NCBI RefSeq assembly: GCF_900218065.1
Contig: NZ_OBMU01000003.1
Location: 1 to 64,000, forward strand
From: Novosphingobium sp. Chol11
GTDB taxonomy: Bacteria; Pseudomonadota; Alphaproteobacteria; Sphingomonadales; Sphingomonadaceae
DNA length: 64,000 nucleotides
Direction of reading: 5' to 3'
Positions within the stretch are counted from its first letter, which is position 1; each line of letters opens with the position of its first letter. Position numbers and translations under genes: made by a program. Positions 1-64,000 of this stretch are shown here, piece by piece. Under the pieces are notes generated by a model. The model did not search any database. It was not told the origin of the DNA and was given only the letters and a program-made list of their open reading frames with translations.

Positions 1-40
1 CCCGGCATCGCTCGCACGCAAAGCCAAAAGAGGAGAGGAT

Positions 41-859
41 ATGGCCGACAAGCGCCTGTCGCTCGACCATATCACCGTCACCGACACCACCCCCTGGCAG
101 CTGGCGCAGATCGCCGCAGAGGTGGGGTGTGAAGGCATCTGCCCGTTCCTCCATTCCATGGAGGTGCTGCCCGCCATGCCCAGCTATGACCTGGTGCGCG
201 ATCCCCAGGCGCTGCGCCAGACCCGCGATGCGCTCGCCGCCACCGGGGTCAAGGTCGACCTCATCTACCCCTTCACCATGGCAGGGCGCACCAACGTTGC
301 TGACTTCGCCCCCGCGCTCGAAACCGGCGCAGCATTGGGCGCGCCCCTCGCCAACGTCCTGTGCTACGACCGCGATCCTGTCCGCCGCACCGAAAAACTT
401 ATCGAACTCGCCGACCTGGCCGTCCCGTTCGGCATCGCGCTCTCGATCGAATTTTATCCCCCCTCCCAGGTCCGGACCCTCAGCGCCGCCCTCGAGGAAA
501 TAACCCGCGCCGGCCGCCCCGACATCAAGGTCACAGCCGACCTCCTCCACATCATGCGTGGCGGCGAAGCAGACACCAGCATGGCGCTCCTCCGTCACCC
601 CGCCATCGCCATCGCCCAGATCTCCGACGGACCCGCAACCATCGATCCATCCCGGATCGAACATGAAGCCGGCATCCAGCGCCTTCTCCCCGGGCAAGGC
701 AGCTTCAACATCACAGCGTTCGAACAAACCCTAAACCCCAACACTCCACTCAGCGTCGAAATACCACAGCAAAAACAAATAGACGCAGGAACAACACCAC
801 AACAACGCGCACAAAATGCGGTGGATTGCGTGAAGGAAGTAGTGAGAAGAACGCGCTGA
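41..859 (+). CDS. TIM-barrel sugar-phosphate isomerase/epimerase-like protein
   Basis: The 272-residue product has the layout of the xylose isomerase-like/AP-endonuclease-2 TIM-barrel family. Metal-ligand-type residues are visible: a Glu in SIEFYPPS near residue 138 and a DLLHIMRGG segment near 169 with the D-x-x-H arrangement. In this family a divalent metal supports isomerisation or epimerisation of sugars or other polyols, but the substrate here is unknown. An AGGAGAGG ribosome site lies just before the ATG. It is followed 29 bp later by an alpha/beta hydrolase on the same strand, so it probably belongs to the catabolic block. The last 50 or so codons are markedly A-rich compared with the rest of the gene. 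Confidence 0.75.
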   Translation: MADKRLSLDHITVTDTTPWQLAQIAAEVGCEGICPFLHSMEVLPAMPSYDLVRDPQALRQTRDALAATGVKVDLIYPFTMAGRTNVADFAPALETGAALGAPLANVLCYDRDPVRRTEKLIELADLAVPFGIALSIEFYPPSQVRTLSAALEEITRAGRPDIKVTADLLHIMRGGEADTSMALLRHPAIAIAQISDGPATIDPSRIEHEAGIQRLLPGQGSFNITAFEQTLNPNTPLSVEIPQQKQIDAGTTPQQRAQNAVDCVKEVVRRTR

Positions 860-888
860 AAACGAAAATAGGAAAATAGGAGAGAAGA

Positions 889-1839
889 ATGCGTGACCTG
901 ATCGAACCTAGCCTGTTGCCGGGGTTGGACTTCATGCCCTCGTTCGAACTCACGGCGGAGAGCCTGCCTGCGATCCGGGCGGGGATGGAGCAGATGAGCG
1001 CGGCGGTGCCCGAGCCGGAAGGTAGCGGGGTTGAGTGGCGGGAAGAGCGGATCGCTGCGCTTGGCGGCCATGAACTGGCGGTGAGGATTTATCGCCCGTC
1101 GGATGCCGAAGGCGTGCTTCCGGCTGTCCTGCATATCCATGGCGGCGGTTATGTGATGGGATCGGTGGCGACCAATCACCTGTCCAACATCGAGCTTGCG
1201 CGTGCCGCCTCCGCCCTCATCGTTTCGGTCGATTACCGGCTTGCGCCGGAGACGGTGGCACCCGGCGCGGTCGAGGATTGCTATGCCGCCCTGCAGTGGC
1301 TGCATGACAGCGCGGAGCAGTTGGGCATAGACCGGACGAGGATCGCCGTGCGCGGGGAGAGCGCGGGCGGCGGGCTGGCCGCGGCGCTGGCGTTGCTGGC
1401 GCGCGACCGGGGCGGCCCGGCGATCGCGCATCAGAACCTGATCTATCCCATGCTGGACGACCGCACCTGCATCACGCGGCTGCCTGCACATCTGGGCGCG
1501 TTCGTATGGACGCCGCAGGCCAACGCCTTTGGCTGGCGGAGCCTGCTGGGTCAGGAACCCGGATCGGCCGACATATCCCCCTATGCAGCGCCTGCACGGG
1601 CGGAGGATCTGGCCGGATTGCCACCCGCCTTCATCTGCGTGGGTGCGCTTGACCTCTTCCTGGTCGAGGACATGGACTATGCCCGGCGGCTGATCGAAGC
1701 GGGCGTCGCGGCCGAACTGCATGTCTATCCTGGCGCCTATCATGGTTTCGACGTGCTGCCAGATGCGCCGCCCGTTCTGCAGATGAAACGCGACGCCGTC
1801 GCCGCCCTGCGCAAGGCGCTCCATCCTGCTGAAATATAG
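889..1839 (+). CDS. alpha/beta hydrolase, hormone-sensitive lipase (HSL) family esterase
   Basis: This 316-residue protein carries the HGGG oxyanion-hole motif beginning at His84 and the nucleophile elbow G-E-S-A-G-G with Ser158. A candidate acid lies in GALDLF near residue 253 and the catalytic His in YHGFD near 285. These define HSL-family (type IV) carboxylesterases, which hydrolyse short acyl esters or lactones in the cytoplasm; no signal peptide is seen. The start follows a GGAGAGAAG ribosome site. Its position near a Baeyer-Villiger monooxygenase makes opening of an ester or lactone product a reasonable inference, but the substrate is not shown by the sequence. Confidence 0.88.
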   Translation: MRDLIEPSLLPGLDFMPSFELTAESLPAIRAGMEQMSAAVPEPEGSGVEWREERIAALGGHELAVRIYRPSDAEGVLPAVLHIHGGGYVMGSVATNHLSNIELARAASALIVSVDYRLAPETVAPGAVEDCYAALQWLHDSAEQLGIDRTRIAVRGESAGGGLAAALALLARDRGGPAIAHQNLIYPMLDDRTCITRLPAHLGAFVWTPQANAFGWRSLLGQEPGSADISPYAAPARAEDLAGLPPAFICVGALDLFLVEDMDYARRLIEAGVAAELHVYPGAYHGFDVLPDAPPVLQMKRDAVAALRKALHPAEI

Positions 1840-1950
1840 CAGGAGGAGCGGCGAAAAAATGAGCAAATAGCGGCGGTAACAGCATTGAGTCTGGTGCTGT
1901 GCGTAAGTGCGCGCTATCAAACCAGCTACATTTTTGAAGGCGGGGCAAGA

Positions 1951-2433
1951 ATGCAGATCAGAAGCGGGCGGAAAACAACGCCGCCATCGCTGGATACGCT
2001 CGACACGAATATCATAGAGATACTTCGGACCAACGGCCGCGCGACCAACCAGGAAATTGCGGAGCGGCTTTCCGTCACCGCCGCCACTGTTTCAGCCCGG
2101 CTGCAGAAGATGGAAGATGCCCGCGCCATGCGGGTGGTGGCCGTCACGGATTTTGCAGCCCATGGCTATAATGTGATCATCGCCCTGGGGGTCAAGGTCC
2201 AGGGCCGCAGCGTTCAGGATGTCGGTCAGGAACTCGCCGCTATTCCGGAAGTGCTGAGCGTCAATATCATGAGCGGCGAACATGATGTGGAGTTGCTCGT
2301 CGCGCTGCGTGACTTTGGCGAGGTCCAGCAGATGCTGTTCGATCGCATTGCCAGCGTCGATGGGGTCATTCACATAAGGTCGGGGGTGGCGGTGGACATC
2401 GTGAAATATGAATTCAACGTGGTGCCGCTGTGA
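1951..2433 (+). CDS. Lrp/AsnC family transcriptional regulator (first of a coupled pair)
   Basis: From the ATG at 1951 the product is 160 residues, the usual Lrp/AsnC length. It has an N-terminal winged helix-turn-helix (LDTNIIEIL, then NQEIAERLSVTAATVSARL) and a C-terminal RAM/ligand-sensing half. An upstream in-frame ATG at 1885 would add 22 residues that do not look like the family. The 1951 start, right before the DNA-binding domain and after a purine-rich stretch, is preferred. Its stop overlaps the GTG start of a second Lrp-type gene by four bases. These regulators bind DNA as dimers or octamers and respond to amino acids or other small metabolites; here the likely targets are the neighbouring catabolic genes. 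Confidence 0.9.
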   Translation: MQIRSGRKTTPPSLDTLDTNIIEILRTNGRATNQEIAERLSVTAATVSARLQKMEDARAMRVVAVTDFAAHGYNVIIALGVKVQGRSVQDVGQELAAIPEVLSVNIMSGEHDVELLVALRDFGEVQQMLFDRIASVDGVIHIRSGVAVDIVKYEFNVVPL

Positions 2434-2921
2434 CGGGGAAGGCTGATTGGGCGCGCCTGGACAAGCTGGACCAGGGCATTGTCGAAAAGCTTGCCCGTGA
2501 CGCGCGTATTTCGAACCGGGCGATCGCCGCGGAATTGGGTGTTACCGAAGGCACGATCCGCACGCGCGTCAAGCGGTTGCAGAATGAGGGGTTGATCCAG
2601 TTCACGGTCGTCACCGATTTCCGCATGGCAGGATCGCCTAATCTTTGCATGATGGGCATCGACGCCGACCCGTCGCAAGTGTCCGAACTGGCGCGCAGCC
2701 TGTCGGACCTTGAGGAAATCACATGCGTCATCGTGCTGCTGGGCCGCTACAGCCTGCTGGCGATGGGCCTGTTCACCAACATCGAGCAGTTGAACGATCT
2801 GGTGACGGAGCGCATACGGCCGATGCCGGGGGTGCAGCGCGTCGAAACGTCGGTGTCCGTCCATAACCTCAAATATGAGGCCGGTATCGCCAAGATCACG
2901 CGGGACGTCGTCGCAGGCTGA
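2430..2921 (+). CDS. Lrp/AsnC family transcriptional regulator (second of a coupled pair)
   Basis: The 163-residue product has a helix-turn-helix (LDQGIVEKLARDARISNRAI, then ELGVTEGTIRTRVKRL) and a C-terminal RAM-type domain. It starts at GTG 2430, in a GTGA overlap with the stop of the preceding paralogue, so the two are almost certainly translationally coupled. The pair is divergent in sequence, which suggests an old duplication or two separate sensing specificities, possibly as hetero-oligomers. It lies directly upstream of a SnoaL-like gene and an SDR gene of the catabolic block. Confidence 0.9.
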   Translation: MTGKADWARLDKLDQGIVEKLARDARISNRAIAAELGVTEGTIRTRVKRLQNEGLIQFTVVTDFRMAGSPNLCMMGIDADPSQVSELARSLSDLEEITCVIVLLGRYSLLAMGLFTNIEQLNDLVTERIRPMPGVQRVETSVSVHNLKYEAGIAKITRDVVAG

Positions 2922-2992
2922 AAAAACGAGCCGGTCAGCCATGGTCTGACCCTTTCGCGAAAAACAGGGGGCCGAGCCCCAAGGAGAGTATC

Positions 2993-3499
2993 ATGTCGAT
3001 CAATCTGGAAGAATTAGCCGCGCGTGTCACGGCACTGGAAGATGTCAGCGCAATCCGCCAGCTGAAGGCGCGCTATCTGCGCGCCTGCGACCTGAAGCTG
3101 GTCGATGAACTGCGCGAGACGTTCCTGCCGCAGGGCATCAGGCTGGATTACCAGAATTTCCCGCTGTTCACCGATCGTGACGAATTCATCGCCATATTCC
3201 AGAAGATGGCGATGGGGGGCGGTGTCTATGACATCCACCATGCGACGAACGCGGACATAGAATTGATCAGCCCCGATGAGGCGCGGGGGCGCTGGTCGCT
3301 CAATTTCCGCACGATCATCCTTGCGACCCGTTCGGTCACACGGCTCGCGGTGGAATATCAGGACGTCTATCGCAAGCAGGACGGCCGCTGGTGGATTGCA
3401 GAGTCGGTCAGCCGCATCACGTCGATCCTGACCGAAGAGATCGGGGAGGACGGCACGCCGCGCTATGTGGCGTTGGGTGAACTGCCCGGCGCTTCCTGA
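2993..3499 (+). CDS. SnoaL-like (NTF2-fold) protein, possible dehydratase or isomerase
   Basis: This 168-residue protein has the N-terminal helical signature of the SnoaL_4 group (ALEDVSAIRQLKARYLRACD) and a central DIHHATNADI strand with the paired His typical of this cone-shaped alpha+beta fold. Relatives include the dehydratase BaiE, scytalone dehydratase, the dehydrochlorinase LinA and many ring-hydroxylating-dioxygenase beta subunits. No large alpha subunit is nearby, so a stand-alone lyase or isomerase role is more likely. An AAGGAGAG ribosome site precedes the ATG. It is one of three SnoaL-type proteins within 7 kb. Confidence 0.8.
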   Translation: MSINLEELAARVTALEDVSAIRQLKARYLRACDLKLVDELRETFLPQGIRLDYQNFPLFTDRDEFIAIFQKMAMGGGVYDIHHATNADIELISPDEARGRWSLNFRTIILATRSVTRLAVEYQDVYRKQDGRWWIAESVSRITSILTEEIGEDGTPRYVALGELPGAS

Positions 3500-3639
3500 T
3501 GCCCTGAAGGGGGAGTCCCCTGATTCCAGTTGCCCTCGATCCTGCCGGGGTTTATCCACGCGTATAGAGCCGTCGATGCGAAAAAGAACGCAGTTATGCG
3601 TAACGGTCGGCGCGATAAGCGATGGAGAGGCAGGACTCG

Positions 3640-4422
3640 ATGGGCCGTTTGCAGGGCAAGGTTGCAATCATCACAGGCGGCGCTCGCGGCATGGGTGCCG
3701 CGACAAGCCGTTTGTTCGTCGAGGAAGGCGCGAAGGTCGCGATTACCGACGTGCTGGAGGAAGATGGCGCGCAACTGGCCGCCGAGCTGGGGGACGCCGC
3801 GCGCTTCTACCGCCATGATGTAACGAGCGAGGAAGGCTGGGCCGATCTGGTCCGGACGGTCGAAGCGGACCTTGGCCCCGTCGACATATTGGTCAATAAT
3901 GCGGGCATCCTGCTGTTCCGCACATTGCTGGACACGACGCTGGCCGATTATGAGCGTGTGTTGAAGGTCAACCTGACTGGTGAGTTTCTGGGCATCAAGG
4001 CTGTCGCGCCGGGCATGATCGCGCGGGGCAAGGGGGCGATCGTCAATATCTCGTCGGTTGATGGCATGAAGGGCGCCAACGGCCTTGCCGCCTATTCGTC
4101 GAGCAAATGGGGCGTTCGCGGGCTGACGCGGGTCGCTGCGCTGGAGCTTGGCCATCGGGGCATACGCGTCAATTCCGTGCATCCGGGCGGCGTGGACACG
4201 GTGATGACGAATCACGACGGTTCCACGCGCGAGAAGGTCAATGAGCGCTTTGGCAATGTGCCGCTTCAGCGCGTTGGTGCGCCGGAAGAGGTCGCGCGCG
4301 CGACATTGTTCCTGGCGAGCGACGAGGCTTCTTATCTTGCCGGGGCGGAGATCGCCGTCGATGGCGGCATGCTGACCGGCCAATATTATGTGCAGTTCCC
4401 TGGCGCGCCGGGGGTCGATTGA
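3640..4422 (+). CDS. short-chain dehydrogenase/reductase (SDR), classical type
   Basis: The 260-residue product contains the cofactor motif T-G-G-A-R-G-M-G near the N-terminus, the NNAG motif, and the catalytic Ser with Y-S-S-S-K (NISSVDG, then AAYSSSKWG). These are hallmarks of NAD(P)-dependent oxidoreductases acting on secondary alcohols or ketones; the overall style recalls hydroxysteroid dehydrogenases. An in-frame ATG at 3622 exists, but the ATG at 3640 starts the usual MGRLQGKVAIITG segment and follows a GGAGAGGCAG ribosome site. It is followed by a carboxymuconolactone decarboxylase-family gene in the same direction. Confidence 0.92.
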   Translation: MGRLQGKVAIITGGARGMGAATSRLFVEEGAKVAITDVLEEDGAQLAAELGDAARFYRHDVTSEEGWADLVRTVEADLGPVDILVNNAGILLFRTLLDTTLADYERVLKVNLTGEFLGIKAVAPGMIARGKGAIVNISSVDGMKGANGLAAYSSSKWGVRGLTRVAALELGHRGIRVNSVHPGGVDTVMTNHDGSTREKVNERFGNVPLQRVGAPEEVARATLFLASDEASYLAGAEIAVDGGMLTGQYYVQFPGAPGVD

Positions 4423-4464
4423 ACAGCGAACGGTGAACAAGATAGCGACATAAGGAGAGATGCC

Positions 4465-5022
4465 ATGATCCGTATCGACTTACCCGAGCAGGACGCCGCC
4501 GATCCCTATGGCTACGCATCGCGTAATTATGCGCGCGAGATCATGGCGGCAGCAGGAGGCTTTTCGAAGGCGGTCTATCAGCACAGCCTGTTGTCGCTGC
4601 GCGAGTTCGAGGGTGCACGGTCGCGCACGGCGCAGATCAATGGTTGCGTGATCTGTCAGCAGTTTCGGGCGGCGCGGGATGCGCAGTCGATGTTTGCCGC
4701 GTCCGGGCAACGGCCCGCGCATACGGTCGCCGACAATGGGCCAGCGCCGGATGAGGAGTTTTACGCGGCGGTCGAGAATTGGCGGACATCACCTCTGTTC
4801 AGCCCGCGCGAGCGGACGGCGATCGAATTTGCCGAGCGTTTTGCGCAGGAGCCCAAATCCATCGCCCAGGATGAGGATTTCTGGGCACGGGCGCATGCGC
4901 TGTTTTCCGACGAGGAGATCGTGGACCTGGCGCATAGTGTTGCGGCCTGGGTTGGACTGGGTCGGGTGGCACATGTGCTGGGGTTCGACAGCGTGTGTCT
5001 GCCTTTTGCCGAGGTGGCGTGA
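4465..5022 (+). CDS. carboxymuconolactone decarboxylase / AhpD-like family protein
   Basis: This 185-residue all-helical protein belongs to the CMD/AhpD superfamily by its central segment ARSRTAQINGCVICQQFRA and the later FSPRERTAIEFAERF helix. AhpD-type proteins use C-x-x-C in thiol peroxidase chemistry, with a His four positions after the second Cys; here that position is Arg, so peroxidase activity is uncertain. In catabolic clusters such proteins may act on lactones or as antioxidants. The start follows AAGGAGAGATGCC. The gene ends before a palindromic intergenic stretch and faces a convergent gene. Confidence 0.8.
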   Translation: MIRIDLPEQDAADPYGYASRNYAREIMAAAGGFSKAVYQHSLLSLREFEGARSRTAQINGCVICQQFRAARDAQSMFAASGQRPAHTVADNGPAPDEEFYAAVENWRTSPLFSPRERTAIEFAERFAQEPKSIAQDEDFWARAHALFSDEEIVDLAHSVAAWVGLGRVAHVLGFDSVCLPFAEVA

Positions 5023-5070
5023 GTTTAGCGCCTACCCATTTTTAATGAACGGAGTGTTTTAAGTACGTGC

Positions 5071-5214
5071 TCCCTCTCCCCTTTAGGGGAGAGGGCTGGG
5101 GAGAGGGGAACGCGGGGATCGGCGCGATGTCCCCCTCTCCCGGCTTCGCGTCGCTCGCCACCTCGGCCAGAGTCACGTGCCTCTGGCCGACCCCTAAAGG
5201 GGAGAGGGGAAAAA
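5071..5214. repeat. composite palindromic intergenic repeat
   Basis: Between two convergent genes lies a set of nested inverted repeats. A perfect 10-bp stem (CCCTCTCCCC / GGGGAGAGGG) with a TTTA loop spans 5072-5095. An 8-bp stem GGCCAGAG / CTCTGGCC spans 5165-5188. The element closes at about 5191-5209 with CCCCTAAAGGGGAGAGGGG, which repeats the right half of the first palindrome and is followed by AAAAA. The whole stretch resembles multi-copy palindromic elements of sphingomonads and may also work as a bidirectional terminator. Confidence 0.65.
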
Positions 5215-5232
5215 TCTGAGTTCCTGATGCTG

Positions 5233-6045
5233 TCAGCCGAGATTGCCGGGCTCAGCGTGGAGGATCATCGGGTCGCCGGTATGCGCGGCCCAGATCGCGT
5301 CTCGGCGTATGATGCGCCATCCTTCGGCACGCCGTTCCCACTGGTCGACATATTCGCCATTGGAATCAAAGATCGGGCCAGCCGGGTCGTCCACCCGCTG
5401 GTGCCGGGCCTGCACATAGGAACGGCTCGTCGCGCGATCGCCTTCGACGTCCACCAGGATGCTGCCGATCAGATGCTGGGTGCCGCCGCAGCGGTCAAGG
5501 AAACGGCGCATGTTGGTGGTGAGCGCCGCCATGCCATGCTGATCGCCGCCCGTGCCATAATCGAAGCTGAGATCATCGGCGAAGACATCGCTCAAGCGAT
5601 CCCATTGCTTGTTGTCGAGGATGCGGGCGAAGCGGGACAAGCCGCGCATGATCTCCCGTTCGTCCAGCAGCGCCTGCGGGGTGATGGCCCTGGCCATGTC
5701 CGCGCCCTTTTCATCGACCACCATCATGCGGGTTGCCGCACGATCCAGGAAATTTTCCTCATCCTGGGCGATTTGCCGGGCGATGTCCTCTTGCGCGGCG
5801 GCGGCGGTGAAGCGGTCATAGGCGGCGCGGTCGGCAAGCCATATTTCGGTGATGACGTCGAAGTCGATGGGGGCGGCGTCCGGAAACAGGAACGCGCCCT
5901 CCAGTTCGACATAGTTGCGGCGATAATCGACTATGCCCGGCAGCAGGCGCCGGATCAGGGGCGCGTGCTGCCTTTCATAATAGTCGATGAACGCTTCGCG
6001 GGAGAGATCCGGCTTGCGCCTGAGCAGTGCGATGCATTTGAACAT
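5233..6045 (-). CDS. EthD-domain / SnoaL-like domain fusion protein
   Basis: The 270-residue protein has two parts. Residues 1-100 or so match an EthD/ferredoxin-like dimeric barrel (FKCIALLRRKPDLSREAF, then YYERQHAPL), a fold found in small lyases, monooxygenases and decarboxylase-like proteins. From about residue 130 there is a SnoaL-like domain (ARILDNKQWDRLSDVFADDL and a conserved CGGTQHLIGS segment). Both domains normally occur as separate small proteins acting on cyclic intermediates. It lies 20 bp downstream of an SDR gene on the same strand and probably forms a two-gene operon with it. No substrate can be assigned. Confidence 0.78.
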   Translation of the reverse strand: MFKCIALLRRKPDLSREAFIDYYERQHAPLIRRLLPGIVDYRRNYVELEGAFLFPDAAPIDFDVITEIWLADRAAYDRFTAAAAQEDIARQIAQDEENFLDRAATRMMVVDEKGADMARAITPQALLDEREIMRGLSRFARILDNKQWDRLSDVFADDLSFDYGTGGDQHGMAALTTNMRRFLDRCGGTQHLIGSILVDVEGDRATSRSYVQARHQRVDDPAGPIFDSNGEYVDQWERRAEGWRIIRRDAIWAAHTGDPMILHAEPGNLG

Positions 6046-6065
6046 CGGCCACCTCCCTTAAAGGA

Positions 6066-6854
6066 TCAGGGCGCCATCCACTGGCCGCCATTGACGTCGA
6101 GCGAAGCGCCGCTGACGACGCGCGAATAGTCCGAGATCATCATCAGGACGGCGCGCGCGCAGTCATCTTCCGGCGGGATGATGCCGATCGGGATATTCTT
6201 GGTGACGCCAGCGACCACATCCTCGCGCTTGAACCCGGCGTCGACCTGCGACGCGATGAAACCTTCGACCGGCTCGCCATGGATCCAGCCCATGCGGCAG
6301 GTGTTGACGCGGATGCCATGGCGGCCAAGATCGCTGGCCATATATTTGCCCAAGGTGTTGAGCGCGCCCTTTGCCACTGCATAGGGCATCTCCATGCCGC
6401 CTTCGTGGCCATAGGGATTGACCGACGCCATGGTGGACACGTTCACGACTGCGCCGCCATCGCGCAGATAGGGGATGCAGGCGCGGGTAAGGCGGAGGGC
6501 GCCGACGCAGTTGACGTCGAAGGCCTTCGTGAAGTCGCCAATGTCGGCATTGTCGACGAAGCACCAGTCGCCATGATAATAGGCGCTGTTGACGAGGCCA
6601 TGGACCCGGCCGCCAAATTCCGCGGCGGCGCGTTCTGCCAGCGCCTTACACTGACCCTCATCGCTGACGTCGCAGGCGACGGCGATCGCCTTGCCGCCCT
6701 TTGCCGTGATGTCGGCGCATACTTCATCGAGAAAGGCCTGGTTGCGGGCGGCGAGGACGACGCTTGCGCCTTCGGATGCGGCTATGCGGGCCAGCGCCTG
6801 ACCCATGCCGGGGCCGACGCCGCTGACGATCACGACTTTGTCCTTCAGCAACAT
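6066..6854 (-). CDS. short-chain dehydrogenase/reductase (SDR)
   Basis: The start at 6854 gives a 262-residue protein beginning MLLKDKVVIVSG with the cofactor motif S-G-V-G-P-G-M-G, a catalytic Ser in NVSTMASV and the Y-A-V-A-K active-site motif. An upstream start at 6938 would add 28 Arg/Lys-rich residues foreign to the family, while 6854 is preceded by a GAAAGGAAAGAG ribosome site. It is a cytoplasmic NAD(P)-dependent alcohol/ketone oxidoreductase of unknown substrate, cotranscribed with the EthD/SnoaL fusion gene and divergent from the luciferase-like monooxygenase gene. Confidence 0.92.
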   Translation of the reverse strand: MLLKDKVVIVSGVGPGMGQALARIAASEGASVVLAARNQAFLDEVCADITAKGGKAIAVACDVSDEGQCKALAERAAAEFGGRVHGLVNSAYYHGDWCFVDNADIGDFTKAFDVNCVGALRLTRACIPYLRDGGAVVNVSTMASVNPYGHEGGMEMPYAVAKGALNTLGKYMASDLGRHGIRVNTCRMGWIHGEPVEGFIASQVDAGFKREDVVAGVTKNIPIGIIPPEDDCARAVLMMISDYSRVVSGASLDVNGGQWMAP

Positions 6855-7129
6855 CCTCTTTCCTTTCTCATCGCTTGCGCGGCCGATCCGCGAAATTCGG
6901 TCGGCAGCTTTGCGGCGCAGGATAAGAGAAAAAAACATTTGTTCAATGCGCTTTTTGCGGGAAGCGCCCGCTTCTATTCGGGATATGCGTAGCGGTAGGC
7001 GCTATCGCGCACGAAAGAGATTGCCGCTGCTGTTGACTGTATTTTCCGCCGAATGGATAAGGTGAGGAGCACCCGGCGCCGCAAGCAAAGCCGCCGCGGA
7101 TGAATAAAGCGAGATGGAAGGAGAGGGCG

Positions 7130-7999
7130 ATGCGCTTTCATTTGGGCGAATCGATGACCGCGATCAACTATTACGCGCCGCTTGCCAAGGCGGCGGAAGC
7201 GGCGGGCTATGCAGGCTTCACGGTGCCCGACAGCCTGATCTACCCGAAAAGCTCTGGCACCAAATATAGCTATACCGACGATGGCGGGCGCGAATTCCTG
7301 GAGAACAAGCCGTTCCTGGAGTCGTTCATTCATGTGACCGCGATGCTGGCGGCGACGGAGAAGCTGGAGGTCACGACCAACGTCGTGAAGCTTCCGGTGC
7401 GCCCGCCGCTCTATGTCGCGAAGATCGTGGCATCGATCGAGGCGCTCTTCGACAACCGCTTCAACTTTGGCGTGGGCCTGAGCGTTTGGCCTGAGGATTA
7501 TGAGGTCATGGGCGTGGCATGGGAAGGGCGCGGCAAGCGCTTCGACGAGTGCATCGACATCGTGCGCGGCCTCACCAATGGCGGCTATTTCGAATATCAT
7601 GGCGAGTTTTTCGATCTGCCGCCGGTAAAGCTCAATCCTGTCCCGACCAAGCCGGTGCCGATCCTGATCGGCGGCCATTCCGACGCGGCGCTGAAGCGGG
7701 CGGCGCGCAACGATGGCTGGATGTTCGCAGGCGGCGGGATGGACATGATGCTGCCGATGCTGGAGAAGCTGTCCACCTACCGCGAGGAACTGGGGCGCAA
7801 GGACGCGCCGTTCCGCATCTTCGGTTCGGCGATGGGGGGTGCCGATCTGGATATGATCCGCCGGCAGGAAGATGCGGGCGTGACCGATGTCGTCGCTTCT
7901 TTCCGCAACCTTTATGCGGTGGAAGAGGACAGCCAGCCTTTGCAGGAGAAGATCGACGATCTCAACCGCTTCGCCGACGATATCATCGCACGCTATTGA
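7130..7999 (+). CDS. luciferase-like (LLM) flavin-dependent oxidoreductase
   Basis: This 289-residue TIM-barrel protein has typical LLM features: an N-terminal MRFHLGESM strand, the KLEVTTNVVKLPVRPP segment, FGVGLSVWPEDY, and the PVPILIGGHSDAALKRAA motif that contacts the flavin phosphate. Such enzymes use FMNH2 or F420 for monooxygenation or hydride transfer; which cofactor is used here is not visible. The start at 7130 follows AAGGAGAGGGCG; an ATG at 7100 is less well placed. Its 3' end overlaps the convergent AraC-type regulator gene by 7 bp. Confidence 0.9.
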   Translation: MRFHLGESMTAINYYAPLAKAAEAAGYAGFTVPDSLIYPKSSGTKYSYTDDGGREFLENKPFLESFIHVTAMLAATEKLEVTTNVVKLPVRPPLYVAKIVASIEALFDNRFNFGVGLSVWPEDYEVMGVAWEGRGKRFDECIDIVRGLTNGGYFEYHGEFFDLPPVKLNPVPTKPVPILIGGHSDAALKRAARNDGWMFAGGGMDMMLPMLEKLSTYREELGRKDAPFRIFGSAMGGADLDMIRRQEDAGVTDVVASFRNLYAVEEDSQPLQEKIDDLNRFADDIIARY

Positions 8000-9084
8000 T
8001 CGGCTTGTCCGCCGCCCTGGCGCAATTCGCGCCAGCGGCTCGGCGATGATCCGGTCCATTGCTGGAAGGCGCGGCGGAAGGCGCCTGTGTCGCTGAACTG
8101 CGTCCGGCGGCCGACTTCGGTGATGGTGAGGCGGGGATCGTCGAGCAGCCGGGTGGCGAGGGCGCGCCGTGCCTCGGTCTTGAGCTGGACGAGGGACGTG
8201 CCTTCATCGGCCAGGCGTCGCTTCAGCGTGGCGACGCTGATGCTGAACTGGCGCGCGAGCCTGGACGCGGTGGCGGGCGCCTCTCCGCTGGCGAGCATCG
8301 CGCTGAAGAGATGCTGGATGCGTTCCGACAGGGGGGCGTCCAGCGACTGAGGCTGCTCGACGTCGAAGGGGAAGCGTTCGAGCAGATGCTCAAGCTCATG
8401 ATGGCTGCGCAGCACCGGGCGGTCGAGATAACTGGCGGGAAAGCGCAGGCTGTTTTCGGGCGCGCCATGCTGCATGGGGACGGGCATGAGGTAGGAAATG
8501 GTCTGCTCGTCCAGCAGGGGCGGATAGCGCATCGCCGCGCCCAGTAGCGGAATATCCTCACCGATGAGCCAGCCGAACAGGCGGTAGTAGGTAGAGAGGC
8601 CCGCAAGGTCCGACACATAGGCGCTCGCATTGCGGATTTTACGCGGCGTGGCCATGTCCAGACGCGCGACCCCGTCATCGACCTTCAGCCGCAGTCGACC
8701 GGCGCGCGGGCCGATAAGGGCGGAAAAGCGATCCGTGCGCTCGATCACGTCCGCCAATGTGCGGCAGGTGATGATGCAGTGGCAGAGCATGTCCACCCCC
8801 TCCTTCGTCAGCGGCTCACGTCCTTCCTGCCGTGCCGCCTGCGCGTCCAGAGCCCAGGTGCAATGGGCATAGAGGCGGGTGAAGTCATCCTGGACAAGCC
8901 CGCGCTGCGCGGCGGCTCCCCCGATCGGCGGCCCAATGAGATGGGCGAGGCTCGCCTGCCGCAGTAGCTCTGCCGGATCGACGCCGATCTCCTCGACCAG
9001 CCGCAGCAGATCGCGGGCGATGGCGACCGGAACGCGAGTGGCGACCGGACGGGACAGATGTTTGGTGTTGAGCCTTTTTGTCAT
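7993..9084 (-). CDS. AraC-family transcriptional regulator (arabinose-binding-like sensor domain)
   Basis: The 363-residue protein has a long N-terminal effector domain of the AraC-type arabinose-binding-like group (EEIGVDPAELLRQASLAH, and later cupin-poor helical segments). The C-terminal AraC DNA-binding domain begins near residue 255 (SISVATLKRRLADEG) and ends with a second helix-turn-helix (FSDTGAFRRAFQQWTGSSP). Such regulators often control catabolic operons through an aromatic or fatty ligand. It is divergent from the SnoaL-OYE-SDR-BVMO gene series that starts at 9163, so it is the obvious candidate activator for that run. Confidence 0.92.
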   Translation of the reverse strand: MTKRLNTKHLSRPVATRVPVAIARDLLRLVEEIGVDPAELLRQASLAHLIGPPIGGAAAQRGLVQDDFTRLYAHCTWALDAQAARQEGREPLTKEGVDMLCHCIITCRTLADVIERTDRFSALIGPRAGRLRLKVDDGVARLDMATPRKIRNASAYVSDLAGLSTYYRLFGWLIGEDIPLLGAAMRYPPLLDEQTISYLMPVPMQHGAPENSLRFPASYLDRPVLRSHHELEHLLERFPFDVEQPQSLDAPLSERIQHLFSAMLASGEAPATASRLARQFSISVATLKRRLADEGTSLVQLKTEARRALATRLLDDPRLTITEVGRRTQFSDTGAFRRAFQQWTGSSPSRWRELRQGGGQADQ

Positions 9085-9162
9085 GACCTTTGAGCTATTT
9101 TGGCATTTTCAGAACCAAGGGGATAGCGGAAACAAGCGGTCCAACGAGAAAGGATCGAGAGG

Positions 9163-9792
9163 GTGGCGGACGAGAGCCTGATTGCGCGGATAGACCGACT
9201 GGAATCGCTGGATGCGATCCGGCAACTGGCCGCGAAATATTCCCTGGCGCTGGACATGCGCGACTCCGATGCCTGGGTGAACCTGTTCCCCGAAGATGTG
9301 AAGGTCGGCGGCGGCAAGCAGGGCCGCAAGGCGCTGCGCGACTGGTTCGACGAAACCCATTCGATGCAGTTCGACGGTACGTCCCACCATATTGGCGGAC
9401 ATGTCATCGATTTCGACGATCCGGACCATGCGCAAGGCGTCGTCTATTCGAAGAATGAGCATGAGACGGGCGCCGAATGGGTCATCATGCAGATGATGTA
9501 TTTCGACAAATATGAGCGGATCGAAGGCCGCTGGTATTTCCGCCGCCGCCTGCCGCTTTATTGGTACGCGACCGACCTCAACAAGCCGCCGATTGGCGAT
9601 CGCAAGATGCGGTGGCCCGGCGTGCAGCCCTATCATGGCAGCTTCCACGACCTGTTCCCGAGCTGGAAAAGCTATTGGGACCGTCTGGGCCAGCCGCATG
9701 ACGGCCCAGTCGAAGCGCCCGCTCCGCTGGAAAAATTCATCGAAACGATGCGTCGGGGCGCGCCGCTGCCCAAGCCGCGCGTGCGGAGTTGA
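9163..9792 (+). CDS. SnoaL-like (NTF2-fold) protein, possible dehydratase or isomerase
   Basis: The 209-residue protein starts at GTG 9163 after an AAAGGATCGAGAGG stretch and opens with the family helix RIDRLESLDAIRQLAAKYS. The central GTSHHIGGHVIDF strand carries paired His residues as in BaiE/scytalone dehydratase-type SnoaL_4 proteins. An Arg/Trp-rich extension (EGRWYFRRRLPLYWYATD) and a longer C-terminal tail set it apart from the 168-residue homologue near 3 kb. It is the first gene of the run leading to the OYE, SDR, KstD-like and BVMO genes. Confidence 0.8.
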   Translation: MADESLIARIDRLESLDAIRQLAAKYSLALDMRDSDAWVNLFPEDVKVGGGKQGRKALRDWFDETHSMQFDGTSHHIGGHVIDFDDPDHAQGVVYSKNEHETGAEWVIMQMMYFDKYERIEGRWYFRRRLPLYWYATDLNKPPIGDRKMRWPGVQPYHGSFHDLFPSWKSYWDRLGQPHDGPVEAPAPLEKFIETMRRGAPLPKPRVRS

Positions 9793-9796
9793 TGCC

Positions 9797-10870
9797 ATGA
9801 CGGATATTTTCTCACCCGTGACGCTGGGTGACATTGCGCTGTCCAACCGGATCGTCATGGCGCCGATGACCCGCGACCGGGCCGGGCCGGGCGACGTGCC
9901 GACCGACATCATGGTCGAATATTACCGCCAGCGCGCCAGTGCCGGGTTGATCGTGACGGAGGGGACGCAGCCTTCGCCCACCGGCAAGGGATATTGGCGC
10001 ACGCCCGGCATCCATAGCGAAGCGCAGGTCGAAGGCTGGCGCAAGGTTGCCGACGCTGTCCATCGCGCGGGCGGAAAGATCGTCATGCAGTTGATGCATG
10101 TCGGCCGTGCTGCCGTGCAGGCGAACAAGGATGCGGATGCGGAAACCGTTTCGCCGTCAGCCATTCAGTGCCCGGACAAGATTCCCGGACCCGATGGCGT
10201 TCCGGTGGAAACGGTCGTGCCGCGCGCGCTGGAAACCGACGAAATTCCCGGCGTCATCGCTGAATATGTGAAGGCTGCCCGCAACGCGATCGCGGCTGGT
10301 CTGGACGGGATAGAACTGCATTGCGCCAGCGGATACCTGCCGATGCAGTTCCTGTCTTCGAACAGCAACCAGCGCACGGACCGCTATGGCGGATCGGTCG
10401 AGAACCGCATCCGTTTCGTGGTCGAGCTGCTGCAAGCACTTGCCGCAGCCGTGGGTGCGGGCCGGGTCGGTTTCCGCATCTGTCCGGGCGTCAAGTTCAA
10501 CGGCATGGACGATGCGAACCCGCATGAAACCTATGCGGCATTGCTCAAGGCCATTGATGGCCTGGGCCTCGCCTACTGCCATTTGATCCACATTCCGCTG
10601 GAGGGGCAGGACGCGCTCGATCTGGTTCGCGCCAATTGGAGCGGCCCGGTGATCGAGAATGGTGGCCTGAACCTGGAAAAGGCGTCTGCCGTGATTGCGG
10701 AGGGCAAGGCGGAGGCAGTGTCCTTCGGCTATCTCTATATCGCCAATCCCGATCTGGTGGAGCGCTTCCAAACCGGTGCCGCGCTCAACAAGGCCAATCG
10801 CGCCAGTTTTTACACCGGGGATGGCGACGATCGGATCGGCTATCTGGATTATGCGCTGCTGGACGCCTGA
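9797..10870 (+). CDS. Old Yellow Enzyme family NADH:flavin oxidoreductase / ene-reductase
   Basis: The 357-residue TIM-barrel protein starts MTDIFSPVTLGDIALSNRIV with the OYE motif MAPMTRDR. It shows FLSSNSNQRTDRYGGS, typical of the NemA/OPR class, and an FMN-binding C-terminus (IENGGLNLEKA). OYEs use FMN and NAD(P)H to reduce C=C bonds conjugated to carbonyl groups. The substrate-binding pair is usually H-x-x-N or H-x-x-H; here it reads H-C-A-S-G-Y, with Ser at the second site. The ATG follows the upstream stop by 4 bp, so the gene is part of the same transcript as its neighbours. Confidence 0.93.
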   Translation: MTDIFSPVTLGDIALSNRIVMAPMTRDRAGPGDVPTDIMVEYYRQRASAGLIVTEGTQPSPTGKGYWRTPGIHSEAQVEGWRKVADAVHRAGGKIVMQLMHVGRAAVQANKDADAETVSPSAIQCPDKIPGPDGVPVETVVPRALETDEIPGVIAEYVKAARNAIAAGLDGIELHCASGYLPMQFLSSNSNQRTDRYGGSVENRIRFVVELLQALAAAVGAGRVGFRICPGVKFNGMDDANPHETYAALLKAIDGLGLAYCHLIHIPLEGQDALDLVRANWSGPVIENGGLNLEKASAVIAEGKAEAVSFGYLYIANPDLVERFQTGAALNKANRASFYTGDGDDRIGYLDYALLDA

Positions 10871-10908
10871 AGCGTCGAGAAACATCACAAGAATATAGGA
10901 GAGCTAAA

Positions 10909-11700
10909 ATGGCAAAGCTGCTGGAAGGGCGCACGGCGCTCGTCACCGGGGGCGGGCAGGGCGTGGGGCAGGGCATCGCCCGCGCGCTGGCCGCCGCCGG
11001 TGCGAATGTCGCGATCGCTCAGCGCAAGGCTGATCAGGGCGAGGAAGAAGCGCAATATCTGCGCGACACGCATGGGGTGGACGCCTTTTTCATCCGCACC
11101 GATGTGACGCAGCGCGCCGAGGTGGAAGCCATGGTTGAGGCGGTCCACCAGCGGTTCGGACGGCTCGACATATTGGTCAACAATGCTGGAGCCAGCTTCC
11201 CCAAGCGGATCGAAAAGCATAGCGACGAGGACATGGAGGGTTCCTTCGCGCTCAACTATTATGCCGTGTTCTGGGCGATGAAGGCGGCTTTCCCGATCAT
11301 GAAGGCGCAAGGCTATGGCCGCGTGATCAACCTGGGGTCGCTGAACGGCGTCAATGCGCATATGTTCACCGTCGCCTATAATGCCAGCAAGGAAGCGATG
11401 CGGGCGCTGACCCGGACTGCGGCGGTGGAATGGGGGCCGCACGGCATCACCTGCAACACCATCTGTCCTTCGGCGACGAGCCCGCAGGCGCGCGACTATT
11501 TCGCCGCCAACCCGGAAATGACGCAGGCGATCCTGCAGCAGGTTCCGGCAGGGCGATTTGGCGATGCGGAAAAGGATATCGGCCCGGTTGCCGTCTTCCT
11601 GGCCAGCGAAGGCGGCGGCTATATGAGCGGCAATACCCTCTTTGCCGATGGTGGCGCGCAGGTGAACGGCGTCGCCTGGCGGCCTGAAGTAGAGGATTGA
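10909..11700 (+). CDS. short-chain dehydrogenase/reductase (SDR)
   Basis: From ATG 10909, after a TAGGAGAG ribosome site, the product is 263 residues. It has the cofactor motif T-G-G-G-Q-G-V-G, NNAG, the catalytic Ser in NLGSLNGV and Y-N-A-S-K. The end has the GGAQ C-terminal segment common to FabG-like SDRs. It is a predicted NAD(P)-dependent alcohol/ketone oxidoreductase. It is the first of three consecutive, tightly spaced SDR genes, which suggests sequential oxidations or distinct stereoisomers of one substrate family. Confidence 0.92.
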   Translation: MAKLLEGRTALVTGGGQGVGQGIARALAAAGANVAIAQRKADQGEEEAQYLRDTHGVDAFFIRTDVTQRAEVEAMVEAVHQRFGRLDILVNNAGASFPKRIEKHSDEDMEGSFALNYYAVFWAMKAAFPIMKAQGYGRVINLGSLNGVNAHMFTVAYNASKEAMRALTRTAAVEWGPHGITCNTICPSATSPQARDYFAANPEMTQAILQQVPAGRFGDAEKDIGPVAVFLASEGGGYMSGNTLFADGGAQVNGVAWRPEVED

Positions 11701-11704
11701 TCCC

Positions 11705-12520
11705 ATGGAAAGGCTGAAGGGAAAGCGCGCGGTCGTGACAGGCGGCGCGCAGGGGATTGGCGCGGCCATCGCGCGCCGTCTTGCCGCGGAAGGCGCGACG
11801 GTCGCGGTGCTTGACCTGGATGCGGCGGCGGCTGGCGCAGTGCTGCCCGCGCCGCATGTCGGCATCGCTTGCAACGTGGCGGACACGGCGTCGGTGGACA
11901 GGGCCTTTGCCGAAGTGAAGCAGGCGCTGGGCGGCGTCGATGTGCTGGTCAACAATGCCGGACGGGGTAGCGCGGCGGGCGACGGCATGGACCGTTATTA
12001 TGCGGCACAGGCGGAGAGGGCCGAGCAGATCGCGCGTGGCGAGGAGCCGACCACCTTTGTCGACCAGACCATCCATTGCGGGGATGATGGCTGGTCGGGC
12101 GTGCTGGCGGTGACGCTGGACGGTACGTTCAAATGCAGCCGGGCTGCGGTTCGGCTGATGGCGGAGCAAGGCACCGGCGGCAACATCGTCAATATCGGAT
12201 CGACGTCCGGCGTGAAGGGCGATGGACCTGTCCCCTATTGCGCGGCGAAGGCAGCGGTGCTGGGCATGACGAGGGCCATGGCCCGGGAGCTTGCCGATCG
12301 CGGTATCCGAGTGAATGCGGTCAATCCCGGCGCTACCGAAACGCCGATCTATGCAACTTTGCCTGCCGAGATGAAGGACATGATCGCCGCCGACAGCCTG
12401 ATGAAGCGTCTTGCCCATCCGGACGAGATCGCCGGGGCGGTGGCGTTTCTGGCCGGGGATGACGGCAGCTTCGCCACCGGGAGCATCGTGACGGTGAACG
12501 GCGGGGCCTATTTCACATAA
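11705..12520 (+). CDS. short-chain dehydrogenase/reductase (SDR) with extended loop
   Basis: The 271-residue product has T-G-G-A-Q-G-I-G, NNAG near residue 83, the catalytic Ser in NIGSTSGV and Y-C-A-A-K. After NNAG there is an unusual hydrophilic stretch of about 40 residues (GDGMDRYYAAQAERAEQ and on) before the helix that normally follows. This could form a substrate-covering lid. It begins 4 bp after the previous SDR gene and is followed 22 bp later by a third SDR gene. Its substrate is unknown. Confidence 0.92.
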   Translation: MERLKGKRAVVTGGAQGIGAAIARRLAAEGATVAVLDLDAAAAGAVLPAPHVGIACNVADTASVDRAFAEVKQALGGVDVLVNNAGRGSAAGDGMDRYYAAQAERAEQIARGEEPTTFVDQTIHCGDDGWSGVLAVTLDGTFKCSRAAVRLMAEQGTGGNIVNIGSTSGVKGDGPVPYCAAKAAVLGMTRAMARELADRGIRVNAVNPGATETPIYATLPAEMKDMIAADSLMKRLAHPDEIAGAVAFLAGDDGSFATGSIVTVNGGAYFT

Positions 12521-12542
12521 ACAAGGCTGATGGGAGCAGGAC

Positions 12543-13298
12543 ATGAAGGCACTGGAAGGCAAGGCAGCGATCGTAACCGGCGGCGCGCGCGGGGTGGCCA
12601 AAGGTGTAGCGACCGCCTTCGTCAAGGCGGGCGCGCGTGTCCTGATCGTCGACCGGGAGGAGGAGCTTGGCCGCGCGACCGAGGCCGAGCTGCGCGCTCT
12701 GGGCGGAGAAGCGCATTTCCTGGCTATCGACTTGGCGCAGCGAGCCGAGTTACCGAAGATCGTCGAGGCGGCGATCGGCCGTTTCGGCGGGCTTGATGTG
12801 CTGGTGAACGCGGCGCAGGCTTCGCGCCAGTTGCCGCTTGCCGAGACGACCGACGAGGCCATGGAGGTCGCATTCGATACGGGCTTCTGGCCGACCTTCG
12901 TGTTGATGCGCGAGGCCTATCCGCATCTGGTTAGAGCCAAGGGATCCGTCATCAACTTCGCGACTGGCGCGGCGTTCGACGCGATCCCGACGCAGGGTTC
13001 CTACTGCGCGGCGAAGGAAGCGATCCGCGCGATTTCCAAGATCGCAGCCAGCGAATGGGGTGCGGAAGCGGTGCGGGTGAACATCATCTGCCCGTTCGCC
13101 AATTCTCCGGGCGTGATGGCGTGGAAAGAATGGGCGCCCGCCGATTATGATACGCAGATCAACAAGGTTTCCTTGAAGCGCATTGGCGATTGCGAAAAAG
13201 ACATTGGAGCAGCCGCCGTATTCTTGGCAAGCGATGCGGCAGGCTATATCACCGGGCAAACGCTGATGGTGGATGGGGGGCAGACAAAGGCTTTCTGA
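12543..13298 (+). CDS. short-chain dehydrogenase/reductase (SDR), altered glycine motif
   Basis: The 251-residue protein keeps the SDR layout: NNAG is replaced by VNAAQ, the catalytic Ser position reads NFATGAAF and the active site is Y-C-A-A-K. The cofactor loop is T-G-G-A-R-G-V-A, so the last Gly of the usual pattern is Ala and the conserved active-site Ser is not obvious. It may have altered cofactor affinity or a non-dehydrogenase role. An AGCAGGAC stretch precedes the ATG. It is the last of three adjacent SDR genes and almost touches the FAD enzyme gene downstream. Confidence 0.88.
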   Translation: MKALEGKAAIVTGGARGVAKGVATAFVKAGARVLIVDREEELGRATEAELRALGGEAHFLAIDLAQRAELPKIVEAAIGRFGGLDVLVNAAQASRQLPLAETTDEAMEVAFDTGFWPTFVLMREAYPHLVRAKGSVINFATGAAFDAIPTQGSYCAAKEAIRAISKIAASEWGAEAVRVNIICPFANSPGVMAWKEWAPADYDTQINKVSLKRIGDCEKDIGAAAVFLASDAAGYITGQTLMVDGGQTKAF

Positions 13299-13329
13299 TA
13301 CCGATCGCACAAGGAGAGGACAGTCTTTC

Positions 13330-14793
13330 GTGGCCGACATTTCGCTTCATCGCCCCTATCCCGCCAGCAAGGTTGAACGGTGGGATTTCGAAACCGACGT
13401 CGCGGTTATCGGCTTTGGCGCGACGGGTGCATGCGCGGCGATCGAAGCGGCAGCCGGTGGTGCGCGGGTCATGCTGTTTGAACGGGGTTCGGGCAGCGGC
13501 GGGGCGTCGGCGCTGTCGGGCGGCGAAATCTACATCGGCGGTGGCGGCGGCACGGATGCTCAGCGCGCGGCGGGGTTCGAGGACAGCACGGAGGATTTGG
13601 CTGCTTATCTGAAGGCGGCAGGCGGGCCGTGCGCGGATGAAGCGAAGTGCGATCTTTATGCGCGGGAATCGCTTGGCCATTATGCCTGGCTGAAGGAGCA
13701 GGGCATCCCCTATCGCGGCAACTTCCTGCCCGGCAAGCATATCGAGCCGACCGACGATTCCACGCTGATCTGGTCGGGAAGCGAGGCGGCATGGCCGTTC
13801 TGCGAGATCGCGAAGCCTGCGCCGCGCGGCCATGTGATTGCGCATATGGGCTGGGGCGGGGGTCGGCCGCTGGTCGATCTGCTGGAGGCTCGGGCAAAGG
13901 CGCTGGGCGTTGAAGTGACAACCGATGCGCGCGCCGTTGCGCTGGTGCAGGATGACGATCGGCGAGTAGTCGGCGTCATCGTGCGCATCGACAATGTCAA
14001 TCGCTTCGTCCGGGCGGCAAAGGGCGTCATCCTCTGCACGGGCGGCTTTGCCTTCAACGAGGATATGCGGCGGCGCTATTGCCCCGACACGTTCAAGATC
14101 AGCAGCCCGATCGGCGATCAGGATGACGGCGTGGGCATCGAACTGGGCGTTGGTGCGGGCGGCGACGCCATCCATATGGAACAGTTCTTCACGACCTGCC
14201 CCTGGACCATGCCGGAGCCGCAGGCTCATGGCGTTTTCGTGAACCAGATGGGCCAGCGCTTCATCAACGAGGATTGCTATCACGGCCGGGTCAGCCGCGT
14301 TGCCATCGACCAGATGGGCGACAGGGTCTATCTGCTGCTCGACATCGCTCATTTCGACGAGCCGCTGCCCATGGCGGGGATGACGATAGCGGGCACGGGC
14401 GACAGCTGGGAAGAAGTCGAGGCCGAGCTGGAAATGGCGCCGGGTACGCTCTCTGCCACCATGGCATTCTACAATGCGCATGCGCGGGAAGGGCGCGATC
14501 CGCTGTTCCACAAGCGCGCGCCGATCCTGACGCCGCTGGATCAGGGGCCGTTCGTGGCGCTGGAGCTGAATTTCGCGACCAGCTATTTCAGCTTCTTCAC
14601 GCTGGGGGGCTTGAGGACCTCGACCGATGGCGAGGTGCTGGACCGGGCCGGTGCGCCGGTCGCTGGACTGTTCGCGGCGGGGCGCTGTACTTCGGGGCTG
14701 CCGGCATGGGGGCATGGTTATAGCTCTGGCCTCAGCCTTGCCGACTGCACCTTCTTCGGCCGCCAGGCTGGGCGGAAAGCCGCGCAGGGCTGA
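13330..14793 (+). CDS. FAD-dependent dehydrogenase, 3-ketosteroid dehydrogenase / fumarate reductase-like
   Basis: With the GTG start at 13330, preceded by AAGGAGAGG, the protein is 487 residues. An ATG at 13273 would overlap the SDR gene. It opens with a dinucleotide-binding motif (DVAVIGFGATGACAAIEAA) and ends with the FAD-contacting segment AAGRCTSGLPAWGHGYSSG, typical of the FAD-binding-2 family. This family includes 3-ketosteroid-delta1-dehydrogenases, fumarate reductases and urocanate reductase. No signal peptide or haem motif is seen. In this context a ring desaturation or reduction next to a ketone is the best guess. Confidence 0.88.
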   Translation: MADISLHRPYPASKVERWDFETDVAVIGFGATGACAAIEAAAGGARVMLFERGSGSGGASALSGGEIYIGGGGGTDAQRAAGFEDSTEDLAAYLKAAGGPCADEAKCDLYARESLGHYAWLKEQGIPYRGNFLPGKHIEPTDDSTLIWSGSEAAWPFCEIAKPAPRGHVIAHMGWGGGRPLVDLLEARAKALGVEVTTDARAVALVQDDDRRVVGVIVRIDNVNRFVRAAKGVILCTGGFAFNEDMRRRYCPDTFKISSPIGDQDDGVGIELGVGAGGDAIHMEQFFTTCPWTMPEPQAHGVFVNQMGQRFINEDCYHGRVSRVAIDQMGDRVYLLLDIAHFDEPLPMAGMTIAGTGDSWEEVEAELEMAPGTLSATMAFYNAHAREGRDPLFHKRAPILTPLDQGPFVALELNFATSYFSFFTLGGLRTSTDGEVLDRAGAPVAGLFAAGRCTSGLPAWGHGYSSGLSLADCTFFGRQAGRKAAQG

Positions 14794-14892
14794 TCTTCGC
14801 TTGTTGGTTGGCGCCTGATCCATTTGAATGATGTGCGGCATGGTCCGTTGCGGCATCATGATGGTCAGGAACACAGCCAACAGGAGAGTGAC

Positions 14893-16389
14893 TTGTCCAT
14901 CGATCAGGGCCGCAAAGGCCTGCGCTTCGCCGTTATCGGAGCAGGCATGGCCGGCATCCTTGCCGCCATTCGCCTGCGCCAGGCGGGCGAGGATTTCACG
15001 GTTTTCGAAAAGGCCGGGCGGCTAGGCGGCACCTGGCGGGAAAACCGGTATCCGGGCCTGACCTGCGACGTGCCCGCGCACGCCTATACCTATAGTTTCG
15101 AGCCCTATGCGGAATGGGACGCCTATTATGCCAAGGGCGGCGAGATCCAGACCTATTTCGAGAAGACGGCGGAAAAATACGGCATCATGCCGCACGTCCG
15201 CTTCGACAGCGAAGTCGTGTCCACGGTATGGGACGAAGGCGCTGGCGTCTGGCGTCTGGGACTGATCACCGGTGAAGAGGTCGAGGCGGAGGTCGTCATC
15301 GCGGCTTCGGGCGTTCTGCACCATCCCAAGCTCCCCGACATCGAAGGGCTGGACAGCTTCGAGGGGCAAGCGTTCCACAGCGCCCGCTGGCAGGATGATG
15401 CGCTGGTCGACGGCGCGCGGGTGGGTGTGGTCGGCAATGGGTCCACCGGCGTGCAGATCGTCACCGCGCTGAGCAAGCGTGCATCGAAGCTGGTACATTT
15501 CCAGCGCTCGCCGCAGTGGATCATGCCTGTCCCCTATTTCCAGTATAGCGAGGAAGAAAAGGAAGCCTTTCGCCGCGACCCTGCGCTGATCGAGGATATT
15601 CGCAACAACAAGGAATATTGGGACAGCATCTTCCGCTTCACCCATGCCATCACGGATACGCATGGTCCGGAGATCGCGGCGATCGAGCAAATCTGCCTCG
15701 ATAATCTGGAGAACAGCATCCGCGATCCTGAGCTCCGGGAAAAACTGCGCCCCAATTATCGCGCGGCGTGCAAGCGGCTGATCTACAGCTGGTCCTATTA
15801 TGACGCCGTGCAATCGCCGAACGTAGAGGTGGAGCGGAATCGCATCGCCCGCGTCGAGGCCAAGGGCGTGCGGATGGAAGACGGGCGGCTGCACGAACTT
15901 GATACGCTGGTGCTGGCGACCGGCTTCCATGCGGACCGCTTCATCCGCCCGACAACGGTTCTGGGCCGGGGTGGCGTTTCGCTCGATGATATATGGTCTG
16001 TTCGTCCGACGGCCTATTATGCCGTGACCATCCCGGGCTTTCCGAACTTCTTCATGTTGAATGGTCCGACCGGTCCTGTCGGCAACTTCTCCCTGATCGA
16101 CATTGCGGAGAAGCAATGGGCATATGTGGATCAGCTGATCGATCTGCTGCGGTCGGGTGAGGCCCGGACGATCGAACCGAGCGCTGACGCTCACGCCGAT
16201 TATGAGGAGCGGCGGATTGCGGCGGCGCGTACGACGATCTTCGGATCGGGTTGCAACAGCTGGTATCTGGATGCCACCGGCGTTCCGGCAAGCTGGCCCT
16301 GGAGCTATGAGGCATTTGCCGATGCCATGGCGGCTCCGGTGCTGACGGATTATCGAGTTGAGGCTGCGGCTGAACTGGTTGAGCGGTGA
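14893..16389 (+). CDS. Baeyer-Villiger flavin monooxygenase (BVMO)
   Basis: The 498-residue protein has two Rossmann motifs, G-A-G-M-A-G at residues 16-21 and G-N-G-S-T-G at 181-186. Between them is the BVMO fingerprint F-x-G-x-x-x-H-x-x-x-W (Phe156 to Trp166). Such enzymes use FAD, NADPH and O2 to insert oxygen beside a ketone carbonyl, giving an ester or lactone. The TTG at 14893 follows ACAGGAGAGTGAC and is the better start; an ATG at 14824 would add 23 residues with no family character. It closes the plus-strand run and is followed by an inverted repeat and a terminator. Confidence 0.93.
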   Translation: MSIDQGRKGLRFAVIGAGMAGILAAIRLRQAGEDFTVFEKAGRLGGTWRENRYPGLTCDVPAHAYTYSFEPYAEWDAYYAKGGEIQTYFEKTAEKYGIMPHVRFDSEVVSTVWDEGAGVWRLGLITGEEVEAEVVIAASGVLHHPKLPDIEGLDSFEGQAFHSARWQDDALVDGARVGVVGNGSTGVQIVTALSKRASKLVHFQRSPQWIMPVPYFQYSEEEKEAFRRDPALIEDIRNNKEYWDSIFRFTHAITDTHGPEIAAIEQICLDNLENSIRDPELREKLRPNYRAACKRLIYSWSYYDAVQSPNVEVERNRIARVEAKGVRMEDGRLHELDTLVLATGFHADRFIRPTTVLGRGGVSLDDIWSVRPTAYYAVTIPGFPNFFMLNGPTGPVGNFSLIDIAEKQWAYVDQLIDLLRSGEARTIEPSADAHADYEERRIAAARTTIFGSGCNSWYLDATGVPASWPWSYEAFADAMAAPVLTDYRVEAAAELVER

Positions 16390-16410
16390 GGGGTTTTTAA
16401 TCCCTCAAAT

Positions 16411-16485
16411 CCGTTCGGACTGAGTTTGTCGAAGCCCCTCACTGCATAAAGAAGTAAGGCCCTTCGACAGGCTCAGGGCGAACGG
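16411..16485. repeat. long imperfect inverted repeat of the CCGTTCG...CGAACGG type
   Basis: Two arms of about 24 bases, CCGTTCGGACTGAGTTTGTC plus GAAG and CTTCGACAGGCTCAGGGCGA plus ACGG, are inverted copies with a few mismatches, separated by about 24 bp. Intergenic elements of this type are scattered in many copies in sphingomonad and other proteobacterial genomes. Here it lies after the BVMO gene and before a strong hairpin terminator. Confidence 0.7.
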
Positions 16486-16521
16486 TTGTTGGGTGGTCTC
16501 GATAAGGGGCAGCTCAGATAC

Positions 16522-16552
16522 AAAAAGGGGAGCGTTGCGGCGCTCCCCTTTT
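16522..16552. terminator. bidirectional Rho-independent terminator
   Basis: An 8-bp GC-rich stem, GGGGAGCG / CGCTCCCC, with the six-base loop TTGCGG is flanked by AAAAA on the left and TTTT on the right. It therefore reads as an intrinsic terminator on both strands. It sits between the convergent BVMO gene and the large OYE-type reductase gene and probably ends both transcripts. Confidence 0.85.
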
Positions 16553-16572
16553 CTTTGGCCTTGAAGATCAGA

Positions 16573-18720
16573 TCAGCGGCCCATGGCGGCCACGGCTTCG
16601 GCTGCACCACGGATCGCGCCTTCGATATAGGTGACGCCGGTGCCGTCGCCGACCTCCACCACATCATGGCCCTGTGCGCGCAGGGCATTGGCAAGGGTGG
16701 AGTCGCCATGCGCGCCCATGGCAACCACCACATGATCGGCAGCAACGCTCTTCTGCTCACCGTCTGCACTGGTGAAGGTGACGCTGTTCTTGCCGATCGC
16801 GATGCCGCTCGCGCCGGGGAACATGGCCACGCCATGTTCGCGCAGTTCCGCCAGCAGGCGCATGCGGCGCACCAGCAGCAGGCCGCCGCCGAACCTGGGC
16901 GCTTCGCCGACAACCGTAACTTCACGGCCGCGTTCCATCAGGAATTCGGCCAGCTCAACGCCGACCAACTCGCCGCCGATGATCACGACGCGTTTACCGA
17001 GCGGCATCCAGGCATGGGTCGCCTTGCGCACCAGGTCGAGATTGGCGGTTGCGCCGGTCGCTGCGCCGAGCTTCGTCGCGACGCGGGTGGTCCAGCTGGT
17101 CTTGCGACGGATTTCAGCCGAATCCTCGCCCAGCATCATGCCGCGCAGATCGTCGCCCGACAGCACGAAGTCCTGATCATTGCCGGGGATCGGCGGCATG
17201 TCGCGCACGGCGCCGGTCGCGACGATGACCTTGTCGGGCTTGAGGCTGGCGATGAGGTCCGGGGTCGCGACAGTCTTCAGGCGCACATCGACCTTCGACT
17301 GGCCGATCTGGTCACGCAGCCAGTTGAGCAGCCGCTCATTGGGCTCATAAGCGAGGCCGGCGAAGCGCAGCGTGCCGCCCAGGCGATCGGATTTTTCGAG
17401 AAGCGTGACCTTCGCGCCCGCAAGGTCCAGCCTGCGCGCGGCTTCCATGCCGCCGGGGCCGCCGCCGATAACCACGACATGGCCGGGAACCTTGGCCGGG
17501 GACCAGTCGAGATCCTCATAACCGGTTTCCGACCGCACGGCGCAGCGCACCTGTTCGCGAAGATAGGCGGTGCTGACGCAGGTGTAGCAATAGATGCACG
17601 GGCGGATATCGGCCACCCGGCCTTCGGTCAGCTTGCGGGGCAGATCAGGGTCGGCGAGGAGCTTGCGACCCATGGCAAGGAAGTCGAACTCGCCCTGCGC
17701 CAACCCCTTGTCGCCGCGATCGAGCTCGACCCGACCCGACGCGATCACGGGGATCGAAACCACCTTCCGGATTGCGGCGGCGGCTTCCAGGTTGAAGGCG
17801 GGTTCATGCGGGATGTTGGAACCCGAATGGAGCTTGCCCTGGCCGACGTCATGATAGGCAGTGACGGTAAGCGCGTCGGCACCGGCCGCTTCGATCATAG
17901 GCGCCAGTTCAAGCGCATGGTCGATGGTGATGCCGTTTTTGCCCAGCTCGCGTGAATCCATCTTCACCCAGACGGGGAAATCCGGGCCGACCGCGGCGCG
18001 CACCGCGCGTACCACATCGAGGAGCAGGCGCGCGCGACCTGCCACGTCGCCGCCATATTCATCCTCGCGCGTGTTGGTGTAGGGCGAAACGAAAGAGGAG
18101 AGCAGATAGCCGTGGCCACCGTGGATCTCCAGGCCGTCCATTCCGGCGCGCTTGGCGCGTAGCGCGGCGTCGGCGAACTGGCGGATCGCATGATCGATGT
18201 CGGCCTTCTCCAGCACCTTGATCTGCGGCACCACGCCTCCGGCGAACGCAGCCATCTCTTCGGGCAGGAAAAAGTCTGGGAAGTCGCCCGCGAAGGGGGG
18301 CGGATATGCCGGAGCCCAGAGAGGATGCCCATCCTGCGCGCTGTGCCCGGCGACAAGGCCGCCATGGTGAAGCTGAGCAGCGATGCGCCCGCCTGCTGCA
18401 TGGACGGCCTCTGTCAGCTTCGTCAGGCCGGGCAGGAAGCGATCGTCCGAGATGGCGGTCTGGTTTGGCTGGACGGCGCCCACAGGCCAGGCGACGCCGG
18501 TCACGCCCATGATGATGAGGCCAGCGCCGCCCTTCGCCTGGGCGACATGATAGTCGATAAGGCGCTGGCCGACCGTACCGTCGGCTTCTGCCAGGCTGAC
18601 GCCCATGGCGGTGACGATGATGCGGTTGGGAAGGGTGAGCATACCGATCTGGCCGGGCGTGGTGAGAGATGCAGGCGCTGCGCCCGAACGGGATTGTGAA
18701 AGGGCAGGGGCAGCAGTCAT
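16573..18720 (-). CDS. FMN/4Fe-4S/FAD NADH:flavin oxidoreductase, 2,4-dienoyl-CoA reductase-like
   Basis: The 715-residue protein has three parts. An N-terminal OYE-like TIM barrel covers residues 20-370 (IEIHGGHGYLLSSFVSP-type segment). A Cys cluster C-x2-C-x2-C-x11-C near 380 (CIYCYTCVSTAYLREQVRC) should bind a 4Fe-4S centre. A C-terminal FAD/NAD(P) domain pair has VVIGGGPGGMEAARRL and VVIIGGELVGVELAE. This is the architecture of FadH, trimethylamine dehydrogenase and bile-acid enzymes BaiCD/BaiH, which reduce enoyl or enone bonds. It is transcribed alone, with an AGGAGACTC-type site before the ATG. Confidence 0.93.
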   Translation of the reverse strand: MTAAPALSQSRSGAAPASLTTPGQIGMLTLPNRIIVTAMGVSLAEADGTVGQRLIDYHVAQAKGGAGLIIMGVTGVAWPVGAVQPNQTAISDDRFLPGLTKLTEAVHAAGGRIAAQLHHGGLVAGHSAQDGHPLWAPAYPPPFAGDFPDFFLPEEMAAFAGGVVPQIKVLEKADIDHAIRQFADAALRAKRAGMDGLEIHGGHGYLLSSFVSPYTNTREDEYGGDVAGRARLLLDVVRAVRAAVGPDFPVWVKMDSRELGKNGITIDHALELAPMIEAAGADALTVTAYHDVGQGKLHSGSNIPHEPAFNLEAAAAIRKVVSIPVIASGRVELDRGDKGLAQGEFDFLAMGRKLLADPDLPRKLTEGRVADIRPCIYCYTCVSTAYLREQVRCAVRSETGYEDLDWSPAKVPGHVVVIGGGPGGMEAARRLDLAGAKVTLLEKSDRLGGTLRFAGLAYEPNERLLNWLRDQIGQSKVDVRLKTVATPDLIASLKPDKVIVATGAVRDMPPIPGNDQDFVLSGDDLRGMMLGEDSAEIRRKTSWTTRVATKLGAATGATANLDLVRKATHAWMPLGKRVVIIGGELVGVELAEFLMERGREVTVVGEAPRFGGGLLLVRRMRLLAELREHGVAMFPGASGIAIGKNSVTFTSADGEQKSVAADHVVVAMGAHGDSTLANALRAQGHDVVEVGDGTGVTYIEGAIRGAAEAVAAMGR

Positions 18721-18811
18721 GAGAGTCTCCTAATTCGCCACATGCGTATGGTCTGCTCGTCTTTTACCGCCTTGTTCACTGTTAGTCAGGCGAAAATAAC
18801 GGCGATCGCGT

Positions 18812-18830
18812 AAGAATTTGTACGATTCTT
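18812..18830. promoter_or_regulatory. candidate operator dyad upstream of the OYE-type reductase gene
   Basis: An inverted repeat AAGAAT-N7-ATTCTT lies about 90-110 bp upstream of the reductase start at 18720, in an AT-richer intergenic stretch that also has a CGATTGATCGATTCG near-palindrome just beside it. The symmetry is seen directly. A regulatory role is only inferred from position. Confidence 0.3.
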
Positions 18831-18872
18831 TCCCGATTGATCGATTCGCAAAAGAATGATCGGATCTGACAA

Positions 18873-18908
18873 TAAAAAAGGGGGGCGATCGACCGATCGC
18901 CCCCCTTT
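18873..18908 (-). terminator. Rho-independent terminator after the aldo/keto reductase gene
   Basis: A 12-bp stem GGGGGGCGATCG / CGATCGCCCCCC with a very short loop is followed, on the minus strand, by TTTTTTATT. It lies 22 bp beyond the stop of the aldo/keto reductase gene and should end that transcript. Confidence 0.85.
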
Positions 18909-18930
18909 CCATTCTTTCAGGCTTAGAAGA

Positions 18931-19893
18931 TCAGCCGATCTTAAGCGCAGCCAGTTCGTCGGCCGACAGGGTGAGCGAGGCGGCCTTGACCGCTTCCTCG
19001 ATACGGGCCGGGCTCGACGCGCCGAAGATGGGGATCACCTGCTGCGGCTGGTTCAGCAGATAGGCGAGCACGACGTCCGAAACGCTGACGCCATGCTTGG
19101 CGGCGACATCCTTGGCAGCGGCCAGACGGTCCTTGTTGACCGGGTTGTCGTAGAAGCCCTGGAGATGCTCGGGCACTTCGCCCTTTTCAGCGAAAGCGAA
19201 GTAGCCGCGGCTCTGCGAGCAGTAGGGGATGATGGCCAGGCCAGCATCCTTGAGCTTGCCGCCATGATCTTCGAAATACATCTGGTAGCCCTGAGCCGTG
19301 GCAGCCTCTTCATTGGGCTTGGCGAGGCCCCAGAAGGGTTCGACGGCGACGAAGCCAGCCTTGCCGTTCGCCTTGGCATAGTCATTGGCTTCCAGCACGC
19401 GGGCGTCGGACCAGTTGGACGCGCCGAAATAACGGATCTTGCCCGCATTCTTGGCTTCGTTGAGGAAGTCGACCAGTTCGGCAACCGGGGTTTCCGGATT
19501 GTCCATGTGGACCCAGTAGAGGTCGATCGTGTCGACGCCGAGATGCTCAAGGCTCTCGTTCAGGTCGTTGCCGATGTCGGCCGGGTTGACGCGGTTGCGA
19601 TAGTCGCCAGCGCGCATGTCGAAATGCCCGCCCTTGGTCGCGACGATCACGTCTTCGCGCTTCTTGCCCTTCAGCCAAGCGCCGATGGCGCGTTCGCTGG
19701 CACCCTTGGGCGCGTCGGGCATCCAGTCACCATAGGAACGGGCGGTGTCGACGAAATTGCCGCCCAGCTCCAGAAACTTGTCGAGGATGGCGTTGCTGCG
19801 GTCCTGGTCGATCGACCAGCCGAGCATGTTGGTGCCATAGCACAGACGGCTGACCGAGAGGTCGGTATTGGCGAGCGTGACCTTTGAAAGCAT
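18931..19893 (-). CDS. aldo/keto reductase
   Basis: The ATG at 19893 gives a 320-residue protein, preceded by AGGAG; a start 81 bases upstream would add unrelated residues. The catalytic tetrad of the AKR family is visible: Asp and Tyr in NFVDTARSYG, Lys in VIVATKGGH and His in YWVHMDNPE. AKRs are cytoplasmic NADPH-dependent TIM-barrel enzymes reducing aldehydes or ketones. The segment PIFGASSPARIEEAVKA near the end is the usual NADP contact region. It is a single-gene unit with its own terminator at the edge of the catabolic block. Confidence 0.92.
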   Translation of the reverse strand: MLSKVTLANTDLSVSRLCYGTNMLGWSIDQDRSNAILDKFLELGGNFVDTARSYGDWMPDAPKGASERAIGAWLKGKKREDVIVATKGGHFDMRAGDYRNRVNPADIGNDLNESLEHLGVDTIDLYWVHMDNPETPVAELVDFLNEAKNAGKIRYFGASNWSDARVLEANDYAKANGKAGFVAVEPFWGLAKPNEEAATAQGYQMYFEDHGGKLKDAGLAIIPYCSQSRGYFAFAEKGEVPEHLQGFYDNPVNKDRLAAAKDVAAKHGVSVSDVVLAYLLNQPQQVIPIFGASSPARIEEAVKAASLTLSADELAALKIG

Positions 19894-20135
19894 GGCTAAC
19901 TCCTGCATGGCGGCGTCTCTTGCGGGTGCAAAAGCGTGCCCTAAACTACCCCGCGAACCGGGACCGGATCGCATCCGAACTAGCGCTCAGCGCCGTTCCG
20001 GACATCCCGCGACGCACAGACAACCCTTGTTGCGCGCGTCATGGCGAGAGCGGACAGTTACGCAGCAGTTGGGGAAAAGGAAAGGGGGATTGTTCATATT
20101 CGTAGACGTTACGGAAGGGTGGAGCGCCGGCCCGG

Positions 20136-20585
20136 TCAATAGCTGCCGTTGGTGATGATGACGGTCGCGCCGAGCGTGGTCGACGGCAACGGAATGAAGC
20201 TCGCATAGCGTATCAGCGGCGACCTGCTCATGTCGTAGCGGACCTGTACCTTGAACTGTCCGACGCCGTCGGGTTGCGCTTGAATGTCCGGTGCGCCTCC
20301 GGAGCCGAGCAGCGCGCCATAGCCGTTGATCACTGCTTGGGCCCGGCTGCGCGCGAGGTCGGCGCGCTCGCTGCTGGAAAGGCCCGCCATCGCCGCCCTT
20401 GCTCCTTCGGCCGCGGCATGGCGCACGCCGAGCAGCGCGGAGAACCAGAAGGAATAGATGATGACCGCGAAGATGAGCATCAGCAGCGCTGGAGTGACGA
20501 GCGCGAACTCCAGCGCGGCTATGCCTTTCTGACAGTGGAGGAGCCGGAGCGCGGGCGTGATGCTCCTCCTGCGGCGGGGGGTCAT
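20136..20585 (-). CDS. tadE: TadE-like pseudopilin of the Tad pilus
   Basis: This 149-residue protein has a short basic N-terminus, then G-I-A-A-L-E-F-A-L-V-T-P followed by a hydrophobic helix (LLMLIFAVIIYSFWF). The Glu at position +5 after a Gly is the prepilin-type pattern of TadE/TadF minor pilins. These are processed at the inner membrane and incorporated in or assist assembly of the Flp pilus. It is the last gene of the operon, 8 bp from the pilin gene. An AHAAAEGARAAMAG-like helix follows the membrane segment as in other TadE proteins. Confidence 0.88.
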   Translation of the reverse strand: MTPRRRRSITPALRLLHCQKGIAALEFALVTPALLMLIFAVIIYSFWFSALLGVRHAAAEGARAAMAGLSSSERADLARSRAQAVINGYGALLGSGGAPDIQAQPDGVGQFKVQVRYDMSRSPLIRYASFIPLPSTTLGATVIITNGSY

Positions 20586-20592
20586 TGGCGGG

Positions 20593-20772
20593 TCAGCTGA
20601 CGCTGTTGAACAGGGCGGTGAAGGCGCCGCGCAAGCCGGTGGTGAAGTCGGTCTGAAGCGCGGTGATCGCGGCCACGATTACGCCGCCCAGCACGGCGTA
20701 TTCCACGGCGGTCAGGCCCTTCTGGTCGCGTGCAAGCCGCTTCATGAACTTGCGTAGCGGTTCGATCTTCAT
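20593..20772 (-). CDS. flp: Flp/Fap-type major pilin
   Basis: A 59-residue prepilin with DQKGLTAVEYAVLGGVIVAA: basic leader, Gly at the cleavage site, Glu at +5 and Tyr at +6, then a hydrophobic helix. This is the Flp pilin signature. The start at 20772 (MKIEPLRKF) has AGGAG seven bases upstream; two further in-frame ATGs at 20778 and 20787 overlap that site. Its place near the 3' end of the operon, rather than at the front as in many Tad loci, is unusual. Confidence 0.92.
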   Translation of the reverse strand: MKIEPLRKFMKRLARDQKGLTAVEYAVLGGVIVAAITALQTDFTTGLRGAFTALFNSVS

Positions 20773-20841
20773 CGTCATTCTCCTCATATCCCTCCGGCTA
20801 AAGATGGTCGGCGCGTGGAGGGGGGCGCGCCGCCGATTTCC

Positions 20842-22602
20842 CTAAATCAGCACCGGCACGCCGCAGCGGGCTCCCGTGACCCACACCGTCGCATGGCCAA
20901 GCTGAATGCCGAGCGCTGCGAGCAGATTGTCGAGCAGGGGATCGGCGGTGCTGCCGAGCAGCGCCCCCAGCGGGGCCGTGATCGCGCCGAGCAGTTGGGA
21001 TCGCGTGGCGGTCGCGTCGCAGACCGGCCACAGGCAGAGGTCGAGCGCTTTCACCTGAATGCCGCTTGGGGCCCCGAGGCTGTTGGTGAGCGACGTCAGC
21101 AGCGTTCCGGTCTGCGTACCGTTGCCGATGCTGGCGGGCGCGCCCGGCGTTCCGGGGCGGCCGATCGTCCCCTGGCCGCCTGGGCCGAAGACCAGAGTCC
21201 CGCTGTTGCCGGTGACTGGCTGAGCGATCGCGCGGACGTCAGCGGTGATGAGGTTGAGGACGTTCAATATTCGTGCGGGCGCTATGTCGCTGGCTGAGAG
21301 CGGCGGCATCGGGCGGGTCATGGCGCTGGCGGGGACCTGACCGATATAGGCGTTGACGAGCCCCGAGCTGGCAAGCACGCTGACCCGGCTGTCGCGCGCT
21401 TGCTCGGCTGTGCTGGCGCAACTGATCGCGCTGACGTCCGCCCTTGCTGCGGCGACATCGATCAGGACGGGCACCGTGCCGACGCTGATGCCTAGAATGT
21501 TGAGGTTGAGGCCTAAGTTGAGCTGTAACCGCAGCGCCGAAGTGCTGGCGCTGGTCTCGCCTGCCGGGCCGAAGGAGAAGCGTGGCCTGTCGATCGGACC
21601 AGTGGCGACGGCGGCGAGGCGGATCGTGCTGCCCGCCGCGACGCGGCTGATCGCGTCAGTGAGGTCGATGCTGCCCTCGCCCGCCTGCACGGCGAAAGTG
21701 AACAGCTGATAGGCGTTGATCCCGGCGCGGAGGCCCGGCTGCTCGTTCGCCTCTCCCACGGGCATGTTCTTCCACACGCCGAGCCCGAACAGGCCCTCAA
21801 GTGGAACGGGGTAGCCATTGGTGATCCGGCCTGCGACGAGGTTCAGGGTAGCTGCGGTCGCGGGCTGATCGGCAGCCTCCGCCGCTGCCAGCATCAGCGC
21901 GCGGAGGTCCACGGTGCGGCTGGTGAGCGCGCCATAGGTGCCGGTCTCGCCCACGCGCGCCGCGAGAGCGTCGAAGAAACGCCCGGCGTCGACATAGCCG
22001 TTCGCCAGGGTCCGAACGTCATTCGCGCCCAGTTGCAACTTGATGCCAAGAAGAGCGCCGAGCAGGTCGTTGACGCTGTTTACCAGCGCGTTGGTGACGG
22101 TCAGGATGCCGGAACTGACGCCCACGCCCGCTTCGTCGATGCGCGCGGCGGTAGCGGTGGCGGACAGGTCCGGGATGGGATCTGCTCCGCCCAGGACGCG
22201 GGTGAAGAATTGGCGGCTGGGCTTTCCGGTGCGGATGCGGACGGCGGTGGTCTGGCCGTTGCCGGGGCAGCGCGCGAAGCTGGCGTCGAACCGCTGCGGC
22301 GAGGAAAGGGCTGCGTCAGCGCAATAGCGGCCAAGCTCCACCGAACGCAGGATTGCGGGATCATAGCCGTTGCGGCTGAGGCTGTCGCGCGCGCGCGCCT
22401 CTGCCTGCGCGGGATACATCGCGGCGGCGAGCGCGGCGCTTTCGGTCGCGGCGCGCAGGTCGCGGCTCCCCGCATAATAGAGGCCTGCATCGAGTGCAAA
22501 GCCCATCGCGCCGACCAGCGCGGCCCCGAATGCCGCGACCATCGGCACCACGGAAGCGCGCCGGTCGTGCCACAAGGCTGGGAGGCGGCGGAGCGGCATC
22601 AT
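20842..22602 (-). CDS. tadG: TadG-like Flp pilus assembly protein
   Basis: From the ATG at 22602, which overlaps the preceding stop as ATGA, the protein is 586 residues. A basic N-terminus leads to a hydrophobic helix (VVPMVAAFGAALVGAMGFALDAG) and the TadG_N pattern AATESAALAAAMY. The rest is a large periplasmic part rich in Ala, Gly, Leu and Ser without a von Willebrand domain that I can recognise. TadG-type proteins anchor the Tad machine in the envelope. The long upstream in-frame extension is a shadow of neighbouring genes. Confidence 0.85.
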   Translation of the reverse strand: MMPLRRLPALWHDRRASVVPMVAAFGAALVGAMGFALDAGLYYAGSRDLRAATESAALAAAMYPAQAEARARDSLSRNGYDPAILRSVELGRYCADAALSSPQRFDASFARCPGNGQTTAVRIRTGKPSRQFFTRVLGGADPIPDLSATATAARIDEAGVGVSSGILTVTNALVNSVNDLLGALLGIKLQLGANDVRTLANGYVDAGRFFDALAARVGETGTYGALTSRTVDLRALMLAAAEAADQPATAATLNLVAGRITNGYPVPLEGLFGLGVWKNMPVGEANEQPGLRAGINAYQLFTFAVQAGEGSIDLTDAISRVAAGSTIRLAAVATGPIDRPRFSFGPAGETSASTSALRLQLNLGLNLNILGISVGTVPVLIDVAAARADVSAISCASTAEQARDSRVSVLASSGLVNAYIGQVPASAMTRPMPPLSASDIAPARILNVLNLITADVRAIAQPVTGNSGTLVFGPGGQGTIGRPGTPGAPASIGNGTQTGTLLTSLTNSLGAPSGIQVKALDLCLWPVCDATATRSQLLGAITAPLGALLGSTADPLLDNLLAALGIQLGHATVWVTGARCGVPVLI

Positions 22603-22817
22603 GCGATGGTGGTGGCATCCTGATCGGCGGATCGGGGAAGGGGTTGGCCGATGGATTGGAGGTAGCGGTTGCGGATGACCTGCGCCTCTTCGGCGCTTAG
22701 GCCAGTGCTTTCCTCGGCGCGGGGCGGTGAGCGCAGCTGCCATTCGACGACGCGGCGCGCCTGATCGGGCTGGGGGAGCGTGGGGGCGGAAGCCAGCAGG
22801 AGACACAGGCAGAACAT
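22599..22817 (-). CDS. small exported protein of unknown function in the Tad operon
   Basis: The 72-residue product starts with a hydrophobic segment MFCLCLLLASA that looks like a short signal peptide, followed by a charged region (RVVEWQLRSPPRAEESTGLSAEEAQVIRNRYL). Its ATG shares one base with the stop of tadD and its stop overlaps the tadG start, so it is translated within the operon. No known family is recognised. The coupling on both sides argues that it is a real gene, perhaps a periplasmic helper of the pilus. Confidence 0.7.
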   Translation of the reverse strand: MFCLCLLLASAPTLPQPDQARRVVEWQLRSPPRAEESTGLSAEEAQVIRNRYLQSIGQPLPRSADQDATTIA

Positions 22818-23425
22818 CAGGGGTCCTTCGGCATAGGGAGGCGAGCGGCTTCGAGGGCGATCTGACGGCGGACGGCGTCGCGTTCGCTCCCATCGCGGAC
22901 GGTGGAGAGGAGGGCTTCGGCCTCGGTACTCTGACCCGCTGCCCTAAGAGCCAGCAGCAGATTGTTGCGGATCACCGCCGTCCCGGGCGACAGGTCCAGC
23001 GCGCCGCGCAGGCTCTCTATCGCCTCTGCCGCCAAGCCAGCGCGCAGCTGGGCGAAGCCGAGCGCGTTGCGGAGCATCGGGTCGGCGGGGCTCGCCTGAA
23101 CGGCTTGCTGGTAGGGCGCTATCGCTTCTGCCCAGCGGCCGCGCGCGGCGAGCAGATGGCCGCGTATCGCGCTGCCGCCGCCATCGGGGAGCGCCGCTGC
23201 CGCTGCTTCCGCTCCGTTGAGATCGTTAAGGTCGAGCAGGCTGTTGACGCGCAGGATGCGCGCGTCGCGGTCGCCAGGGTAGCGGCGATCGAAATCGTCG
23301 AGATAGGCGATGGCGGCGCGCGGCCTGCCATCGGCGCGCGCCTGATGGATGAGTTGCAGATAGAGGCTGCGCGTCGATCCCGCGGTGTCGGCGGCTGCAA
23401 GCAGCAGGGGAAGCAGCCACATCAT
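22817..23425 (-). CDS. tadD: TadD-like tetratricopeptide-repeat protein
   Basis: The 202-residue protein has a hydrophobic N-terminus (MMWLLPLLLAAADTAG), likely a signal or lipoprotein-type sequence without an obvious lipobox Cys. It is followed by several TPR units, for example AIAPYQQAVQASPADPMLRNALGFAQLRAG and AIESLRGALDLSPGTAVIRNNL. TadD proteins are periplasmic or outer-membrane pilotins for the Tad secretin. The start overlaps the tadC stop by four bases. Confidence 0.87.
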   Translation of the reverse strand: MMWLLPLLLAAADTAGSTRSLYLQLIHQARADGRPRAAIAYLDDFDRRYPGDRDARILRVNSLLDLNDLNGAEAAAAALPDGGGSAIRGHLLAARGRWAEAIAPYQQAVQASPADPMLRNALGFAQLRAGLAAEAIESLRGALDLSPGTAVIRNNLLLALRAAGQSTEAEALLSTVRDGSERDAVRRQIALEAARLPMPKDP

Positions 23426-24315
23426 CGCGCGCTTGCCCGCAAAGTGTCGAGGATGGCGACGACCGGCGGCCCGCCCAGAACGATGAAGAGGGCGGGCATG
23501 AAGAAGAGGATCATCAGCACAACCATGCGCACAGTGATCCCGCCCATTGCCTCCCGCGCGCGCGCAACGCGGCGCTGGGTGAATTCGCGGGCGAATTCGC
23601 GCAGGGCCGGGGCAAGCTCGATCCCCTGGAACATGGCTTGGCGGAACAGGGAGGCAAGTTCCTTAGCGCCGCTGACGGCCACCCGCGCGGCCCAGCGGTC
23701 GAGCGCCAGTTCATAGCGCATGCCCCGATCAAGGTCGCTCACCAGCAGGCCGATCAACTCGCCATGATGCGGCACCGCCACCTGCTCGTCCCGCGCGATC
23801 GAGCGGAAACATTGGTCGAGCGACACGCCGCTTTCCAGCATCATCAGCATGAGGTCGAGCAGAAAGGGAAATTCGGCGGTGATCTTCCGTGCCCGTCCCG
23901 AAGCGAGCAGGTTCAGCATCTGTCGCGCGCCGACGAACGCAAGCCCTGCGGCGATGACGATCAGCATCGGGCGTGACATCCAGCCGCCCCATGCGATGCG
24001 GCACAGGAGCGCGGCCAGTAGCGCCGCCAGCATCGTCCCGGCGAGCCGCAGCCAGAGGAACCGGTTGACCGCGCGGGGATCCTGATAGCCTGCCAACTGC
24101 AACTGGCGCTCCAGGCTCGACCGATTGCGGCCTTCCGCGCCCAAAATCGTCGGCAGGCGGATGGCTGTCTTCGCGTGCGCCGACGTTGAGGGCGCCAATC
24201 GCGACAGCCGCGCCTCCAGCCGCCGATCGGCCATCAGCATCCGGCCGCCGAGCACGGCTATGCCAAGCCCCACAAGCGCCATGAGGAAGCAGGCGAGGAG
24301 AAAGGTCGAAGGCAT
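23422..24315 (-). CDS. tadC: TadC-like type II secretion F-domain membrane protein
   Basis: A 297-residue inner-membrane protein with an N-terminal membrane helix, further helices near residues 90-130 and one at the C-terminus. Between them is the cytoplasmic T2SSF domain (FPFLLDLMLMMLESGVSLDQ, then AMFQGIELAPALREFA). TadB and TadC form the platform on which the ATPase CpaF acts. Its start and stop abut tadB and tadD, as expected for the operon order. Confidence 0.92.
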   Translation of the reverse strand: MPSTFLLACFLMALVGLGIAVLGGRMLMADRRLEARLSRLAPSTSAHAKTAIRLPTILGAEGRNRSSLERQLQLAGYQDPRAVNRFLWLRLAGTMLAALLAALLCRIAWGGWMSRPMLIVIAAGLAFVGARQMLNLLASGRARKITAEFPFLLDLMLMMLESGVSLDQCFRSIARDEQVAVPHHGELIGLLVSDLDRGMRYELALDRWAARVAVSGAKELASLFRQAMFQGIELAPALREFAREFTQRRVARAREAMGGITVRMVVLMILFFMPALFIVLGGPPVVAILDTLRASAR

Positions 24316-25214
24316 CAGAAGGCGAGCCTCATCACGCGGCGCATGACGAGCATGCCCGCGATCTGGAGTCCGATCGCGATCACCGCCATTCGATGCCCCC
24401 GCGCATCGTCGAGGAAGAAGTCGATATAGGCGGGGTTGGATGCCATCAGCAGCGCCATTGCGACGATCGGCATGGCGATGAGCACGCGTGAACTGACCTT
24501 GGCTTCGGACGTCGCAGCTTTCAGTTCGCGGGCGATGCGGATGCGTTCGCGCAGGATCGCGGAAAGGTTCGACAGGACGGCGCTGACCGGGCCGCCATAG
24601 CGCATGTTGGTGCGGATCGCCGCTGCCAGCATCGACATTTCAGGAACGTGGAGACGGTCGGCGAGCTGCTGCATCGCCTCGCTCACCGGCGCGCCGAGTT
24701 CAAGCCGCCGTGCGGCTGGGGCAAGATAGCTGCGCACGATCGCGGGGGCATCGGGGAGCGACCGTTCCAGCGCCTGGGGCAAGGAGCTGCCGACCGCCTG
24801 CATCTGCCGCACGGCATCGATGTAGAAGGGCAACGCTTCGATGAGGGCGTTCACCCGGCGCTGCGCCCGTGCCCTGATCCACAGGAACAAAATGGCGGGG
24901 GGCAGCGGCAAAAGGAGAATAGTCGCAACCGGCCCGGTGGCGAGCAAAATGGCGAGGGCGAACAACGCCATGCACCCGCCGAAGATACCGATTGCGCGCG
25001 TCGTCACTTCCAGCTGCGCCCGCGCCAGTATCGGCGCGGCGAGACTGGGCACTGTCAGGCGGGCGCTTTGGCGAAGATCCGGGGCGTCGCCGGGCGCGAT
25101 CGCCGCCAGCCGCCGCGAAAGCCGCGCCTGTTCCCGCGCTCGCAGGGCGAGCAGCGGCGAGACCGCCGCCGCCAGCGTCAACAGCCCGAGCAGGAGGAAC
25201 GCCGCTGCCTTCAC
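24315..25214 (-). CDS. tadB: TadB-like type II secretion F-domain membrane protein
   Basis: A 299-residue membrane protein with an N-terminal helix (FLLLGLLTLAAAVSPLLAL), a hydrophobic pair around residues 75-110, the T2SSF domain (LPFYIDAVRQMQAVGSSLPQ and AIRTNMRYGGPVSAVL) and two C-terminal helices. It partners TadC as the inner-membrane platform of the Tad pilus. The start overlaps the cpaF stop by four bases. Confidence 0.92.
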   Translation of the reverse strand: MKAAAFLLLGLLTLAAAVSPLLALRAREQARLSRRLAAIAPGDAPDLRQSARLTVPSLAAPILARAQLEVTTRAIGIFGGCMALFALAILLATGPVATILLLPLPPAILFLWIRARAQRRVNALIEALPFYIDAVRQMQAVGSSLPQALERSLPDAPAIVRSYLAPAARRLELGAPVSEAMQQLADRLHVPEMSMLAAAIRTNMRYGGPVSAVLSNLSAILRERIRIARELKAATSEAKVSSRVLIAMPIVAMALLMASNPAYIDFFLDDARGHRMAVIAIGLQIAGMLVMRRVMRLAF

Positions 25215-26545
25215 AATATGCCCTGCCGGACAGCAGCCGCCGTGTAGTCGCGCAGACGCGCTTCGAAATAGGGGCGAGGCGAGTGGCTGCGAAATTCGCC
25301 CATGCCGGACATGGCGGGCTGTTCGTGAAAGCTGAACAACTCATTGAAGGAGTAGGCCTCGCCCTCGATGCCGGTGACTTCCGTCACGCCGGTCACGCGG
25401 CGGCTGCCGTTCGCCAGGCGTTGGATATGCACCACGACATGCACGCTGCTGGCGATAAAGCGCCGGATCGCGCGAATGTCATTCTGAACCCCGGCAAAGC
25501 CCATCAGCATTTCCAGGCGAGCAAAGGCGTCGCGCGGGGAGTTGCCGTGCAGCGTCGCCATCGACCCGTCATGGCCGGTGGACATGGCTTGCAGCATCTC
25601 CACCACCTCCACCCCGCGTACTTCGCCCAGGATGATGCGGTCGGGCCGCATGCGCAGCGCGTTGCGGACCAGTTCCCGCGCGCTGATCTCCCGATTGCCA
25701 TCGACATTGGGCGGGCGGGTTTCCAGCCGGACGACATGGTCCTGCCGCAACTGCAATTCGGCGGCATCCTCTATGGTGATCAGCCGCTCGCGGTCGCTGA
25801 TGAAATGGGACAGCATGTTGAGCAGGGTGGATTTCCCCGCGCCCGTGCCGCCGCAGATCAGGATGTTGAGCCGCGACCGCACAGCGGCGGCGAGGTAGGC
25901 GGCCATTTCGGCGCTCATCACCTGACGATTGATGAAATCCTCAAGCCCCAGAGCCTGCATGCGGAACTTGCGGATGGACAGCAGCGGCCCGTCGAGCGCG
26001 ACCGGCGGGATGACGATGTTGACGCGCGATCCGTCGGCCAATCGGGCGTCGACATAGGGGCTGGCTTCATCCACGCGGCGGCCGATCGGGCCGACGATCC
26101 GCTGGATGATGTTCATCAGGTGGGCGTCGTCGCGGAAGCGCCGGTCGACCTTCTCCAGCATGCCGCTGCGTTCGACATAGATGGTGCCGGGGCCGTTGAC
26201 GATGATGTCGTCGATGCTGCCATCGCGCAGCAGCGGCGCGAGCGGACCTAGCCCGGCGACCTCGTCCTCCACATCCTCGATCAGCAGCAGCCTTTCCGCT
26301 GCATTGAGCGCGAGTTGCCCGCGCCTGCTGCGGCTGGTGATGACCTGCTCGATTTCGGTGCGCAACGCCCGCGGCCCGAGCGTTTCAGCGGTGCTGCCGC
26401 GTGCTTCCAGCTGTTCGATGACCTGCGCGCAGGTTTGGGCCATCACCGCCTGATAGCTGTCGCTCATCCGCTGGGCGGCTGGCTGCGCCACTGGAGCGGG
26501 CCGCGCTGCGCCGCGCGGCAGGCTTGTGTCGAAGAGCAGGCTCAT
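25211..26545 (-). CDS. cpaF: CpaF/TadA pilus assembly ATPase
   Basis: From the ATG at 26545, overlapping the previous stop as ATGA, the protein is 444 residues, normal for CpaF. It has the Walker A motif G-G-T-G-A-G-K-S-T with Lys238, the Asp box ITIEDAAELQL, a Walker B-like RIILGEVRG and the His box TGHDGSMATLHGNSP. Secretion ATPases of this family energise Flp pilus extension and retraction at the inner membrane. The long N-terminal extension upstream of 26545 is a frame shadow of cpaE. Confidence 0.95.
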   Translation of the reverse strand: MSLLFDTSLPRGAARPAPVAQPAAQRMSDSYQAVMAQTCAQVIEQLEARGSTAETLGPRALRTEIEQVITSRSRRGQLALNAAERLLLIEDVEDEVAGLGPLAPLLRDGSIDDIIVNGPGTIYVERSGMLEKVDRRFRDDAHLMNIIQRIVGPIGRRVDEASPYVDARLADGSRVNIVIPPVALDGPLLSIRKFRMQALGLEDFINRQVMSAEMAAYLAAAVRSRLNILICGGTGAGKSTLLNMLSHFISDRERLITIEDAAELQLRQDHVVRLETRPPNVDGNREISARELVRNALRMRPDRIILGEVRGVEVVEMLQAMSTGHDGSMATLHGNSPRDAFARLEMLMGFAGVQNDIRAIRRFIASSVHVVVHIQRLANGSRRVTGVTEVTGIEGEAYSFNELFSFHEQPAMSGMGEFRSHSPRPYFEARLRDYTAAAVRQGIL

Positions 26546-27708
26546 GCCGCTGGCTCCACCGTTCGCTGGAGCAGGCGGCGAAGTCGTTCGAGGCTTTTGG
26601 ACGATCGTTGCGGTTCGATGCCGCAGGCGGTGCGGATCGCGCGGATGTAGCGGTCGGGCGCAGCCTCCAGGCCAAGCGGGCGACCGGCGTTCAGGGCATT
26701 GCGCAGGCGTATCTGGTCGATGGGAAGCGGCAGGGTGCTGCTGGTGCGCAAGATCTCGCCCATCCGGCGGCTGTCCAGCAATATGCCGGGTTGATGATCC
26801 CACACCAGCAGCCGCGTTCGTGACAAGCTCGCCTCGTCATCGCCGATGCGCTCCAGCAGGCGGCGGCAGGCGTCCATCTCGCGGATCGACTGCGCGCAGA
26901 CCAGTTCGACGCGGTCGGCGAGCGAAGCCAGCGTGCGCAGCAGCCCCGGGTGGCGCAGGCTGCCCGCGCAGATGACAAGATCGCCGCAGCATGCCCGGAG
27001 CAGCCGGACCAGCGCGGCGATGTCGGCAGGCGCGATGCCTGCGGGCTCGGCACCCGAACCGCCGTCGAGGGTGAGGAGCATCAGGCCGCTTGGATCATGC
27101 CGGGCCAAGGTGCTGGACAGCAAGCTGGCGTCCAGCCGCTCTATGTCGGCGATGGCTGAGGCGATGCCGTAGCTTACCGGCAGGTCGAGATAGGCCTCAG
27201 CCGCGCTGGTCGGCATGGTGAAGTCTATCAGCAGCGTCGAAGACCCGGTGCGGGCGCGGCTGACCGCCATGTCGGTTGCGACTAGCGCGGCGGCTTCGGC
27301 GTCGGCGCCAAGGATCAGTGTCAGTCGGCCGCCCTTGCCATGATCGGCGGTCGAGCGATTGAGCAGGCGTCCGATTATGGTGGCGATTTCGTCGCCTCCT
27401 GCGTCGCGGCGGATGACGTCGTCAGCGCCGGATCGAATGGCGTGCAATATTTCTTCCGCGGCGGTTTCCCCGGTCACGAGCACCACCGGCCGCCCGGCTG
27501 CGCCTTCCGTCGCTGCCGACAAGGCCGTGGCTATCGAGCGCTCTGGCGGCACGGCGTCTCTGTCCACCAGAATGACGCAGGGCCCTTCGACCAGATCCGG
27601 CGTGACCGCCTGCGCCAGTTCGACCGCCGCGCGGCCCTGCATCGCGTCGCCGATCCGCCCGGCGAGGCTGTGATCGACCGATAGAAGGATGATCCGCGCC
27701 ATGGTCAT
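26542..27708 (-). CDS. cpaE: CpaE/TadZ-like pilus localisation protein
   Basis: The 388-residue protein has a receiver-like N-terminal domain (RIILLSVDHSLAGRIGDAM, VILVDRDAVPP, VVLVTGETAAEEILHAI) and a ParA/MinD-like ATPase half. TadZ/CpaE proteins place the Tad machine at the cell pole. The usual deviant Walker A (KGGVG-type) is not recognisable; the corresponding loop reads ILGADAEAAALVATDMA, with no Lys. The later segment TLLIDFTMPTSAAEAYLDL matches the region after the loop. ATP binding is therefore doubtful. Confidence 0.85.
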   Translation of the reverse strand: MTMARIILLSVDHSLAGRIGDAMQGRAAVELAQAVTPDLVEGPCVILVDRDAVPPERSIATALSAATEGAAGRPVVLVTGETAAEEILHAIRSGADDVIRRDAGGDEIATIIGRLLNRSTADHGKGGRLTLILGADAEAAALVATDMAVSRARTGSSTLLIDFTMPTSAAEAYLDLPVSYGIASAIADIERLDASLLSSTLARHDPSGLMLLTLDGGSGAEPAGIAPADIAALVRLLRACCGDLVICAGSLRHPGLLRTLASLADRVELVCAQSIREMDACRRLLERIGDDEASLSRTRLLVWDHQPGILLDSRRMGEILRTSSTLPLPIDQIRLRNALNAGRPLGLEAAPDRYIRAIRTACGIEPQRSSKSLERLRRLLQRTVEPAA

Positions 27709-28865
27709 GGCCTCACCACGCCGAAGGGCACGACCGGGTCTTTCGTGTCGAGCAGCGATCCGGGCAATGCGGGGATGTCCTTCGCCTGCACCGGTCCTAC
27801 CAGGCGGGGGGTGGCGACGATCACCAGTTCCTGCCGTTCCTTTTGCATCTGTTGCCGCCGGAAGAAGGCGCCGATCACCGGGATGTCGCCCAGCAGCGGC
27901 GTCTTCTCCCGCGTTGTCGACTGGCTCGAATAGCTTAAGCCTGCGATCACAAAGCTCTGGCCGCTGCCGAGTTCTACCGTGGTTTCGGCCGACCGGCGGC
28001 GCAGGCCCGGCACGACATAGCCCTGCAACTGGACGCCGCTATTATAGTCGAGTTCGCTGACTTCCGGCGCGATCTTCAGCACGATCTGATCGGGCGACAG
28101 GACGAAAGGGGTGACGGACAGGCGGACGCCGAATTCCTTATATTGGATGGAGATGGCATTGCCGGTTCCCGACGCCTGCGGCACGGGCACGGGAATCTCG
28201 CCGCCAGCAAGGAAGCTCGCCTGTTCGCCGGAGCGCACCAACAGGGTGGGCTGGGCCAGCAATTCGGACAGCCCGTTGGAGGAGAGGGCGCTCAGCACCG
28301 CATTGATGCCGCGATTGGGTGCGGACAGGAACAGGTTGAACGCGTTCTGGATCGGGACGCTGGCGTCGAGTGATGAGCCAACGGGCGCGAAGCTGGCGCT
28401 CTTGAAGCTGCTGGGCGATACGACCGCGCCCTGTATGTCGCCGCTGAGCTTTGAGAAGTTGAACCCCAATGCCTTCAGGGTAGAGGAGGACACGGCGGCG
28501 AACTGCACATCGACGGCGACGACCTGCTCGCCTGCGACGATGCGGGGGCCGACAAGAGCGCCCGGCTCCCGGGCGCTTGCGGTTGGCGGCGATATGGCGA
28601 AGCGCGTCTCCGCCATCAGCGTACCGTCCCTTCCAAAGACGCTGATCGTCGCGCTTCCCGCGCCGATGCCAGTCACGCTCAAGGACCGCGCGGTAGGCGC
28701 GGTGACCGAAATCACGTCATCGCGATCCACCTCGATCCTCCCGATGGGGCGCGGATAGCTGAGCGTGCGCTTCTGCTGGATGGCAAGCGGCCTTTGTTCC
28801 TGTGCGCGCAGGATTGCGGGAGCAGTCATGGCAAGCACTGCTGCGAGGGCGTGGATGCACTTCAA
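27705..28865 (-). CDS. cpaC: CpaC/RcpA-type outer-membrane secretin
   Basis: A 386-residue secretin with a signal peptide (MKCIHALAAVLAMTAPAILRA), an N-terminal pilus-secretin domain with BON-like repeats and the C-terminal secretin domain. The latter shows VSELDYNSGVQLQGY and the strongly conserved GQSFVIAGLSYSSQSTT and PLLGDIPVIGAFFR. It forms the outer-membrane pore for the Flp pilus. Start and stop overlap the neighbouring genes by four bases each. Confidence 0.94.
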   Translation of the reverse strand: MKCIHALAAVLAMTAPAILRAQEQRPLAIQQKRTLSYPRPIGRIEVDRDDVISVTAPTARSLSVTGIGAGSATISVFGRDGTLMAETRFAISPPTASAREPGALVGPRIVAGEQVVAVDVQFAAVSSSTLKALGFNFSKLSGDIQGAVVSPSSFKSASFAPVGSSLDASVPIQNAFNLFLSAPNRGINAVLSALSSNGLSELLAQPTLLVRSGEQASFLAGGEIPVPVPQASGTGNAISIQYKEFGVRLSVTPFVLSPDQIVLKIAPEVSELDYNSGVQLQGYVVPGLRRRSAETTVELGSGQSFVIAGLSYSSQSTTREKTPLLGDIPVIGAFFRRQQMQKERQELVIVATPRLVGPVQAKDIPALPGSLLDTKDPVVPFGVVRP

Positions 28866-29767
28866 CGCTGGGCGCTCCCCGAATAGATGGTTTCGCGCCG
28901 GTCGCCGATGACCAGCTCTATGGGTTGCCGCGGGGCGGGGGCGGGACGTGCCTGCATGGGCGCGGTCAGGGCTTGCGCCGGGAGCGTTGCGGCGACCGGG
29001 GTTGGATCAGGGCCTCTGGAGCTTGCGGGCGCGACTGCCACTTGCTCGCTGTCTACGGGGTTGCGCAGCGACAGAGTGAGCGCGCCGGTGCTTTTCGCGA
29101 GTGACAGGGTGGAGACCTGTTCCGGGTTGAGCGCCAGCGTCACCGTTCGTGCGGGGACTGGCGCTGCGGACAAGGCGTCCTTCGCGCCGGAAGGAGGAGC
29201 GGTGCCAAGAACCGCGTCACCCACTGCAAGCACCTGGACCATCTGCAACAATGTCTGGGCACGGCTGCGCCATGCTCCGCGCGCGCCGCTGATGGCGTCT
29301 GCGCCGGGATAGACGACCTGCACGTCCACCCGGTCACCGGGGCGGACCAGGCCTGCGACGGCGATCTCCGCCGTGGTGTCTATGCTGATTGCCCGCATGC
29401 CAACCGGCACGCGGATGGCGAGCTTTTCCTCGCCGCCGACCGCATCACGCGGGATGAGCGCGCCTGCCGCAATCGTGCGGGTGGCGACCTTGCCAATCAG
29501 TTCGGCAGGCGTGGCGGCAGCGGGATGGCGCGCAGGGTCGGCCATGGCATTGCGGATCATGGCGGCGGTGATCGTCTCGCCGGTCCGGATTGGCCGTGCA
29601 GCAGCCGCAAGGACCACCGGCTGCGGCGATATGTGTTGGGCCGACTGGTCAGGCGCGATTTCGGCGGCGGAGGACCGCTGCATTTCCCGCATGCCGAGCA
29701 TCAGGAACAGCAGGGCGCACAGCGTCCCTGCCACCATCATGATCCTGGCTTTCCATCCCCAATGCAT
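28862..29767 (-). CDS. cpaB: CpaB/RcpC-like Flp pilus assembly protein
   Basis: With the ATG at 29767, preceded by AAGGGGGAATTG, the protein is 301 residues. A start at 29797 would precede the hydrophobic signal-anchor (MMVAGTLCALLFLMLGM) by a basic stretch. The SAF domain (RPIRTGETITAAMIRNAM) and the RcpC-type domain (IRVPVGMRAISIDTTAEIAV, GDRVDVQVV) are clear. These proteins stabilise the secretin in the periplasm. It is the first gene of the Tad operon; the 271 bp upstream to the usp gene must hold the promoter, but I see only an AT-rich ATAATAT stretch there. Confidence 0.92.
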   Translation of the reverse strand: MHWGWKARIMMVAGTLCALLFLMLGMREMQRSSAAEIAPDQSAQHISPQPVVLAAAARPIRTGETITAAMIRNAMADPARHPAAATPAELIGKVATRTIAAGALIPRDAVGGEEKLAIRVPVGMRAISIDTTAEIAVAGLVRPGDRVDVQVVYPGADAISGARGAWRSRAQTLLQMVQVLAVGDAVLGTAPPSGAKDALSAAPVPARTVTLALNPEQVSTLSLAKSTGALTLSLRNPVDSEQVAVAPASSRGPDPTPVAATLPAQALTAPMQARPAPAPRQPIELVIGDRRETIYSGSAQR

Positions 29768-30038
29768 CAATTCCCCCTTGATCTTGCGTCCACGCAAAGC
29801 GGGTCGCCGGGACAGACAAGATCCTGTTTCGAAGGGGATATTATGCTTTACGCTACGGACATGGGATCGGAGATGCCGCCGATTTGAGGGGATCGGATGG
29901 GCAAAGATTGCCGCGCGTTAACCTCTGACCCGCTGCTTTATGTGAAGCGTCGGTGGCAACGGCATTTGGTCCGCCCGGCCATTGAAGGGAAAGGTCCGAT
30001 CTGGCGCAATTTCCAAAGGGCCGGATGGCTGCGGACGG

Positions 30039-30854
30039 TCAGTGCGCCAGCAACAAGGGAACCTGTGCGTCGCGGAGCATCGTCCGCGTCACGCCGCCGA
30101 ACACAAGCTCCCGCCAGCGGCTATGTCCAAAAGCGCCCATCACCATCCAGTCCGGCTTCAGCACGCCGATCGCAGCTTTCAAAGTCGCTTCCACGGTGCG
30201 GCCATCCTGCGGCCAGCTATGAAATTGTGACTTGATGCCGTGGCGGCAGAGATATTCTGGCGCATCCGTTGCCGGGAAGGGGTATTTGCCCGCTTCCTCG
30301 ACCGTCACCACATGCACTTCACCGGCATGTTTCAGCAGCGGCACACCCAGCCGGAGTGCGGCGGAAGCTTCTCGCGAGCCGTCCCAGGCGACGAGCGCGC
30401 GGCCCGTGATCATGACGCCCCGCGCCGCATCCGGCACGGCAAGGACTGGCGTGCGCCCGCCTATCGCCAGATCTGCCGCAAGATCCAGCGGATCGCTCAT
30501 GTCGCGGCGGGGACGGCCCGGCAGGGTCACGACCATGAAGTCGCACAGGGGGGAGGCGGACAACAGACCACTGACGATATCGCCATCGGCGTGCCGCCAG
30601 TTCCAACTCACGCCCTCACGATGAAGCCGCTGCTCGAGCCGCTGCCGCATCCGCATGTCGATTTCGTGCAATTCCGCCATGATCGATGGCGCCATGGCCG
30701 CCCCGCCATAGACATCCCCCGCCACCAGATTGGGCATGGCGGTGATTTGAACGCAGTGAATATGCGCGTCCGTTGCGCGGGCAATGTCGCAGGCGGCCTG
30801 CAATCGGCTTTCCATGCCGCTATCGTCATGGATGTGAAGCAGAATGGATGTCAT
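30039..30854 (-). CDS. tandem universal stress protein (UspA-type)
   Basis: From the ATG at 30854, after GGAGAGATGCG, the protein is 271 residues, twice the size of a single Usp domain. The C-terminal domain has the ATP-binding Usp motif G-A-F-G-H-S-R near residue 240 with the downstream GGVT; the N-terminal domain is degenerate at this place. Tandem Usp proteins are cytoplasmic and respond to starvation, oxygen or redox stress. It is divergent from the prkA stress operon, with a 283-bp shared upstream region that contains a near-perfect dyad. Confidence 0.92.
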   Translation of the reverse strand: MTSILLHIHDDSGMESRLQAACDIARATDAHIHCVQITAMPNLVAGDVYGGAAMAPSIMAELHEIDMRMRQRLEQRLHREGVSWNWRHADGDIVSGLLSASPLCDFMVVTLPGRPRRDMSDPLDLAADLAIGGRTPVLAVPDAARGVMITGRALVAWDGSREASAALRLGVPLLKHAGEVHVVTVEEAGKYPFPATDAPEYLCRHGIKSQFHSWPQDGRTVEATLKAAIGVLKPDWMVMGAFGHSRWRELVFGGVTRTMLRDAQVPLLLAH

Positions 30855-31052
30855 CGCATCTCTCCATATGCTGCTGCCTGGCGAAACGTCTTTCCCAAGC
30901 CGTTTCCTTATACCCTCTTTTTGCCGGTCCTTGTTAGAGGCTTTTGACCGCTGCCCGCGCGCTGCCCTCCCCTTTGGAGCGGAACGGCGCGGAAACATGT
31001 CTGCCTGCCGGTTCCTTATTGCGAACTATTCGGATGTGCAGGAATAAAAATT

Positions 31053-31072
31053 TTGCAATTGTCCAACTGCAA
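31053..31072. promoter_or_regulatory. candidate operator between usp and prkA
   Basis: A 20-bp dyad, TTGCAATTG-TC-CAACTGCAA, with a single mismatch between the 9-bp arms, sits in the AT-rich 283-bp gap between the divergent usp and prkA genes, about 65 bp before the prkA start. The symmetry is directly visible. No known regulator consensus is claimed. Confidence 0.45.
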
Positions 31073-31137
31073 GGGCCTGTTTTTGCAGTCTCGTGCGTAT
31101 TATATTCGTAACATGACTACTGCGGCGGGAGTCGTCA

Positions 31138-33081
31138 GTGACGAAAAACGAACTGTTTTCGAGCTTCACGCGGAATTTTGACGAACGGCGTCAAGCCGAA
31201 ATGTCGATCGAGGATTATTTGCTGGGATGCCGCAATGATCCTCTCATGCACGCATCAGCACCGGAACGCCTGCTGGCGGCGATCGGCGAACCGGAGATCA
31301 TAGATACTTCCCGCGATCAGCGGCTCGGTCGGATCTTCATGAACCGCACCATTCGCCGCTATAAGAGCTTCGCCAATTTCTACGGCATGGAAGCGACGAT
31401 CGAGCATATCGTCAGTTTCCTGCGCCACGCGTCCCAAGGCCTGGAAGAGCGCAAGCAGATCCTCTATCTGCTCGGTCCCGTCGGTGGCGGGAAGTCCTCG
31501 CTCGCCGAACGACTGAAGTCGCTGATGGAGGCGCACCCTATCTATGCGCTGAAGGCTGGGGACGAGATCAGCCCCATCTTCGAAAGCCCGCTCGCCCTGT
31601 TCGATGCGGAACAGCATGGCGGCTTTATCGAAGATAATTACGGCATCCCCCGCCGCCGGCTGACCGGCATGATCAGCCCATGGGCGCGCAAGCGGCTGGA
31701 CGAGTTTTCCGGCGATATCTCTCAATTCAAGGTCATCCGCCTGATGCCGTCGCGCATGCGGCAGATCGCGATCGCGAAGACCGAGCCGGGTGACGAAAAT
31801 AATCAGGACATCAGTTCGCTGGTCGGCAAGGTCGACATCCGCAAGCTGGAGATGCTGTCGCAGAATGATCCTGACGCCTACAGCTATTCGGGTGGGCTCA
31901 ATCGCGCCAATCAGGGCATGCTCGAGTTTGTCGAGATGTTCAAGGCGCCGATCAAGATGCTGCACCCGCTGCTGACGGCGACTCAGGAAGGCAATTATAT
32001 CGGCACCGAGAATATCGGCGCTATCCCCTTCAACGGCATCATCATGGCCCATTCCAATGAATCGGAATGGGCGAATTTCAAGAATAACAAGAATAACGAA
32101 GCTTTCATCGACCGTATCTACGTCATCAAGGTGCCCTATAGCTTGCAGGCGACCGAGGAGCGGCACGTCTATGAAAAGCTGCTGCGCGAGTCCGACCTGA
32201 ACAAGGCTCCGTGCGCGCCGGGCACATTGGACATGCTGGCGCGCTTTTCGGTGCTTACCCGGCTGCGGGAGCATGAGAACAGCAACCTTTATTCCAAGAT
32301 GCGCGTCTATGATGGCGAAATGCTGCGGGAAATCGATCCGCGCGCCAAGAGCATCCAGGAATATCGCGACGCCGCTGGCGTGGATGAGGGCATGTCCGGC
32401 ACATCGACGCGCTTCGCTTTCAAGGCGCTGTCGGCGACGTTCAATCATGACAGTAGCGAGATCGCCGCCGATCCGGTCCATCTCATGTATGTGCTGGAAC
32501 AGATGGTCCGGCAGGAACAATTCCCCGTCGATGTCGAGGCCAAATATCTGGAGTTCATCAAGGGCGAACTGGCGCCGCGCTATGCCGAATTTATCGGCAA
32601 CGAAATCCAGAAAGCCTATCTGGAATCCTACAATGATTATGGCCAGAACCTGTTTGATCGCTACGTCGCCTATGCCGACGCGTGGATAGAGGATCTGGAT
32701 TTCAAGGACCCGGACACGGGGCAGCTTCTCGACCGCGAAGTCATTAATCAGGAACTGACCAAGACGGAGAAGCCCGCCGGGATCGCCAATCCCAAGGATT
32801 TCCGGAACGAGGTTGTGAAATTCGCCCTGCGGATGCGGGCCAGCAATGACGGGCGCAATCCCAGCTGGACCTCCTATGAAAAGATCCGCGAAGTCATCGA
32901 AAAGCGGATGTTCAGCCAGGTCGAGGACCTTTTGCCCGTCATCAGCTTCGGGTCTAAGAAGGATGGCGATACCGCCAGCAAGCATGACGAGTTCGTCGCC
33001 CGCATGGTCGAGCGCGGCTATACCGAGCGGCAGGTCCGGCGGCTCGTCGAATGGTATATCAGGGTCAAGCAGGCGGGATAG
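31138..33081 (+). CDS. prkA: PrkA-family serine protein kinase / AAA+ protein
   Basis: A 647-residue protein, nearly the length of E. coli YeaG, beginning at GTG 31138. It has an AAA+ ATPase core with Walker A LLGPVGGGKSSL (Lys119) and the conserved GIIMAHSNESEW segment, followed by the C-terminal PrkA domain. PrkA/YeaG proteins are stress-linked kinases, or AAA+ proteases, active under nitrogen starvation and in sporulation in other bacteria. It is the first gene of the conserved trio prkA-yeaH-spoVR. Confidence 0.95.
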   Translation: MTKNELFSSFTRNFDERRQAEMSIEDYLLGCRNDPLMHASAPERLLAAIGEPEIIDTSRDQRLGRIFMNRTIRRYKSFANFYGMEATIEHIVSFLRHASQGLEERKQILYLLGPVGGGKSSLAERLKSLMEAHPIYALKAGDEISPIFESPLALFDAEQHGGFIEDNYGIPRRRLTGMISPWARKRLDEFSGDISQFKVIRLMPSRMRQIAIAKTEPGDENNQDISSLVGKVDIRKLEMLSQNDPDAYSYSGGLNRANQGMLEFVEMFKAPIKMLHPLLTATQEGNYIGTENIGAIPFNGIIMAHSNESEWANFKNNKNNEAFIDRIYVIKVPYSLQATEERHVYEKLLRESDLNKAPCAPGTLDMLARFSVLTRLREHENSNLYSKMRVYDGEMLREIDPRAKSIQEYRDAAGVDEGMSGTSTRFAFKALSATFNHDSSEIAADPVHLMYVLEQMVRQEQFPVDVEAKYLEFIKGELAPRYAEFIGNEIQKAYLESYNDYGQNLFDRYVAYADAWIEDLDFKDPDTGQLLDREVINQELTKTEKPAGIANPKDFRNEVVKFALRMRASNDGRNPSWTSYEKIREVIEKRMFSQVEDLLPVISFGSKKDGDTASKHDEFVARMVERGYTERQVRRLVEWYIRVKQAG

Positions 33082-33122
33082 ACAGATGGAGGCGCCCTCT
33101 TCGTGACAGCGCAGTGGCCACC

Positions 33123-34433
33123 ATGCACATAGTCGACAGACGGCTGAACCCGGGGGGCAAGAGCCTGGTAAACCGGCAACGGTTCCTGAGGAGGGCGAAA
33201 GCCTATGTCAGTCAGGCGGTGCGTGACAGCCTGAAGGATCGCAGCATCAAGGACCTGGCCGGGGAAGGCGAGGTGACAATCCGCCGCGACGCGATCCATG
33301 AGCCCACGCTGCACCGGGCGGAAAAGGGCGGTAACCGGGAACGGGTGCTGCCCGGCAATCGCGAATTTCTGGAAGGGGACCGGATCAAGCGGCCGGATGG
33401 TAGTAGTGGCGGTGGGTCGCAGCCGGGTGAGGGCGAGGATCAGGACGACTTCCGTTTCGCGCTCAGCCGGGAGGAGTTTCTCGACCTTTTTCTGGAAGAC
33501 CTGGAACTGCCCGACATGGCCAAGAAGAAGTTGGTCGCTGGCAAGATCGAAGGCGTGCGCCGGGCAGGCTATTCGACCATCGGCAACCCGTCCAACCTGT
33601 CGGTGCCGCGCACCATGCAAAAGGCGATGTCCCGTCGTATCGCGCTGCGCCGCCCGAGCGGGCGTGACTTGAGCCGCATTGAAGATGCCATTGCCGAGAT
33701 CGAGGGGCGCACTGTGCCTCTGCCGGATGATGACGTTGCGCTGGAACGGCTGCGGGAGGAGCGGGCACACATCATTCGTCGCCGTAATCTCATTGCTTAT
33801 ATCGACCCGGTAGACCTGCGCTTCCGCCGTTTCGAACCCGTGCCCCGGCCAGTCGCCCAAGCGGTCATGTTCTGCCTGATGGACGTATCGGGCTCCATGA
33901 CCGCGCATATGAAGGACCTTGCCAAGCGCTTCTTCGCGTTGCTGCACCTCTTCCTGTCGCGCTGTTATGAGCATGTGGAGGTGGTGTTCATCCATCATAC
34001 TGACCGCGCGGCGGAGGTGGATGAGGAGACCTTTTTCTACAGTAGCGTAACCGGCGGCACACTGGTGTCGAGCGCGCTCGACAAGTTGATCGAGGTGGTG
34101 AAGGACCGCTATAGTCCTACCGACTGGAACATCTATGTGGCGCAGGCTTCGGACGGCGACACGCTGGCATCCGACAATGCGCGGGTGGTCGGCCTGATGC
34201 AGGACGAAATCCTGCCCTTCTGCCAATATTTCGCTTATCTGGAGGTGGGGCGCGAGGAGTTTGCTTCGATCGAGTCCGCGACCTCCACCACCGGTTTGTG
34301 GGACGCCTATCTGCCGGTTTCGCAGGCCAATCGGCAATTCACGATGCGCAAAGTGTCGCATCGCCGGGAAATCTATCCCGTCTTCCGCGAGCTTTTCCAG
34401 CGGCGCGGCGTGGGTGAAAGGGCGTCTGCCTGA
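33123..34433 (+). CDS. yeaH: YeaH/YhbH family (DUF444) protein with von Willebrand A-like domain
   Basis: From ATG 33123 the product is 436 residues starting MHIVDRRLNPGGKSLVNRQR, the normal beginning of YeaH/YhbH; upstream starts overlap prkA and lack family character. A MIDAS-type motif L-M-D-V-S-G-S is found near residue 255 and a Gly-rich low-complexity stretch near 100. The protein works with PrkA and SpoVR in stress adaptation, possibly as a binding partner. Its stop shares a base with the spoVR start (TGATG). Confidence 0.93.
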   Translation: MHIVDRRLNPGGKSLVNRQRFLRRAKAYVSQAVRDSLKDRSIKDLAGEGEVTIRRDAIHEPTLHRAEKGGNRERVLPGNREFLEGDRIKRPDGSSGGGSQPGEGEDQDDFRFALSREEFLDLFLEDLELPDMAKKKLVAGKIEGVRRAGYSTIGNPSNLSVPRTMQKAMSRRIALRRPSGRDLSRIEDAIAEIEGRTVPLPDDDVALERLREERAHIIRRRNLIAYIDPVDLRFRRFEPVPRPVAQAVMFCLMDVSGSMTAHMKDLAKRFFALLHLFLSRCYEHVEVVFIHHTDRAAEVDEETFFYSSVTGGTLVSSALDKLIEVVKDRYSPTDWNIYVAQASDGDTLASDNARVVGLMQDEILPFCQYFAYLEVGREEFASIESATSTTGLWDAYLPVSQANRQFTMRKVSHRREIYPVFRELFQRRGVGERASA

Positions 34434-35971
34434 TGGCGTCGGTTGCTCCCGCTCCGCTGTTCACCGGCAGCGACTGGGACTTTTCGCTGATCAACCGCAT
34501 CTATGATACGGTGGAGCCGATCGCGCTTCAGGAGATGAAGCTCAACATCTATCCCAACCAGATAGAGATCATCAGTGCCGAGCAGATGCTGGACGCCTAT
34601 TCGTCCATCGGCATGCCGTTGTTCTACAAACATTGGTCATTCGGTAAGCAGTTCGTGACCAATGAAATGCTGTACCGCAAGGGACTTCGCGGCCTTGCCT
34701 ATGAGCTGGTGATCAACTCCAATCCGTGCATCAACTATCTGATGCAGGAAAACAGCGCCACCATGCAGACGCTGGTGATTGCCCATGCGGCATTTGGACA
34801 TAATCACTTCTTCAAGAATAATTATGTGTTCCGTCAATGGACGGATGCGGAGGGCATTCTCGATTATCTGGAGTTCGCCAAGCGCTACATATCGCAATGC
34901 GAAGAGCGCTACGGGCAACTCGCGGTCGAGCGGGTGCTGGACGCCGCCCATGCCCTGATGAACCAGGGGGTCCACCGCTATCCGCGCATCCGCCCGCGCG
35001 ACATGCGGGCGGAGGCCGAGCGTGAGGCAGAACGGCAAGCCTATCGCGACCGCATCTATGACGACCTTTGGCGCACGGTGCCGGTGGGCGCGAAGGCGGC
35101 GGCCGTGCCGTCGGACGAACGCCGCGCAGCGCTTGGGCTGCCGCAGGAAAATATCCTCTACTTCCTGGAAAAGACCGGACCGCGCCTCGAAAGCTGGCAG
35201 CGGGAAATCCTGCGGATCGTCCGGCTGATCGCGCAATATTTCTATCCGCAGCGCCAGACCAAGGCGATGAACGAGGGCTGCGCGACCTATACCCATTATC
35301 GCATCATGACGATCCTGCATGATCGCGGCTGGATTACCGATGGCGCGTTCATGGAGTTCATCCAGTCGCATACCAATGTCGTCTATCAACCAACATTCGA
35401 TTCCGGCCATTTCGGCGGCTTCAATCCCTATTCTCTGGGCTTTGGCATCATGTCCGACATCGAGCGGATCTGCATGAACCCGACTGCGGAGGATCGCGAG
35501 TGGTTCAGCGACATTGCCGGGTCACGCGATCCGGTAGAGGTGCTGAAGGACATCTGGATCAACTATCGCGACGAAAGCTTCGTCTCGCAATTCCTCAGCC
35601 CCCATCTGATACGCCAGTGGCGGCTCTTCAAGCTCCTCGACCATGAAGGCGAGTCGGAACTGCGCGTCGACGCCATTCATGACGAGCGCGGCTACAGGCG
35701 CATTCGCCGCGCGCTAGCCCGCGAATATGACATTGCCCGGCAGGAGCCCGACATCCAGGTGGTCGATGTCGATCTGGCTGGCGACCGTACGCTGATGCTG
35801 GAGCATGTGGTGAATGACGGTGTGGTGCTGGACGCTTCAGACGCTGCGATGGTGCTGCAAAGCCTGGCCAATCTGTGGGGCTATGAAGTCGCCCTGAGCG
35901 AGGTTCATGGCGAGAGCCGCAAGGAGTTGAAAAGCCATCGTTGCCAGCCGCAGCAGGGATGGATCGGCTGA
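34433..35971 (+). CDS. spoVR: SpoVR family protein
   Basis: The 512-residue protein matches the SpoVR/YcgB family in length and motifs, for example LFYKHWSFGKQF, EINSNPCINYLMQEN-type segment (ELVINSNPCINYLMQEN), HAAFGHNHFFKNNY and NEGCATYTHYRI with conserved His and Glu residues that may bind metal. The molecular function is unknown; the gene is linked to prkA and yeaH across proteobacteria and Bacillus. It starts on ATG 34433 in a TGATG overlap with yeaH. Confidence 0.94.
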   Translation: MASVAPAPLFTGSDWDFSLINRIYDTVEPIALQEMKLNIYPNQIEIISAEQMLDAYSSIGMPLFYKHWSFGKQFVTNEMLYRKGLRGLAYELVINSNPCINYLMQENSATMQTLVIAHAAFGHNHFFKNNYVFRQWTDAEGILDYLEFAKRYISQCEERYGQLAVERVLDAAHALMNQGVHRYPRIRPRDMRAEAEREAERQAYRDRIYDDLWRTVPVGAKAAAVPSDERRAALGLPQENILYFLEKTGPRLESWQREILRIVRLIAQYFYPQRQTKAMNEGCATYTHYRIMTILHDRGWITDGAFMEFIQSHTNVVYQPTFDSGHFGGFNPYSLGFGIMSDIERICMNPTAEDREWFSDIAGSRDPVEVLKDIWINYRDESFVSQFLSPHLIRQWRLFKLLDHEGESELRVDAIHDERGYRRIRRALAREYDIARQEPDIQVVDVDLAGDRTLMLEHVVNDGVVLDASDAAMVLQSLANLWGYEVALSEVHGESRKELKSHRCQPQQGWIG

Positions 35972-36134
35972 AGCGGTGCGCGGCGGCGGCAGGCCCAGCG
36001 GCGACAAGAAGATTCCATTTCCAAAGCTCTGCGGAAAGGCGTAAATTCCGCCGGGTTTCGTAAGTGGCTTCCTTGGCTGGCCGCACCCTGCGCCGCTTGG
36101 GATTGGCTCGAAACTTTAGCAGGAGAGCATTTTC

Positions 36135-36341
36135 ATGACACATGCCCTCAATGCACAGGAATGCCTGGAAAGAGCGCGGATGCATGAGCAATTGGCGGCG
36201 ACGACCGCCGACGCATCGGCACGGACGATGCATCAGGCCATGGCCGCCGAATTTCGCCGCCGCGCTGCGATGGGTTCGATCGACGGCAGCGGACCGATGA
36301 TCAGCAAGCCAATGATCGAGTTGAGAGTTCCGGCCGCCTGA
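36135..36341 (+). CDS. small conserved-looking protein of unknown function, 68 aa
   Basis: The 68-residue product (MTHALNAQECLERARMHEQL and on) is mainly helical and charged, with a conserved-looking AMAAEFRRRAAMGS segment. It is preceded by a clear AGCAGGAGAGC ribosome site, which supports translation. It lies 163 bp after spoVR and ends 10 bp before the convergent cobF stop. It may be part of the stress operon or a separate gene; no family is recognised. Confidence 0.65.
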   Translation: MTHALNAQECLERARMHEQLAATTADASARTMHQAMAAEFRRRAAMGSIDGSGPMISKPMIELRVPAA

Positions 36342-36351
36342 TCCTGGATCG

Positions 36352-37095
36352 TTAGGCGTCCTGCCGCAGCAGATAGACGTCCATGATCCATCCATGCTTC
36401 TGCCGCAATGCTGCGCGGCGCTCGATGATCTCTGGTCCTGCCAGCGCGAGTGGCCCCTTTGCCAGCGCCTGATGTTCCATGCCGAGATAGGCGCCCCACC
36501 AGATCATGAAATGCTCCGGTTCCAGCGTTTGAAAGGCGCAATGTCCGTCCAGCATGACGACGATGTCGCGCACGCGATTTGGCCAGCCGTGATCGCGCAA
36601 CTGCCTGCCTGTGGTGATCAGCACCGGGCCGGCCAGGCGGTTGAGGCAAATGCCATGCGCGGCCGTCAGCGCCTGAATACTGGTGATGCCTGGAACGACG
36701 CTTATCTCGACGGAGGGACCTAGCCGCTCGGCGATGCGCAGGCTGCTGTCGTACAGCGAAGGGTCGCCCCAGACGAGCAGCGCCACGGTGCCGCCATCGG
36801 GCAGGTTCCGGGCGATCTGTTCCATCCAGATTGCGGCGATCGCGTCATGCCATTCCATAACCACATCGACATACATTCCCTGCTCCGCTCTGCTGGGCAT
36901 GTCGAACTCCGCGATGCGCACGGGTCGGGTCAGCATCTCCGCACATATGGCGCGGCGCAGGTCGAGAAGTTCGGATTTTGCTTCACCCTTGTGCGGCAGC
37001 AGGATGAGGTCCGCCGCGTTCATCGCGCGGATGGCGGCGCGTGTCAGATGATCGGGATTACCTGTCCCGATACCGATGAGGGACAGGTGGATCAT
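36352..37095 (-). CDS. cobF: CobF, precorrin-6A synthase (deacetylating)
   Basis: A 247-residue SAM-dependent tetrapyrrole methylase beginning [18 protein letters not shown] with the N-terminal Gly loop, LVWGDPSLYDSSLRI and VVPGITSIQALTA motifs. CobF methylates C1 of precorrin-5 and releases acetate to give precorrin-6A, a step specific to the aerobic pathway. It is the last gene of the cobL-cobE-cobM-cobB-cobF series, overlapping the cobB stop by four bases. Confidence 0.93.
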   Translation of the reverse strand: MIHLSLIGIGTGNPDHLTRAAIRAMNAADLILLPHKGEAKSELLDLRRAICAEMLTRPVRIAEFDMPSRAEQGMYVDVVMEWHDAIAAIWMEQIARNLPDGGTVALLVWGDPSLYDSSLRIAERLGPSVEISVVPGITSIQALTAAHGICLNRLAGPVLITTGRQLRDHGWPNRVRDIVVMLDGHCAFQTLEPEHFMIWWGAYLGMEHQALAKGPLALAGPEIIERRAALRQKHGWIMDVYLLRQDA

Positions 37096-38399
37096 GTGGC
37101 ACTCGCGATCAAGTGGAAGAAGCTGCCCGTCACCCGGGCTCTGCGCGAACCGCTGCTCGCCACCGGCACGCCCATCGCGTCAGTCACATGAGCGAGCGGC
37201 TCGTCCGGTTGTTCGACGACGGTCGAATAATGAAATTCATGCCCGCGCAGTGGCGCGCCTGAATTATGACCGCCCATCGGCGCCAGCAGCCGCGCCTGAC
37301 GATAGCCCAGGTGCAAGCGCCGCTCTGCAAAGCTGGAAACCAGGCCGAGCAGTCCCGCCATGGCGTGGGATTGCCCCTGCGCATCGATGATCGCCTGCCC
37401 CAGCACCATATAGCCGCCGCATTCGCCATGGATGGGCCGATCCTCTGCATGGCTGCGCAGGCCGTTCAGAAAGCGGCTCGCCTGCGCAAGCCTTGGCGCA
37501 TGCAGTTCGGGGTAGCCGCCGGGCAGCCATACGGCGTCGGCCACAGGATCGGGCGCTTCGTCGGCCAGCGGGGAGAAGGGGATGATCTCCGCCCCGGCTG
37601 CGCGCCAGCCACTCAGCATATGGGCATAGGTGAAGGAAAAGGCCGCGTCCTGTGCCAACGCGACACGCTGCCCCGGCGGCGGACAGTGATAAGCGGCAGG
37701 AGGCAGGGCCGGGAGGGCGTCCGCTGCCGCCTGGAGAACTGGAACATCGACATGCGCTTCGATCAGGTCTGCGATGGCGTCGATCATCCGGTCCGCCTGT
37801 TCCAGGTCGCTCGGTTGAACAAGCCCCAGATGCCGTTCCGGAATGGCGAGGGCAGGCGACCCTGGGATAGCGCCAAGCACCGGCATGGCAATGTCCTCCA
37901 TCGCCTGCCGGATCATCGCTTCGTGACGCGGGCTGGCGACACGGTTGATGATGGCGCCTGCCACGCCGACATCGGGGCGGAGCGCGCGGAATCCCTGGGC
38001 TATGGCGGCTGCCGACTGGCTCTGGCCCGACGCGTCGATGATCAGGATGACAGGCCAGCCCAGCAAGGCGGCTATGTCCGCGCTGCTGCCATTGCCGCTC
38101 GCCCCCCGTGCTGGCGCGCCGTCGAACAGCCCCATCACGCCTTCCGCGACGATCAGGTCTGTGTCGGCCGCTTCACCGGCGAGACCGTGGAGCATGGCCG
38201 CATCCATTGCCCAGCTGTCGAGATTGAGGGAAGACCGCCCACTCGCCAGCCGGTGAAATCCCGTGTCGATATAGTCCGGACCACATTTGTAGGGTTGGAC
38301 GGCCACGCCTTGGCGTCTCAGTGATCGGAGCAGCCCCAGTGTGATGACCGTCTTGCCGGATCCTGATCGCGGTGCGGCAATGAGGATGCCGGGCGTCAT
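37092..38399 (-). CDS. cobB: CobB, hydrogenobyrinic acid a,c-diamide synthase
   Basis: From ATG 38399 (ATGA overlap with cobM) the protein is 435 residues. The N-terminal dethiobiotin-synthetase-like ATPase has [16 protein letters not shown] and the C-terminal class I glutamine amidotransferase has the nucleophile Cys in [11 protein letters not shown]. CobB amidates the a and c side chains of hydrogenobyrinate using Gln and ATP. The C-terminal GHEFHYS motif supplies the amidotransferase His. Upstream in-frame sequence belongs to the cobM shadow. Confidence 0.94.
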
Positions 38400-39181
38400 T
38401 CGTCCGATCCGGCGAAGGGCGAGTCCGCCGTCGCTGGCCGAAATCGCCGGTCGTAACCGGGCGCGTAAAGCTGGCTTTCTGCGAAATCGGTGTCGCCCAG
38501 CACCGGCCCGACAAGAATGATGGCCGTCCGCTCTGGGCCGCCTGCTGCCAGACCCTCGATGGTGGCGAGTGTTCCTCGAACCACGCGTTGATCGGGCCAG
38601 CTCGCTCGCCATATGATCGCCGCCGGGCAGTCTGGGCCATGGAGCGGTATGAGGTCTGCCACCACCTGCGCCAGATTATGGATCGAAAGATGGATCGCCA
38701 GCGTCGCTCCCGTCGCGCCGAAGGCCGCCAGCGTTTCGCCCGGCGGCATGGCGCTTGCCCGGCCTGGCGTGCGCGTGAGGACCAGCGACTGGCCTAGCCC
38801 CGGCAGGGTCAGCTCCGCCTCCAGAGCGGCCGCCGCCGCCGCGAAGGAGGGGACGCCCGGCGTCACCGTATAGCTGATGCCTAGCGCCTTGAGACGGCGG
38901 ATCTGCTCGCCCATCGCCGACCACACCGACAGGTCGCCTGAATGCAGCCGGGCGACATCCTGGCCCGCCGCATCCGCCTCTGCGATCAGGGCGATGATTT
39001 CGTCCAGTGTCAGCGGCGCGCTGTTGACGATCCGCGCGCCCGCCGGGCAGTGGTCGAGCAGCGCCCGGGGTATGAGCGACCCGGTATAGAGGCAGACGGG
39101 GGAGGCCGCGATCAGGTCGCGGCCACGTAGCGTCAAGAGGTCGGGCGCGCCGGGGCCAGCGCCGATGAAATGGACGGTCAT
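38396..39181 (-). CDS. cobM: CobM, precorrin-4 C11-methyltransferase
   Basis: A 261-residue tetrapyrrole methylase with [20 protein letters not shown], the [15 protein letters not shown] motif and [15 protein letters not shown]. These match CobM, which methylates C11 of precorrin-4 with SAM. The C-terminal tail ([14 protein letters not shown]) is also typical. It overlaps cobE and cobB by four bases each. Confidence 0.95.
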
Positions 39182-39534
39182 GACGATACTCCTCGGGCAA
39201 GCGCGCAGGTGGCTTGGCCATCGGGTGAAATGATGCGGGATGCGGCCAATTGCGCGCCGGGGCCTGCGGCGATGAGGGCGACGGCTTCGGCCACGCTGCC
39301 GGTGCCATGGGCGGCGAGGCTGGCGGCGGACTGGGTTGGCGTGTTCACCGCCGCGACCGCCGCCGGATCGACAAGGATTAGTGGTAGACCCAAGGCGCTG
39401 GCGAGGGGAGCCAGCAGCGCTTGCCTATGCGTCAGCGTCGCCAGCGCCGCGACGGCTTCGCGATGCGCGCCAAGCGCCGCTTGCAAGGATTCTTCGCTAG
39501 CCCCGCTGCGGCAGCCGAAACCCGCTACGATCAT
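39178..39534 (-). CDS. cobE: CobE, cobalamin biosynthesis protein (CbiG C-terminal-like)
   Basis: The ATG at 39534, overlapping the cobL stop as ATGA, gives a 118-residue protein starting [17 protein letters not shown]. It matches CobE, equal to the C-terminal domain of CbiG, with the conserved GFGCR motif, ALPLILVD-type segment and GSVAEAVAL. CobE is needed for aerobic corrin synthesis, and its exact role is not settled; it binds corrinoid intermediates. A start at 39576 would overlap cobL more and lacks support. Confidence 0.88.
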
Positions 39535-40733
39535 AGCATGACGCTCCACTGCACCAGCGGATAGGCGGCCTTCCACCCGCGCCGCGTGCCGATGGGCGCG
39601 GCACGTGCCATTTCGATCCGCAGCAGCTCGCCGCCCAGTCGTTCATGCCATCGCGCCAGCAGCGCTTCCGATTCCAGCGTCACCGCATTGGCGACCAGCC
39701 TTGTGCGCTCGCCCGGCAAGGCGATGATCGTTTTGATCAATGCGTCGCTCAGACCGCCGCCGATGAAGATCGCGTTGGGCCGTACCCGTCCTGCCAGCGC
39801 CGCCGGAGCGCGTCCCTCGACCAGCAGGAGCCGATCCACGCCCAGCCGCCGCGCATTGGCCGCCGCTCGCCTGGCGCGTACTGGGTCAGCTTCGAAAGCC
39901 AGCGCCTGCGTGGACGCATGGCTCAGCAGCCATTCGATCGCGATGGATCCCGATCCCGCTCCGATATCCCACAATGTCTCGCCAGGACGCGGGGCGAGCG
40001 CCGACAGCGTCAACGCACGGGCGGGCCGCTTGCTGATCTGCCCGTCATGTTCGAACCAGCTGTCGGCAAGGCCACTTGCACATGGCATCGCCTCGCCGTC
40101 GCCCGAAATTTCAACGCCGACCGCCACGGGATGCGCGATATCTTCGAAGGCGAGCTTGTCAGCCTCCTCCGACCGAATACGCTCGCGCGGTCCACCGAGC
40201 GCTTCCATGATATGCAGTTTTGACGCGCCAAAACCCGTCGCTGCCAAATAGGCCGCAAGTGCCTGCACCGCTGCCCCGTCGCGCAGCAGCACCAGCGCGC
40301 GGCGTCCCGGCGCAAGCACTGGTCTCAACTGATCGAGCGGCGCGGCGTGGAGGCCATGGCAGGTCACATCCTGCAACGCCCAGCCCAAACGGGAAGCCGC
40401 CAGCGAGAAGGTCGACGGCGCGGGATGCGCAATCCACTCGCGGGGCGTCAGATGCCGCGTGACGCTCGTGCCAGCGCCGAACCAGAAGGGATCGCCCGAC
40501 GCCAGCATCACCGTCGGCTCCCCACGCCGGGCAAGCAGTGCTTCTACCCCATCCTCGAATGGCACTGGCCAGCTAAGCCGTTCCGCTTTAAGGGGTGGCA
40601 GCAGCGCCAGCTGGCGCGGAGCGCCCATGATGACGCGCGCTTGTTCCAGCGCCGCGCGCGCGATGTCGGACAAGCCTTCCGCCCCGTCCTCGCCTATGCC
40701 GATGATCGTCAGCCAGGGAACTTCAGCCGCCAT
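39531..40733 (-). CDS. cobL: CobL, precorrin-6Y C5,15-methyltransferase (decarboxylating)
   Basis: From ATG 40733 the protein is 400 residues, with an N-terminal CbiE-like methylase (LTIIGIGEDGAEGLS, VMLASGDPFWFG) and a C-terminal CbiT-like Rossmann methyltransferase (LWDIGAGSGSIAIEWLL). The fusion methylates C5 and C15 and decarboxylates the C12 acetate to make precorrin-8X. Its start codon overlaps, on the opposite strand, the ATG of cobK within a CATG. It heads the cobL-E-M-B-F run. Confidence 0.93.
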   Translation of the reverse strand: MAAEVPWLTIIGIGEDGAEGLSDIARAALEQARVIMGAPRQLALLPPLKAERLSWPVPFEDGVEALLARRGEPTVMLASGDPFWFGAGTSVTRHLTPREWIAHPAPSTFSLAASRLGWALQDVTCHGLHAAPLDQLRPVLAPGRRALVLLRDGAAVQALAAYLAATGFGASKLHIMEALGGPRERIRSEEADKLAFEDIAHPVAVGVEISGDGEAMPCASGLADSWFEHDGQISKRPARALTLSALAPRPGETLWDIGAGSGSIAIEWLLSHASTQALAFEADPVRARRAAANARRLGVDRLLLVEGRAPAALAGRVRPNAIFIGGGLSDALIKTIIALPGERTRLVANAVTLESEALLARWHERLGGELLRIEMARAAPIGTRRGWKAAYPLVQWSVML

Positions 40734-41481
40734 GCGCAACATCCTGATCCTTGGCGGCACCATGGAAGCGAGCGCGCTCGCCAGAGCCTTGGCCGAGCGC
40801 GGCGAACAGGCGACGCTGAGCTATGCCGGGCGCACCGGCAATCCCCGTGCACAGCCGGTGCCGATCCGCGTCGGCGGCTTTGGCGGCGCTGACGGCTTGG
40901 CGGCGTTCCTGAAGGCGGGGGCTTTCACCCACCTTGTCGACGCCACCCATCCCTTCGCCGCTGCGATCAGCGCCAATGCCGCCGCCGCCGCGCGTGCTTC
41001 TGATGTCGCCCATCTGATGCTCACCCGTCCGGAATGGCAGGCAGTGGACGGCGACCGCTGGACCCACGTCCCTGATATCGCCAGCGCCGTCCGCGCGCTC
41101 GATGGCCCGGCGCGGCGCGTGATGCTCGCTTTGGGGCGGATGCATGTCGAAGCCTTCGCCGCGCAGCCACAGCATCACTATCTGTTGCGGTTCGTCGATG
41201 CGCCAGATGCGCCGCCCGCATTGCTGCGCCACCATCTGCTGGTGGATCGTGGCCCTTTCACGCTGGCGGGTGACCTTGCCCTGATGCGGGATCAGGGCAT
41301 CGATCTGGTCGTCGCAAAGAATGCGGGAGGGGAGGGTGCCCGTGCCAAGATCGACGCCGCGCGCGCGCTCGGCCTGCCGGTCATCATGATCGACCGCCCG
41401 CCCGTGCCGCAGGCGCAAGCCGTCCATGACATCGGCGATGTGCTGGCGTGGATCGATCATTCGGCCCATCGTGGCGTGTAG
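40732..41481 (+). CDS. cobK: CobK, precorrin-6A reductase
   Basis: The 249-residue protein begins MRNILILGGTMEASALARAL, the NADPH-binding start of CobK, and shows VDATHPFAAAISANA and FTLAGDLALMRDQGID with the VVAKNAGG motif typical of the family. It reduces precorrin-6A to precorrin-6B (dihydro-precorrin-6). It is the only plus-strand gene in this otherwise minus-strand cluster. Its start overlaps the cobL start, and its 3' end overlaps the convergent cobJ gene by 25 bp. Confidence 0.92.
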   Translation: MRNILILGGTMEASALARALAERGEQATLSYAGRTGNPRAQPVPIRVGGFGGADGLAAFLKAGAFTHLVDATHPFAAAISANAAAAARASDVAHLMLTRPEWQAVDGDRWTHVPDIASAVRALDGPARRVMLALGRMHVEAFAAQPQHHYLLRFVDAPDAPPALLRHHLLVDRGPFTLAGDLALMRDQGIDLVVAKNAGGEGARAKIDAARALGLPVIMIDRPPVPQAQAVHDIGDVLAWIDHSAHRGV

Positions 41482-42206
41482 AGGATCGGGCGGGACGCTC
41501 CCTCGATAAAGCGCGTGCGGCTTGACCCGACGATCACCATCGTGCGCATATCCGCCATTTCAGGGGTCGCCTCGGCCAGCGTCACGGCGCGCAACTGCTC
41601 CTCGGCCGTCGATACCGCGCGAGCGAAGAGGATCAGCCGATCCCCGCCGCATTCCTCCCTCAACAGATCGAGCACGCGCGCAAAGCCATCAGGCCGCGCC
41701 TTCGACCGGGGATTGTAAAATGCCATCGCGAAATCGGCCTGCGCGGCAAGGCGCAGCCGCCGTTCGATCAGCGCCCAGGGTTTCAGATTATCCGACAGGT
41801 TGATTGCGCAGAAATCATGGCCCAGCGGCGCGCCCGCCCGCGCGGCGGCGGCGAGCATGGCGGTGATGCCCGGCAGCACGCGAATGTCGATCGCGCGCCA
41901 TGCTTGCGGCCCGGCCTCCAGCGCTTCGAATAATGCGGACGCCATGGCGAACACGCCCGGATCGCCAGAGGACGCCACCACCACGCGCCGCCCCGCCGCC
42001 GCCAGTTCCAGCGCATGCGCTGCCCGGTCCAGCTCAACCCGATTGTCCGATGCATGGCGCACCAGATCCGCGCGATCCGCCACCCGCGCGACATAAGGCG
42101 CATAGCCGATCAGATCGTTCGCCTCGGCCAATGCCTCCGTCACCTCCGGCGTCACCAGTGCGTCAGCGCCCGGACCAAGGCCCGCGACCGCTACCCATCC
42201 GCTCAT
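41457..42206 (-). CDS. cobJ: CobJ, precorrin-3B C17-methyltransferase
   Basis: A 249-residue tetrapyrrole methylase with VAGLGPGADALVTPEV, VVVASSGDPGVFAMA and AINLSDNLKPWALIERRL, the motif set of CobJ/CbiH. It methylates C17 and contracts the ring to give precorrin-4. It follows cobI with a four-base overlap and its 3' end runs 25 bp into the convergent cobK. Confidence 0.94.
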   Translation of the reverse strand: MSGWVAVAGLGPGADALVTPEVTEALAEANDLIGYAPYVARVADRADLVRHASDNRVELDRAAHALELAAAGRRVVVASSGDPGVFAMASALFEALEAGPQAWRAIDIRVLPGITAMLAAAARAGAPLGHDFCAINLSDNLKPWALIERRLRLAAQADFAMAFYNPRSKARPDGFARVLDLLREECGGDRLILFARAVSTAEEQLRAVTLAEATPEMADMRTMVIVGSSRTRFIEGASRPILYTPRWAE

Positions 42207-42925
42207 GGCCGCCGTCCCTGACCATGGATCAACAGGATGGAAAAATAGCTGGTGACCGCCTGCGCTTGCCCCAATGGCGTGATCTTCTGATCCGCCATGG
42301 TCGCATATTCGACCAGCCAGGCGCAGTCGTCCTTGCCCGCCGCCTCCACCGCGCGGCGCAGCTTGGCGAGGTTGCGGCCGATCTTCATGACGACCAACGC
42401 ATTGCTGTCACGGATGCGCCGCGCCAGCTCCTCTTCCGGCAAGGTCGCCATCAGCACCGTCAATACATCGTCGCCCCAGCTGATCGGCGTGCCGCTCGCG
42501 GTCCAGGCGCCCGACATGCCAGTGATGCCGGGCACGATCCGGACGGGTGCGAGCGGAGAGAGGCGGCTGTGCAGATGCATGAAGCTGCCGTAGAAAAAAG
42601 GGTCGCCTTCGCAGAGCACGACCACATCCTCGCCCGCTTCCACCAGGCCGTGCAGATGGGCGGTGCATTGGGCGTAAAAGGCCGATAGACATTGGTTGTA
42701 GCGCGGATCGCTTACCGGAATTTCGGTCGTCACCGGATATTCCATCGCATATTCGACCGCATCCGGACGAAGCAGTCCATCGACAATCTTGCGGGCATGG
42801 CCGTGACGGCCGGGCTTGCGGAAATAGGCGATGTGGCGCGCCTCGCGGATCAGACGGTCTGCGCGCACGCTCATCAGGTCCTGTGCGCCGGGGCCAAGCC
42901 CCACGCCATGGATCGTCCCGCTCAT
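42203..42925 (-). CDS. cobI: CobI, precorrin-2 C20-methyltransferase
   Basis: The ATG at 42925 (ATGA overlap with cobH) gives 240 residues beginning MSGTIHGVGLGPGAQDLMSV. The CEGDPFFYGSFMHL and IVPGITGMSGAW motifs are those of CobI/CbiL. It makes precorrin-3A from precorrin-2. Upstream in-frame starts lie inside cobH and lack family character. Confidence 0.95.
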   Translation of the reverse strand: MSGTIHGVGLGPGAQDLMSVRADRLIREARHIAYFRKPGRHGHARKIVDGLLRPDAVEYAMEYPVTTEIPVSDPRYNQCLSAFYAQCTAHLHGLVEAGEDVVVLCEGDPFFYGSFMHLHSRLSPLAPVRIVPGITGMSGAWTASGTPISWGDDVLTVLMATLPEEELARRIRDSNALVVMKIGRNLAKLRRAVEAAGKDDCAWLVEYATMADQKITPLGQAQAVTSYFSILLIHGQGRRP

Positions 42926-43554
42926 TCCGCCGCACTCGCCAGCGCGTTGACCGCCGCGACCGTGATCGCGCTGCCGCCGAGCCGTCCTTCCACGATGCAG
43001 CAGGGCACGGGCTGGCTTTCCCACAGTGCCTGTTTCGATTCCGCCGCGCCGACGAAACCGACAGGACAGCCGACGATCGCCGCCGGACGCGGACATGCGG
43101 GGTCTTCCAGCATGTTGAGCAGGTGGAATAGCGCGGTAGGAGCGTTGCCGATCGCGACAACCGCTCCGGCCAGACGGGAGCGCCACAATTCTAGCGCGGC
43201 CGCCGACCGAGTGTTCGCCATCGACCGGGCGAGGTCTGGAACTTGTGGATCGTTAAGGGTGCAGATGATGGCGTTGCCATTAGGCAGGCGGGCGCGCGTG
43301 ATCCCTTCCGACACCATTCGCGCATCACACAGGATCGGCGCGCCAGCCTCCAGCGCGGCGATCGCGGCTTTGGCAAATCCCGGCGAGAAGCGAATATGCG
43401 GCGCCAGACCTACCATGCCCGCCGCATGGATCATCCGCACGGCAACCCGCTCTTCCTCGGTGGAGAAGCGGTCCAGCGCCGATTCCGCGCGGATCATGCG
43501 GAAGGACTGGCGATAGATTTCCGCGCCGTCTGTTTCATAAAGATGCGGCATCAA
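42922..43554 (-). CDS. cobH: CobH, precorrin-8X methylmutase
   Basis: The 210-residue protein matches CobH/CbiC: IYRQSFRMIRAE with the catalytic His region shifted, RMIHAAGMVGL, and the conserved C-terminal GCPVGFVGAAESK. It moves the methyl group from C11 to C12, forming hydrogenobyrinic acid. It is the second gene after cobG and overlaps cobG and cobI by four bases each. Confidence 0.95.
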   Translation of the reverse strand: MMPHLYETDGAEIYRQSFRMIRAESALDRFSTEEERVAVRMIHAAGMVGLAPHIRFSPGFAKAAIAALEAGAPILCDARMVSEGITRARLPNGNAIICTLNDPQVPDLARSMANTRSAAALELWRSRLAGAVVAIGNAPTALFHLLNMLEDPACPRPAAIVGCPVGFVGAAESKQALWESQPVPCCIVEGRLGGSAITVAAVNALASAAE

Positions 43555-44690
43555 TGGGCTCCGAAATGGGCGAATATCTGATCAGGCCACAGGCCCGCGT
43601 GCAGCGGCGGCGCACCCGCGCGCGCATTAAAGGCAAGGTCGAAGACGCCCTCTCGCCCGGTCAGGACGACCGCCGCTTGTGAAGGCCGGGCGCAACCCTT
43701 GGCACATCCAGACACATGCAGCCCCGGCACATAGGGCGCGAGCCGGGCGGCAAGTTCACGGGTGGCGACGCTCGACTGCGGGCAGGCTGGAGCGCCCGGA
43801 CAGGCATCGGCGGCAAGGCGCGGGTCGGACGGATCGTCGGCAGGTGCGCCGCTGCCCTCCAGCACCAACCCTCGCCATGGCGTGACCCGCACCGCACGCG
43901 CGTCATCGGCGATGATGGCGAGGAGTTCCGCCGCCTCGATCCGGCCGAAGGGCGCGGCATGAAAGGGGCCGGGTGCATCCGCCAAAGCCGTGGCGCGGGA
44001 ACGTGCCGGGGCAGGCGCCTCGATCGCCTCTTCAAACAGCGGGACATTGTGCCGCGCCATGCGGCCAGCCTGAACGCCGCCGCTTGCCACGAACCGATGG
44101 GCCATGCGGATCAACCCTTCCGCCGCGTCTGCCGTGTTGACCGGAGTACCTTTTATGCGCCCGTCCGCCCGCAGGATCAGCGCGCCGCTCGCGGCCCGTT
44201 CCACCCTGAAATCGGCCGACGCGTCGCTCAGCACCGGGGCAGGGCCAGCGTCGATCGCGAAGCCGACCTTCGCGGGAAGGTCCGGTAGTTCGCGCAGGCG
44301 CGCCGTCAGTTCCGTCGCAATCAGCGCGCTATCATCGCCCTCATGCCAATCCGGGTTGATCAGTATAGGAACGTGAGCGTCTCGCTCCTCATCGGCATGC
44401 GCGAGTCCAATAGCGATCAATCGCTCCATCAGCGCACGATGGTCAGCCTCCGCCACGCCCCTGATCTGAAAGGCGGCGCGGTTCGTGACGTCGATATGGC
44501 CATTGCCAAGGGTAAGCGCCGCCTTGCAAAATCCTACCGCCTGTTCCCGGCTCATCCGGCCAAGCGGTGGACGCACCCGCACCAGCAGCCCGTCGCCCGC
44601 CATCATCGGCCGCCACGCCGTCGGGCACCAGCCGCGTACACCGCGGCGCGCGCCGGTGCTGGCGGTATCACGCCGCATCTGCTCCTGCAT
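43551..44690 (-). CDS. cobG: CobG, precorrin-3B synthase (monooxygenase)
   Basis: A 379-residue protein of the nitrite/sulfite reductase-like class. It has ferredoxin-like half-domains (VRPPLGRMSREQAVGFC, DVTNRAAFQIRGV) and a 4Fe-4S motif set ACPGAPACPQSS and GCAKGCARPS. CobG uses O2 to hydroxylate C20 of precorrin-3A with lactone formation, marking the aerobic route. The start at 44690 follows GGAGGG at good spacing. It is the first structural gene behind the minus-strand cobalamin riboswitch at about 45 kb. Confidence 0.92.
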   Translation of the reverse strand: MQEQMRRDTASTGARRGVRGWCPTAWRPMMAGDGLLVRVRPPLGRMSREQAVGFCKAALTLGNGHIDVTNRAAFQIRGVAEADHRALMERLIAIGLAHADEERDAHVPILINPDWHEGDDSALIATELTARLRELPDLPAKVGFAIDAGPAPVLSDASADFRVERAASGALILRADGRIKGTPVNTADAAEGLIRMAHRFVASGGVQAGRMARHNVPLFEEAIEAPAPARSRATALADAPGPFHAAPFGRIEAAELLAIIADDARAVRVTPWRGLVLEGSGAPADDPSDPRLAADACPGAPACPQSSVATRELAARLAPYVPGLHVSGCAKGCARPSQAAVVLTGREGVFDLAFNARAGAPPLHAGLWPDQIFAHFGAH

Positions 44691-44788
44691 TGCTTCAGCC
44701 CTCCAGCACTTGCGCCACGACCAGCGGACGGCGCGCGCAGGAAGGCGGCCAAGCCGCTCGCCTGCACGGCCGCAGCCGCACGAAATTC

Positions 44789-44844
44789 GTCGCTCAAACG
44801 GAGAACCGAGCCGTGACCATCCCCTGGATCATGGCAAGAGCGAC
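44789..44844 (-). promoter_or_regulatory. conserved expression platform downstream of cobalamin riboswitch 1
   Basis: Immediately after the aptamer an inverted repeat GTCGCTC-N42-GAGCGAC brackets a sequence nearly identical to that after the second riboswitch at 53.2-53.3 kb. Inside it, an ATG reads into an eight-residue frame MVTARFSV and a stop at 44794-44820. The stem could compete with a helix of the aptamer or hide the CCAGGGGATGG stretch. No T-tract follows, so translational control or Rho action is more likely than an intrinsic terminator. Confidence 0.6.
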
Positions 44845-44852
44845 CTTTGCTC

Positions 44853-45045
44853 CGGCAGGTCTCCTGGCTTGCGGGTCACAGCTTGGCATGGGGCCTTCCC
44901 GGATCGCTCCAGTGGCTGGCCCTCCCGTTGTCGGGACTGGCCGGTCCATGCTTCGCTCGCCGCTCACAGTTGCAGGGACAGCCACGGATTTGGGAGAGAG
45001 CCTCCCGCACCGCATTCCCATTTAAGCCCCTATACCGGGGCACCG
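44853..45045 (-). ncRNA. cobalamin riboswitch 1, upstream of cobG-H-I-J
   Basis: Read on the minus strand, the region has the class landmarks of an AdoCbl riboswitch: a GGGAATGCGGTGCGGG-like 5' part, the B12-box-type core around AAATCCGTGGCTGTCCC then TGCAACTGTGAGCGG, and the 3' GCCAGGAGACCTGCC stretch. Binding of adenosylcobalamin in such RNAs lowers expression of cob genes. It lies about 160 bp before the cobG start. The edges are approximate. Confidence 0.93.
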
Positions 45046-45193
45046 GCGCGATCGATGAACCGGGGGAACCCGGCTCGACGCGCTTCATAATGACGATGCA
45101 GGCGAAAGGGAAGTAGTCAACGCCCGCTTCCTTGCGTCCATCGCGCATCGCCGCTACGCCCTCGCCAAATAGTGCAAAAATGGAGAGGAAAAG

Positions 45194-46051
45194 ATGGGCG
45201 ATTTCAGCTTCGAAGGCACCAGCCGCTTCCTGGAAACGGACAAGGGGCGGCTTCATTATCATGAAGCGGGATCAGGCCCTGCGCTGCTGCTGCTCCATGG
45301 GTCCGGCCCCGGCGTCACCGGCTGGGCCAATTTTCGGGGCAATCTGCCTTTCTTCTCCCAATATTTCCGCACCATCATCCTGGACGCACCGGGATATGGG
45401 AAGAGCGATCCCGTGGAGGGCGACCCGGTAGGAGTAGCCCGCGACGCAGTCGTCGCGCTGATGGACGGCCTTGGCATCGACCGCGCCCATATTGTTGGCA
45501 ACAGCTATGGGGGGATTGTCGGCGGACATCTGGCGGCAACTCATCCCGACCGCGTGCTGCGCTACATCACGATCGGCGGCATTGGCTTTAACATCACCTC
45601 GACCTTCCCCAATGAGGGGCTGACCCGCCTAGTCGATTTCATCGAAGATCCGACGCGGGAGAACATCATCGCCTGGCTCGAATCCATGGTGTACGACAAA
45701 TCGATCATCACCGATGAATTGATCGACATGCGCTATAAGGCGGCGCTGGAACCGGTGACGATGGAAAGCAGCCGCAAGATGTACACGCGCGCCGCTCTCG
45801 GCTTCATCGCGCAGTCGATGAGCGGGCCGGGCGTGTCGCAGCGTATCGACTATCTTGGCAAGATCCAGGCGCCGACGCTCATCATGTGGGGCCGCGATGA
45901 CAAGGTCAGTCCGCTCGACGGCGCGCTGCTGCCCATGCGCATCATCCCCAATGCCGAACTGCACGTCTTCCCGCGCTGCGGCCATTGGACGATGATCGAG
46001 CACAAGGACCGGTTCGAAACGCTGGCGCTGGATTTCCTCCGGGGTGAATAG
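45194..46051 (+). CDS. alpha/beta hydrolase, meta-cleavage product hydrolase (BphD/MhpC-like)
   Basis: The 285-residue protein has LLLHGSGPGVTGWANF (oxyanion region), the nucleophile Ser in VGNSYGGIVG, the acid in MWGRDDKVSP and the His in RCGHWTMIEH. This pattern is that of C-C hydrolases acting on ring-cleavage products such as 2-hydroxy-6-oxo-hexadienoates. No dioxygenase is near. The gene starts about 150 bp from the 5' end of riboswitch 1, in the opposite direction, and converges on bluB. A GGAGAGGAAAAG ribosome site precedes the ATG. Confidence 0.9.
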   Translation: MGDFSFEGTSRFLETDKGRLHYHEAGSGPALLLLHGSGPGVTGWANFRGNLPFFSQYFRTIILDAPGYGKSDPVEGDPVGVARDAVVALMDGLGIDRAHIVGNSYGGIVGGHLAATHPDRVLRYITIGGIGFNITSTFPNEGLTRLVDFIEDPTRENIIAWLESMVYDKSIITDELIDMRYKAALEPVTMESSRKMYTRAALGFIAQSMSGPGVSQRIDYLGKIQAPTLIMWGRDDKVSPLDGALLPMRIIPNAELHVFPRCGHWTMIEHKDRFETLALDFLRGE

Positions 46052-46092
46052 CTGATCTCGGTCCGAACGGGGGAGCGTATGCGGATGCGGAA

Positions 46093-46731
46093 CTAACGCC
46101 GCACCACCACGGAATGCCAGTCGGTCCGCTGCTCCCAGCCCCGCCGTTCCAGTTCCGGCACATCCTCTTCACTGATAGGCCGGCCAAGGCAGAGCAGCCC
46201 CAGGCACTCCCAGCTTGCGGGAATATCGAGCATCGCGTTCACGCCTTCGGGCTCCATGATCGACACCCAACCCATGCCGATGCGCCGCGTCTGCGCCGCC
46301 AGCCATAGCGTATGCACCGCCATGACGCAGCTGTAACGCCGCGCCTCTGGCATCGTGACCGCGCCCAGATGATGGCCCGTCTCCGTCCCATCGTCGCAAT
46401 AGACGGCGAACAGGACGGGCGCCTCGCGCAGGCCATGCAGCTTCAGGCTGCGATAGAGCTTGTCCTGATCGCCATCATATTCCTTGCCCGCTTCCTTGAC
46501 CTGCCGGTCGACATGACAGGCCAGCCGCTCGCGTAGCTCCACGGTTTCCACACGCACGAAACGCCACGGCTGCGACAAGCCCACTGATGGCGCGCGATGC
46601 GCCATGCTGAGCAGCCATTCGACGTCCGTCTCATCAATCGGGTCCGTCCTGAAATGGCGAATGTCCCTCCGCGCCCTTACCAGCGCCTCGAACTGCGCGC
46701 TGTCGATCGGGATGATGGCGGGACCGCTCAT
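46093..46731 (-). CDS. bluB: BluB, 5,6-dimethylbenzimidazole synthase
   Basis: From ATG 46731 the protein is 212 residues; a TTG at 46743 is an alternative. BluB motifs are present: RRDIRHFRTDPIDE, MAHRAPSVGLSQPWRFVRV and the C-terminal GMGWVSIMEPEGV. BluB is a nitroreductase-fold enzyme that breaks down reduced FMN with O2 to make the lower ligand of B12. It is the last gene of the riboswitch 2 operon and follows cobO with a 1-base gap. Confidence 0.95.
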   Translation of the reverse strand: MSGPAIIPIDSAQFEALVRARRDIRHFRTDPIDETDVEWLLSMAHRAPSVGLSQPWRFVRVETVELRERLACHVDRQVKEAGKEYDGDQDKLYRSLKLHGLREAPVLFAVYCDDGTETGHHLGAVTMPEARRYSCVMAVHTLWLAAQTRRIGMGWVSIMEPEGVNAMLDIPASWECLGLLCLGRPISEEDVPELERRGWEQRTDWHSVVVRR

Positions 46732-46732
46732 G

Positions 46733-47338
46733 TCAGAATTCAATCCCCGCCTGCGCCTTCACGCCGCTGCGGAAGGGGTGCTTGATCAGCGTCATTTCGG
46801 TGACGAGGTCCGCCGCCTCGATCAGGGGCTCGGGCGCGTTGCGACCTGTGATGAGGACATGCTTCATCTCGTCCCTGTTCGTCACGGCTTCCAGCACCTC
46901 TTCGACCGGCAGATAATCGTAGCGCAGGACGATATTCAGTTCGTCCGCCAGCACCATATCATAGGCCGGATCGGCAATCATCCGCTTGACCTCATCCCAT
47001 GCTTCGCGGGCAAGGGCGATGTCCCGGGTCTTGTCCTGCGTGTTCCAGGTGAAGCCTTCGCCCATCGGCTTGAATGTGACATTATCGGGAAACGCATCGA
47101 ACACCGCTTTTTCTCCGGTGGTCATCGCGCCCTTTACGAACTGGACGACGCCGACCCGCTTGCCATGGCCGATGGCGCGGATGACCATGCCGAGCGCGGC
47201 GGTCGTCTTGCCCTTGCCCTTGCCGGTATGGACGATCAGCAGGCCCTTTTCCTGCGTCTTGGTCGCCATGATCTTGTCATGGGCGGCCTGCTTCTTCTTC
47301 ATCTTTTCGGCATGCTGTTCCGGCGTGCGTTCGATCAT
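46733..47338 (-). CDS. cobO: CobO, cob(I)yrinic acid a,c-diamide adenosyltransferase
   Basis: From ATG 47338, overlapping the cobN stop as ATGA, the protein is 201 residues. The P-loop V-H-T-G-K-G-K-G-K-T-T around residue 40 and YDMVLADELNIVLRYDYL define the CobA/CobO family, which transfers the adenosyl group from ATP to Co(I) corrinoid. The N-terminal Lys-rich helix (EKMKKKQAAHDKIM) is a normal feature. The N-terminal extension of the longer open frame is discarded as a cobN shadow. Confidence 0.95.
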   Translation of the reverse strand: MIERTPEQHAEKMKKKQAAHDKIMATKTQEKGLLIVHTGKGKGKTTAALGMVIRAIGHGKRVGVVQFVKGAMTTGEKAVFDAFPDNVTFKPMGEGFTWNTQDKTRDIALAREAWDEVKRMIADPAYDMVLADELNIVLRYDYLPVEEVLEAVTNRDEMKHVLITGRNAPEPLIEAADLVTEMTLIKHPFRSGVKAQAGIEF

Positions 47339-50300
47339 GGGCGATCTTCCTTCAGTTGGGCAAGGATCATGGCGGCGCTGTTCGAACGTGGGCGCCACAG
47401 CCCCCGGTCCAGCGCTTCGTGGAGGCGTGCGGCGGTTTCGCGCAGCGCGGCGGGGTTGGCTTCGGCCATGAAGGCGCGCACGGTTTCGTCCTCGATGAAG
47501 GCGGCGTGGACGGCGTCGAAATGATGGTCTTTGACGCCATGCGTCGTGGCGGCGAAGGCGAAGAGATAATCGACCGATGCAGCGATCTCGAACGCCCCCT
47601 TGTAGCCATGGCGCATCATGCCCGCGATCCATTTGGGATTGGTGACGCGCGCACGCACCACCCGGCCGATCTCGTCCTCCAGCGTACGGATGACCGGCCG
47701 TTCGGGCCTGCTATGGTCATTATGATAGCTGAGTGGCTGGCGGCCCGACAGATGCTCGACCGCCGCTGCGATCCCGCCTTCGAACTGATAATAATCATCG
47801 CTGTCGAGCAGGTCATGCTCGCGATTATCCTGATTTTGGATGAGAGCATCAGCCTCGCCCAGCCGCCGGGCGAACAGATCGCGTTCCGCATCGCCCTCGA
47901 CGCCGCCGCCATAGGCGTGGCTTCCCCAATCGAGATAGATGTTCGCCAGGTCTGAACGATCATGCCACAGCCGCTCGTCGATCATGGCCTGCAATCCCGC
48001 GCCATAGGCGCCCGGTTTCGATCCGAAGACACGCGTCCCAGCACGGCGCAGCGCTGCCTTTTCAGGCGCGCCCTCGGCCATGAGCGCCGTTGCTTCCGCC
48101 CGGTGACGCGCGGCGGCGGGATTATCCTCTTCCGGCTCGTCCAGCGCCATGACGGCGCGGGCGGCGCTGTCAATCAGGTCGATCTGTTCGGGAAAGGCGT
48201 CGCGGAAAAAGCCGGACACGCGCAACGTCACGTCCACGCGGGGCCGGTTGAGTTCGGCGATCGTCATCACCTCAAACCCGACCACCCGTCCCGATCCCCA
48301 GTCCCACCGCGGCCGCACGCCCATCAACGCGAGCGCCTGCGCGATGTCGTCGCCGCCGGTGCGCATGTTTGCCGTGCCCCAGGCCGACAGCGCGATAGCG
48401 CGCGGATAATCGCCTTCTCGCTGGAGATAGTCCTGCACGACCAGCTCTGCCGATTTCTGGCCCAGGTTCCACGCCGCGACGGTCGGCACCGCGCGCGTAT
48501 CGACCGAATAGAAATTCCGTCCGGTCGGCAATACATCGGGCCGTCCCCGTGTCGGTGCCCCGGAGGGACCGGGCGCCACGAACCTTCCGTCGAGCGCCTG
48601 AAGCAGTGCCGTCTTCTCCGCCCCTCCGCAAGCGTCGACGCGGGGTGCGAGGTCATTGCGGATCGTCTCCAGAACCTGCGCACTTGCAGGCCCGGGACCG
48701 GCTTCTCCCGTATCGAGAAGCTGCATGGCATAGAGCTCGAGTCGCTCGACCGTATCGCCGGTGCTGCGCCAGACGTCAGGTGTCGTATCCGCCAGAATCT
48801 GCGGTCTCGGCCCCGTCCAAGGCATGCCCATGCCGCAGTCGATCGGATCGAACCCAAGCGCCAGATCATCAGCCAACGCCCGCAGCAGCGATTGCTGCCC
48901 TCCGTCCAATCCCCTGGGGCAGCGAGCCAAGGCGATCAGCAAATCGCGGCGCAATACCCGTTCGGGCGATCGGGTGAAGACATGCAGCCCATCGCGGATC
49001 TGCATTTCTTTTAACTCACACAGATAATTGTCGATCGCCGCCAGCGCATCATCGCCGCTGCCCTGCGCCCCTGCATCCTTGTCCAGCCCCTGCGCCGCAG
49101 CCAGCGCCAATATGTCCCGCCGCAGCGTCTCCAGCCTGCGCGGGTCCATACCAGCCGCCAGATAATATTCGTCGACCAGCGCCTCCAACTCCTTGAGCGG
49201 CCCATAGGTCTCTGCCCGCGTCAGTGGCGGCGTCAGATGGTCGATGATGCATGCGCCGATCCGGCGCTTCGCCTGCGTGCCTTCGCCCGGATCATTGACG
49301 ATGAAGGGATAGATTTGGGGGATCGGTCCGGCGCAGATTTCGGGGAAGCAGTTTTCCGAAAGCGCGATCGCCTTGCCAGGCAGCCATTCCAGATTGCCAT
49401 GCTTGCCCACATGCACAACTGCGTTGGCGCCAAATTCTTGGGCCAGCCAGATGTGGAAGGCGAGATAGGCATGCGGCGGCGGCAGCGCTGGATCATGATA
49501 GCTGCTCTTGGGATCGACATCATAGCCGCGTGAGGGTTGCACGGCGACCGCGACATGGCCGAAGCGATGCACGCGCAGGCGAAACGCGCCATCCTTGCAG
49601 AATGGATCATCCTCCGGCTCTCCCCATCGGTCCGTCACCAGCTGGCGAACGCTTCCAGGCAGTCCTGCGAACGCAGCACGATAATCTGCGAGGGGCAGCG
49701 CGCACGTTGTCTCGCTAACCGTCATCAGCTGCATCAGCGCCGCGCCCTCGGCGGGCGCACCGCCAATTGCATAGCCAGCCTCTCCCAGCGCCCGCAGGAT
49801 CGCCGCCGCACTTTCCGGCGTGTCGAGTCCGACGCCATTGCCGATCCGGCCGTCCCGGTTCGGGTAATTGGCGAGCACCAGCGCCACGTGCCGCTCACCC
49901 GAAGGAGTACGCCGCAACCTCGCCCAATTTCCAGCAAGTTGCGCGACGAAGCTCACTCTGTCCGCCAGCACCTGCGGCACGATGATGCTGCATTCGGTGC
50001 GCGCGTCGAATCGCGCCGCCGCCTTGAAAGCGACCGCCCGCGTAAAGATCCGCCCGTCCACCTCGGGCAAGGCGATATGCATCGCCAGATCGCGCGGTCC
50101 CAGGCCTCGCGCGCTGTCCTGCCATGCCGACTGTTCGGCGCTGGCGAACACCGTCTGGAGGACAGGGCAGTCCGCCTGCTCCAATATCGATGGCGTGCGC
50201 GGCTCGCCCGGCGCGGATGCAGCAAAGGCGGTCGCGTTCAGGATGACATCAGGACCCACTGACGCGATCACCCCTTCCAGGAAGTCCCGGGCAAAGGGTT

Positions 50301-51030
50301 CACGCAGCGCACGCACATGCACCGCCAGCACATTCAGCCCCGCCGCTCGCAGCCCGGCGATCATCGCGTCCACCGCTTCCAGCGTCCCGGCGATCAGCAG
50401 CGCACGGTAGAATAGGAACAGCACTACAGGCTGCCCATCCGTCCAGCCCGCCTTCACCTGATCCAGCACGGGACGCTCGACACCCGGCAAATACAGCCCC
50501 GCGTCGGCGACCGGCACCGGCGGGTCGGCATAGCCCGTATCCCGTCCCGCGATCCCCGCGGCCGTCTTCAAGAAGGCGATCGCATTGGCGATGCCTCCCT
50601 GCCGTAGATAATCCCGCAGCAGATCGCATGTTTCGGGTGGGAGGGTGGACGCGAGGCGCAGTTCCGGATCATCCTCCCGGCCATCGGCGATCGCGGCAAA
50701 CGCTATGCCCTTTTCTCGCGCGACATTGGCAATTTCCTCAATGCCATAGGGCCAGTAGCTCTTGCCCCCCAGCAACACGACGCAGACAAACTTTGCGTGG
50801 GAAATCACCTTTTCGACATAGAGATCGACCGAATAGGGATGCTTCAATTGCAGAAGGTTGGCGAGCCGGATGGAAGGCGCGCCATCGCCCAGCATCGCCG
50901 CCGCGCTCGCAAAGCAGGCAAGGTCGCTGTCCGCCACGGTCAGCAGTACGATGTCGCCCGGCGACTGGCCAAGATCTATGGCTTCATCCCCGTTCGAAAC
51001 GGTGCCCGGCGTGGCGGTCAGCAAATGCAT
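47335..51030 (-). CDS. cobN: CobN, cobaltochelatase large subunit
   Basis: The 1231-residue protein has the length and motif set of CobN, including VHVGKHGNLEWLPGKAI, FIVNDPGEGTQAKRR and the C-terminal MMRHGYKGAFEIAASVDYLFAF with the DRGLWRP end region. CobN, with two smaller ATPase subunits, inserts Co2+ into hydrogenobyrinate a,c-diamide. It starts at ATG 51030 in a TGATG overlap with cobW; the preceding extension is a cobW shadow. The small subunits of the chelatase are not in this window. Confidence 0.95.
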   Translation of the reverse strand: MHLLTATPGTVSNGDEAIDLGQSPGDIVLLTVADSDLACFASAAAMLGDGAPSIRLANLLQLKHPYSVDLYVEKVISHAKFVCVVLLGGKSYWPYGIEEIANVAREKGIAFAAIADGREDDPELRLASTLPPETCDLLRDYLRQGGIANAIAFLKTAAGIAGRDTGYADPPVPVADAGLYLPGVERPVLDQVKAGWTDGQPVVLFLFYRALLIAGTLEAVDAMIAGLRAAGLNVLAVHVRALREPFARDFLEGVIASVGPDVILNATAFAASAPGEPRTPSILEQADCPVLQTVFASAEQSAWQDSARGLGPRDLAMHIALPEVDGRIFTRAVAFKAAARFDARTECSIIVPQVLADRVSFVAQLAGNWARLRRTPSGERHVALVLANYPNRDGRIGNGVGLDTPESAAAILRALGEAGYAIGGAPAEGAALMQLMTVSETTCALPLADYRAAFAGLPGSVRQLVTDRWGEPEDDPFCKDGAFRLRVHRFGHVAVAVQPSRGYDVDPKSSYHDPALPPPHAYLAFHIWLAQEFGANAVVHVGKHGNLEWLPGKAIALSENCFPEICAGPIPQIYPFIVNDPGEGTQAKRRIGACIIDHLTPPLTRAETYGPLKELEALVDEYYLAAGMDPRRLETLRRDILALAAAQGLDKDAGAQGSGDDALAAIDNYLCELKEMQIRDGLHVFTRSPERVLRRDLLIALARCPRGLDGGQQSLLRALADDLALGFDPIDCGMGMPWTGPRPQILADTTPDVWRSTGDTVERLELYAMQLLDTGEAGPGPASAQVLETIRNDLAPRVDACGGAEKTALLQALDGRFVAPGPSGAPTRGRPDVLPTGRNFYSVDTRAVPTVAAWNLGQKSAELVVQDYLQREGDYPRAIALSAWGTANMRTGGDDIAQALALMGVRPRWDWGSGRVVGFEVMTIAELNRPRVDVTLRVSGFFRDAFPEQIDLIDSAARAVMALDEPEEDNPAAARHRAEATALMAEGAPEKAALRRAGTRVFGSKPGAYGAGLQAMIDERLWHDRSDLANIYLDWGSHAYGGGVEGDAERDLFARRLGEADALIQNQDNREHDLLDSDDYYQFEGGIAAAVEHLSGRQPLSYHNDHSRPERPVIRTLEDEIGRVVRARVTNPKWIAGMMRHGYKGAFEIAASVDYLFAFAATTHGVKDHHFDAVHAAFIEDETVRAFMAEANPAALRETAARLHEALDRGLWRPRSNSAAMILAQLKEDRP

Positions 51031-52070
51031 CAGGCGTCTGCCAGCTGTCCTGACAGCGCATCTTCGATGGCGGCGCGATCCAATCCGGCCTGACCGATCA
51101 CCACCAGCCGCGACGCGCGCACCTCGTCCGCCTGCCACTGCCGGTCGAAATGATGTTGGATGCGCGGTCCCACCGCCTGGATGACCAGCCGTGCGGGGCG
51201 CCCGGCGATGGCGATAAAGCCCTTCACGCGCAGAATGTCATGGTCGGTGATGAGCTTCTCCAAAGCCGCCAGCAGCGGCGCGGGGTTGCCGATTTCCTCC
51301 AGTTGCAGGACGAAGCTGTCGAAATCCTCATGATCATGATCCTCCTCATCATCATGATGGGACGGGCGCGCATCGATCTGGTCCTCGACGCCCGCACCAA
51401 GGCCGAGCAGGACGGCGGGGTCGATCTCGCCGCGCGCGGTGCGCAGGAGGCGGACGCCCGGCCGCACTTCCCCGCCCAGCTGCTGCTCCAGTTCCGCCAG
51501 CTTTTCAGGCGCGACAAGGTCGGTCTTGTTCAGCAGCACCAGGTCGGCGCAGGCCAGCTGGTCTTCGAACAGCTCCTCGATGGGGCTGTCATGGTCCAGC
51601 GTCGGGTCGGCCGCCCGCGCCGCAGCGAGCGCGGCTTCATCATGGGCAAAGCGCCCGGCTGCAAGCGCATCCGCATCGATGAGCGCAATGACGCCGTCCA
51701 CCGTCGCCCGCGTCCGGATATCGGGCCACTGAAACGCTTTCACCAGTGGCTTGGGCAGTGCGAGCCCTGAGGTTTCGATAATGATGTGATCGGGCGGCAC
51801 GTCCCGGTCCAGCAGCCGCTGCATGGTGGGCAGGAAATCGTCCGCCACGGTGCAACAGATGCAGCCATTGGCAAGCTCGATTATATCCTCGTCCGGGCAG
51901 GCTTCGTCGCCGCAGCCCTTCACCAGCGAACCGTCTACGCCGACATCGCCAAATTCGTTGATGATGAGGGCGAGCCGACGCCCGCCCGCATTTTCGATCA
52001 TATGGCGGATCAGCGTCGTCTTTCCGGCACCCAGAAAGCCCGTGATGACCGTGGCGGGAACCTTGCTCAT
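51030..52070 (-). CDS. cobW: CobW, metal-chaperone GTPase
   Basis: The 346-residue G3E GTPase has Walker A G-F-L-G-A-G-K-T (Lys17), the metal-binding C-I-C-C motif at residues 70-73, the NKTD guanine motif and a His/Asp/Glu-rich loop HHDDEEDHDHED around 240. CobW is thought to deliver cobalt to CobN. Start overlaps the permease stop by four bases; its own stop shares a base with the cobN start. Confidence 0.96.
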   Translation of the reverse strand: MSKVPATVITGFLGAGKTTLIRHMIENAGGRRLALIINEFGDVGVDGSLVKGCGDEACPDEDIIELANGCICCTVADDFLPTMQRLLDRDVPPDHIIIETSGLALPKPLVKAFQWPDIRTRATVDGVIALIDADALAAGRFAHDEAALAAARAADPTLDHDSPIEELFEDQLACADLVLLNKTDLVAPEKLAELEQQLGGEVRPGVRLLRTARGEIDPAVLLGLGAGVEDQIDARPSHHDDEEDHDHEDFDSFVLQLEEIGNPAPLLAALEKLITDHDILRVKGFIAIAGRPARLVIQAVGPRIQHHFDRQWQADEVRASRLVVIGQAGLDRAAIEDALSGQLADA

Positions 52071-53116
52071 AATGTCTGTCCTTTGTTGGGGATGAGCACG
52101 TCGATCTCGTCGAAGCGCTTCCAGCGGTAGATGATCCAGCTCACCAGCCAGCAGGCGGCGAACAGGCCGATGATGAAAAAGCCGAGGCTGTTGAAATGCT
52201 CGCCCAGACGGGCGGCGATCGACCAGATGCCGCCGGTCAGGCCCAGCTTGTCGCCCAGCAGCGCCGCCGCCTCGATCCCGCCGATGACGATGGCGACCAG
52301 CGCCGACACCAGCGTGATGGTGATGTTATGGTAAAGCTTGCGGATCGGCTTCACGAACGCCCATTGATAGGCGCCCATCATCAGCGCGCCGTCCGCCGTG
52401 TCGATGAGCGCCATGCCCGCTGCAAACAGCAGGGGAAATATAAGCACCGTTGCGATCGAAAGGCCGCTCGCCGCCTGACCCGCCGACAGGCCGAGGATGG
52501 CCACCTCGGTCGCCGTGTCGAAGCCCAACCCGAAGAGAAATCCGAGCGGCGCCATGTGCCAGCTACGCGTGACGAGGCGGAACAGCGGCCGGAACAGGCG
52601 CGACAACATGCCCCGATTGCCCAGCAGAATGTCCATGTCCTCATCGACATAGGTTCCGCCGTTGCGAACATGATTGAACGTCTTCAGAACAGACCGCAGG
52701 ATGATGAGGTTCATCGCCGCGATAGCAAAGAGGAAGCTTGCGGAGATGATCGTGGCAATCGTGCCGCCGATCTCCCCCGCCGCCTCGACGCGGCTGAGGG
52801 CACTGGCGGCAAAGGCGATGAGGACCGCCGCGATCAGCACGATCGCGCTATGCCCGATCGCGAACCACAGGCCCACGGTCAGCGGCTGCTGCCCGTCCTG
52901 CATCAGTTTGCGGGTCACATTGTCGATGGCGGCGATATGGTCGGCGTCCACCGCATGACGCAGGCCCAGGCTCCAGGCGAGCAGGGCGGTGCCCAGCATC
53001 ATCGTATCGCCCGAGAAGATCATCAGGGCGCATATCCAAAGGCCGATATTGGCGGCGATCAGCAGCGCGAACATCCATGTCGCGCGGCGGCGCAGCGCCG
53101 GAACTTGCATAACCAT
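52067..53116 (-). CDS. NiCoT-family nickel/cobalt transporter
   Basis: A 349-residue inner-membrane protein with about eight membrane helices. The NiCoT signature R-H-A-V-D-A-D-H-I is at residues 53-61, with LWFAIGHSAIVL and LGFDTATEVAIL as second and third signatures. It should import Co2+ for B12 synthesis. It is the first gene behind riboswitch 2, followed by cobW, cobN, cobO and bluB. The ATG at 53116 and a second at 53110 are both possible starts; neither has a strong ribosome site. Confidence 0.93.
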   Translation of the reverse strand: MVMQVPALRRRATWMFALLIAANIGLWICALMIFSGDTMMLGTALLAWSLGLRHAVDADHIAAIDNVTRKLMQDGQQPLTVGLWFAIGHSAIVLIAAVLIAFAASALSRVEAAGEIGGTIATIISASFLFAIAAMNLIILRSVLKTFNHVRNGGTYVDEDMDILLGNRGMLSRLFRPLFRLVTRSWHMAPLGFLFGLGFDTATEVAILGLSAGQAASGLSIATVLIFPLLFAAGMALIDTADGALMMGAYQWAFVKPIRKLYHNITITLVSALVAIVIGGIEAAALLGDKLGLTGGIWSIAARLGEHFNSLGFFIIGLFAACWLVSWIIYRWKRFDEIDVLIPNKGQTL

Positions 53117-53242
53117 CGGACGGCTTGGCTCCCGTCTGCGTCAGCGAGACTGGACGGGACCTCCGCTATGCGGCCAGCACGACGCGCCGGACGGACGCAT
53201 CTTAGCGCCCGGCACGCATGCCGGTGCGGTCCCGCCGCACGC

Positions 53243-53298
53243 GTCGCTCAGACGGAATACCGTGCCCCGGCCATCCCCTGGGCCAAAGCAAGAGCGAC
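53243..53298 (-). promoter_or_regulatory. conserved expression platform downstream of cobalamin riboswitch 2
   Basis: The same GTCGCTC-N42-GAGCGAC frame as after riboswitch 1, with most of the intervening bases conserved. At the same place an ATG opens the eight-residue frame MAGARYSV and stop at 53248-53274, matching MVTARFSV of the first copy in five of eight positions. The next gene starts about 130 bp later, so the element may control readthrough or translation. Confidence 0.6.
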
Positions 53299-53303
53299 CA
53301 GAC

Positions 53304-53520
53304 GCCGGCAGGTCTCCTGGCTTGCGGGTCATCGCTCGACACATGGCCTTCCCAGGCCTCGCATGATTTAGCGTCCGGCCCAGTGGCTGACCCTCCGGCG
53401 GTAACGGAAAGTCGCTATGCGTCTCGCTCACCGCTTACAGTTGCAGGGACAGCCGCGGATTTGGGCGCCTGACCGGCAGCCCGCACCGCATTCCCTTTGA
53501 AGCCCGTTCGGGCACCGGCG
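53304..53520 (-). ncRNA. cobalamin riboswitch 2, upstream of the cobalt permease-cobW-cobN operon
   Basis: Minus-strand landmarks include AAGGGAATGCGGTGCGGGC, AAATCCGCGGCTGTCCC, TGCAACTGTAAGCGG and the 3' GCAAGCCAGGAGACCTGCCG. The order and spacing match AdoCbl riboswitches. It precedes the permease gene by about 190 bp. The variable peripheral helix is longer than in riboswitch 1. Edges are approximate. Confidence 0.93.
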
Positions 53521-53621
53521 CGATCGGGGCTGTGCATAGATGGCTTGACCGGCAAAGGAAAGCGGCAGTTGCATGGTTGCGTCATATTGCAGGGCGCATC
53601 CCGCCCGCCTAGACCGGCGCT

Positions 53622-54404
53622 ATGCCATTTCCCTTCTCCTTCACCCGCATTAGCCCAAAGGGCGACGCATCGTTCGTGGAGCGCGATCTGGCGGAGGAGA
53701 TGCCCGTCGCGATCGAGTTCAACGGCGTCGGCTATGCGGTGCTGATGGCGACGCCAGGGGACGTGGCCGAACTGGTTCAGGGCTTCGCGCTTGCCGAGCG
53801 GCTGGTCCTGCCATCGGACGCGCCGCTCGACGTTGACGTCCATGTAACGGAGCAGGGCCTGGTCGCCCGCGCCACGCTGCCGCCGGAGCGGGTGGAGGGA
53901 CTGCTCGGCCGCGTCCGTCACCGCGTCTCCGATTCCTCCTGCGGCTTATGCGGCGTCGAAAATCTGGAGCAGGCGCTGCGGCCCCTGCCCGCCGTGACAG
54001 CCCGCTCGACCGCAGGCCGGGCGGCTATCTTCCGGGCGTTGGGCGATCTTGCCGCGCATCAACCGCTCAATCGGCAAACCGGTGCTGTCCATGCCGCTGC
54101 CCTGGCGGGGGCAGATGGCGCAATCCGCCTCGCCTATGAGGATGTGGGCCGCCACAACGCGTTCGACAAGCTGATCGGGGCGATGCGGCGGCGGCAATTG
54201 TCATGGGATGGCGGCTTTGCGCTACTGTCCTCGCGCTGTTCCTATGAGCTGGTGGAGAAGGCCGCGCTCGCTAATTGCCCGCTGCTTGTCACCATATCCG
54301 CCCCCACCCGCCTCGCTGCCGAACGCGCCGCCAGCGCCGGGTTGCCGATCATCGTGCTGGCCCGGGCAGACGCCATGCTGGCGGCAGGCGGGCTGCCCGG
54401 CTGA
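53622..54404 (+). CDS. fdhD: FdhD, formate dehydrogenase accessory sulfurtransferase
   Basis: The 260-residue protein matches FdhD: EFNGVGYAVLMATPGDVAELV, the sulfur-carrying C-G-L-C motif with Cys107 and Cys110, the YEDVGRHNAFDKLIG motif and a C-terminal Rossmann-like part. FdhD moves sulfur from IscS to the molybdenum cofactor of formate dehydrogenase. No formate dehydrogenase gene is in the window. It lies between two divergent cobalamin riboswitches; a weak ribosome site precedes its ATG. Confidence 0.94.
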   Translation: MPFPFSFTRISPKGDASFVERDLAEEMPVAIEFNGVGYAVLMATPGDVAELVQGFALAERLVLPSDAPLDVDVHVTEQGLVARATLPPERVEGLLGRVRHRVSDSSCGLCGVENLEQALRPLPAVTARSTAGRAAIFRALGDLAAHQPLNRQTGAVHAAALAGADGAIRLAYEDVGRHNAFDKLIGAMRRRQLSWDGGFALLSSRCSYELVEKAALANCPLLVTISAPTRLAAERAASAGLPIIVLARADAMLAAGGLPG

Positions 54405-54465
54405 CGAGGCGCCGCTTCATCTACCGCTTGCGGGCTTGGTCCTGCCTCATTATCAGCAGCGCCGC

Positions 54466-54635
54466 GACAGGTTCCCCGTTTGGGGATCAAAAGGGAAGTC
54501 GGGTGCAATGCCCGCGCTGCCCCTGCAACTGTAAGCGGTGAGTGGACCGGCCACGCAGCCATTGGGGGAGTATCTCCCGAGAAGGCGGCCGATGCGCATC
54601 GACCCGTGAGCCAGGAGACCTGCCTGCCGCAGTCG
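54466..54635 (+). ncRNA. cobalamin riboswitch 3, upstream of the DUF1636-cobT-cobU operon
   Basis: The plus strand shows ACAGGTTCCCC then AAAAGGGAAGTCGGGTGCAA, the core CTGCCCCTGCAACTGTAAGC and the 3' GTGAGCCAGGAGACCTGCCTG. This matches the AdoCbl riboswitch layout. It is followed by a G/C-rich 115-bp linker with several hairpins and then a leader ORF. It does not carry the platform shared by riboswitches 1 and 2. Edges are approximate. Confidence 0.93.
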
Positions 54636-54750
54636 TTCTTCGACCGGACAGGGTGTGCCGGACGAACGGGGTTCCCCGCGGACGACAGCCATCGCCTTGC
54701 CCGCCACTGGCCGGTCAGGGCCGTTGCGGTTCGATTTTGCAGGGAGGGCC

Positions 54751-54798
54751 ATGATGCCGGTCTTTCATGTTCAGATGATTATAAAAGCGTGCCGCTGA
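54751..54798 (+). CDS. short leader ORF (15 aa) coupled to the DUF1636 gene
   Basis: After the riboswitch linker an ATG at 54751, preceded by the strong ribosome site AGGGAGGGCC, opens a 15-codon frame MMPVFHVQMIIKACR. Its TGA shares a base with the ATG of the next gene (TGATG at 54796-54800). The arrangement suggests translational coupling, with ribosome entry at the leader gated by the riboswitch. The peptide may have no function of its own. Confidence 0.5.
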   Translation: MMPVFHVQMIIKACR

Positions 54799-55205
54799 TG
54801 CTGCGTGCCGTCGAAAACAGCGCGTCGGTGGTCGTCTGCTCGACCTGCCGCCTGTCCGCAGACCAACGGGAAGACAGCGAAGGGCGGCGCGGCGGTGCGC
54901 TGCTGGTCGATGCCATGCGCGGGCTTCAGGCGCAGGAGCCTGCCTATGAAGCGATCGCCGTGCAGGAAATGCCCTGCCTCTTCGCCTGCCAGCGGCATTG
55001 CACCGTCCATGTGCGCGGCCCTGGCAAGGTCGGCTATGTGCTGGGCGACTTCACCCCGGACGCGGATGCCGCGCGCGCCATCCTTGACTATGCCCTGCGC
55101 CATGGCGCCAGCGAAGAGGGCGTCGTGCGCTACGCCGAATGGCCGCAAGGGGTGAAGGGGCACTTCATCGTCCGGACGCCGCCCGAGGGCTTTGTCTGCA
55201 CATGA
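54798..55205 (+). CDS. DUF1636 family protein, Cys-rich, in the B12 regulon
   Basis: The 135-residue product has C-S-T-C at Cys14-Cys17 and a second Cys set in MPCLFACQRHCTVHV, then VGYVLGDFTPDADAARAIL. This is the DUF1636 pattern, resembling thioredoxin-like 2Fe-2S ferredoxins. Its role is not established. Placement directly behind a cobalamin riboswitch, with a four-base overlap into cobT, suggests a part in B12 synthesis or corrinoid reduction. A GTG at 54789 is an alternative start. Confidence 0.85.
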   Translation: MLRAVENSASVVVCSTCRLSADQREDSEGRRGGALLVDAMRGLQAQEPAYEAIAVQEMPCLFACQRHCTVHVRGPGKVGYVLGDFTPDADAARAILDYALRHGASEEGVVRYAEWPQGVKGHFIVRTPPEGFVCT

Positions 55206-56218
55206 TCCGTTTTGAGGACCGCGACGGTTTTCAGGCCGCGCTCGCCACACTTCCTGGCAGCGACGCGACGGCGATCGACGCTGCGGCGGCGCGGCAGGCT
55301 TCTTTGACGAAGCCCGCCGGATCACTAGGCCGCCTGGAGGAAATTGCCCTCTTCATGGCGGGCTGGCAGAGCCGCGAGTGTCCGCGCGCCGACCGTATCC
55401 GCGCCGCCATCTTCGCCGGCAATCACGGCGTTGCCGCGCGTGGCGTCAGCGCCTTTCCGGCGTCCGTCACTGCGCAGATGGTCGCTAACTTCCAATCTGG
55501 CGGCGCGGCGATCAATGCGCTTGCGGGCGCTTGCGGAGCCGATCTGGTGATCGTCCCGCTTTCCCTTGAACAGCCCACCGCCGACATATGCGAAGCCCCC
55601 GCCATGACGGAGGCCGAGTGCCTCGAAGCCCTGAACGCAGGCGCTGCCGTGGTGCCTGAAGATTGCGAACTGCTCTTCGCCGGAGAGATGGGCATCGCCA
55701 ACACCACCCCCGCCGCCGCGCTGTGCCTTCACGCCTTCGGCGGCGAGGCGCAGGACTGGACGGGGAGGGGAACGGGCATCGACGAAGCAGCCCTCGCCCG
55801 CAAGACGGAGGCGGTCCGCGTCGCGCTCGCCCTGCACGCATCCCATTGCACCGACGCCTTCGAAACGCTTCGCCGCCTCGGCGGTCGGGAGATCGCCGCC
55901 ATGGCAGGTGCGATCCTGGCCGCGCGGATGATGCGCGTGCCGGTGCTGCTCGACGGCTTCATCTGCGGCGCAGCGGTCGCTCCCCTCGCGCGCGACAATC
56001 CCGCCATCACTCAACACTGCCTGGCCGCCCACTGCTCAGCCGAAGCAGGGCATGCCCGGTTGCTCGAGAAGCTCGGCCTTGACCCGCTGCTGCACCTCGG
56101 CATGCGCTTGGGCGAAGGGAGCGGCGCGGCCGTCGCGGCGCAGCTCGTCCGCTCGGCCCTCGCGGCGCATGCGCATATGGCGACCTTCGCGCAAGCCGCC
56201 GTCGCGGGCGCGCTATGA
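55202..56218 (+). CDS. cobT: CobT (CobU in Pseudomonas naming), nicotinate-nucleotide:DMB phosphoribosyltransferase
   Basis: From ATG 55202 the protein is 338 residues. Family motifs are clear: TKPAGSLGRLEEIALFMAGW, FAGNHGVAARGVSAFP, GEMGIANTTPAAAL, and the catalytic Glu in GMRLGEGSGAAVA. The enzyme activates 5,6-dimethylbenzimidazole to alpha-ribazole phosphate, using the product of BluB. It starts in an ATGA overlap with the DUF1636 gene. Confidence 0.95.
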   Translation: MIRFEDRDGFQAALATLPGSDATAIDAAAARQASLTKPAGSLGRLEEIALFMAGWQSRECPRADRIRAAIFAGNHGVAARGVSAFPASVTAQMVANFQSGGAAINALAGACGADLVIVPLSLEQPTADICEAPAMTEAECLEALNAGAAVVPEDCELLFAGEMGIANTTPAAALCLHAFGGEAQDWTGRGTGIDEAALARKTEAVRVALALHASHCTDAFETLRRLGGREIAAMAGAILAARMMRVPVLLDGFICGAAVAPLARDNPAITQHCLAAHCSAEAGHARLLEKLGLDPLLHLGMRLGEGSGAAVAAQLVRSALAAHAHMATFAQAAVAGAL

Positions 56219-56781
56219 GCCCGTTGACACTCCACCTGATGCGGCATGGAGCACCACAAACGCCCGGACTTCTGCTCGGTCACACGGACATGCCGCCTGA
56301 TCGAGCCGCCATGCAGCTGTGCATCGATCGGTCACGCGCGCTCGCATTCGACTGTCTGACCAGCTCCGGCCTGTCACGCGCCAGCGCGCCCGCCACGCTG
56401 ATCGCCACCGATCGCCAAGCCGCTCATCGGATCGACCCGCGCTGGCGCGAACTGAACTTTGGCGAATGGGAGGGCATGGACCCCACCACGCTTCCAGCCG
56501 GCGACACTGCCCGCTTCTGGTCGTCTCCCGACGACTATCCTCCGCCAGGCGGCGAAAGCTGGTCCGGCCTCTGCCACCGTGTTAGCGCGGCACTGGGCGA
56601 CGTAGGGGAGCCCACCCTCATCCTCACGCACGCAGGACCGATCCGTGCTGCGCTGACGGCGCTTTGCGGCCTGAATTATCAACAGGCCTGGGCGATCGAT
56701 CTCCCCTATTCGGCGGTGCTCACGCTGCGCTTCTGGCCCGGAGACAATCCCGGCGCGCAGATCACAGGCCTCGTGACATGA
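56215..56781 (+). CDS. cobC: CobC, alpha-ribazole phosphatase (histidine phosphatase family)
   Basis: The 188-residue protein has the LMRHG phosphatase motif near the N-terminus, RELNFGEWEG and LTHAGPIRAAL with the second His. These are the features of CobC/phosphoglycerate mutase-like phosphatases, which dephosphorylate alpha-ribazole phosphate or adenosylcobalamin phosphate. It lies between cobT and cobS with four-base overlaps on both sides. Confidence 0.9.
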   Translation: MSPLTLHLMRHGAPQTPGLLLGHTDMPPDRAAMQLCIDRSRALAFDCLTSSGLSRASAPATLIATDRQAAHRIDPRWRELNFGEWEGMDPTTLPAGDTARFWSSPDDYPPPGGESWSGLCHRVSAALGDVGEPTLILTHAGPIRAALTALCGLNYQQAWAIDLPYSAVLTLRFWPGDNPGAQITGLVT

Positions 56782-57488
56782 CCCGCCTCATCCTTGCCCT
56801 GCAACTCATGACCCGCCTGCCGCTCCCGAACGTAGGCGCGGACGAAAACGACTTCGCCGCCGCTATCCGCTGGTTCCCCGCAACAGGCATCATCGTCGGC
56901 CTGACGATCGCCGCCGCCATGACAATGGGCTTGCAGAGCGATCCTTGGATCGCCGCCTTGCTCAGCCTCATTGCCTGGGTGGCCATGACGGGAGCGCTCC
57001 ATCTCGATGGCCTGGGCGACATGGCCGACGGAGCCGGAGCAGCGCATCATGACCGGGAAAAGCTGTCCGCCGTTCTCGCTGATCCGCACATCGGCAGCTT
57101 CGGCGTCGTCTCGATCGCCCTGCAATTGCTCACAAAGCTGGTCCTGCTCCGCCTGTGCGCGGAGCATGTCCCGCCGCTAGCCCTTGTCGCCGTGCCCTTC
57201 GCAGCCCGGATCGGCCCGCTCGCCTGGACCCTTTGGCTCCCGCCGCTTCACCAGGGTCTCGCCAGCCGCTTCCGCGACGGTATCGGCGCTTCGCATCTGC
57301 TGGGTTGGGTGATGCTTGCCGCAGCCCTCTGCCTGATAATCCCCCCACTCTTGTCCGCCGCCCTTTTCATCCCATTCTGGGCATGGTGGTTGCGCAGCCG
57401 CATCGGCGGCATTTCGGGAGACGGCCATGGCGCGGGCATAGAGCTTGTTGAAAGCGGCTTGCTCTTCGCGCTGGTGCTGGCGCGATGA
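56778..57488 (+). CDS. cobS: CobS (CobV), adenosylcobalamin-5'-phosphate synthase
   Basis: From ATG 56778 the protein is 236 residues, hydrophobic with about six membrane helices. The Mg-binding motif H-L-D-G-L-G-D-M-A-D-G near residue 75 and the end GISGDGHGAGIEL are diagnostic for CobS. It joins adenosyl-GDP-cobinamide with alpha-ribazole in the inner membrane. The longer upstream frame is a shadow of cobC. Confidence 0.95.
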   Translation: MTRLILALQLMTRLPLPNVGADENDFAAAIRWFPATGIIVGLTIAAAMTMGLQSDPWIAALLSLIAWVAMTGALHLDGLGDMADGAGAAHHDREKLSAVLADPHIGSFGVVSIALQLLTKLVLLRLCAEHVPPLALVAVPFAARIGPLAWTLWLPPLHQGLASRFRDGIGASHLLGWVMLAAALCLIIPPLLSAALFIPFWAWWLRSRIGGISGDGHGAGIELVESGLLFALVLAR

Positions 57489-58462
57489 GCGGCATCTTCC
57501 ACTGGCATGGCGGGCGCCTCACCGCTGCGCGTCAGCATTATAAGGAGGCGCGCTTTCCCTGGATCGATCTCTCAACCGGCATAAACCCGCTCGCCTGGCC
57601 CGGCGCGGCTGCGATAAAGACCGATTGGCGATCGCTCCCAGATCCCGCAGCACTCGCCGATCTCGAACAAGCCGCTGCCGCCCATTTCGGCGTTACCACC
57701 GATCATATCTGCGCCTTACCCGGCAGCGAGACCGGTCTGCGCCTGCTTCGCCATCTGATCGACGCGCCCGCCTGCCACATCCAACCGTCCTACCGCACCC
57801 ATGCGCAGGCTTTCCCGAATATGCATGCCTTGCAGCAGCCGGAAGCCGCACCGCCGAGCACCGCGCTCCTCCTCGCCAATCCCAACAATCCTGATGGCCG
57901 CCTCTACACGCGGGCGCAGATGCGGCAGCTTCTGTGCCGTCAGGAAAAGCGGGGCGGTTGGCTGATCGTCGACGAAGCCTTCACCGACTGCATGCCTGCC
58001 GTCAGCATCGCCAGCGAGGTTGACGATGGCCGAAGCCTGATCATCCTCCGATCCTTCGGCAAGTTCTTCGGCTTGGCGGGGGTGAGATTAGGTTTCCTCC
58101 TCGGGCCATCCCCCATTGTCGCTGCCTGCCGCCGTCTGATGGGAGATTGGCCGCTATCCGCGGCGGCGATCGATTTCGGCCGGGCTGCCTATCGCGACCG
58201 GCGCTGGATCGACGAGACGGTCGCGAGCTTGACCACTCGCGCGGCCCGCCTTGACGCGGTGCTCATCCGGCACGGCTTCAGCCCGCGCGGCGACTGCCCG
58301 TTATTCCGCCTGATCGATACGCCAGACGCTGCTTCGTTGTTCGACCGCCTTGCGCGGCAAGCGATTCTCACGCGTCCGTTCGAAGATTATCCTCACTGGC
58401 TGCGCTTCGGCCTGCCTGCCGGCGATGCCGATCTGGCCCGGCTGGACGAAGCCCTTGGTTGA
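57485..58462 (+). CDS. cobD: threonine-phosphate decarboxylase (CobD; CobC in Pseudomonas naming)
   Basis: A 325-residue fold-type I PLP enzyme related to histidinol-phosphate aminotransferase: FPWIDLSTGINPLAWP, ANPNNPDGRLYT, IVDEAFTDCMP and the PLP Lys193 in RSFGKFFGLAGVRLGF. It makes (R)-1-amino-2-propanol phosphate for the nucleotide loop. It starts with an ATGA overlap with cobS and is overlapped by the cbiB start. Confidence 0.93.
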   Translation: MSGIFHWHGGRLTAARQHYKEARFPWIDLSTGINPLAWPGAAAIKTDWRSLPDPAALADLEQAAAAHFGVTTDHICALPGSETGLRLLRHLIDAPACHIQPSYRTHAQAFPNMHALQQPEAAPPSTALLLANPNNPDGRLYTRAQMRQLLCRQEKRGGWLIVDEAFTDCMPAVSIASEVDDGRSLIILRSFGKFFGLAGVRLGFLLGPSPIVAACRRLMGDWPLSAAAIDFGRAAYRDRRWIDETVASLTTRAARLDAVLIRHGFSPRGDCPLFRLIDTPDAASLFDRLARQAILTRPFEDYPHWLRFGLPAGDADLARLDEALG

Positions 58463-59384
58463 GTTGGCCGCGCTCGTCCTCGACGCGGTTCTCGGCTGGC
58501 CAGCCAGGCTGCACGCGCGCGTCGGACATCCGGTCGGCGCCTTCGCCCGGATCATCACCGCCTGCGAACGCCGCCTCAACCACCCCGGCTTCAGCACCCC
58601 GCGCCGCCGGACAGGTGGCATCCTCACACTGCTGATCCTCCTGGCGATCACCATCGCGGCCGCCTGGGGTGCCGATCGCCTTCTTCGTCAACTGCTCGGG
58701 TCCTGGGCCTGGGTGGGGCTCGCGCTTGCGGCCTGGCCTGCTCTCGCGCAGCGCAGTCTGTTCGATCATGTCTTGCCCGTGGTGCAGGCGCTGGAGGCTG
58801 GCAATCTCTTCGCCGCCCGCCGCGCCGTCGGCCACATCGTCGGCCGCGACACCGCCGCGCTGGATGAAGCAGGCGTTGCGCGCGCCGCTATAGAAAGCCT
58901 CGCGGAAAGCTTCTGCGACGGCGTCGTCGCGCCGCTTTTCTGGCTGCTTGTCGGCGGCCTTCCCGGCATATGGGCCTATAAGGCCGTCAACACCGCCGAC
59001 AGCTTGATCGGGCACCGGGAAGAACCGTTCGCAGCATTTGGCTGGGCCGCCGCCCGCTTTGATGACCTTTTGAACCTCATCCCTGCGCGCTTGTCGGGCT
59101 TCCTCATCTGCTTGGGCGGCCTGGGCGGCTGGCGTATTTTGTGGCGCGATCATGGCCGCCATGCCTCTCCCAATGCGGGTTGGCCGGAGGCGGCGATGGC
59201 GGGCGCGCTCCATATCCGGCTCGCCGGGCCGATCGCCTATGAGGGGGAGTTTCATGCCAAGCCATGGATTGGCGGGGAGGGTGCGGAAGCCACCCCCGCC
59301 GCCGCGCGCGCGGCGCTTTCGCTTTATATCCGGGCTTGCGCCTTGCTCTGGCTCATGACTGCGGCAATCGAAGGATTTCGCTGA
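58455..59384 (+). CDS. cbiB: CbiB (CobD in Pseudomonas naming), adenosylcobinamide-phosphate synthase
   Basis: A membrane protein of about 309 residues if started at TTG 58455 (LVELAALVLDAVLGWP, the normal N-terminus of this family), 8 bp inside the previous gene. Motifs include HPVGAFARII, ALAESFCDGVVAPLFW-type segment (SLAESFCDGVVAPLFW), GIWAYKAVNTADSLIGH and RFDDLLNLIPARL. It couples aminopropanol phosphate to adenosylcobyric acid. The ATG at 58350 is inside cobD and unlikely. Confidence 0.9.
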   Translation: MVELAALVLDAVLGWPARLHARVGHPVGAFARIITACERRLNHPGFSTPRRRTGGILTLLILLAITIAAAWGADRLLRQLLGSWAWVGLALAAWPALAQRSLFDHVLPVVQALEAGNLFAARRAVGHIVGRDTAALDEAGVARAAIESLAESFCDGVVAPLFWLLVGGLPGIWAYKAVNTADSLIGHREEPFAAFGWAAARFDDLLNLIPARLSGFLICLGGLGGWRILWRDHGRHASPNAGWPEAAMAGALHIRLAGPIAYEGEFHAKPWIGGEGAEATPAAARAALSLYIRACALLWLMTAAIEGFR

Positions 59385-59905
59385 TGGACGCTTGGCAGAA
59401 AATGCTCGTGCTCGGTGGCGCCCGCTCAGGCAAGAGCCGCCATGCCGAAGCGCAGTGCGAAGGCTTGCCCGGCACCATCAATTATATCGCCACGGCGCAG
59501 GCCTTCGATGCCGAGATGCGCGACAGAATCGCCGCGCATCGCGTCCGGCGGAGCAAGCGATGGCAGACGATAGAGGCGCCGATCGATCTGCCCGCCGCCA
59601 TCGCGCAGGCGCAACAATCTGGCCCCATCCTTGTCGACTGCCTTACTCTCTGGCTGTCAAACCTCTTGCTCGCGGGTGAAGATATTGACCGTTGGAGCAA
59701 GGATCTGGTCACCGCTGTTGGTGGTTGCACCGTGCCTATGGTGCTTGTCAGCAATGAAGTCGGGCTGTCGATCGTTCCTGAAAATACCCTTGCTCGCCGC
59801 TTCAGAGATGAGGCAGGCCTTCTCAATCAACATGTCGCGGCTGTCTGCGACAGGGTTCATTTCGTCGCTGCCGGTCTGCCCGTGACACTCAAGCAAACCG
59901 GATGA
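59384..59905 (+). CDS. cobU: CobU (CobP), adenosylcobinamide kinase/guanylyltransferase
   Basis: The 173-residue protein has the P-loop G-G-A-R-S-G-K-S at residues 11-18, the guanylated His region AAHRVRRSKRW and VDCLTLWLSNLL, then VSNEVGLSIVPENTLARRFRD. This is the CobU/CobP set. It phosphorylates and guanylylates adenosylcobinamide. It is the last gene of the riboswitch 3 operon; start in a TGATG overlap with cbiB. Confidence 0.95.
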   Translation: MDAWQKMLVLGGARSGKSRHAEAQCEGLPGTINYIATAQAFDAEMRDRIAAHRVRRSKRWQTIEAPIDLPAAIAQAQQSGPILVDCLTLWLSNLLLAGEDIDRWSKDLVTAVGGCTVPMVLVSNEVGLSIVPENTLARRFRDEAGLLNQHVAAVCDRVHFVAAGLPVTLKQTG

Positions 59906-60078
59906 AGACGCGTCGGCGCATCTGCTGATATTGAAAATCGCGCGAGCCATCCGGGCAGCTTGCCGTAGAGGCTGAATAAATTCATTGCGCGAATCGATGG
60001 CGTGATAAATGGGTGCGGCGGCTTGCCTGCGATCGACTGGATCAATATGGGACGCCCAATAATGGTTGGAGGGGTTTT

Positions 60079-60183
60079 ATGGGAGCCAGCGATCATGGCA
60101 GGGGCGCTATGTCCCGGACCGGGGGGAAATCGGAAGACCGCCAGGGTGTCTTGATCGGATCGCGGCTTCTGGACAGGGGATAA
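60079..60183 (+). CDS. possible 34-aa leader ORF before pntAB
   Basis: An ATG at 60079, preceded by TTGGAGGGGTTTT, opens a 34-codon frame (MGASDHGRGAMSRTGGKSED and on) that ends at TAA 60181, four bases before the GTG of pntAB. It sits where pntAA would be expected, but no pntAA similarity is visible. It could be a leader peptide, a small protein or a chance frame. The rest of the 282-bp gap after cobU shows no recognisable gene. Confidence 0.35.
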   Translation: MGASDHGRGAMSRTGGKSEDRQGVLIGSRLLDRG

Positions 60184-60187
60184 GTCA

Positions 60188-60478
60188 GTGAACGCATTGA
60201 ATGCAGATTATCTGTTCGTCTTCATTTTGGCGGCTTTTCTTGGTTTTCAGCTGATCAAGAAGGTGTCGCCATTGCTGCACTCGCCGCTGATGTCGCTGAC
60301 CAATGCGATCGCGGCGGTGGTGATTGTGGGGGCGATCACGATCACGGGTGAGGAAGGGGCGACGCCTCTTGCCAAGACCTTGGGCTTCATCGCGGTTTTT
60401 TGTGCGACGGTGAACCTGGTGAGCGGGTTCATGATCACCGATCGCATGCTCAAGATGTTCAAGCCGCGGGGGAAGTAA
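60188..60478 (+). CDS. pntAB: PntAB, NAD(P) transhydrogenase alpha subunit part 2
   Basis: A 96-residue membrane protein starting at GTG 60188, with three hydrophobic helices (YLFVFILAAFLGFQLI, LTNAIAAVVIVGAITI, LGFIAVFCATVNLVSGFMI). It matches the second alpha polypeptide of the three-part proton-translocating transhydrogenases known from Rhodospirillum. It forms the membrane domain with PntB. The NAD-binding polypeptide PntAA, usually encoded just upstream, is absent here. Confidence 0.92.
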   Translation: MNALNADYLFVFILAAFLGFQLIKKVSPLLHSPLMSLTNAIAAVVIVGAITITGEEGATPLAKTLGFIAVFCATVNLVSGFMITDRMLKMFKPRGK

Positions 60479-60481
60479 CAG

Positions 60482-61876
60482 ATGGACGCCTTCGTACCTT
60501 TCGCGGCGATTGCCGCATCGGCCCTGTTCATCCTGTCGCTGATGTGGATGAGCCATCCCTCAACGGCCCGGCGCGGCGTGCGCGCGGGCGAGATCGGCAT
60601 GGTCATCGCCATCATCGGCGCGCTCGTCCAGCATGAGGTGGTCGATTACAACCTGATCATCATCGCGATGATCGCGGGCGCGGCCGCGGGTATCCCGATG
60701 GCGCTGCTGATGCCGATGACGGCGATCCCGCAGCGGACCGCCATCTCCCACGCCTTCGGCGCGCTTGCGGTCGGCCTCATCGGTGCTGCCGAATATTACA
60801 AGCATGCCCATGCCGAATATGCCGGCGGCTTCATCATGTGGGCGCTGATGTTCGAAATCCTGCTGGGCTTTCTGACCTGCACGGCCTCGATCATCGCCTT
60901 TGCCAAGCTTCAGGAACTGATGGGCAGCCGCCCGGTGTCCTTCCCCGGCCAGCGTATCGTCAATGGCGCGGTGGCGCTGGCGGCGGTGGTGATCGGCGTC
61001 ACGCTGGCGCTTGATCCGACGCAGACCTGGTTGTTCCCCGTTTTCGCGGCGCTCGCCCTGCTCTTCGGCATCCTGCTGGTGATCCCGATCGGCGGCGCGG
61101 ACATGCCGACCGTTATCGCGCTGCTCAACAGCTATGCCGGTCTTGCCGCTTCCGCCATGGGCTTTGCGCTGGGGAACAAGCTGCTGATCGTGGCAGGCGC
61201 GCTTGACGGCGCGTCGGGCTTCATCCTTGCGGTCATCATGTGCAAGGCGATGAACCGCAGCTTTGCCAACGTCATGTTCGGCGGGTTCGGCAATGTCGTG
61301 GCTGGCGCCGCTGGTGGCAAGGACGACCGCGTCGTCCGCTCCGCCTCGGCCGAGGAAGCCGCGATGCAGCTGGAAAATGCCGGCACTGTGGTGATCGTGC
61401 CGGGCTATGGCATGGCCGTCGCGCAGGCGCAGCACAAGGTCAGCGAGCTTTACCAGGCGCTCACCAAGAAGGGCGTGGACGTCAAGTTCGCGATCCACCC
61501 GGTGGCGGGCCGCATGCCCGGCCATATGAACGTGCTGCTGGCCGAAGCCAATGTGCCTTATGAGCAGTTGGTGGACCTGGACGACATCAACCCGGAACTG
61601 CCGCAGGCGGATGTTGCGGTGATCATCGGCGCGAACGACACGGTGAACCCCTCGGCACGCGACGATCCCCAGAGCGCGATCGCGGGCATGCCGATCATCG
61701 AGGCGGACCGCGCCAAGTCGGTGTTCGTCATCAAGCGTTCGATGAACGCAGGGTTCGCCGGGATCGACAATCCGATCTACTATAACAGCAACACCCAGAT
61801 GCTGTTCGGCGACGCCAAGGACATGGTCGGCTCCATCGCCAAGGAACTGGCAGGCGGCGGAAGCGGCCTACACTGA
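60482..61876 (+). CDS. pntB: PntB, NAD(P) transhydrogenase beta subunit
   Basis: The 464-residue protein has about nine N-terminal membrane helices with GGADMPTVIALLNSYAG, and a C-terminal NADP-binding domain (VIVPGYGMAVAQAQ, HPVAGRMPGHMNVLLAEA, IIGANDTVNPSARDDP). It couples proton entry to hydride transfer from NADH to NADP+, supplying NADPH. It starts 3 bp after the pntAB stop and is followed by a strong terminator. Confidence 0.96.
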   Translation: MDAFVPFAAIAASALFILSLMWMSHPSTARRGVRAGEIGMVIAIIGALVQHEVVDYNLIIIAMIAGAAAGIPMALLMPMTAIPQRTAISHAFGALAVGLIGAAEYYKHAHAEYAGGFIMWALMFEILLGFLTCTASIIAFAKLQELMGSRPVSFPGQRIVNGAVALAAVVIGVTLALDPTQTWLFPVFAALALLFGILLVIPIGGADMPTVIALLNSYAGLAASAMGFALGNKLLIVAGALDGASGFILAVIMCKAMNRSFANVMFGGFGNVVAGAAGGKDDRVVRSASAEEAAMQLENAGTVVIVPGYGMAVAQAQHKVSELYQALTKKGVDVKFAIHPVAGRMPGHMNVLLAEANVPYEQLVDLDDINPELPQADVAVIIGANDTVNPSARDDPQSAIAGMPIIEADRAKSVFVIKRSMNAGFAGIDNPIYYNSNTQMLFGDAKDMVGSIAKELAGGGSGLH

Positions 61877-61898
61877 GCCCCACCCACTGGTAAAAGAG

Positions 61899-61933
61899 AA
61901 AAGCCCGCTGCTCTAAAAAGCAGCGGGCTTTTT
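61899..61933 (+). terminator. Rho-independent terminator after pntB
   Basis: A 10-bp stem GCCCGCTGCT / AGCAGCGGGC with the loop CTAAAA, followed by TTTTT, lies about 25 bp after the pntB stop. It is flanked by A's on the left, so it could also end minus-strand transcripts. Confidence 0.92.
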
Positions 61934-62083
61934 CGTGTCCGAGATCATGCCACCGAGAGTGAGCAAAGATCGGCGCGTCGTTCTTGAAAGGAAGGTTTGC
62001 AGCATCCCTGCTCCATCGGTTGAAAATGCGCTCCCCTCGGGCGCTAACCGGCCAACATCGTGCGCGGCCAAATCTTGCGACCT

Positions 62084-62125
62084 AAAGTGCCAGCGATGAC
62101 ACTTTACCTTCGGGCAAAGTGTCAT
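62084..62125. repeat. three AAAGTG(T/C)CA motifs upstream of a hypothetical gene
   Basis: Within 42 bp there are AAAGTGCCA at 62084-62092, the inverted copy ATGACACTTT at 62096-62105 and AAAGTGTCAT at 62116-62125. The last two form a 10-bp stem around CTTCGGG. The set lies 75-116 bp before the start of the next gene and looks like operator repeats or a hairpin. The rest of the 323-bp gap from pntB shows nothing further apart from the terminator. Confidence 0.55.
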
Positions 62126-62199
62126 GCGCGACAAAAGCGACCGATTCCTGTCGCAAGGGATTCACATTGGCCTCCACCTGTGCTTGATTCATCCCCGTT

Positions 62200-62799
62200 A
62201 TGTTTCACGGTTCGATTAGGCCCCCATCATCCGGAAGCGGCGATTTGTCGGCGCTGCTTGACCGGCTCGCTCATGCGAGTACGCGGCCGCGCTATGCTTT
62301 CATGCTGCTCACCTTGATCGCCGAAGTTGCCCGGCCCGACGGCAGCGCGGGACCCTTGGTGGCGAAGGATGGCGGGCTGCAGCCGCTGCGCGACTGGTTG
62401 TGTGATGCGCTGACCCCGATGGGCGGGCGCGATCCTCGCCGCCTCGCGCTCGCCGCACGAGTGCGGGCCGAACTTGCCGGGCAGGAGCGTCTGCCAACTG
62501 ACCAAGACGCTGCGGGCCTGGTGGTCGAAGAGGAAGTGAAGCTGCGGGTCCGCGCGTCGGGCAAGACCAATCTCAGCCGTGCCGTCTCGGAAATGGTGGC
62601 GGCAGGACTACTCCGCCGTCATTATCAAGGCTATCGTGTCGATCATCATAATCGCGGGGCGCAACGGCAGGCGGTCTATACCTTGACCGGCCTTGCGCGC
62701 ATCCTCGTCGCTCCGGCCGCGCCCTTCTCGTCCCGGTCCCTCGCCCCAGCGCCGATCCCGACGCCCTCGCAACCCCGTCAAGGTGAACTTGGCCTGTAG
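62200..62799 (+). CDS. hypothetical protein, possible winged-helix DNA-binding protein
   Basis: The 199-residue protein has a helical N-terminal half (ALLDRLAHASTRPRYAFMLL) and a central region GKTNLSRAVSEMVAAGLLRR followed by HYQGYRVDHHNRGAQRQAVYTL. The latter resembles a winged helix-turn-helix with a basic wing. The C-terminus is Pro-rich. No known family is recognised. It is monocistronic as far as visible and is preceded by repeated AAAGTG motifs, consistent with a self-regulated DNA-binding protein, but this is inference. The ribosome site is weak. Confidence 0.65.
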   Translation: MFHGSIRPPSSGSGDLSALLDRLAHASTRPRYAFMLLTLIAEVARPDGSAGPLVAKDGGLQPLRDWLCDALTPMGGRDPRRLALAARVRAELAGQERLPTDQDAAGLVVEEEVKLRVRASGKTNLSRAVSEMVAAGLLRRHYQGYRVDHHNRGAQRQAVYTLTGLARILVAPAAPFSSRSLAPAPIPTPSQPRQGELGL

Positions 62800-62993
62800 A
62801 ACTGCTGACCTCAGTCCGGTATTATTTCCGTTCCGTCGATCAATAATGTTGACGACAGACAATATTTTGGAAAATGTTCCGGCATCATCAGTTGCCGGAA
62901 GTGGCTCGACCGTACTTGAGCGCCGTTATGTCAGCGATGAACGGCTCCTAATGTGCAAAACCCGGCGAATTGCTCCGGATGAAGGAATTGGAT

Positions 62994-64000
62994 GTGAACC
63001 AAGAATCATCACGCCGCTTTGATCCGGCAAGCTTCCGCGAAGTGACGACCCTGTTCGAGCGCCATATTGGTCAGGGTGATGTCGCAGGGGCAGTGCTCGC
63101 GGTTGCCGTGGGCGATGAAGACCCTTGCTTCATTTCCGTCGGCGAGACGGGGTTCGGAACCGGCCGGGCAGTCCAGCCCGACAGCTTGCACCGCATCTAT
63201 TCGCAAACGAAGCCGATCACCGGGATCGCCACGATGATGCTCGTCGAAGAGGGCGTGATCGGTCTCGATCAACCCATAGGCGAATTGCTTCCGGAACTTG
63301 CCAAGCTCGATGTGCTCGTTTCAGAAGAAGGCGACGCCGTGCGTCCGGCCAAGCGGCAGCCGGTGGTGCGCGATCTGCTTACCCATAGTGCAGGCTTCAG
63401 CTATGGTCTGCAATTCTCACCTCTTGCGGCGCGTTACCGGGAACTGGGCCTCTTGCCCGGCGACAGGATTTCCGCGCATCGTGACGGTGGCGAAGATCCG
63501 AACGATTTGGCGCACATGGTTGAACTGCTCGGCACCTTGCCGTTGGCGCGCGATCCTGGCGAAATGTTCGAATACAGCCTCTCGATAGACGTGCTTGGAG
63601 CGCTTATCGAACGCGTTTCCTGCCGTGGCCTTGATGCCTTTTTCGAGGAGCGCATCTTTGGTCCGCTGGGGATGGCGGACACCAGTTTCGTCGTACCCTC
63701 CGATAAGCTCGACCGGCTCGTCAACCTTCACGAACGCGGTGAGGATGGGACATGGCGCCTGGTGGATGGTCCAGCCGATAGCGCTTATGCCCGTCCGGCG
63801 CTGCTTTCAGGCGGTGGCGGGCTTGTCTCGACCGCCCAGGATTATGCGCGATTCACCGCGATGCTCGCGAATGAGGGCGAATATCGTGGCAAAAGGCTGC
63901 TGAAACCCGAAACGGTGCGTTTGGCGCGGTCCAACCTGTTGCCGGCCGGGATCAATGCCCAATTCTACGGCAATGTGATGCAGGATGTCGTCTTTGGCGC
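62994..64000 (+). CDS. serine beta-lactamase / class C esterase family protein, truncated by window end
   Basis: A frame open from GTG 62994 (AAGGA seven bases upstream; ATG 62979 is an alternative) to the window end encodes at least 335 residues. It has the S-x-x-K motif S-Q-T-K at Ser70-Lys73, the Y-S-L-S segment in FEYSLSIDVLG at the second motif position, and LLTHSAGFSYGL, as in EstB-like esterases of the beta-lactamase fold. No signal peptide is seen, favouring a cytoplasmic esterase over a penicillin-binding role. The C-terminus is missing. The 194 bp upstream are AT-rich and contain TTGACG at 62849, a possible -35 box. Confidence 0.88.
   Translation, partial: MNQESSRRFDPASFREVTTLFERHIGQGDVAGAVLAVAVGDEDPCFISVGETGFGTGRAVQPDSLHRIYSQTKPITGIATMMLVEEGVIGLDQPIGELLPELAKLDVLVSEEGDAVRPAKRQPVVRDLLTHSAGFSYGLQFSPLAARYRELGLLPGDRISAHRDGGEDPNDLAHMVELLGTLPLARDPGEMFEYSLSIDVLGALIERVSCRGLDAFFEERIFGPLGMADTSFVVPSDKLDRLVNLHERGEDGTWRLVDGPADSAYARPALLSGGGGLVSTAQDYARFTAMLANEGEYRGKRLLKPETVRLARSNLLPAGINAQFYGNVMQDVVFG

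What the first reader, a model, noticed from the sequence alone, without database searches (positions are those of the whole stretch)
41..19893. Candidate undescribed catabolic cluster for a cyclic ketone or alcohol
Seen: an HSL hydrolase, five SDRs, a KstD-like flavoprotein, a BVMO with the full fingerprint, two OYE-family reductases (one FadH/BaiCD-like), an LLM monooxygenase, an AKR, three SnoaL-like proteins and four regulators in 20 kb. Known: such enzymes act in sequence on alicyclic, terpenoid or steroid-like rings, with BVMO giving a lactone and an esterase opening it; BaiE/BaiCD-type members act on bile acids. Inferred: the block forms one or two pathways for a cyclic substrate that does not need CoA activation at entry. 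No dioxygenase, CoA ligase, thiolase or TonB receptor is present, so it does not match the common aromatic or steroid layouts.
Basis: partly seen in the sequence, partly recalled or inferred. Interest (0 to 1): 0.72.

Follow-up and report, generated by a model that had tools for sequence, protein, structure and literature searches.

The report
Steroid-degradation cluster cut by contig end
This block of enzyme genes is most likely one arm of a large plasmid-type gene cluster with which a soil bacterium eats steroids, probably the part that trims the steroid before its rings are broken; the rest of the pathway lies just past the end of the assembled piece.

Summary
The genes are real, intact and in the stated place, but "not a steroid layout" is an assembly artefact: base 1 of the window is base 1 of contig C6. 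In megaplasmids of Sphingobium sp. TomMM7A and S. herbicidovorans the block runs on, next gene, into the 9,10-seco steroid pathway (tesG/F/E, hsaB, tesD, hsaA, tesB, ipdAB-like and beta-oxidation genes). In the window's own genome these fill contig C8, whose end stops in the same spacer. The KstD-like gene resembles 3-ketosteroid-Delta4-(5alpha)-dehydrogenase and lies near tes/hsa genes in 25 of 30 relatives' loci. The BVMO is about 72% identical to, and reciprocal best match of, the Caenibius tardaugens enzyme shown to turn progesterone into testosterone acetate. SDR1 is closest to 3alpha,20beta-hydroxysteroid dehydrogenase. Best reading: a feed-in module that oxidises and desaturates steroids, removes a two-carbon C17 side chain by Baeyer-Villiger oxidation plus esterase, and delivers 3,17-diketosteroids to the adjoining pathway. 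The substrate is unproven; the genome also carries glycosidase sets like those of tomatine-degrading Sphingobium. New member of a known kind; chiefly useful for naming a candidate for the missing steryl-acetate hydrolase.

The parts
41..859 (+). Gene 01: xylose-isomerase-like TIM-barrel protein, first gene after tesG in relatives; step unknown
   Evidence: PF01261 E 7e-14; follows tesG in L039, L040 and in L168 at 72% identity; no PDB hit at E<=1e-5
889..1839 (+). Gene 02: HSL-family esterase; candidate steryl-acetate hydrolase (inference)
   Evidence: PF07859 E 3e-62; PDB hits include heroin esterase 1lzk, E 4e-60; HGGG, GESAG and YHG motifs in the sequence (motif meaning recalled)
1951..2433 (+). 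Gene 03: Lrp/AsnC regulator 1 (start set by TomMM7A annotation)
2430..2921 (+). Gene 04: Lrp/AsnC regulator 2
   Evidence: paired Lrp genes recur in N. aromaticivorans pNL2 and, per a passage of PMC12882949, in the Chol11 bile-salt cluster
2993..3499 (+). Gene 05: SnoaL_4 protein
   Evidence: PF13577 E 4e-25
3640..4422 (+). Gene 06 (SDR1): 3alpha,20beta-hydroxysteroid dehydrogenase-like SDR (frame open from 3622)
   Evidence: the only three PDB sequences at E<=1e-60 are Rv2002 1nff and 3alpha,20beta-HSD 2hsd, 1hdc
4465..5022 (+). Gene 07: carboxymuconolactone decarboxylase-like protein
   Evidence: PF02627 E 8e-6
5233..6045 (-). Gene 08: EthD + SnoaL_4 fusion
   Evidence: PF07110 E 8e-17 and PF13577 E 6e-31
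6066..6938 (-). Gene 09 (SDR2); 46-52% homologs near gene 17 in many relatives
7130..7999 (+). Gene 10: LLM-class flavin oxidoreductase, not the pdc-type LLM (frame open from 7100)
   Evidence: PF00296 E 6e-37; 51% to an LLM on a Tsukamurella steroid plasmid; pdc-type LLM is elsewhere in the genome, C9:38782
7993..9084 (-). Gene 11: AraC-family regulator
   Evidence: PF12625, PF12833
9163..9792 (+). Gene 12: SnoaL_4 protein, first of the SnoaL-OYE-SDR-SDR run
   Evidence: 91% in pNL2
9797..10870 (+). Gene 13 (OYE1): ene-reductase of the NemA/PETNR kind
   Evidence: PF00724 E 4e-79; PDB 6s32, 5epd; 78% in pNL2
10909..11700 (+). Gene 14 (SDR3)
   Evidence: 73% in pNL2
11705..12520 (+). Gene 15 (SDR4)
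   Evidence: 75% in pNL2
12543..13298 (+). Gene 16 (SDR5)
   Evidence: 70% in pNL2
13327..14793 (+). Gene 17: 3-ketosteroid-Delta4-(5alpha)-dehydrogenase-like flavoprotein
   Evidence: best PDB 4at0 E 2e-102 against 4c3x (3-ketosteroid dehydrogenase) 6e-22; in one stretch with tes/hsa genes in 25 of 30 relatives' loci
14893..16389 (+). Gene 18: Baeyer-Villiger monooxygenase, ortholog of the progesterone BVMO of C. tardaugens
16573..18720 (-). Gene 19 (OYE2): large OYE/flavoprotein, BaiCD / 5beta-Delta4-KSTD-like
   Evidence: PF00724 + PF07992; NCBIfam BaiCD 403 bits, under the 825 cut-off; homolog of 51% or more within 6 kb of the BVMO in 12 of 20 loci
18931..19893 (-). Gene 20: aldo-keto reductase (frame open to 19974)
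   Evidence: PF00248 E 4e-60; nearest PDB DepB 8hwn; 60-65% near gene 17 in five loci, 79% near tesG in L168

Best explanation
The block is the feed-in (upper) arm of a 9,10-seco steroid-catabolic supercluster of a Sphingobium, on a megaplasmid in its named relatives. Likely order: (1) hydroxysteroid dehydrogenases (SDR1, other SDRs, AKR) oxidise 3-OH and 20-OH groups; (2) gene 17 (5alpha) and possibly OYE2 (5beta) put the Delta4 double bond into saturated 3-ketosteroids; (3) the BVMO inserts oxygen between C17 and C20 of a 20-ketone, giving a 17-acetate; (4) the HSL esterase hydrolyses the acetate; (5) an SDR makes the 17-ketone; (6) the 3,17-diketo product enters KshA/KstD and the adjoining tes/hsa and ipd genes. 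Shown here: location, synteny, orthology of the BVMO, family placement of genes 06, 17, 19. Shown by others for the C. tardaugens BVMO: reaction 3. Inferred: steps 1, 2, 4, 5 for these proteins, and the natural substrate. The roles of the TIM barrel, SnoaL, EthD, CMD and LLM proteins stay open. Likelihood by step: steroid cluster about 0.95; BVMO acts on a 20-ketosteroid about 0.65; gene 17 is a Delta4-(5alpha) dehydrogenase about 0.65; esterase takes the acetate about 0.45.
For: Synteny: 12 of 22 plasmid records with a match hold >=80% of the block, all 12 Sphingobium; the next gene upstream is tesG, then tesF/E, hsaB, tesD, hsaA, tesB, ipdAB-like genes (most tes/hsa/ipd names are mine, from annotation and order; hsaC and the diseco-steroid hydrolase are so annotated). 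Own genome: the same lower genes fill C8:11-14020 in the orientation that puts tesG against window base 1. Survey of 298 family genomes: gene 17 at >=63% identity in 33, all 33 with a TesB hit; BVMO at >=57% in 22, 21 with TesB; TesB in 44 overall. BVMO: SARO_RS19410 finds it first in the own genome, 71%, next by score 35%; the C. tardaugens pdc BVMO finds it at 73%, next 34%; that enzyme converts progesterone to testosterone acetate (PMC12239570, abstract, passages, sections 7, 11, 12). Gene 17: 4at0; Tyr319, Tyr466, Ser468 of 4at0 (active-site role and numbering recalled) aligned to Tyr, Tyr, Ser. Gene 06: 3alpha,20beta-HSD. Five KshA-type genes in the genome. Homologs of LLM gene 10 (51%) and gene 17 (42%) lie with kstD, a Rieske protein, hsaA and hsaD on a Tsukamurella plasmid.
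Against: The join C8-C6 is inferred from relatives; no exact overlap above 8 bases was found. The BVMO's fingerprint ends in Q. The pdc LLM and the TetR/LuxR regulators are not beside this BVMO. BVMO and gene 17 lie 8-68 kb apart in 10 of 12 genomes that have both on one contig, but 1.5 and 2.7 Mb apart in the other two, G289 and G071. An Abhydrolase_3 homolog of gene 02 was found in 7 of 20 BVMO loci, five of those at only 35-47%; a gene 06 homolog above 50% identity only in the two fully syntenic ones. One BVMO carrier (G204, 58%) has no TesB hit. In 5 of 30 loci gene 17 had no tes/hsa gene in the stretch, three of them near a contig end. A 54% homolog of the LLM in Rhodococcus opacus has no clear steroid genes around it. 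The tomatine paper scored S. herbicidovorans as lacking 3KSDelta4DH although it has gene 17 at 94%, so its pipeline did not count gene 17 as one. No expression or activity data for this strain.
Confidence: 0.8

Rival explanations
1. Sapogenin module: the block removes the E/F rings of spirosolane or spirostane aglycones (tomatidine, diosgenin) after plant saponins have lost their sugars, with the BVMO and LLM making the cut.
For: Full block on plasmids of Tom strains, isolates that degrade alpha-tomatine, most of them from alpha-tomatine-treated soil; own genome carries GH3-GH106-esterase-GH78 at 88-94% to the TomMM7A plasmid set and a GH3-GH39-GH3 run. Sphingobium sp. MI1205, which does not degrade tomatine, is not among the 14 Sphingobium records; whether its plasmids are in that collection was not checked.
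Against: Close relatives, so co-occurrence is not independent. BVMO, gene 17 and OYE2 homologs are spread over many other genera. S. herbicidovorans has the block but stops part-way on tomatine. No enzyme tested. The RNA-seq table of the tomatine paper is a supplement that could not be read here.
Confidence: 0.2
2. Bile-salt or general A-ring module: OYE2, gene 17, SDRs and AKR fix the A ring of 5alpha/5beta steroids; the BVMO is a minor passenger.
For: OYE2 belongs to the BaiCD-like group that holds 5beta-Delta4-KSTD1 of Chol11 (PMC8044976 passages); paired Lrp genes as in the Chol11 bile-salt cluster; SnoaL-OYE1-SDR-SDR run with amidase, Rieske and adenylate-forming enzyme genes on pNL2.
Against: No CoA ligase or amidase in the block; two Chol11 paralogs of that OYE group had no activity on bile salts. 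BVMO co-occurs with the steroid genes.
Confidence: 0.25
3. A non-steroid alicyclic pathway (terpenoid, lignin dimer, cyclic ketone) that merely sits beside steroid genes.
For: OYE, BVMO and SDR families also serve terpenoids (general knowledge); cyclohexanone monooxygenases are the best PDB hits of the BVMO, ahead of steroid monooxygenase.
Against: Synteny with tes genes, co-occurrence with TesB, and orthology to a steroid-active BVMO.
Confidence: 0.04

Closest known systems
pdc cluster of Caenibius tardaugens NBRC 16725 (BVMO EGO55_13845, LLM EGO55_13860; PMC12239570)
   Same: Orthologous BVMO (72-73% identity); near the steroid cluster in both
   Different: Here the BVMO is linked to gene 17, OYE1/2, SDRs, AKR, an esterase and, through them, directly to tesG; the pdc LLM ortholog is on contig C9; regulators are Lrp/AraC, not TetR/LuxR
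SD (testosterone) cluster of C. tardaugens / N. tardaugens ARI-1 (PMC6895838) and tes clusters of Comamonas
   Same: tesB, tesD, tesEFG, hsaA, ipd-like genes near gene 17, AKR, SDR2 and TIM homologs in G189
   Different: The passages I read do not name these flanking genes; the BVMO lies about 39 kb from gene 17 there
3-ketosteroid-Delta4-(5alpha)-dehydrogenase of Rhodococcus jostii RHA1 (4at0; organism recalled)
   Same: Full-length match, three recalled active-site residues kept
   Different: Substrate range untested
5beta-Delta4-KSTD1 (Nov2c019) of Sphingobium sp. Chol11 (PMC8044976)
   Same: Large OYE + flavoprotein architecture, BaiCD-like, in a steroid context
   Different: Direct comparison not made (sequence not at hand); OYE2 may instead match an inactive paralog
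Alpha-tomatine pathway of Sphingobium sp. RC1 (PMC10653915)
   Same: The window's genome carries like glycosidase sets and regions syntenic with Tom-strain megaplasmids
   Different: The parts I read (abstract, passages, sections 8 and 12) assign sugar removal and C3 oxidation, not this block

Membership tests
9,10-seco steroid degradation supercluster | tesB/hsaC, tesD, hsaA/tesA2, tesEFG in one cluster | tested here: met
   Contiguous with the block in L039 and L040; in the own genome on contig C8, join inferred
9,10-seco steroid degradation supercluster | 3-ketosteroid 9alpha-hydroxylase (KshA) in the genome | tested here: met
   Five KshA_C matches over cut-off; control genomes over cut-off 0 of 14
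9,10-seco steroid degradation supercluster | 3-ketosteroid Delta1-dehydrogenase in the genome | not tested
   no search for it was run on the own genome
9,10-seco steroid degradation supercluster | Growth on a steroid | not testable with these tools
   needs culture
pdc progesterone cluster | Orthologous BVMO | tested here: met
   Reciprocal best with SARO_RS19410 (71%, next 35%) and with the C. tardaugens gene (73%, next 34%)
pdc progesterone cluster | Adjacent LLM of the EGO55_13860 type | tested here: not met
   Ortholog at C9:38782-39921, 76%; window LLM has no match in pNL2 at E<=1e-30. So the block is not filed as a pdc cluster
pdc progesterone cluster | TetR and LuxR regulators beside BVMO/LLM | tested here: not met
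   Only Lrp/AsnC and AraC in the block
pdc progesterone cluster | Conversion of progesterone to testosterone acetate | not testable with these tools
   needs assay
Type I BVMO | Fingerprint FxGxxxHxxxW[P/D] (recalled) | tested here: inconclusive
   F, G, H, W kept; last position Q, so the strict pattern fails. It is D in C. tardaugens and Q, R, E or D in the Sphingobium orthologs aligned
Type I BVMO | [AG]GxWxxxxYPGxxxD motif (recalled) and match over both dinucleotide domains | tested here: met
   GGTWRENRYPGLTCD; matches to CHMO, PAMO, steroid monooxygenase in two stretches
3-ketosteroid-Delta4-(5alpha)-dehydrogenase | Closer to 4at0 than to Delta1-type dehydrogenases, active-site Tyr/Tyr/Ser kept | tested here: met
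   E 2e-102 against 6e-22 (4c3x) and 4e-16 (7p18, 3-oxosteroid 1-dehydrogenase); residues aligned (their role is recalled, the listing gave no paper stating it)
5beta-Delta4-KSTD (OYE type) | OYE + Pyr_redox architecture, BaiCD-like, steroid activity | tested here: inconclusive
   Architecture met; BaiCD model 403 of 825 bits; activity untested
3alpha,20beta-hydroxysteroid dehydrogenase | Closest solved relatives are 3alpha,20beta-HSD | tested here: met
   1nff, 2hsd, 1hdc only, at E<=1e-60; SDR families are broad, so this is similarity, not proof of activity

The most novel reading that the evidence does not exclude
The block is the still unknown module by which root-associated Sphingobium take the E/F-ring side chain off steroidal sapogenins: a pregnane-like 20-ketone is formed, the BVMO (or LLM) turns it into a 17-ester, the HSL esterase cuts it, and the C19 product drops straight into the adjoining tes genes. 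The same esterase type would be the missing steryl-acetate hydrolase of bacterial progesterone breakdown.
Probability: 0.18. Interest if true: 0.7.

Novelty: new member of a known kind. Interest (0 to 1): 0.42.

Why it matters
It turns an apparently orphan cluster into a readable steroid pathway and shows that a contig end can hide the defining genes. It makes two open points testable: which enzyme hydrolyses testosterone acetate (called unknown in PMC12239570, section 11), and how sphingomonads take off the side chain of plant steroidal saponins. It also links the BVMO to an OYE of the BaiCD type in 12 of 20 loci, a pairing not mentioned in the sections of that paper that I read; 'flavin oxidoreductase' and 'ene-reductase' do not occur in its main text.

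Tried and rejected
Window LLM as the pdc LLM: rejected, the pdc-type LLM is at C9:38782. Gene 17 as a Delta1-KSTD: less likely, E 6e-22 against 2e-102 for the Delta4 enzyme. OYE2 as BaiCD proper: under the model's cut-off. NCBIfam names for the SDRs: over 220 families each, 25 shown, nearly all under cut-off and the few over it generic, so not used. Gene 01 against solved structures: no hit. A paper stating the 4at0 active-site residues: none in the 8 papers listed. GH106 region on C4: no synteny with Tom plasmids, only a 56-base match. Structure prediction, fold search and RNA tools were not used, as family placement was already clear.

Literature limits: searched open-licence PMC papers only, and some listings were cut. 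No title or abstract start that I saw describes this block; that is no proof that none exists. Seen: PMC10653915 abstract, passages, sections 8 and 12; PMC12239570 abstract, passages, sections 7, 11, 12; PMC8044976, PMC8399759, PMC6895838, PMC12882949 passages only. The 4at0 structure paper is recalled, not seen.

Counts and drops: gene 17 at 63% identity or more is in 33 of 298 genomes (G135 by a partial match; G244 at 61%, partial, left out). Of the 32 other than the own genome, 30 were fetched and mapped; G116 and G135 were not. In one search the eight BVMO carriers at 44-52% identity were counted apart: 0 of 8 have TesB. The own genome is counted in the Fisher tests.

Full report
What is there. 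The 20 kb hold 20 intact genes: TIM barrel, HSL esterase, two Lrp/AsnC regulators, SnoaL, SDR1, a CMD-like protein, an EthD-SnoaL fusion, SDR2, LLM, AraC, SnoaL, OYE1, SDR3, SDR4, SDR5, a KstD-like flavoprotein, BVMO, OYE2 and an AKR, followed at 20.1 kb by a Tad pilus cluster.

The edge. The window starts at base 1 of contig C6 of the genome. Twelve plasmid records, all Sphingobium, hold at least 80% of the block at about 82-89% DNA identity. In TomMM7A (AP027312) and S. herbicidovorans MH (NZ_CP020539) the gene just before gene 01 is tesG (annotated 4-hydroxy-2-oxovalerate aldolase); then come tesF, tesE, a flavin reductase (hsaB), tesD (annotated diseco-steroid hydrolase in TomMM7A), an hsaA-like gene, the extradiol dioxygenase tesB (annotated hsaC in TomMM7A), a two-subunit CoA transferase (ipdAB-like), enoyl-CoA hydratases, acyl-CoA dehydrogenases and a thiolase. 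The tes/hsa/ipd names that are not in the annotation are mine. All 20 block genes are kept, median protein identity 95% and 89%. TomMM7A has two more genes inserted before gene 06. In S. herbicidovorans the gene 06 match is split over two frames and no gene is listed there (the plasmid gene table leaves out pseudogenes).

The same genome. The lower genes are on contig C8 (22.4 kb): C8:11-14020 matches TomMM7A at 90% and ends in the tesG-gene 1 spacer, in the orientation that faces window base 1. The join itself is inferred; no exact overlap above 8 bases was found.

Wider context. On the TomMM7A megaplasmid the region 184-300 kb also holds three 'putative oxygenase' genes, of which the one tested is KshA-type, an annotated steroid Delta-isomerase, an LLM gene beside a LuxR regulator, two TonB receptors and a P450. 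No CoA ligase is annotated in the parts I saw. The own genome has a stretch on C9 syntenic with 206-226 kb of it, with the pdc-type LLM, and five KshA-type genes.

Gene 17. Its best solved relative is 3-ketosteroid-Delta4-(5alpha)-dehydrogenase, 4at0 (E 2e-102), far ahead of the 3-ketosteroid dehydrogenase 4c3x (6e-22). Tyr319, Tyr466 and Ser468 of 4at0 (role and numbering recalled) align with Tyr, Tyr, Ser. Of 32 other genomes with gene 17 at 63% or more I mapped 30. In 25 of 30 loci it lies in one stretch of at most 20 kb with tes or hsa genes, in many within about 1.1 kb of tesG. Of the five others, three (L048, L050, L070) lie within 3.3 kb of a contig end and two (L075, L076) have no tes gene in the 20 kb fetched.

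Survey. In the same 298 family genomes, gene 17 at 63% identity or more is in 33, all with a TesB hit (E<=1e-50); the BVMO at 57% or more is in 22, of which 21 have TesB (not G204); TesB hits are in 44. Fisher tests give 9e-35 and 5e-19, without correction for shared ancestry. Eight genomes with weaker BVMOs (44-52%) have no TesB. In the 12 genomes other than the own one that have both on one contig, BVMO and gene 17 are 8 to 68 kb apart in 10, and 1.5 and 2.7 Mb apart in two.

BVMO. It is 71% identical to SARO_RS19410 of pNL2, which lies beside a TetR gene as the paper says of Saro_3708; that the two names mean one gene is inferred from this. That protein's best match in the own genome is this BVMO; the next by score is 35%. 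G189 is C. tardaugens: its contig is 4,358,096 bases, the published genome size, a second BVMO lies 1.42 Mb away, as published, and the two are 53.5% identical against 53.0% published. Its BVMO, beside a pdc-type LLM (90% to that of pNL2), is 72% identical to the window's and finds it first in the own genome, next 34%. The published enzyme makes testosterone acetate from progesterone, and the BVMO/LLM double mutant could not grow on progesterone (PMC12239570). The hydrolase for the acetate is called unknown there.

Neighbours of the BVMO. Over 20 distinct loci with a BVMO of 57% or more, an OYE2 homolog (51% or more) is within 6 kb in 12, and an Abhydrolase_3 homolog within 16 kb in 7, counting TomMM7A and S. 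herbicidovorans in both. In S. quisquiliarum (L168) tesG is followed by the TIM barrel (72%), an SDR, the esterase (72%) and the AKR (79%). In N. aromaticivorans pNL2 the run SnoaL-OYE1-SDR3-SDR4 (91, 78, 73, 75%) lies with OYE2 (66%), paired Lrp genes, an amidase, a Rieske protein and adenylate-forming enzymes.

LLM. Gene 10 is not the pdc LLM. A 51% homolog lies on an 18.7 kb Tsukamurella plasmid with kstD, a Rieske protein, hsaA, hsaD and a 42% homolog of gene 17, so this LLM also keeps steroid company outside the Proteobacteria. A 54% homolog in Rhodococcus opacus lies among acyl-CoA dehydrogenases, an adenylate-forming enzyme and amidase genes, without clear steroid genes.

Which steroid. 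Progestogens fit BVMO, esterase and the 3alpha,20beta-HSD-like SDR1. Sapogenins fit the host: glycosidases GH3-GH106-esterase-GH78 at 88-94% to the TomMM7A plasmid set, taken to be the saponin glycosidases of PMC10653915 because that paper places its GH3, GH106 and GH78 enzymes on a plasmid, and a GH3-GH39-GH3 run. Against: S. herbicidovorans has the block, yet stops at products with major ions m/z 410 and 408. By mass alone (tomatidine m/z 416) those are three and four hydrogen pairs short, which suggests that A-ring desaturation went ahead although the paper lists no 3KSDelta4DH there; gene 17 could account for it. This is my arithmetic on ions that may be fragments, not a structure.

Verdict. 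A steroid feed-in arm; the chemistry of the core Baeyer-Villiger step is known from a close relative; the arrangement and several partners are not described in the papers I could search.

Noticed in passing
window 36355-59384: Cobalamin biosynthesis cluster (tetrapyrrole methylases, CobN, phosphoribosyltransferase, CobD) on the same contig; TomMM7A carries methylmalonyl-CoA mutase genes at 239-242 kb of the steroid region, so B12 may serve propionyl-CoA from steroids; a passage of PMC6895838 says such genes are induced by testosterone.
   Followed up: partly
window 20136-29797: Tad/Flp pilus cluster directly downstream, kept in the same place in TomMM7A and S. herbicidovorans.
   Followed up: no
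window 31138-35971: PrkA, DUF444 (YeaH) and SpoVR genes in a row.
   Followed up: no
L148 (G000:C6:210000-229999), 4894-13429: GH3-GH106-esterase-GH78 set, 88-94% identical to that of TomMM7A, one of the Tom isolates.
   Followed up: partly
L162:11201 (G189): An Abhydrolase_3 gene (39% to gene 02) lies about 6 kb from the C. tardaugens pdc BVMO; it is not mentioned in the paper's sections I read.
   Followed up: partly
window 9797-10870: OYE1 reads HCAS where OYE enzymes usually have His-x-x-Asn/His (recalled), so one substrate-binding residue may be Ser.
   Followed up: no
L040:17607-18394: S. herbicidovorans copy of gene 06 is split over two frames; the strain degrades tomatine only partly.
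   Followed up: partly
G000:C6:65731-66336: A KshA-type gene lies 1.7 kb past the end of the window.
   Followed up: no
G000:C6:84371-85441 and 350450-351511: Two more OYE-family genes in frames of 717 and 723 aa, the size of OYE2.
   Followed up: no
L175: Small Tsukamurella plasmid that carries a compact steroid gene set with kstD, hsaA, hsaD.
   Followed up: partly
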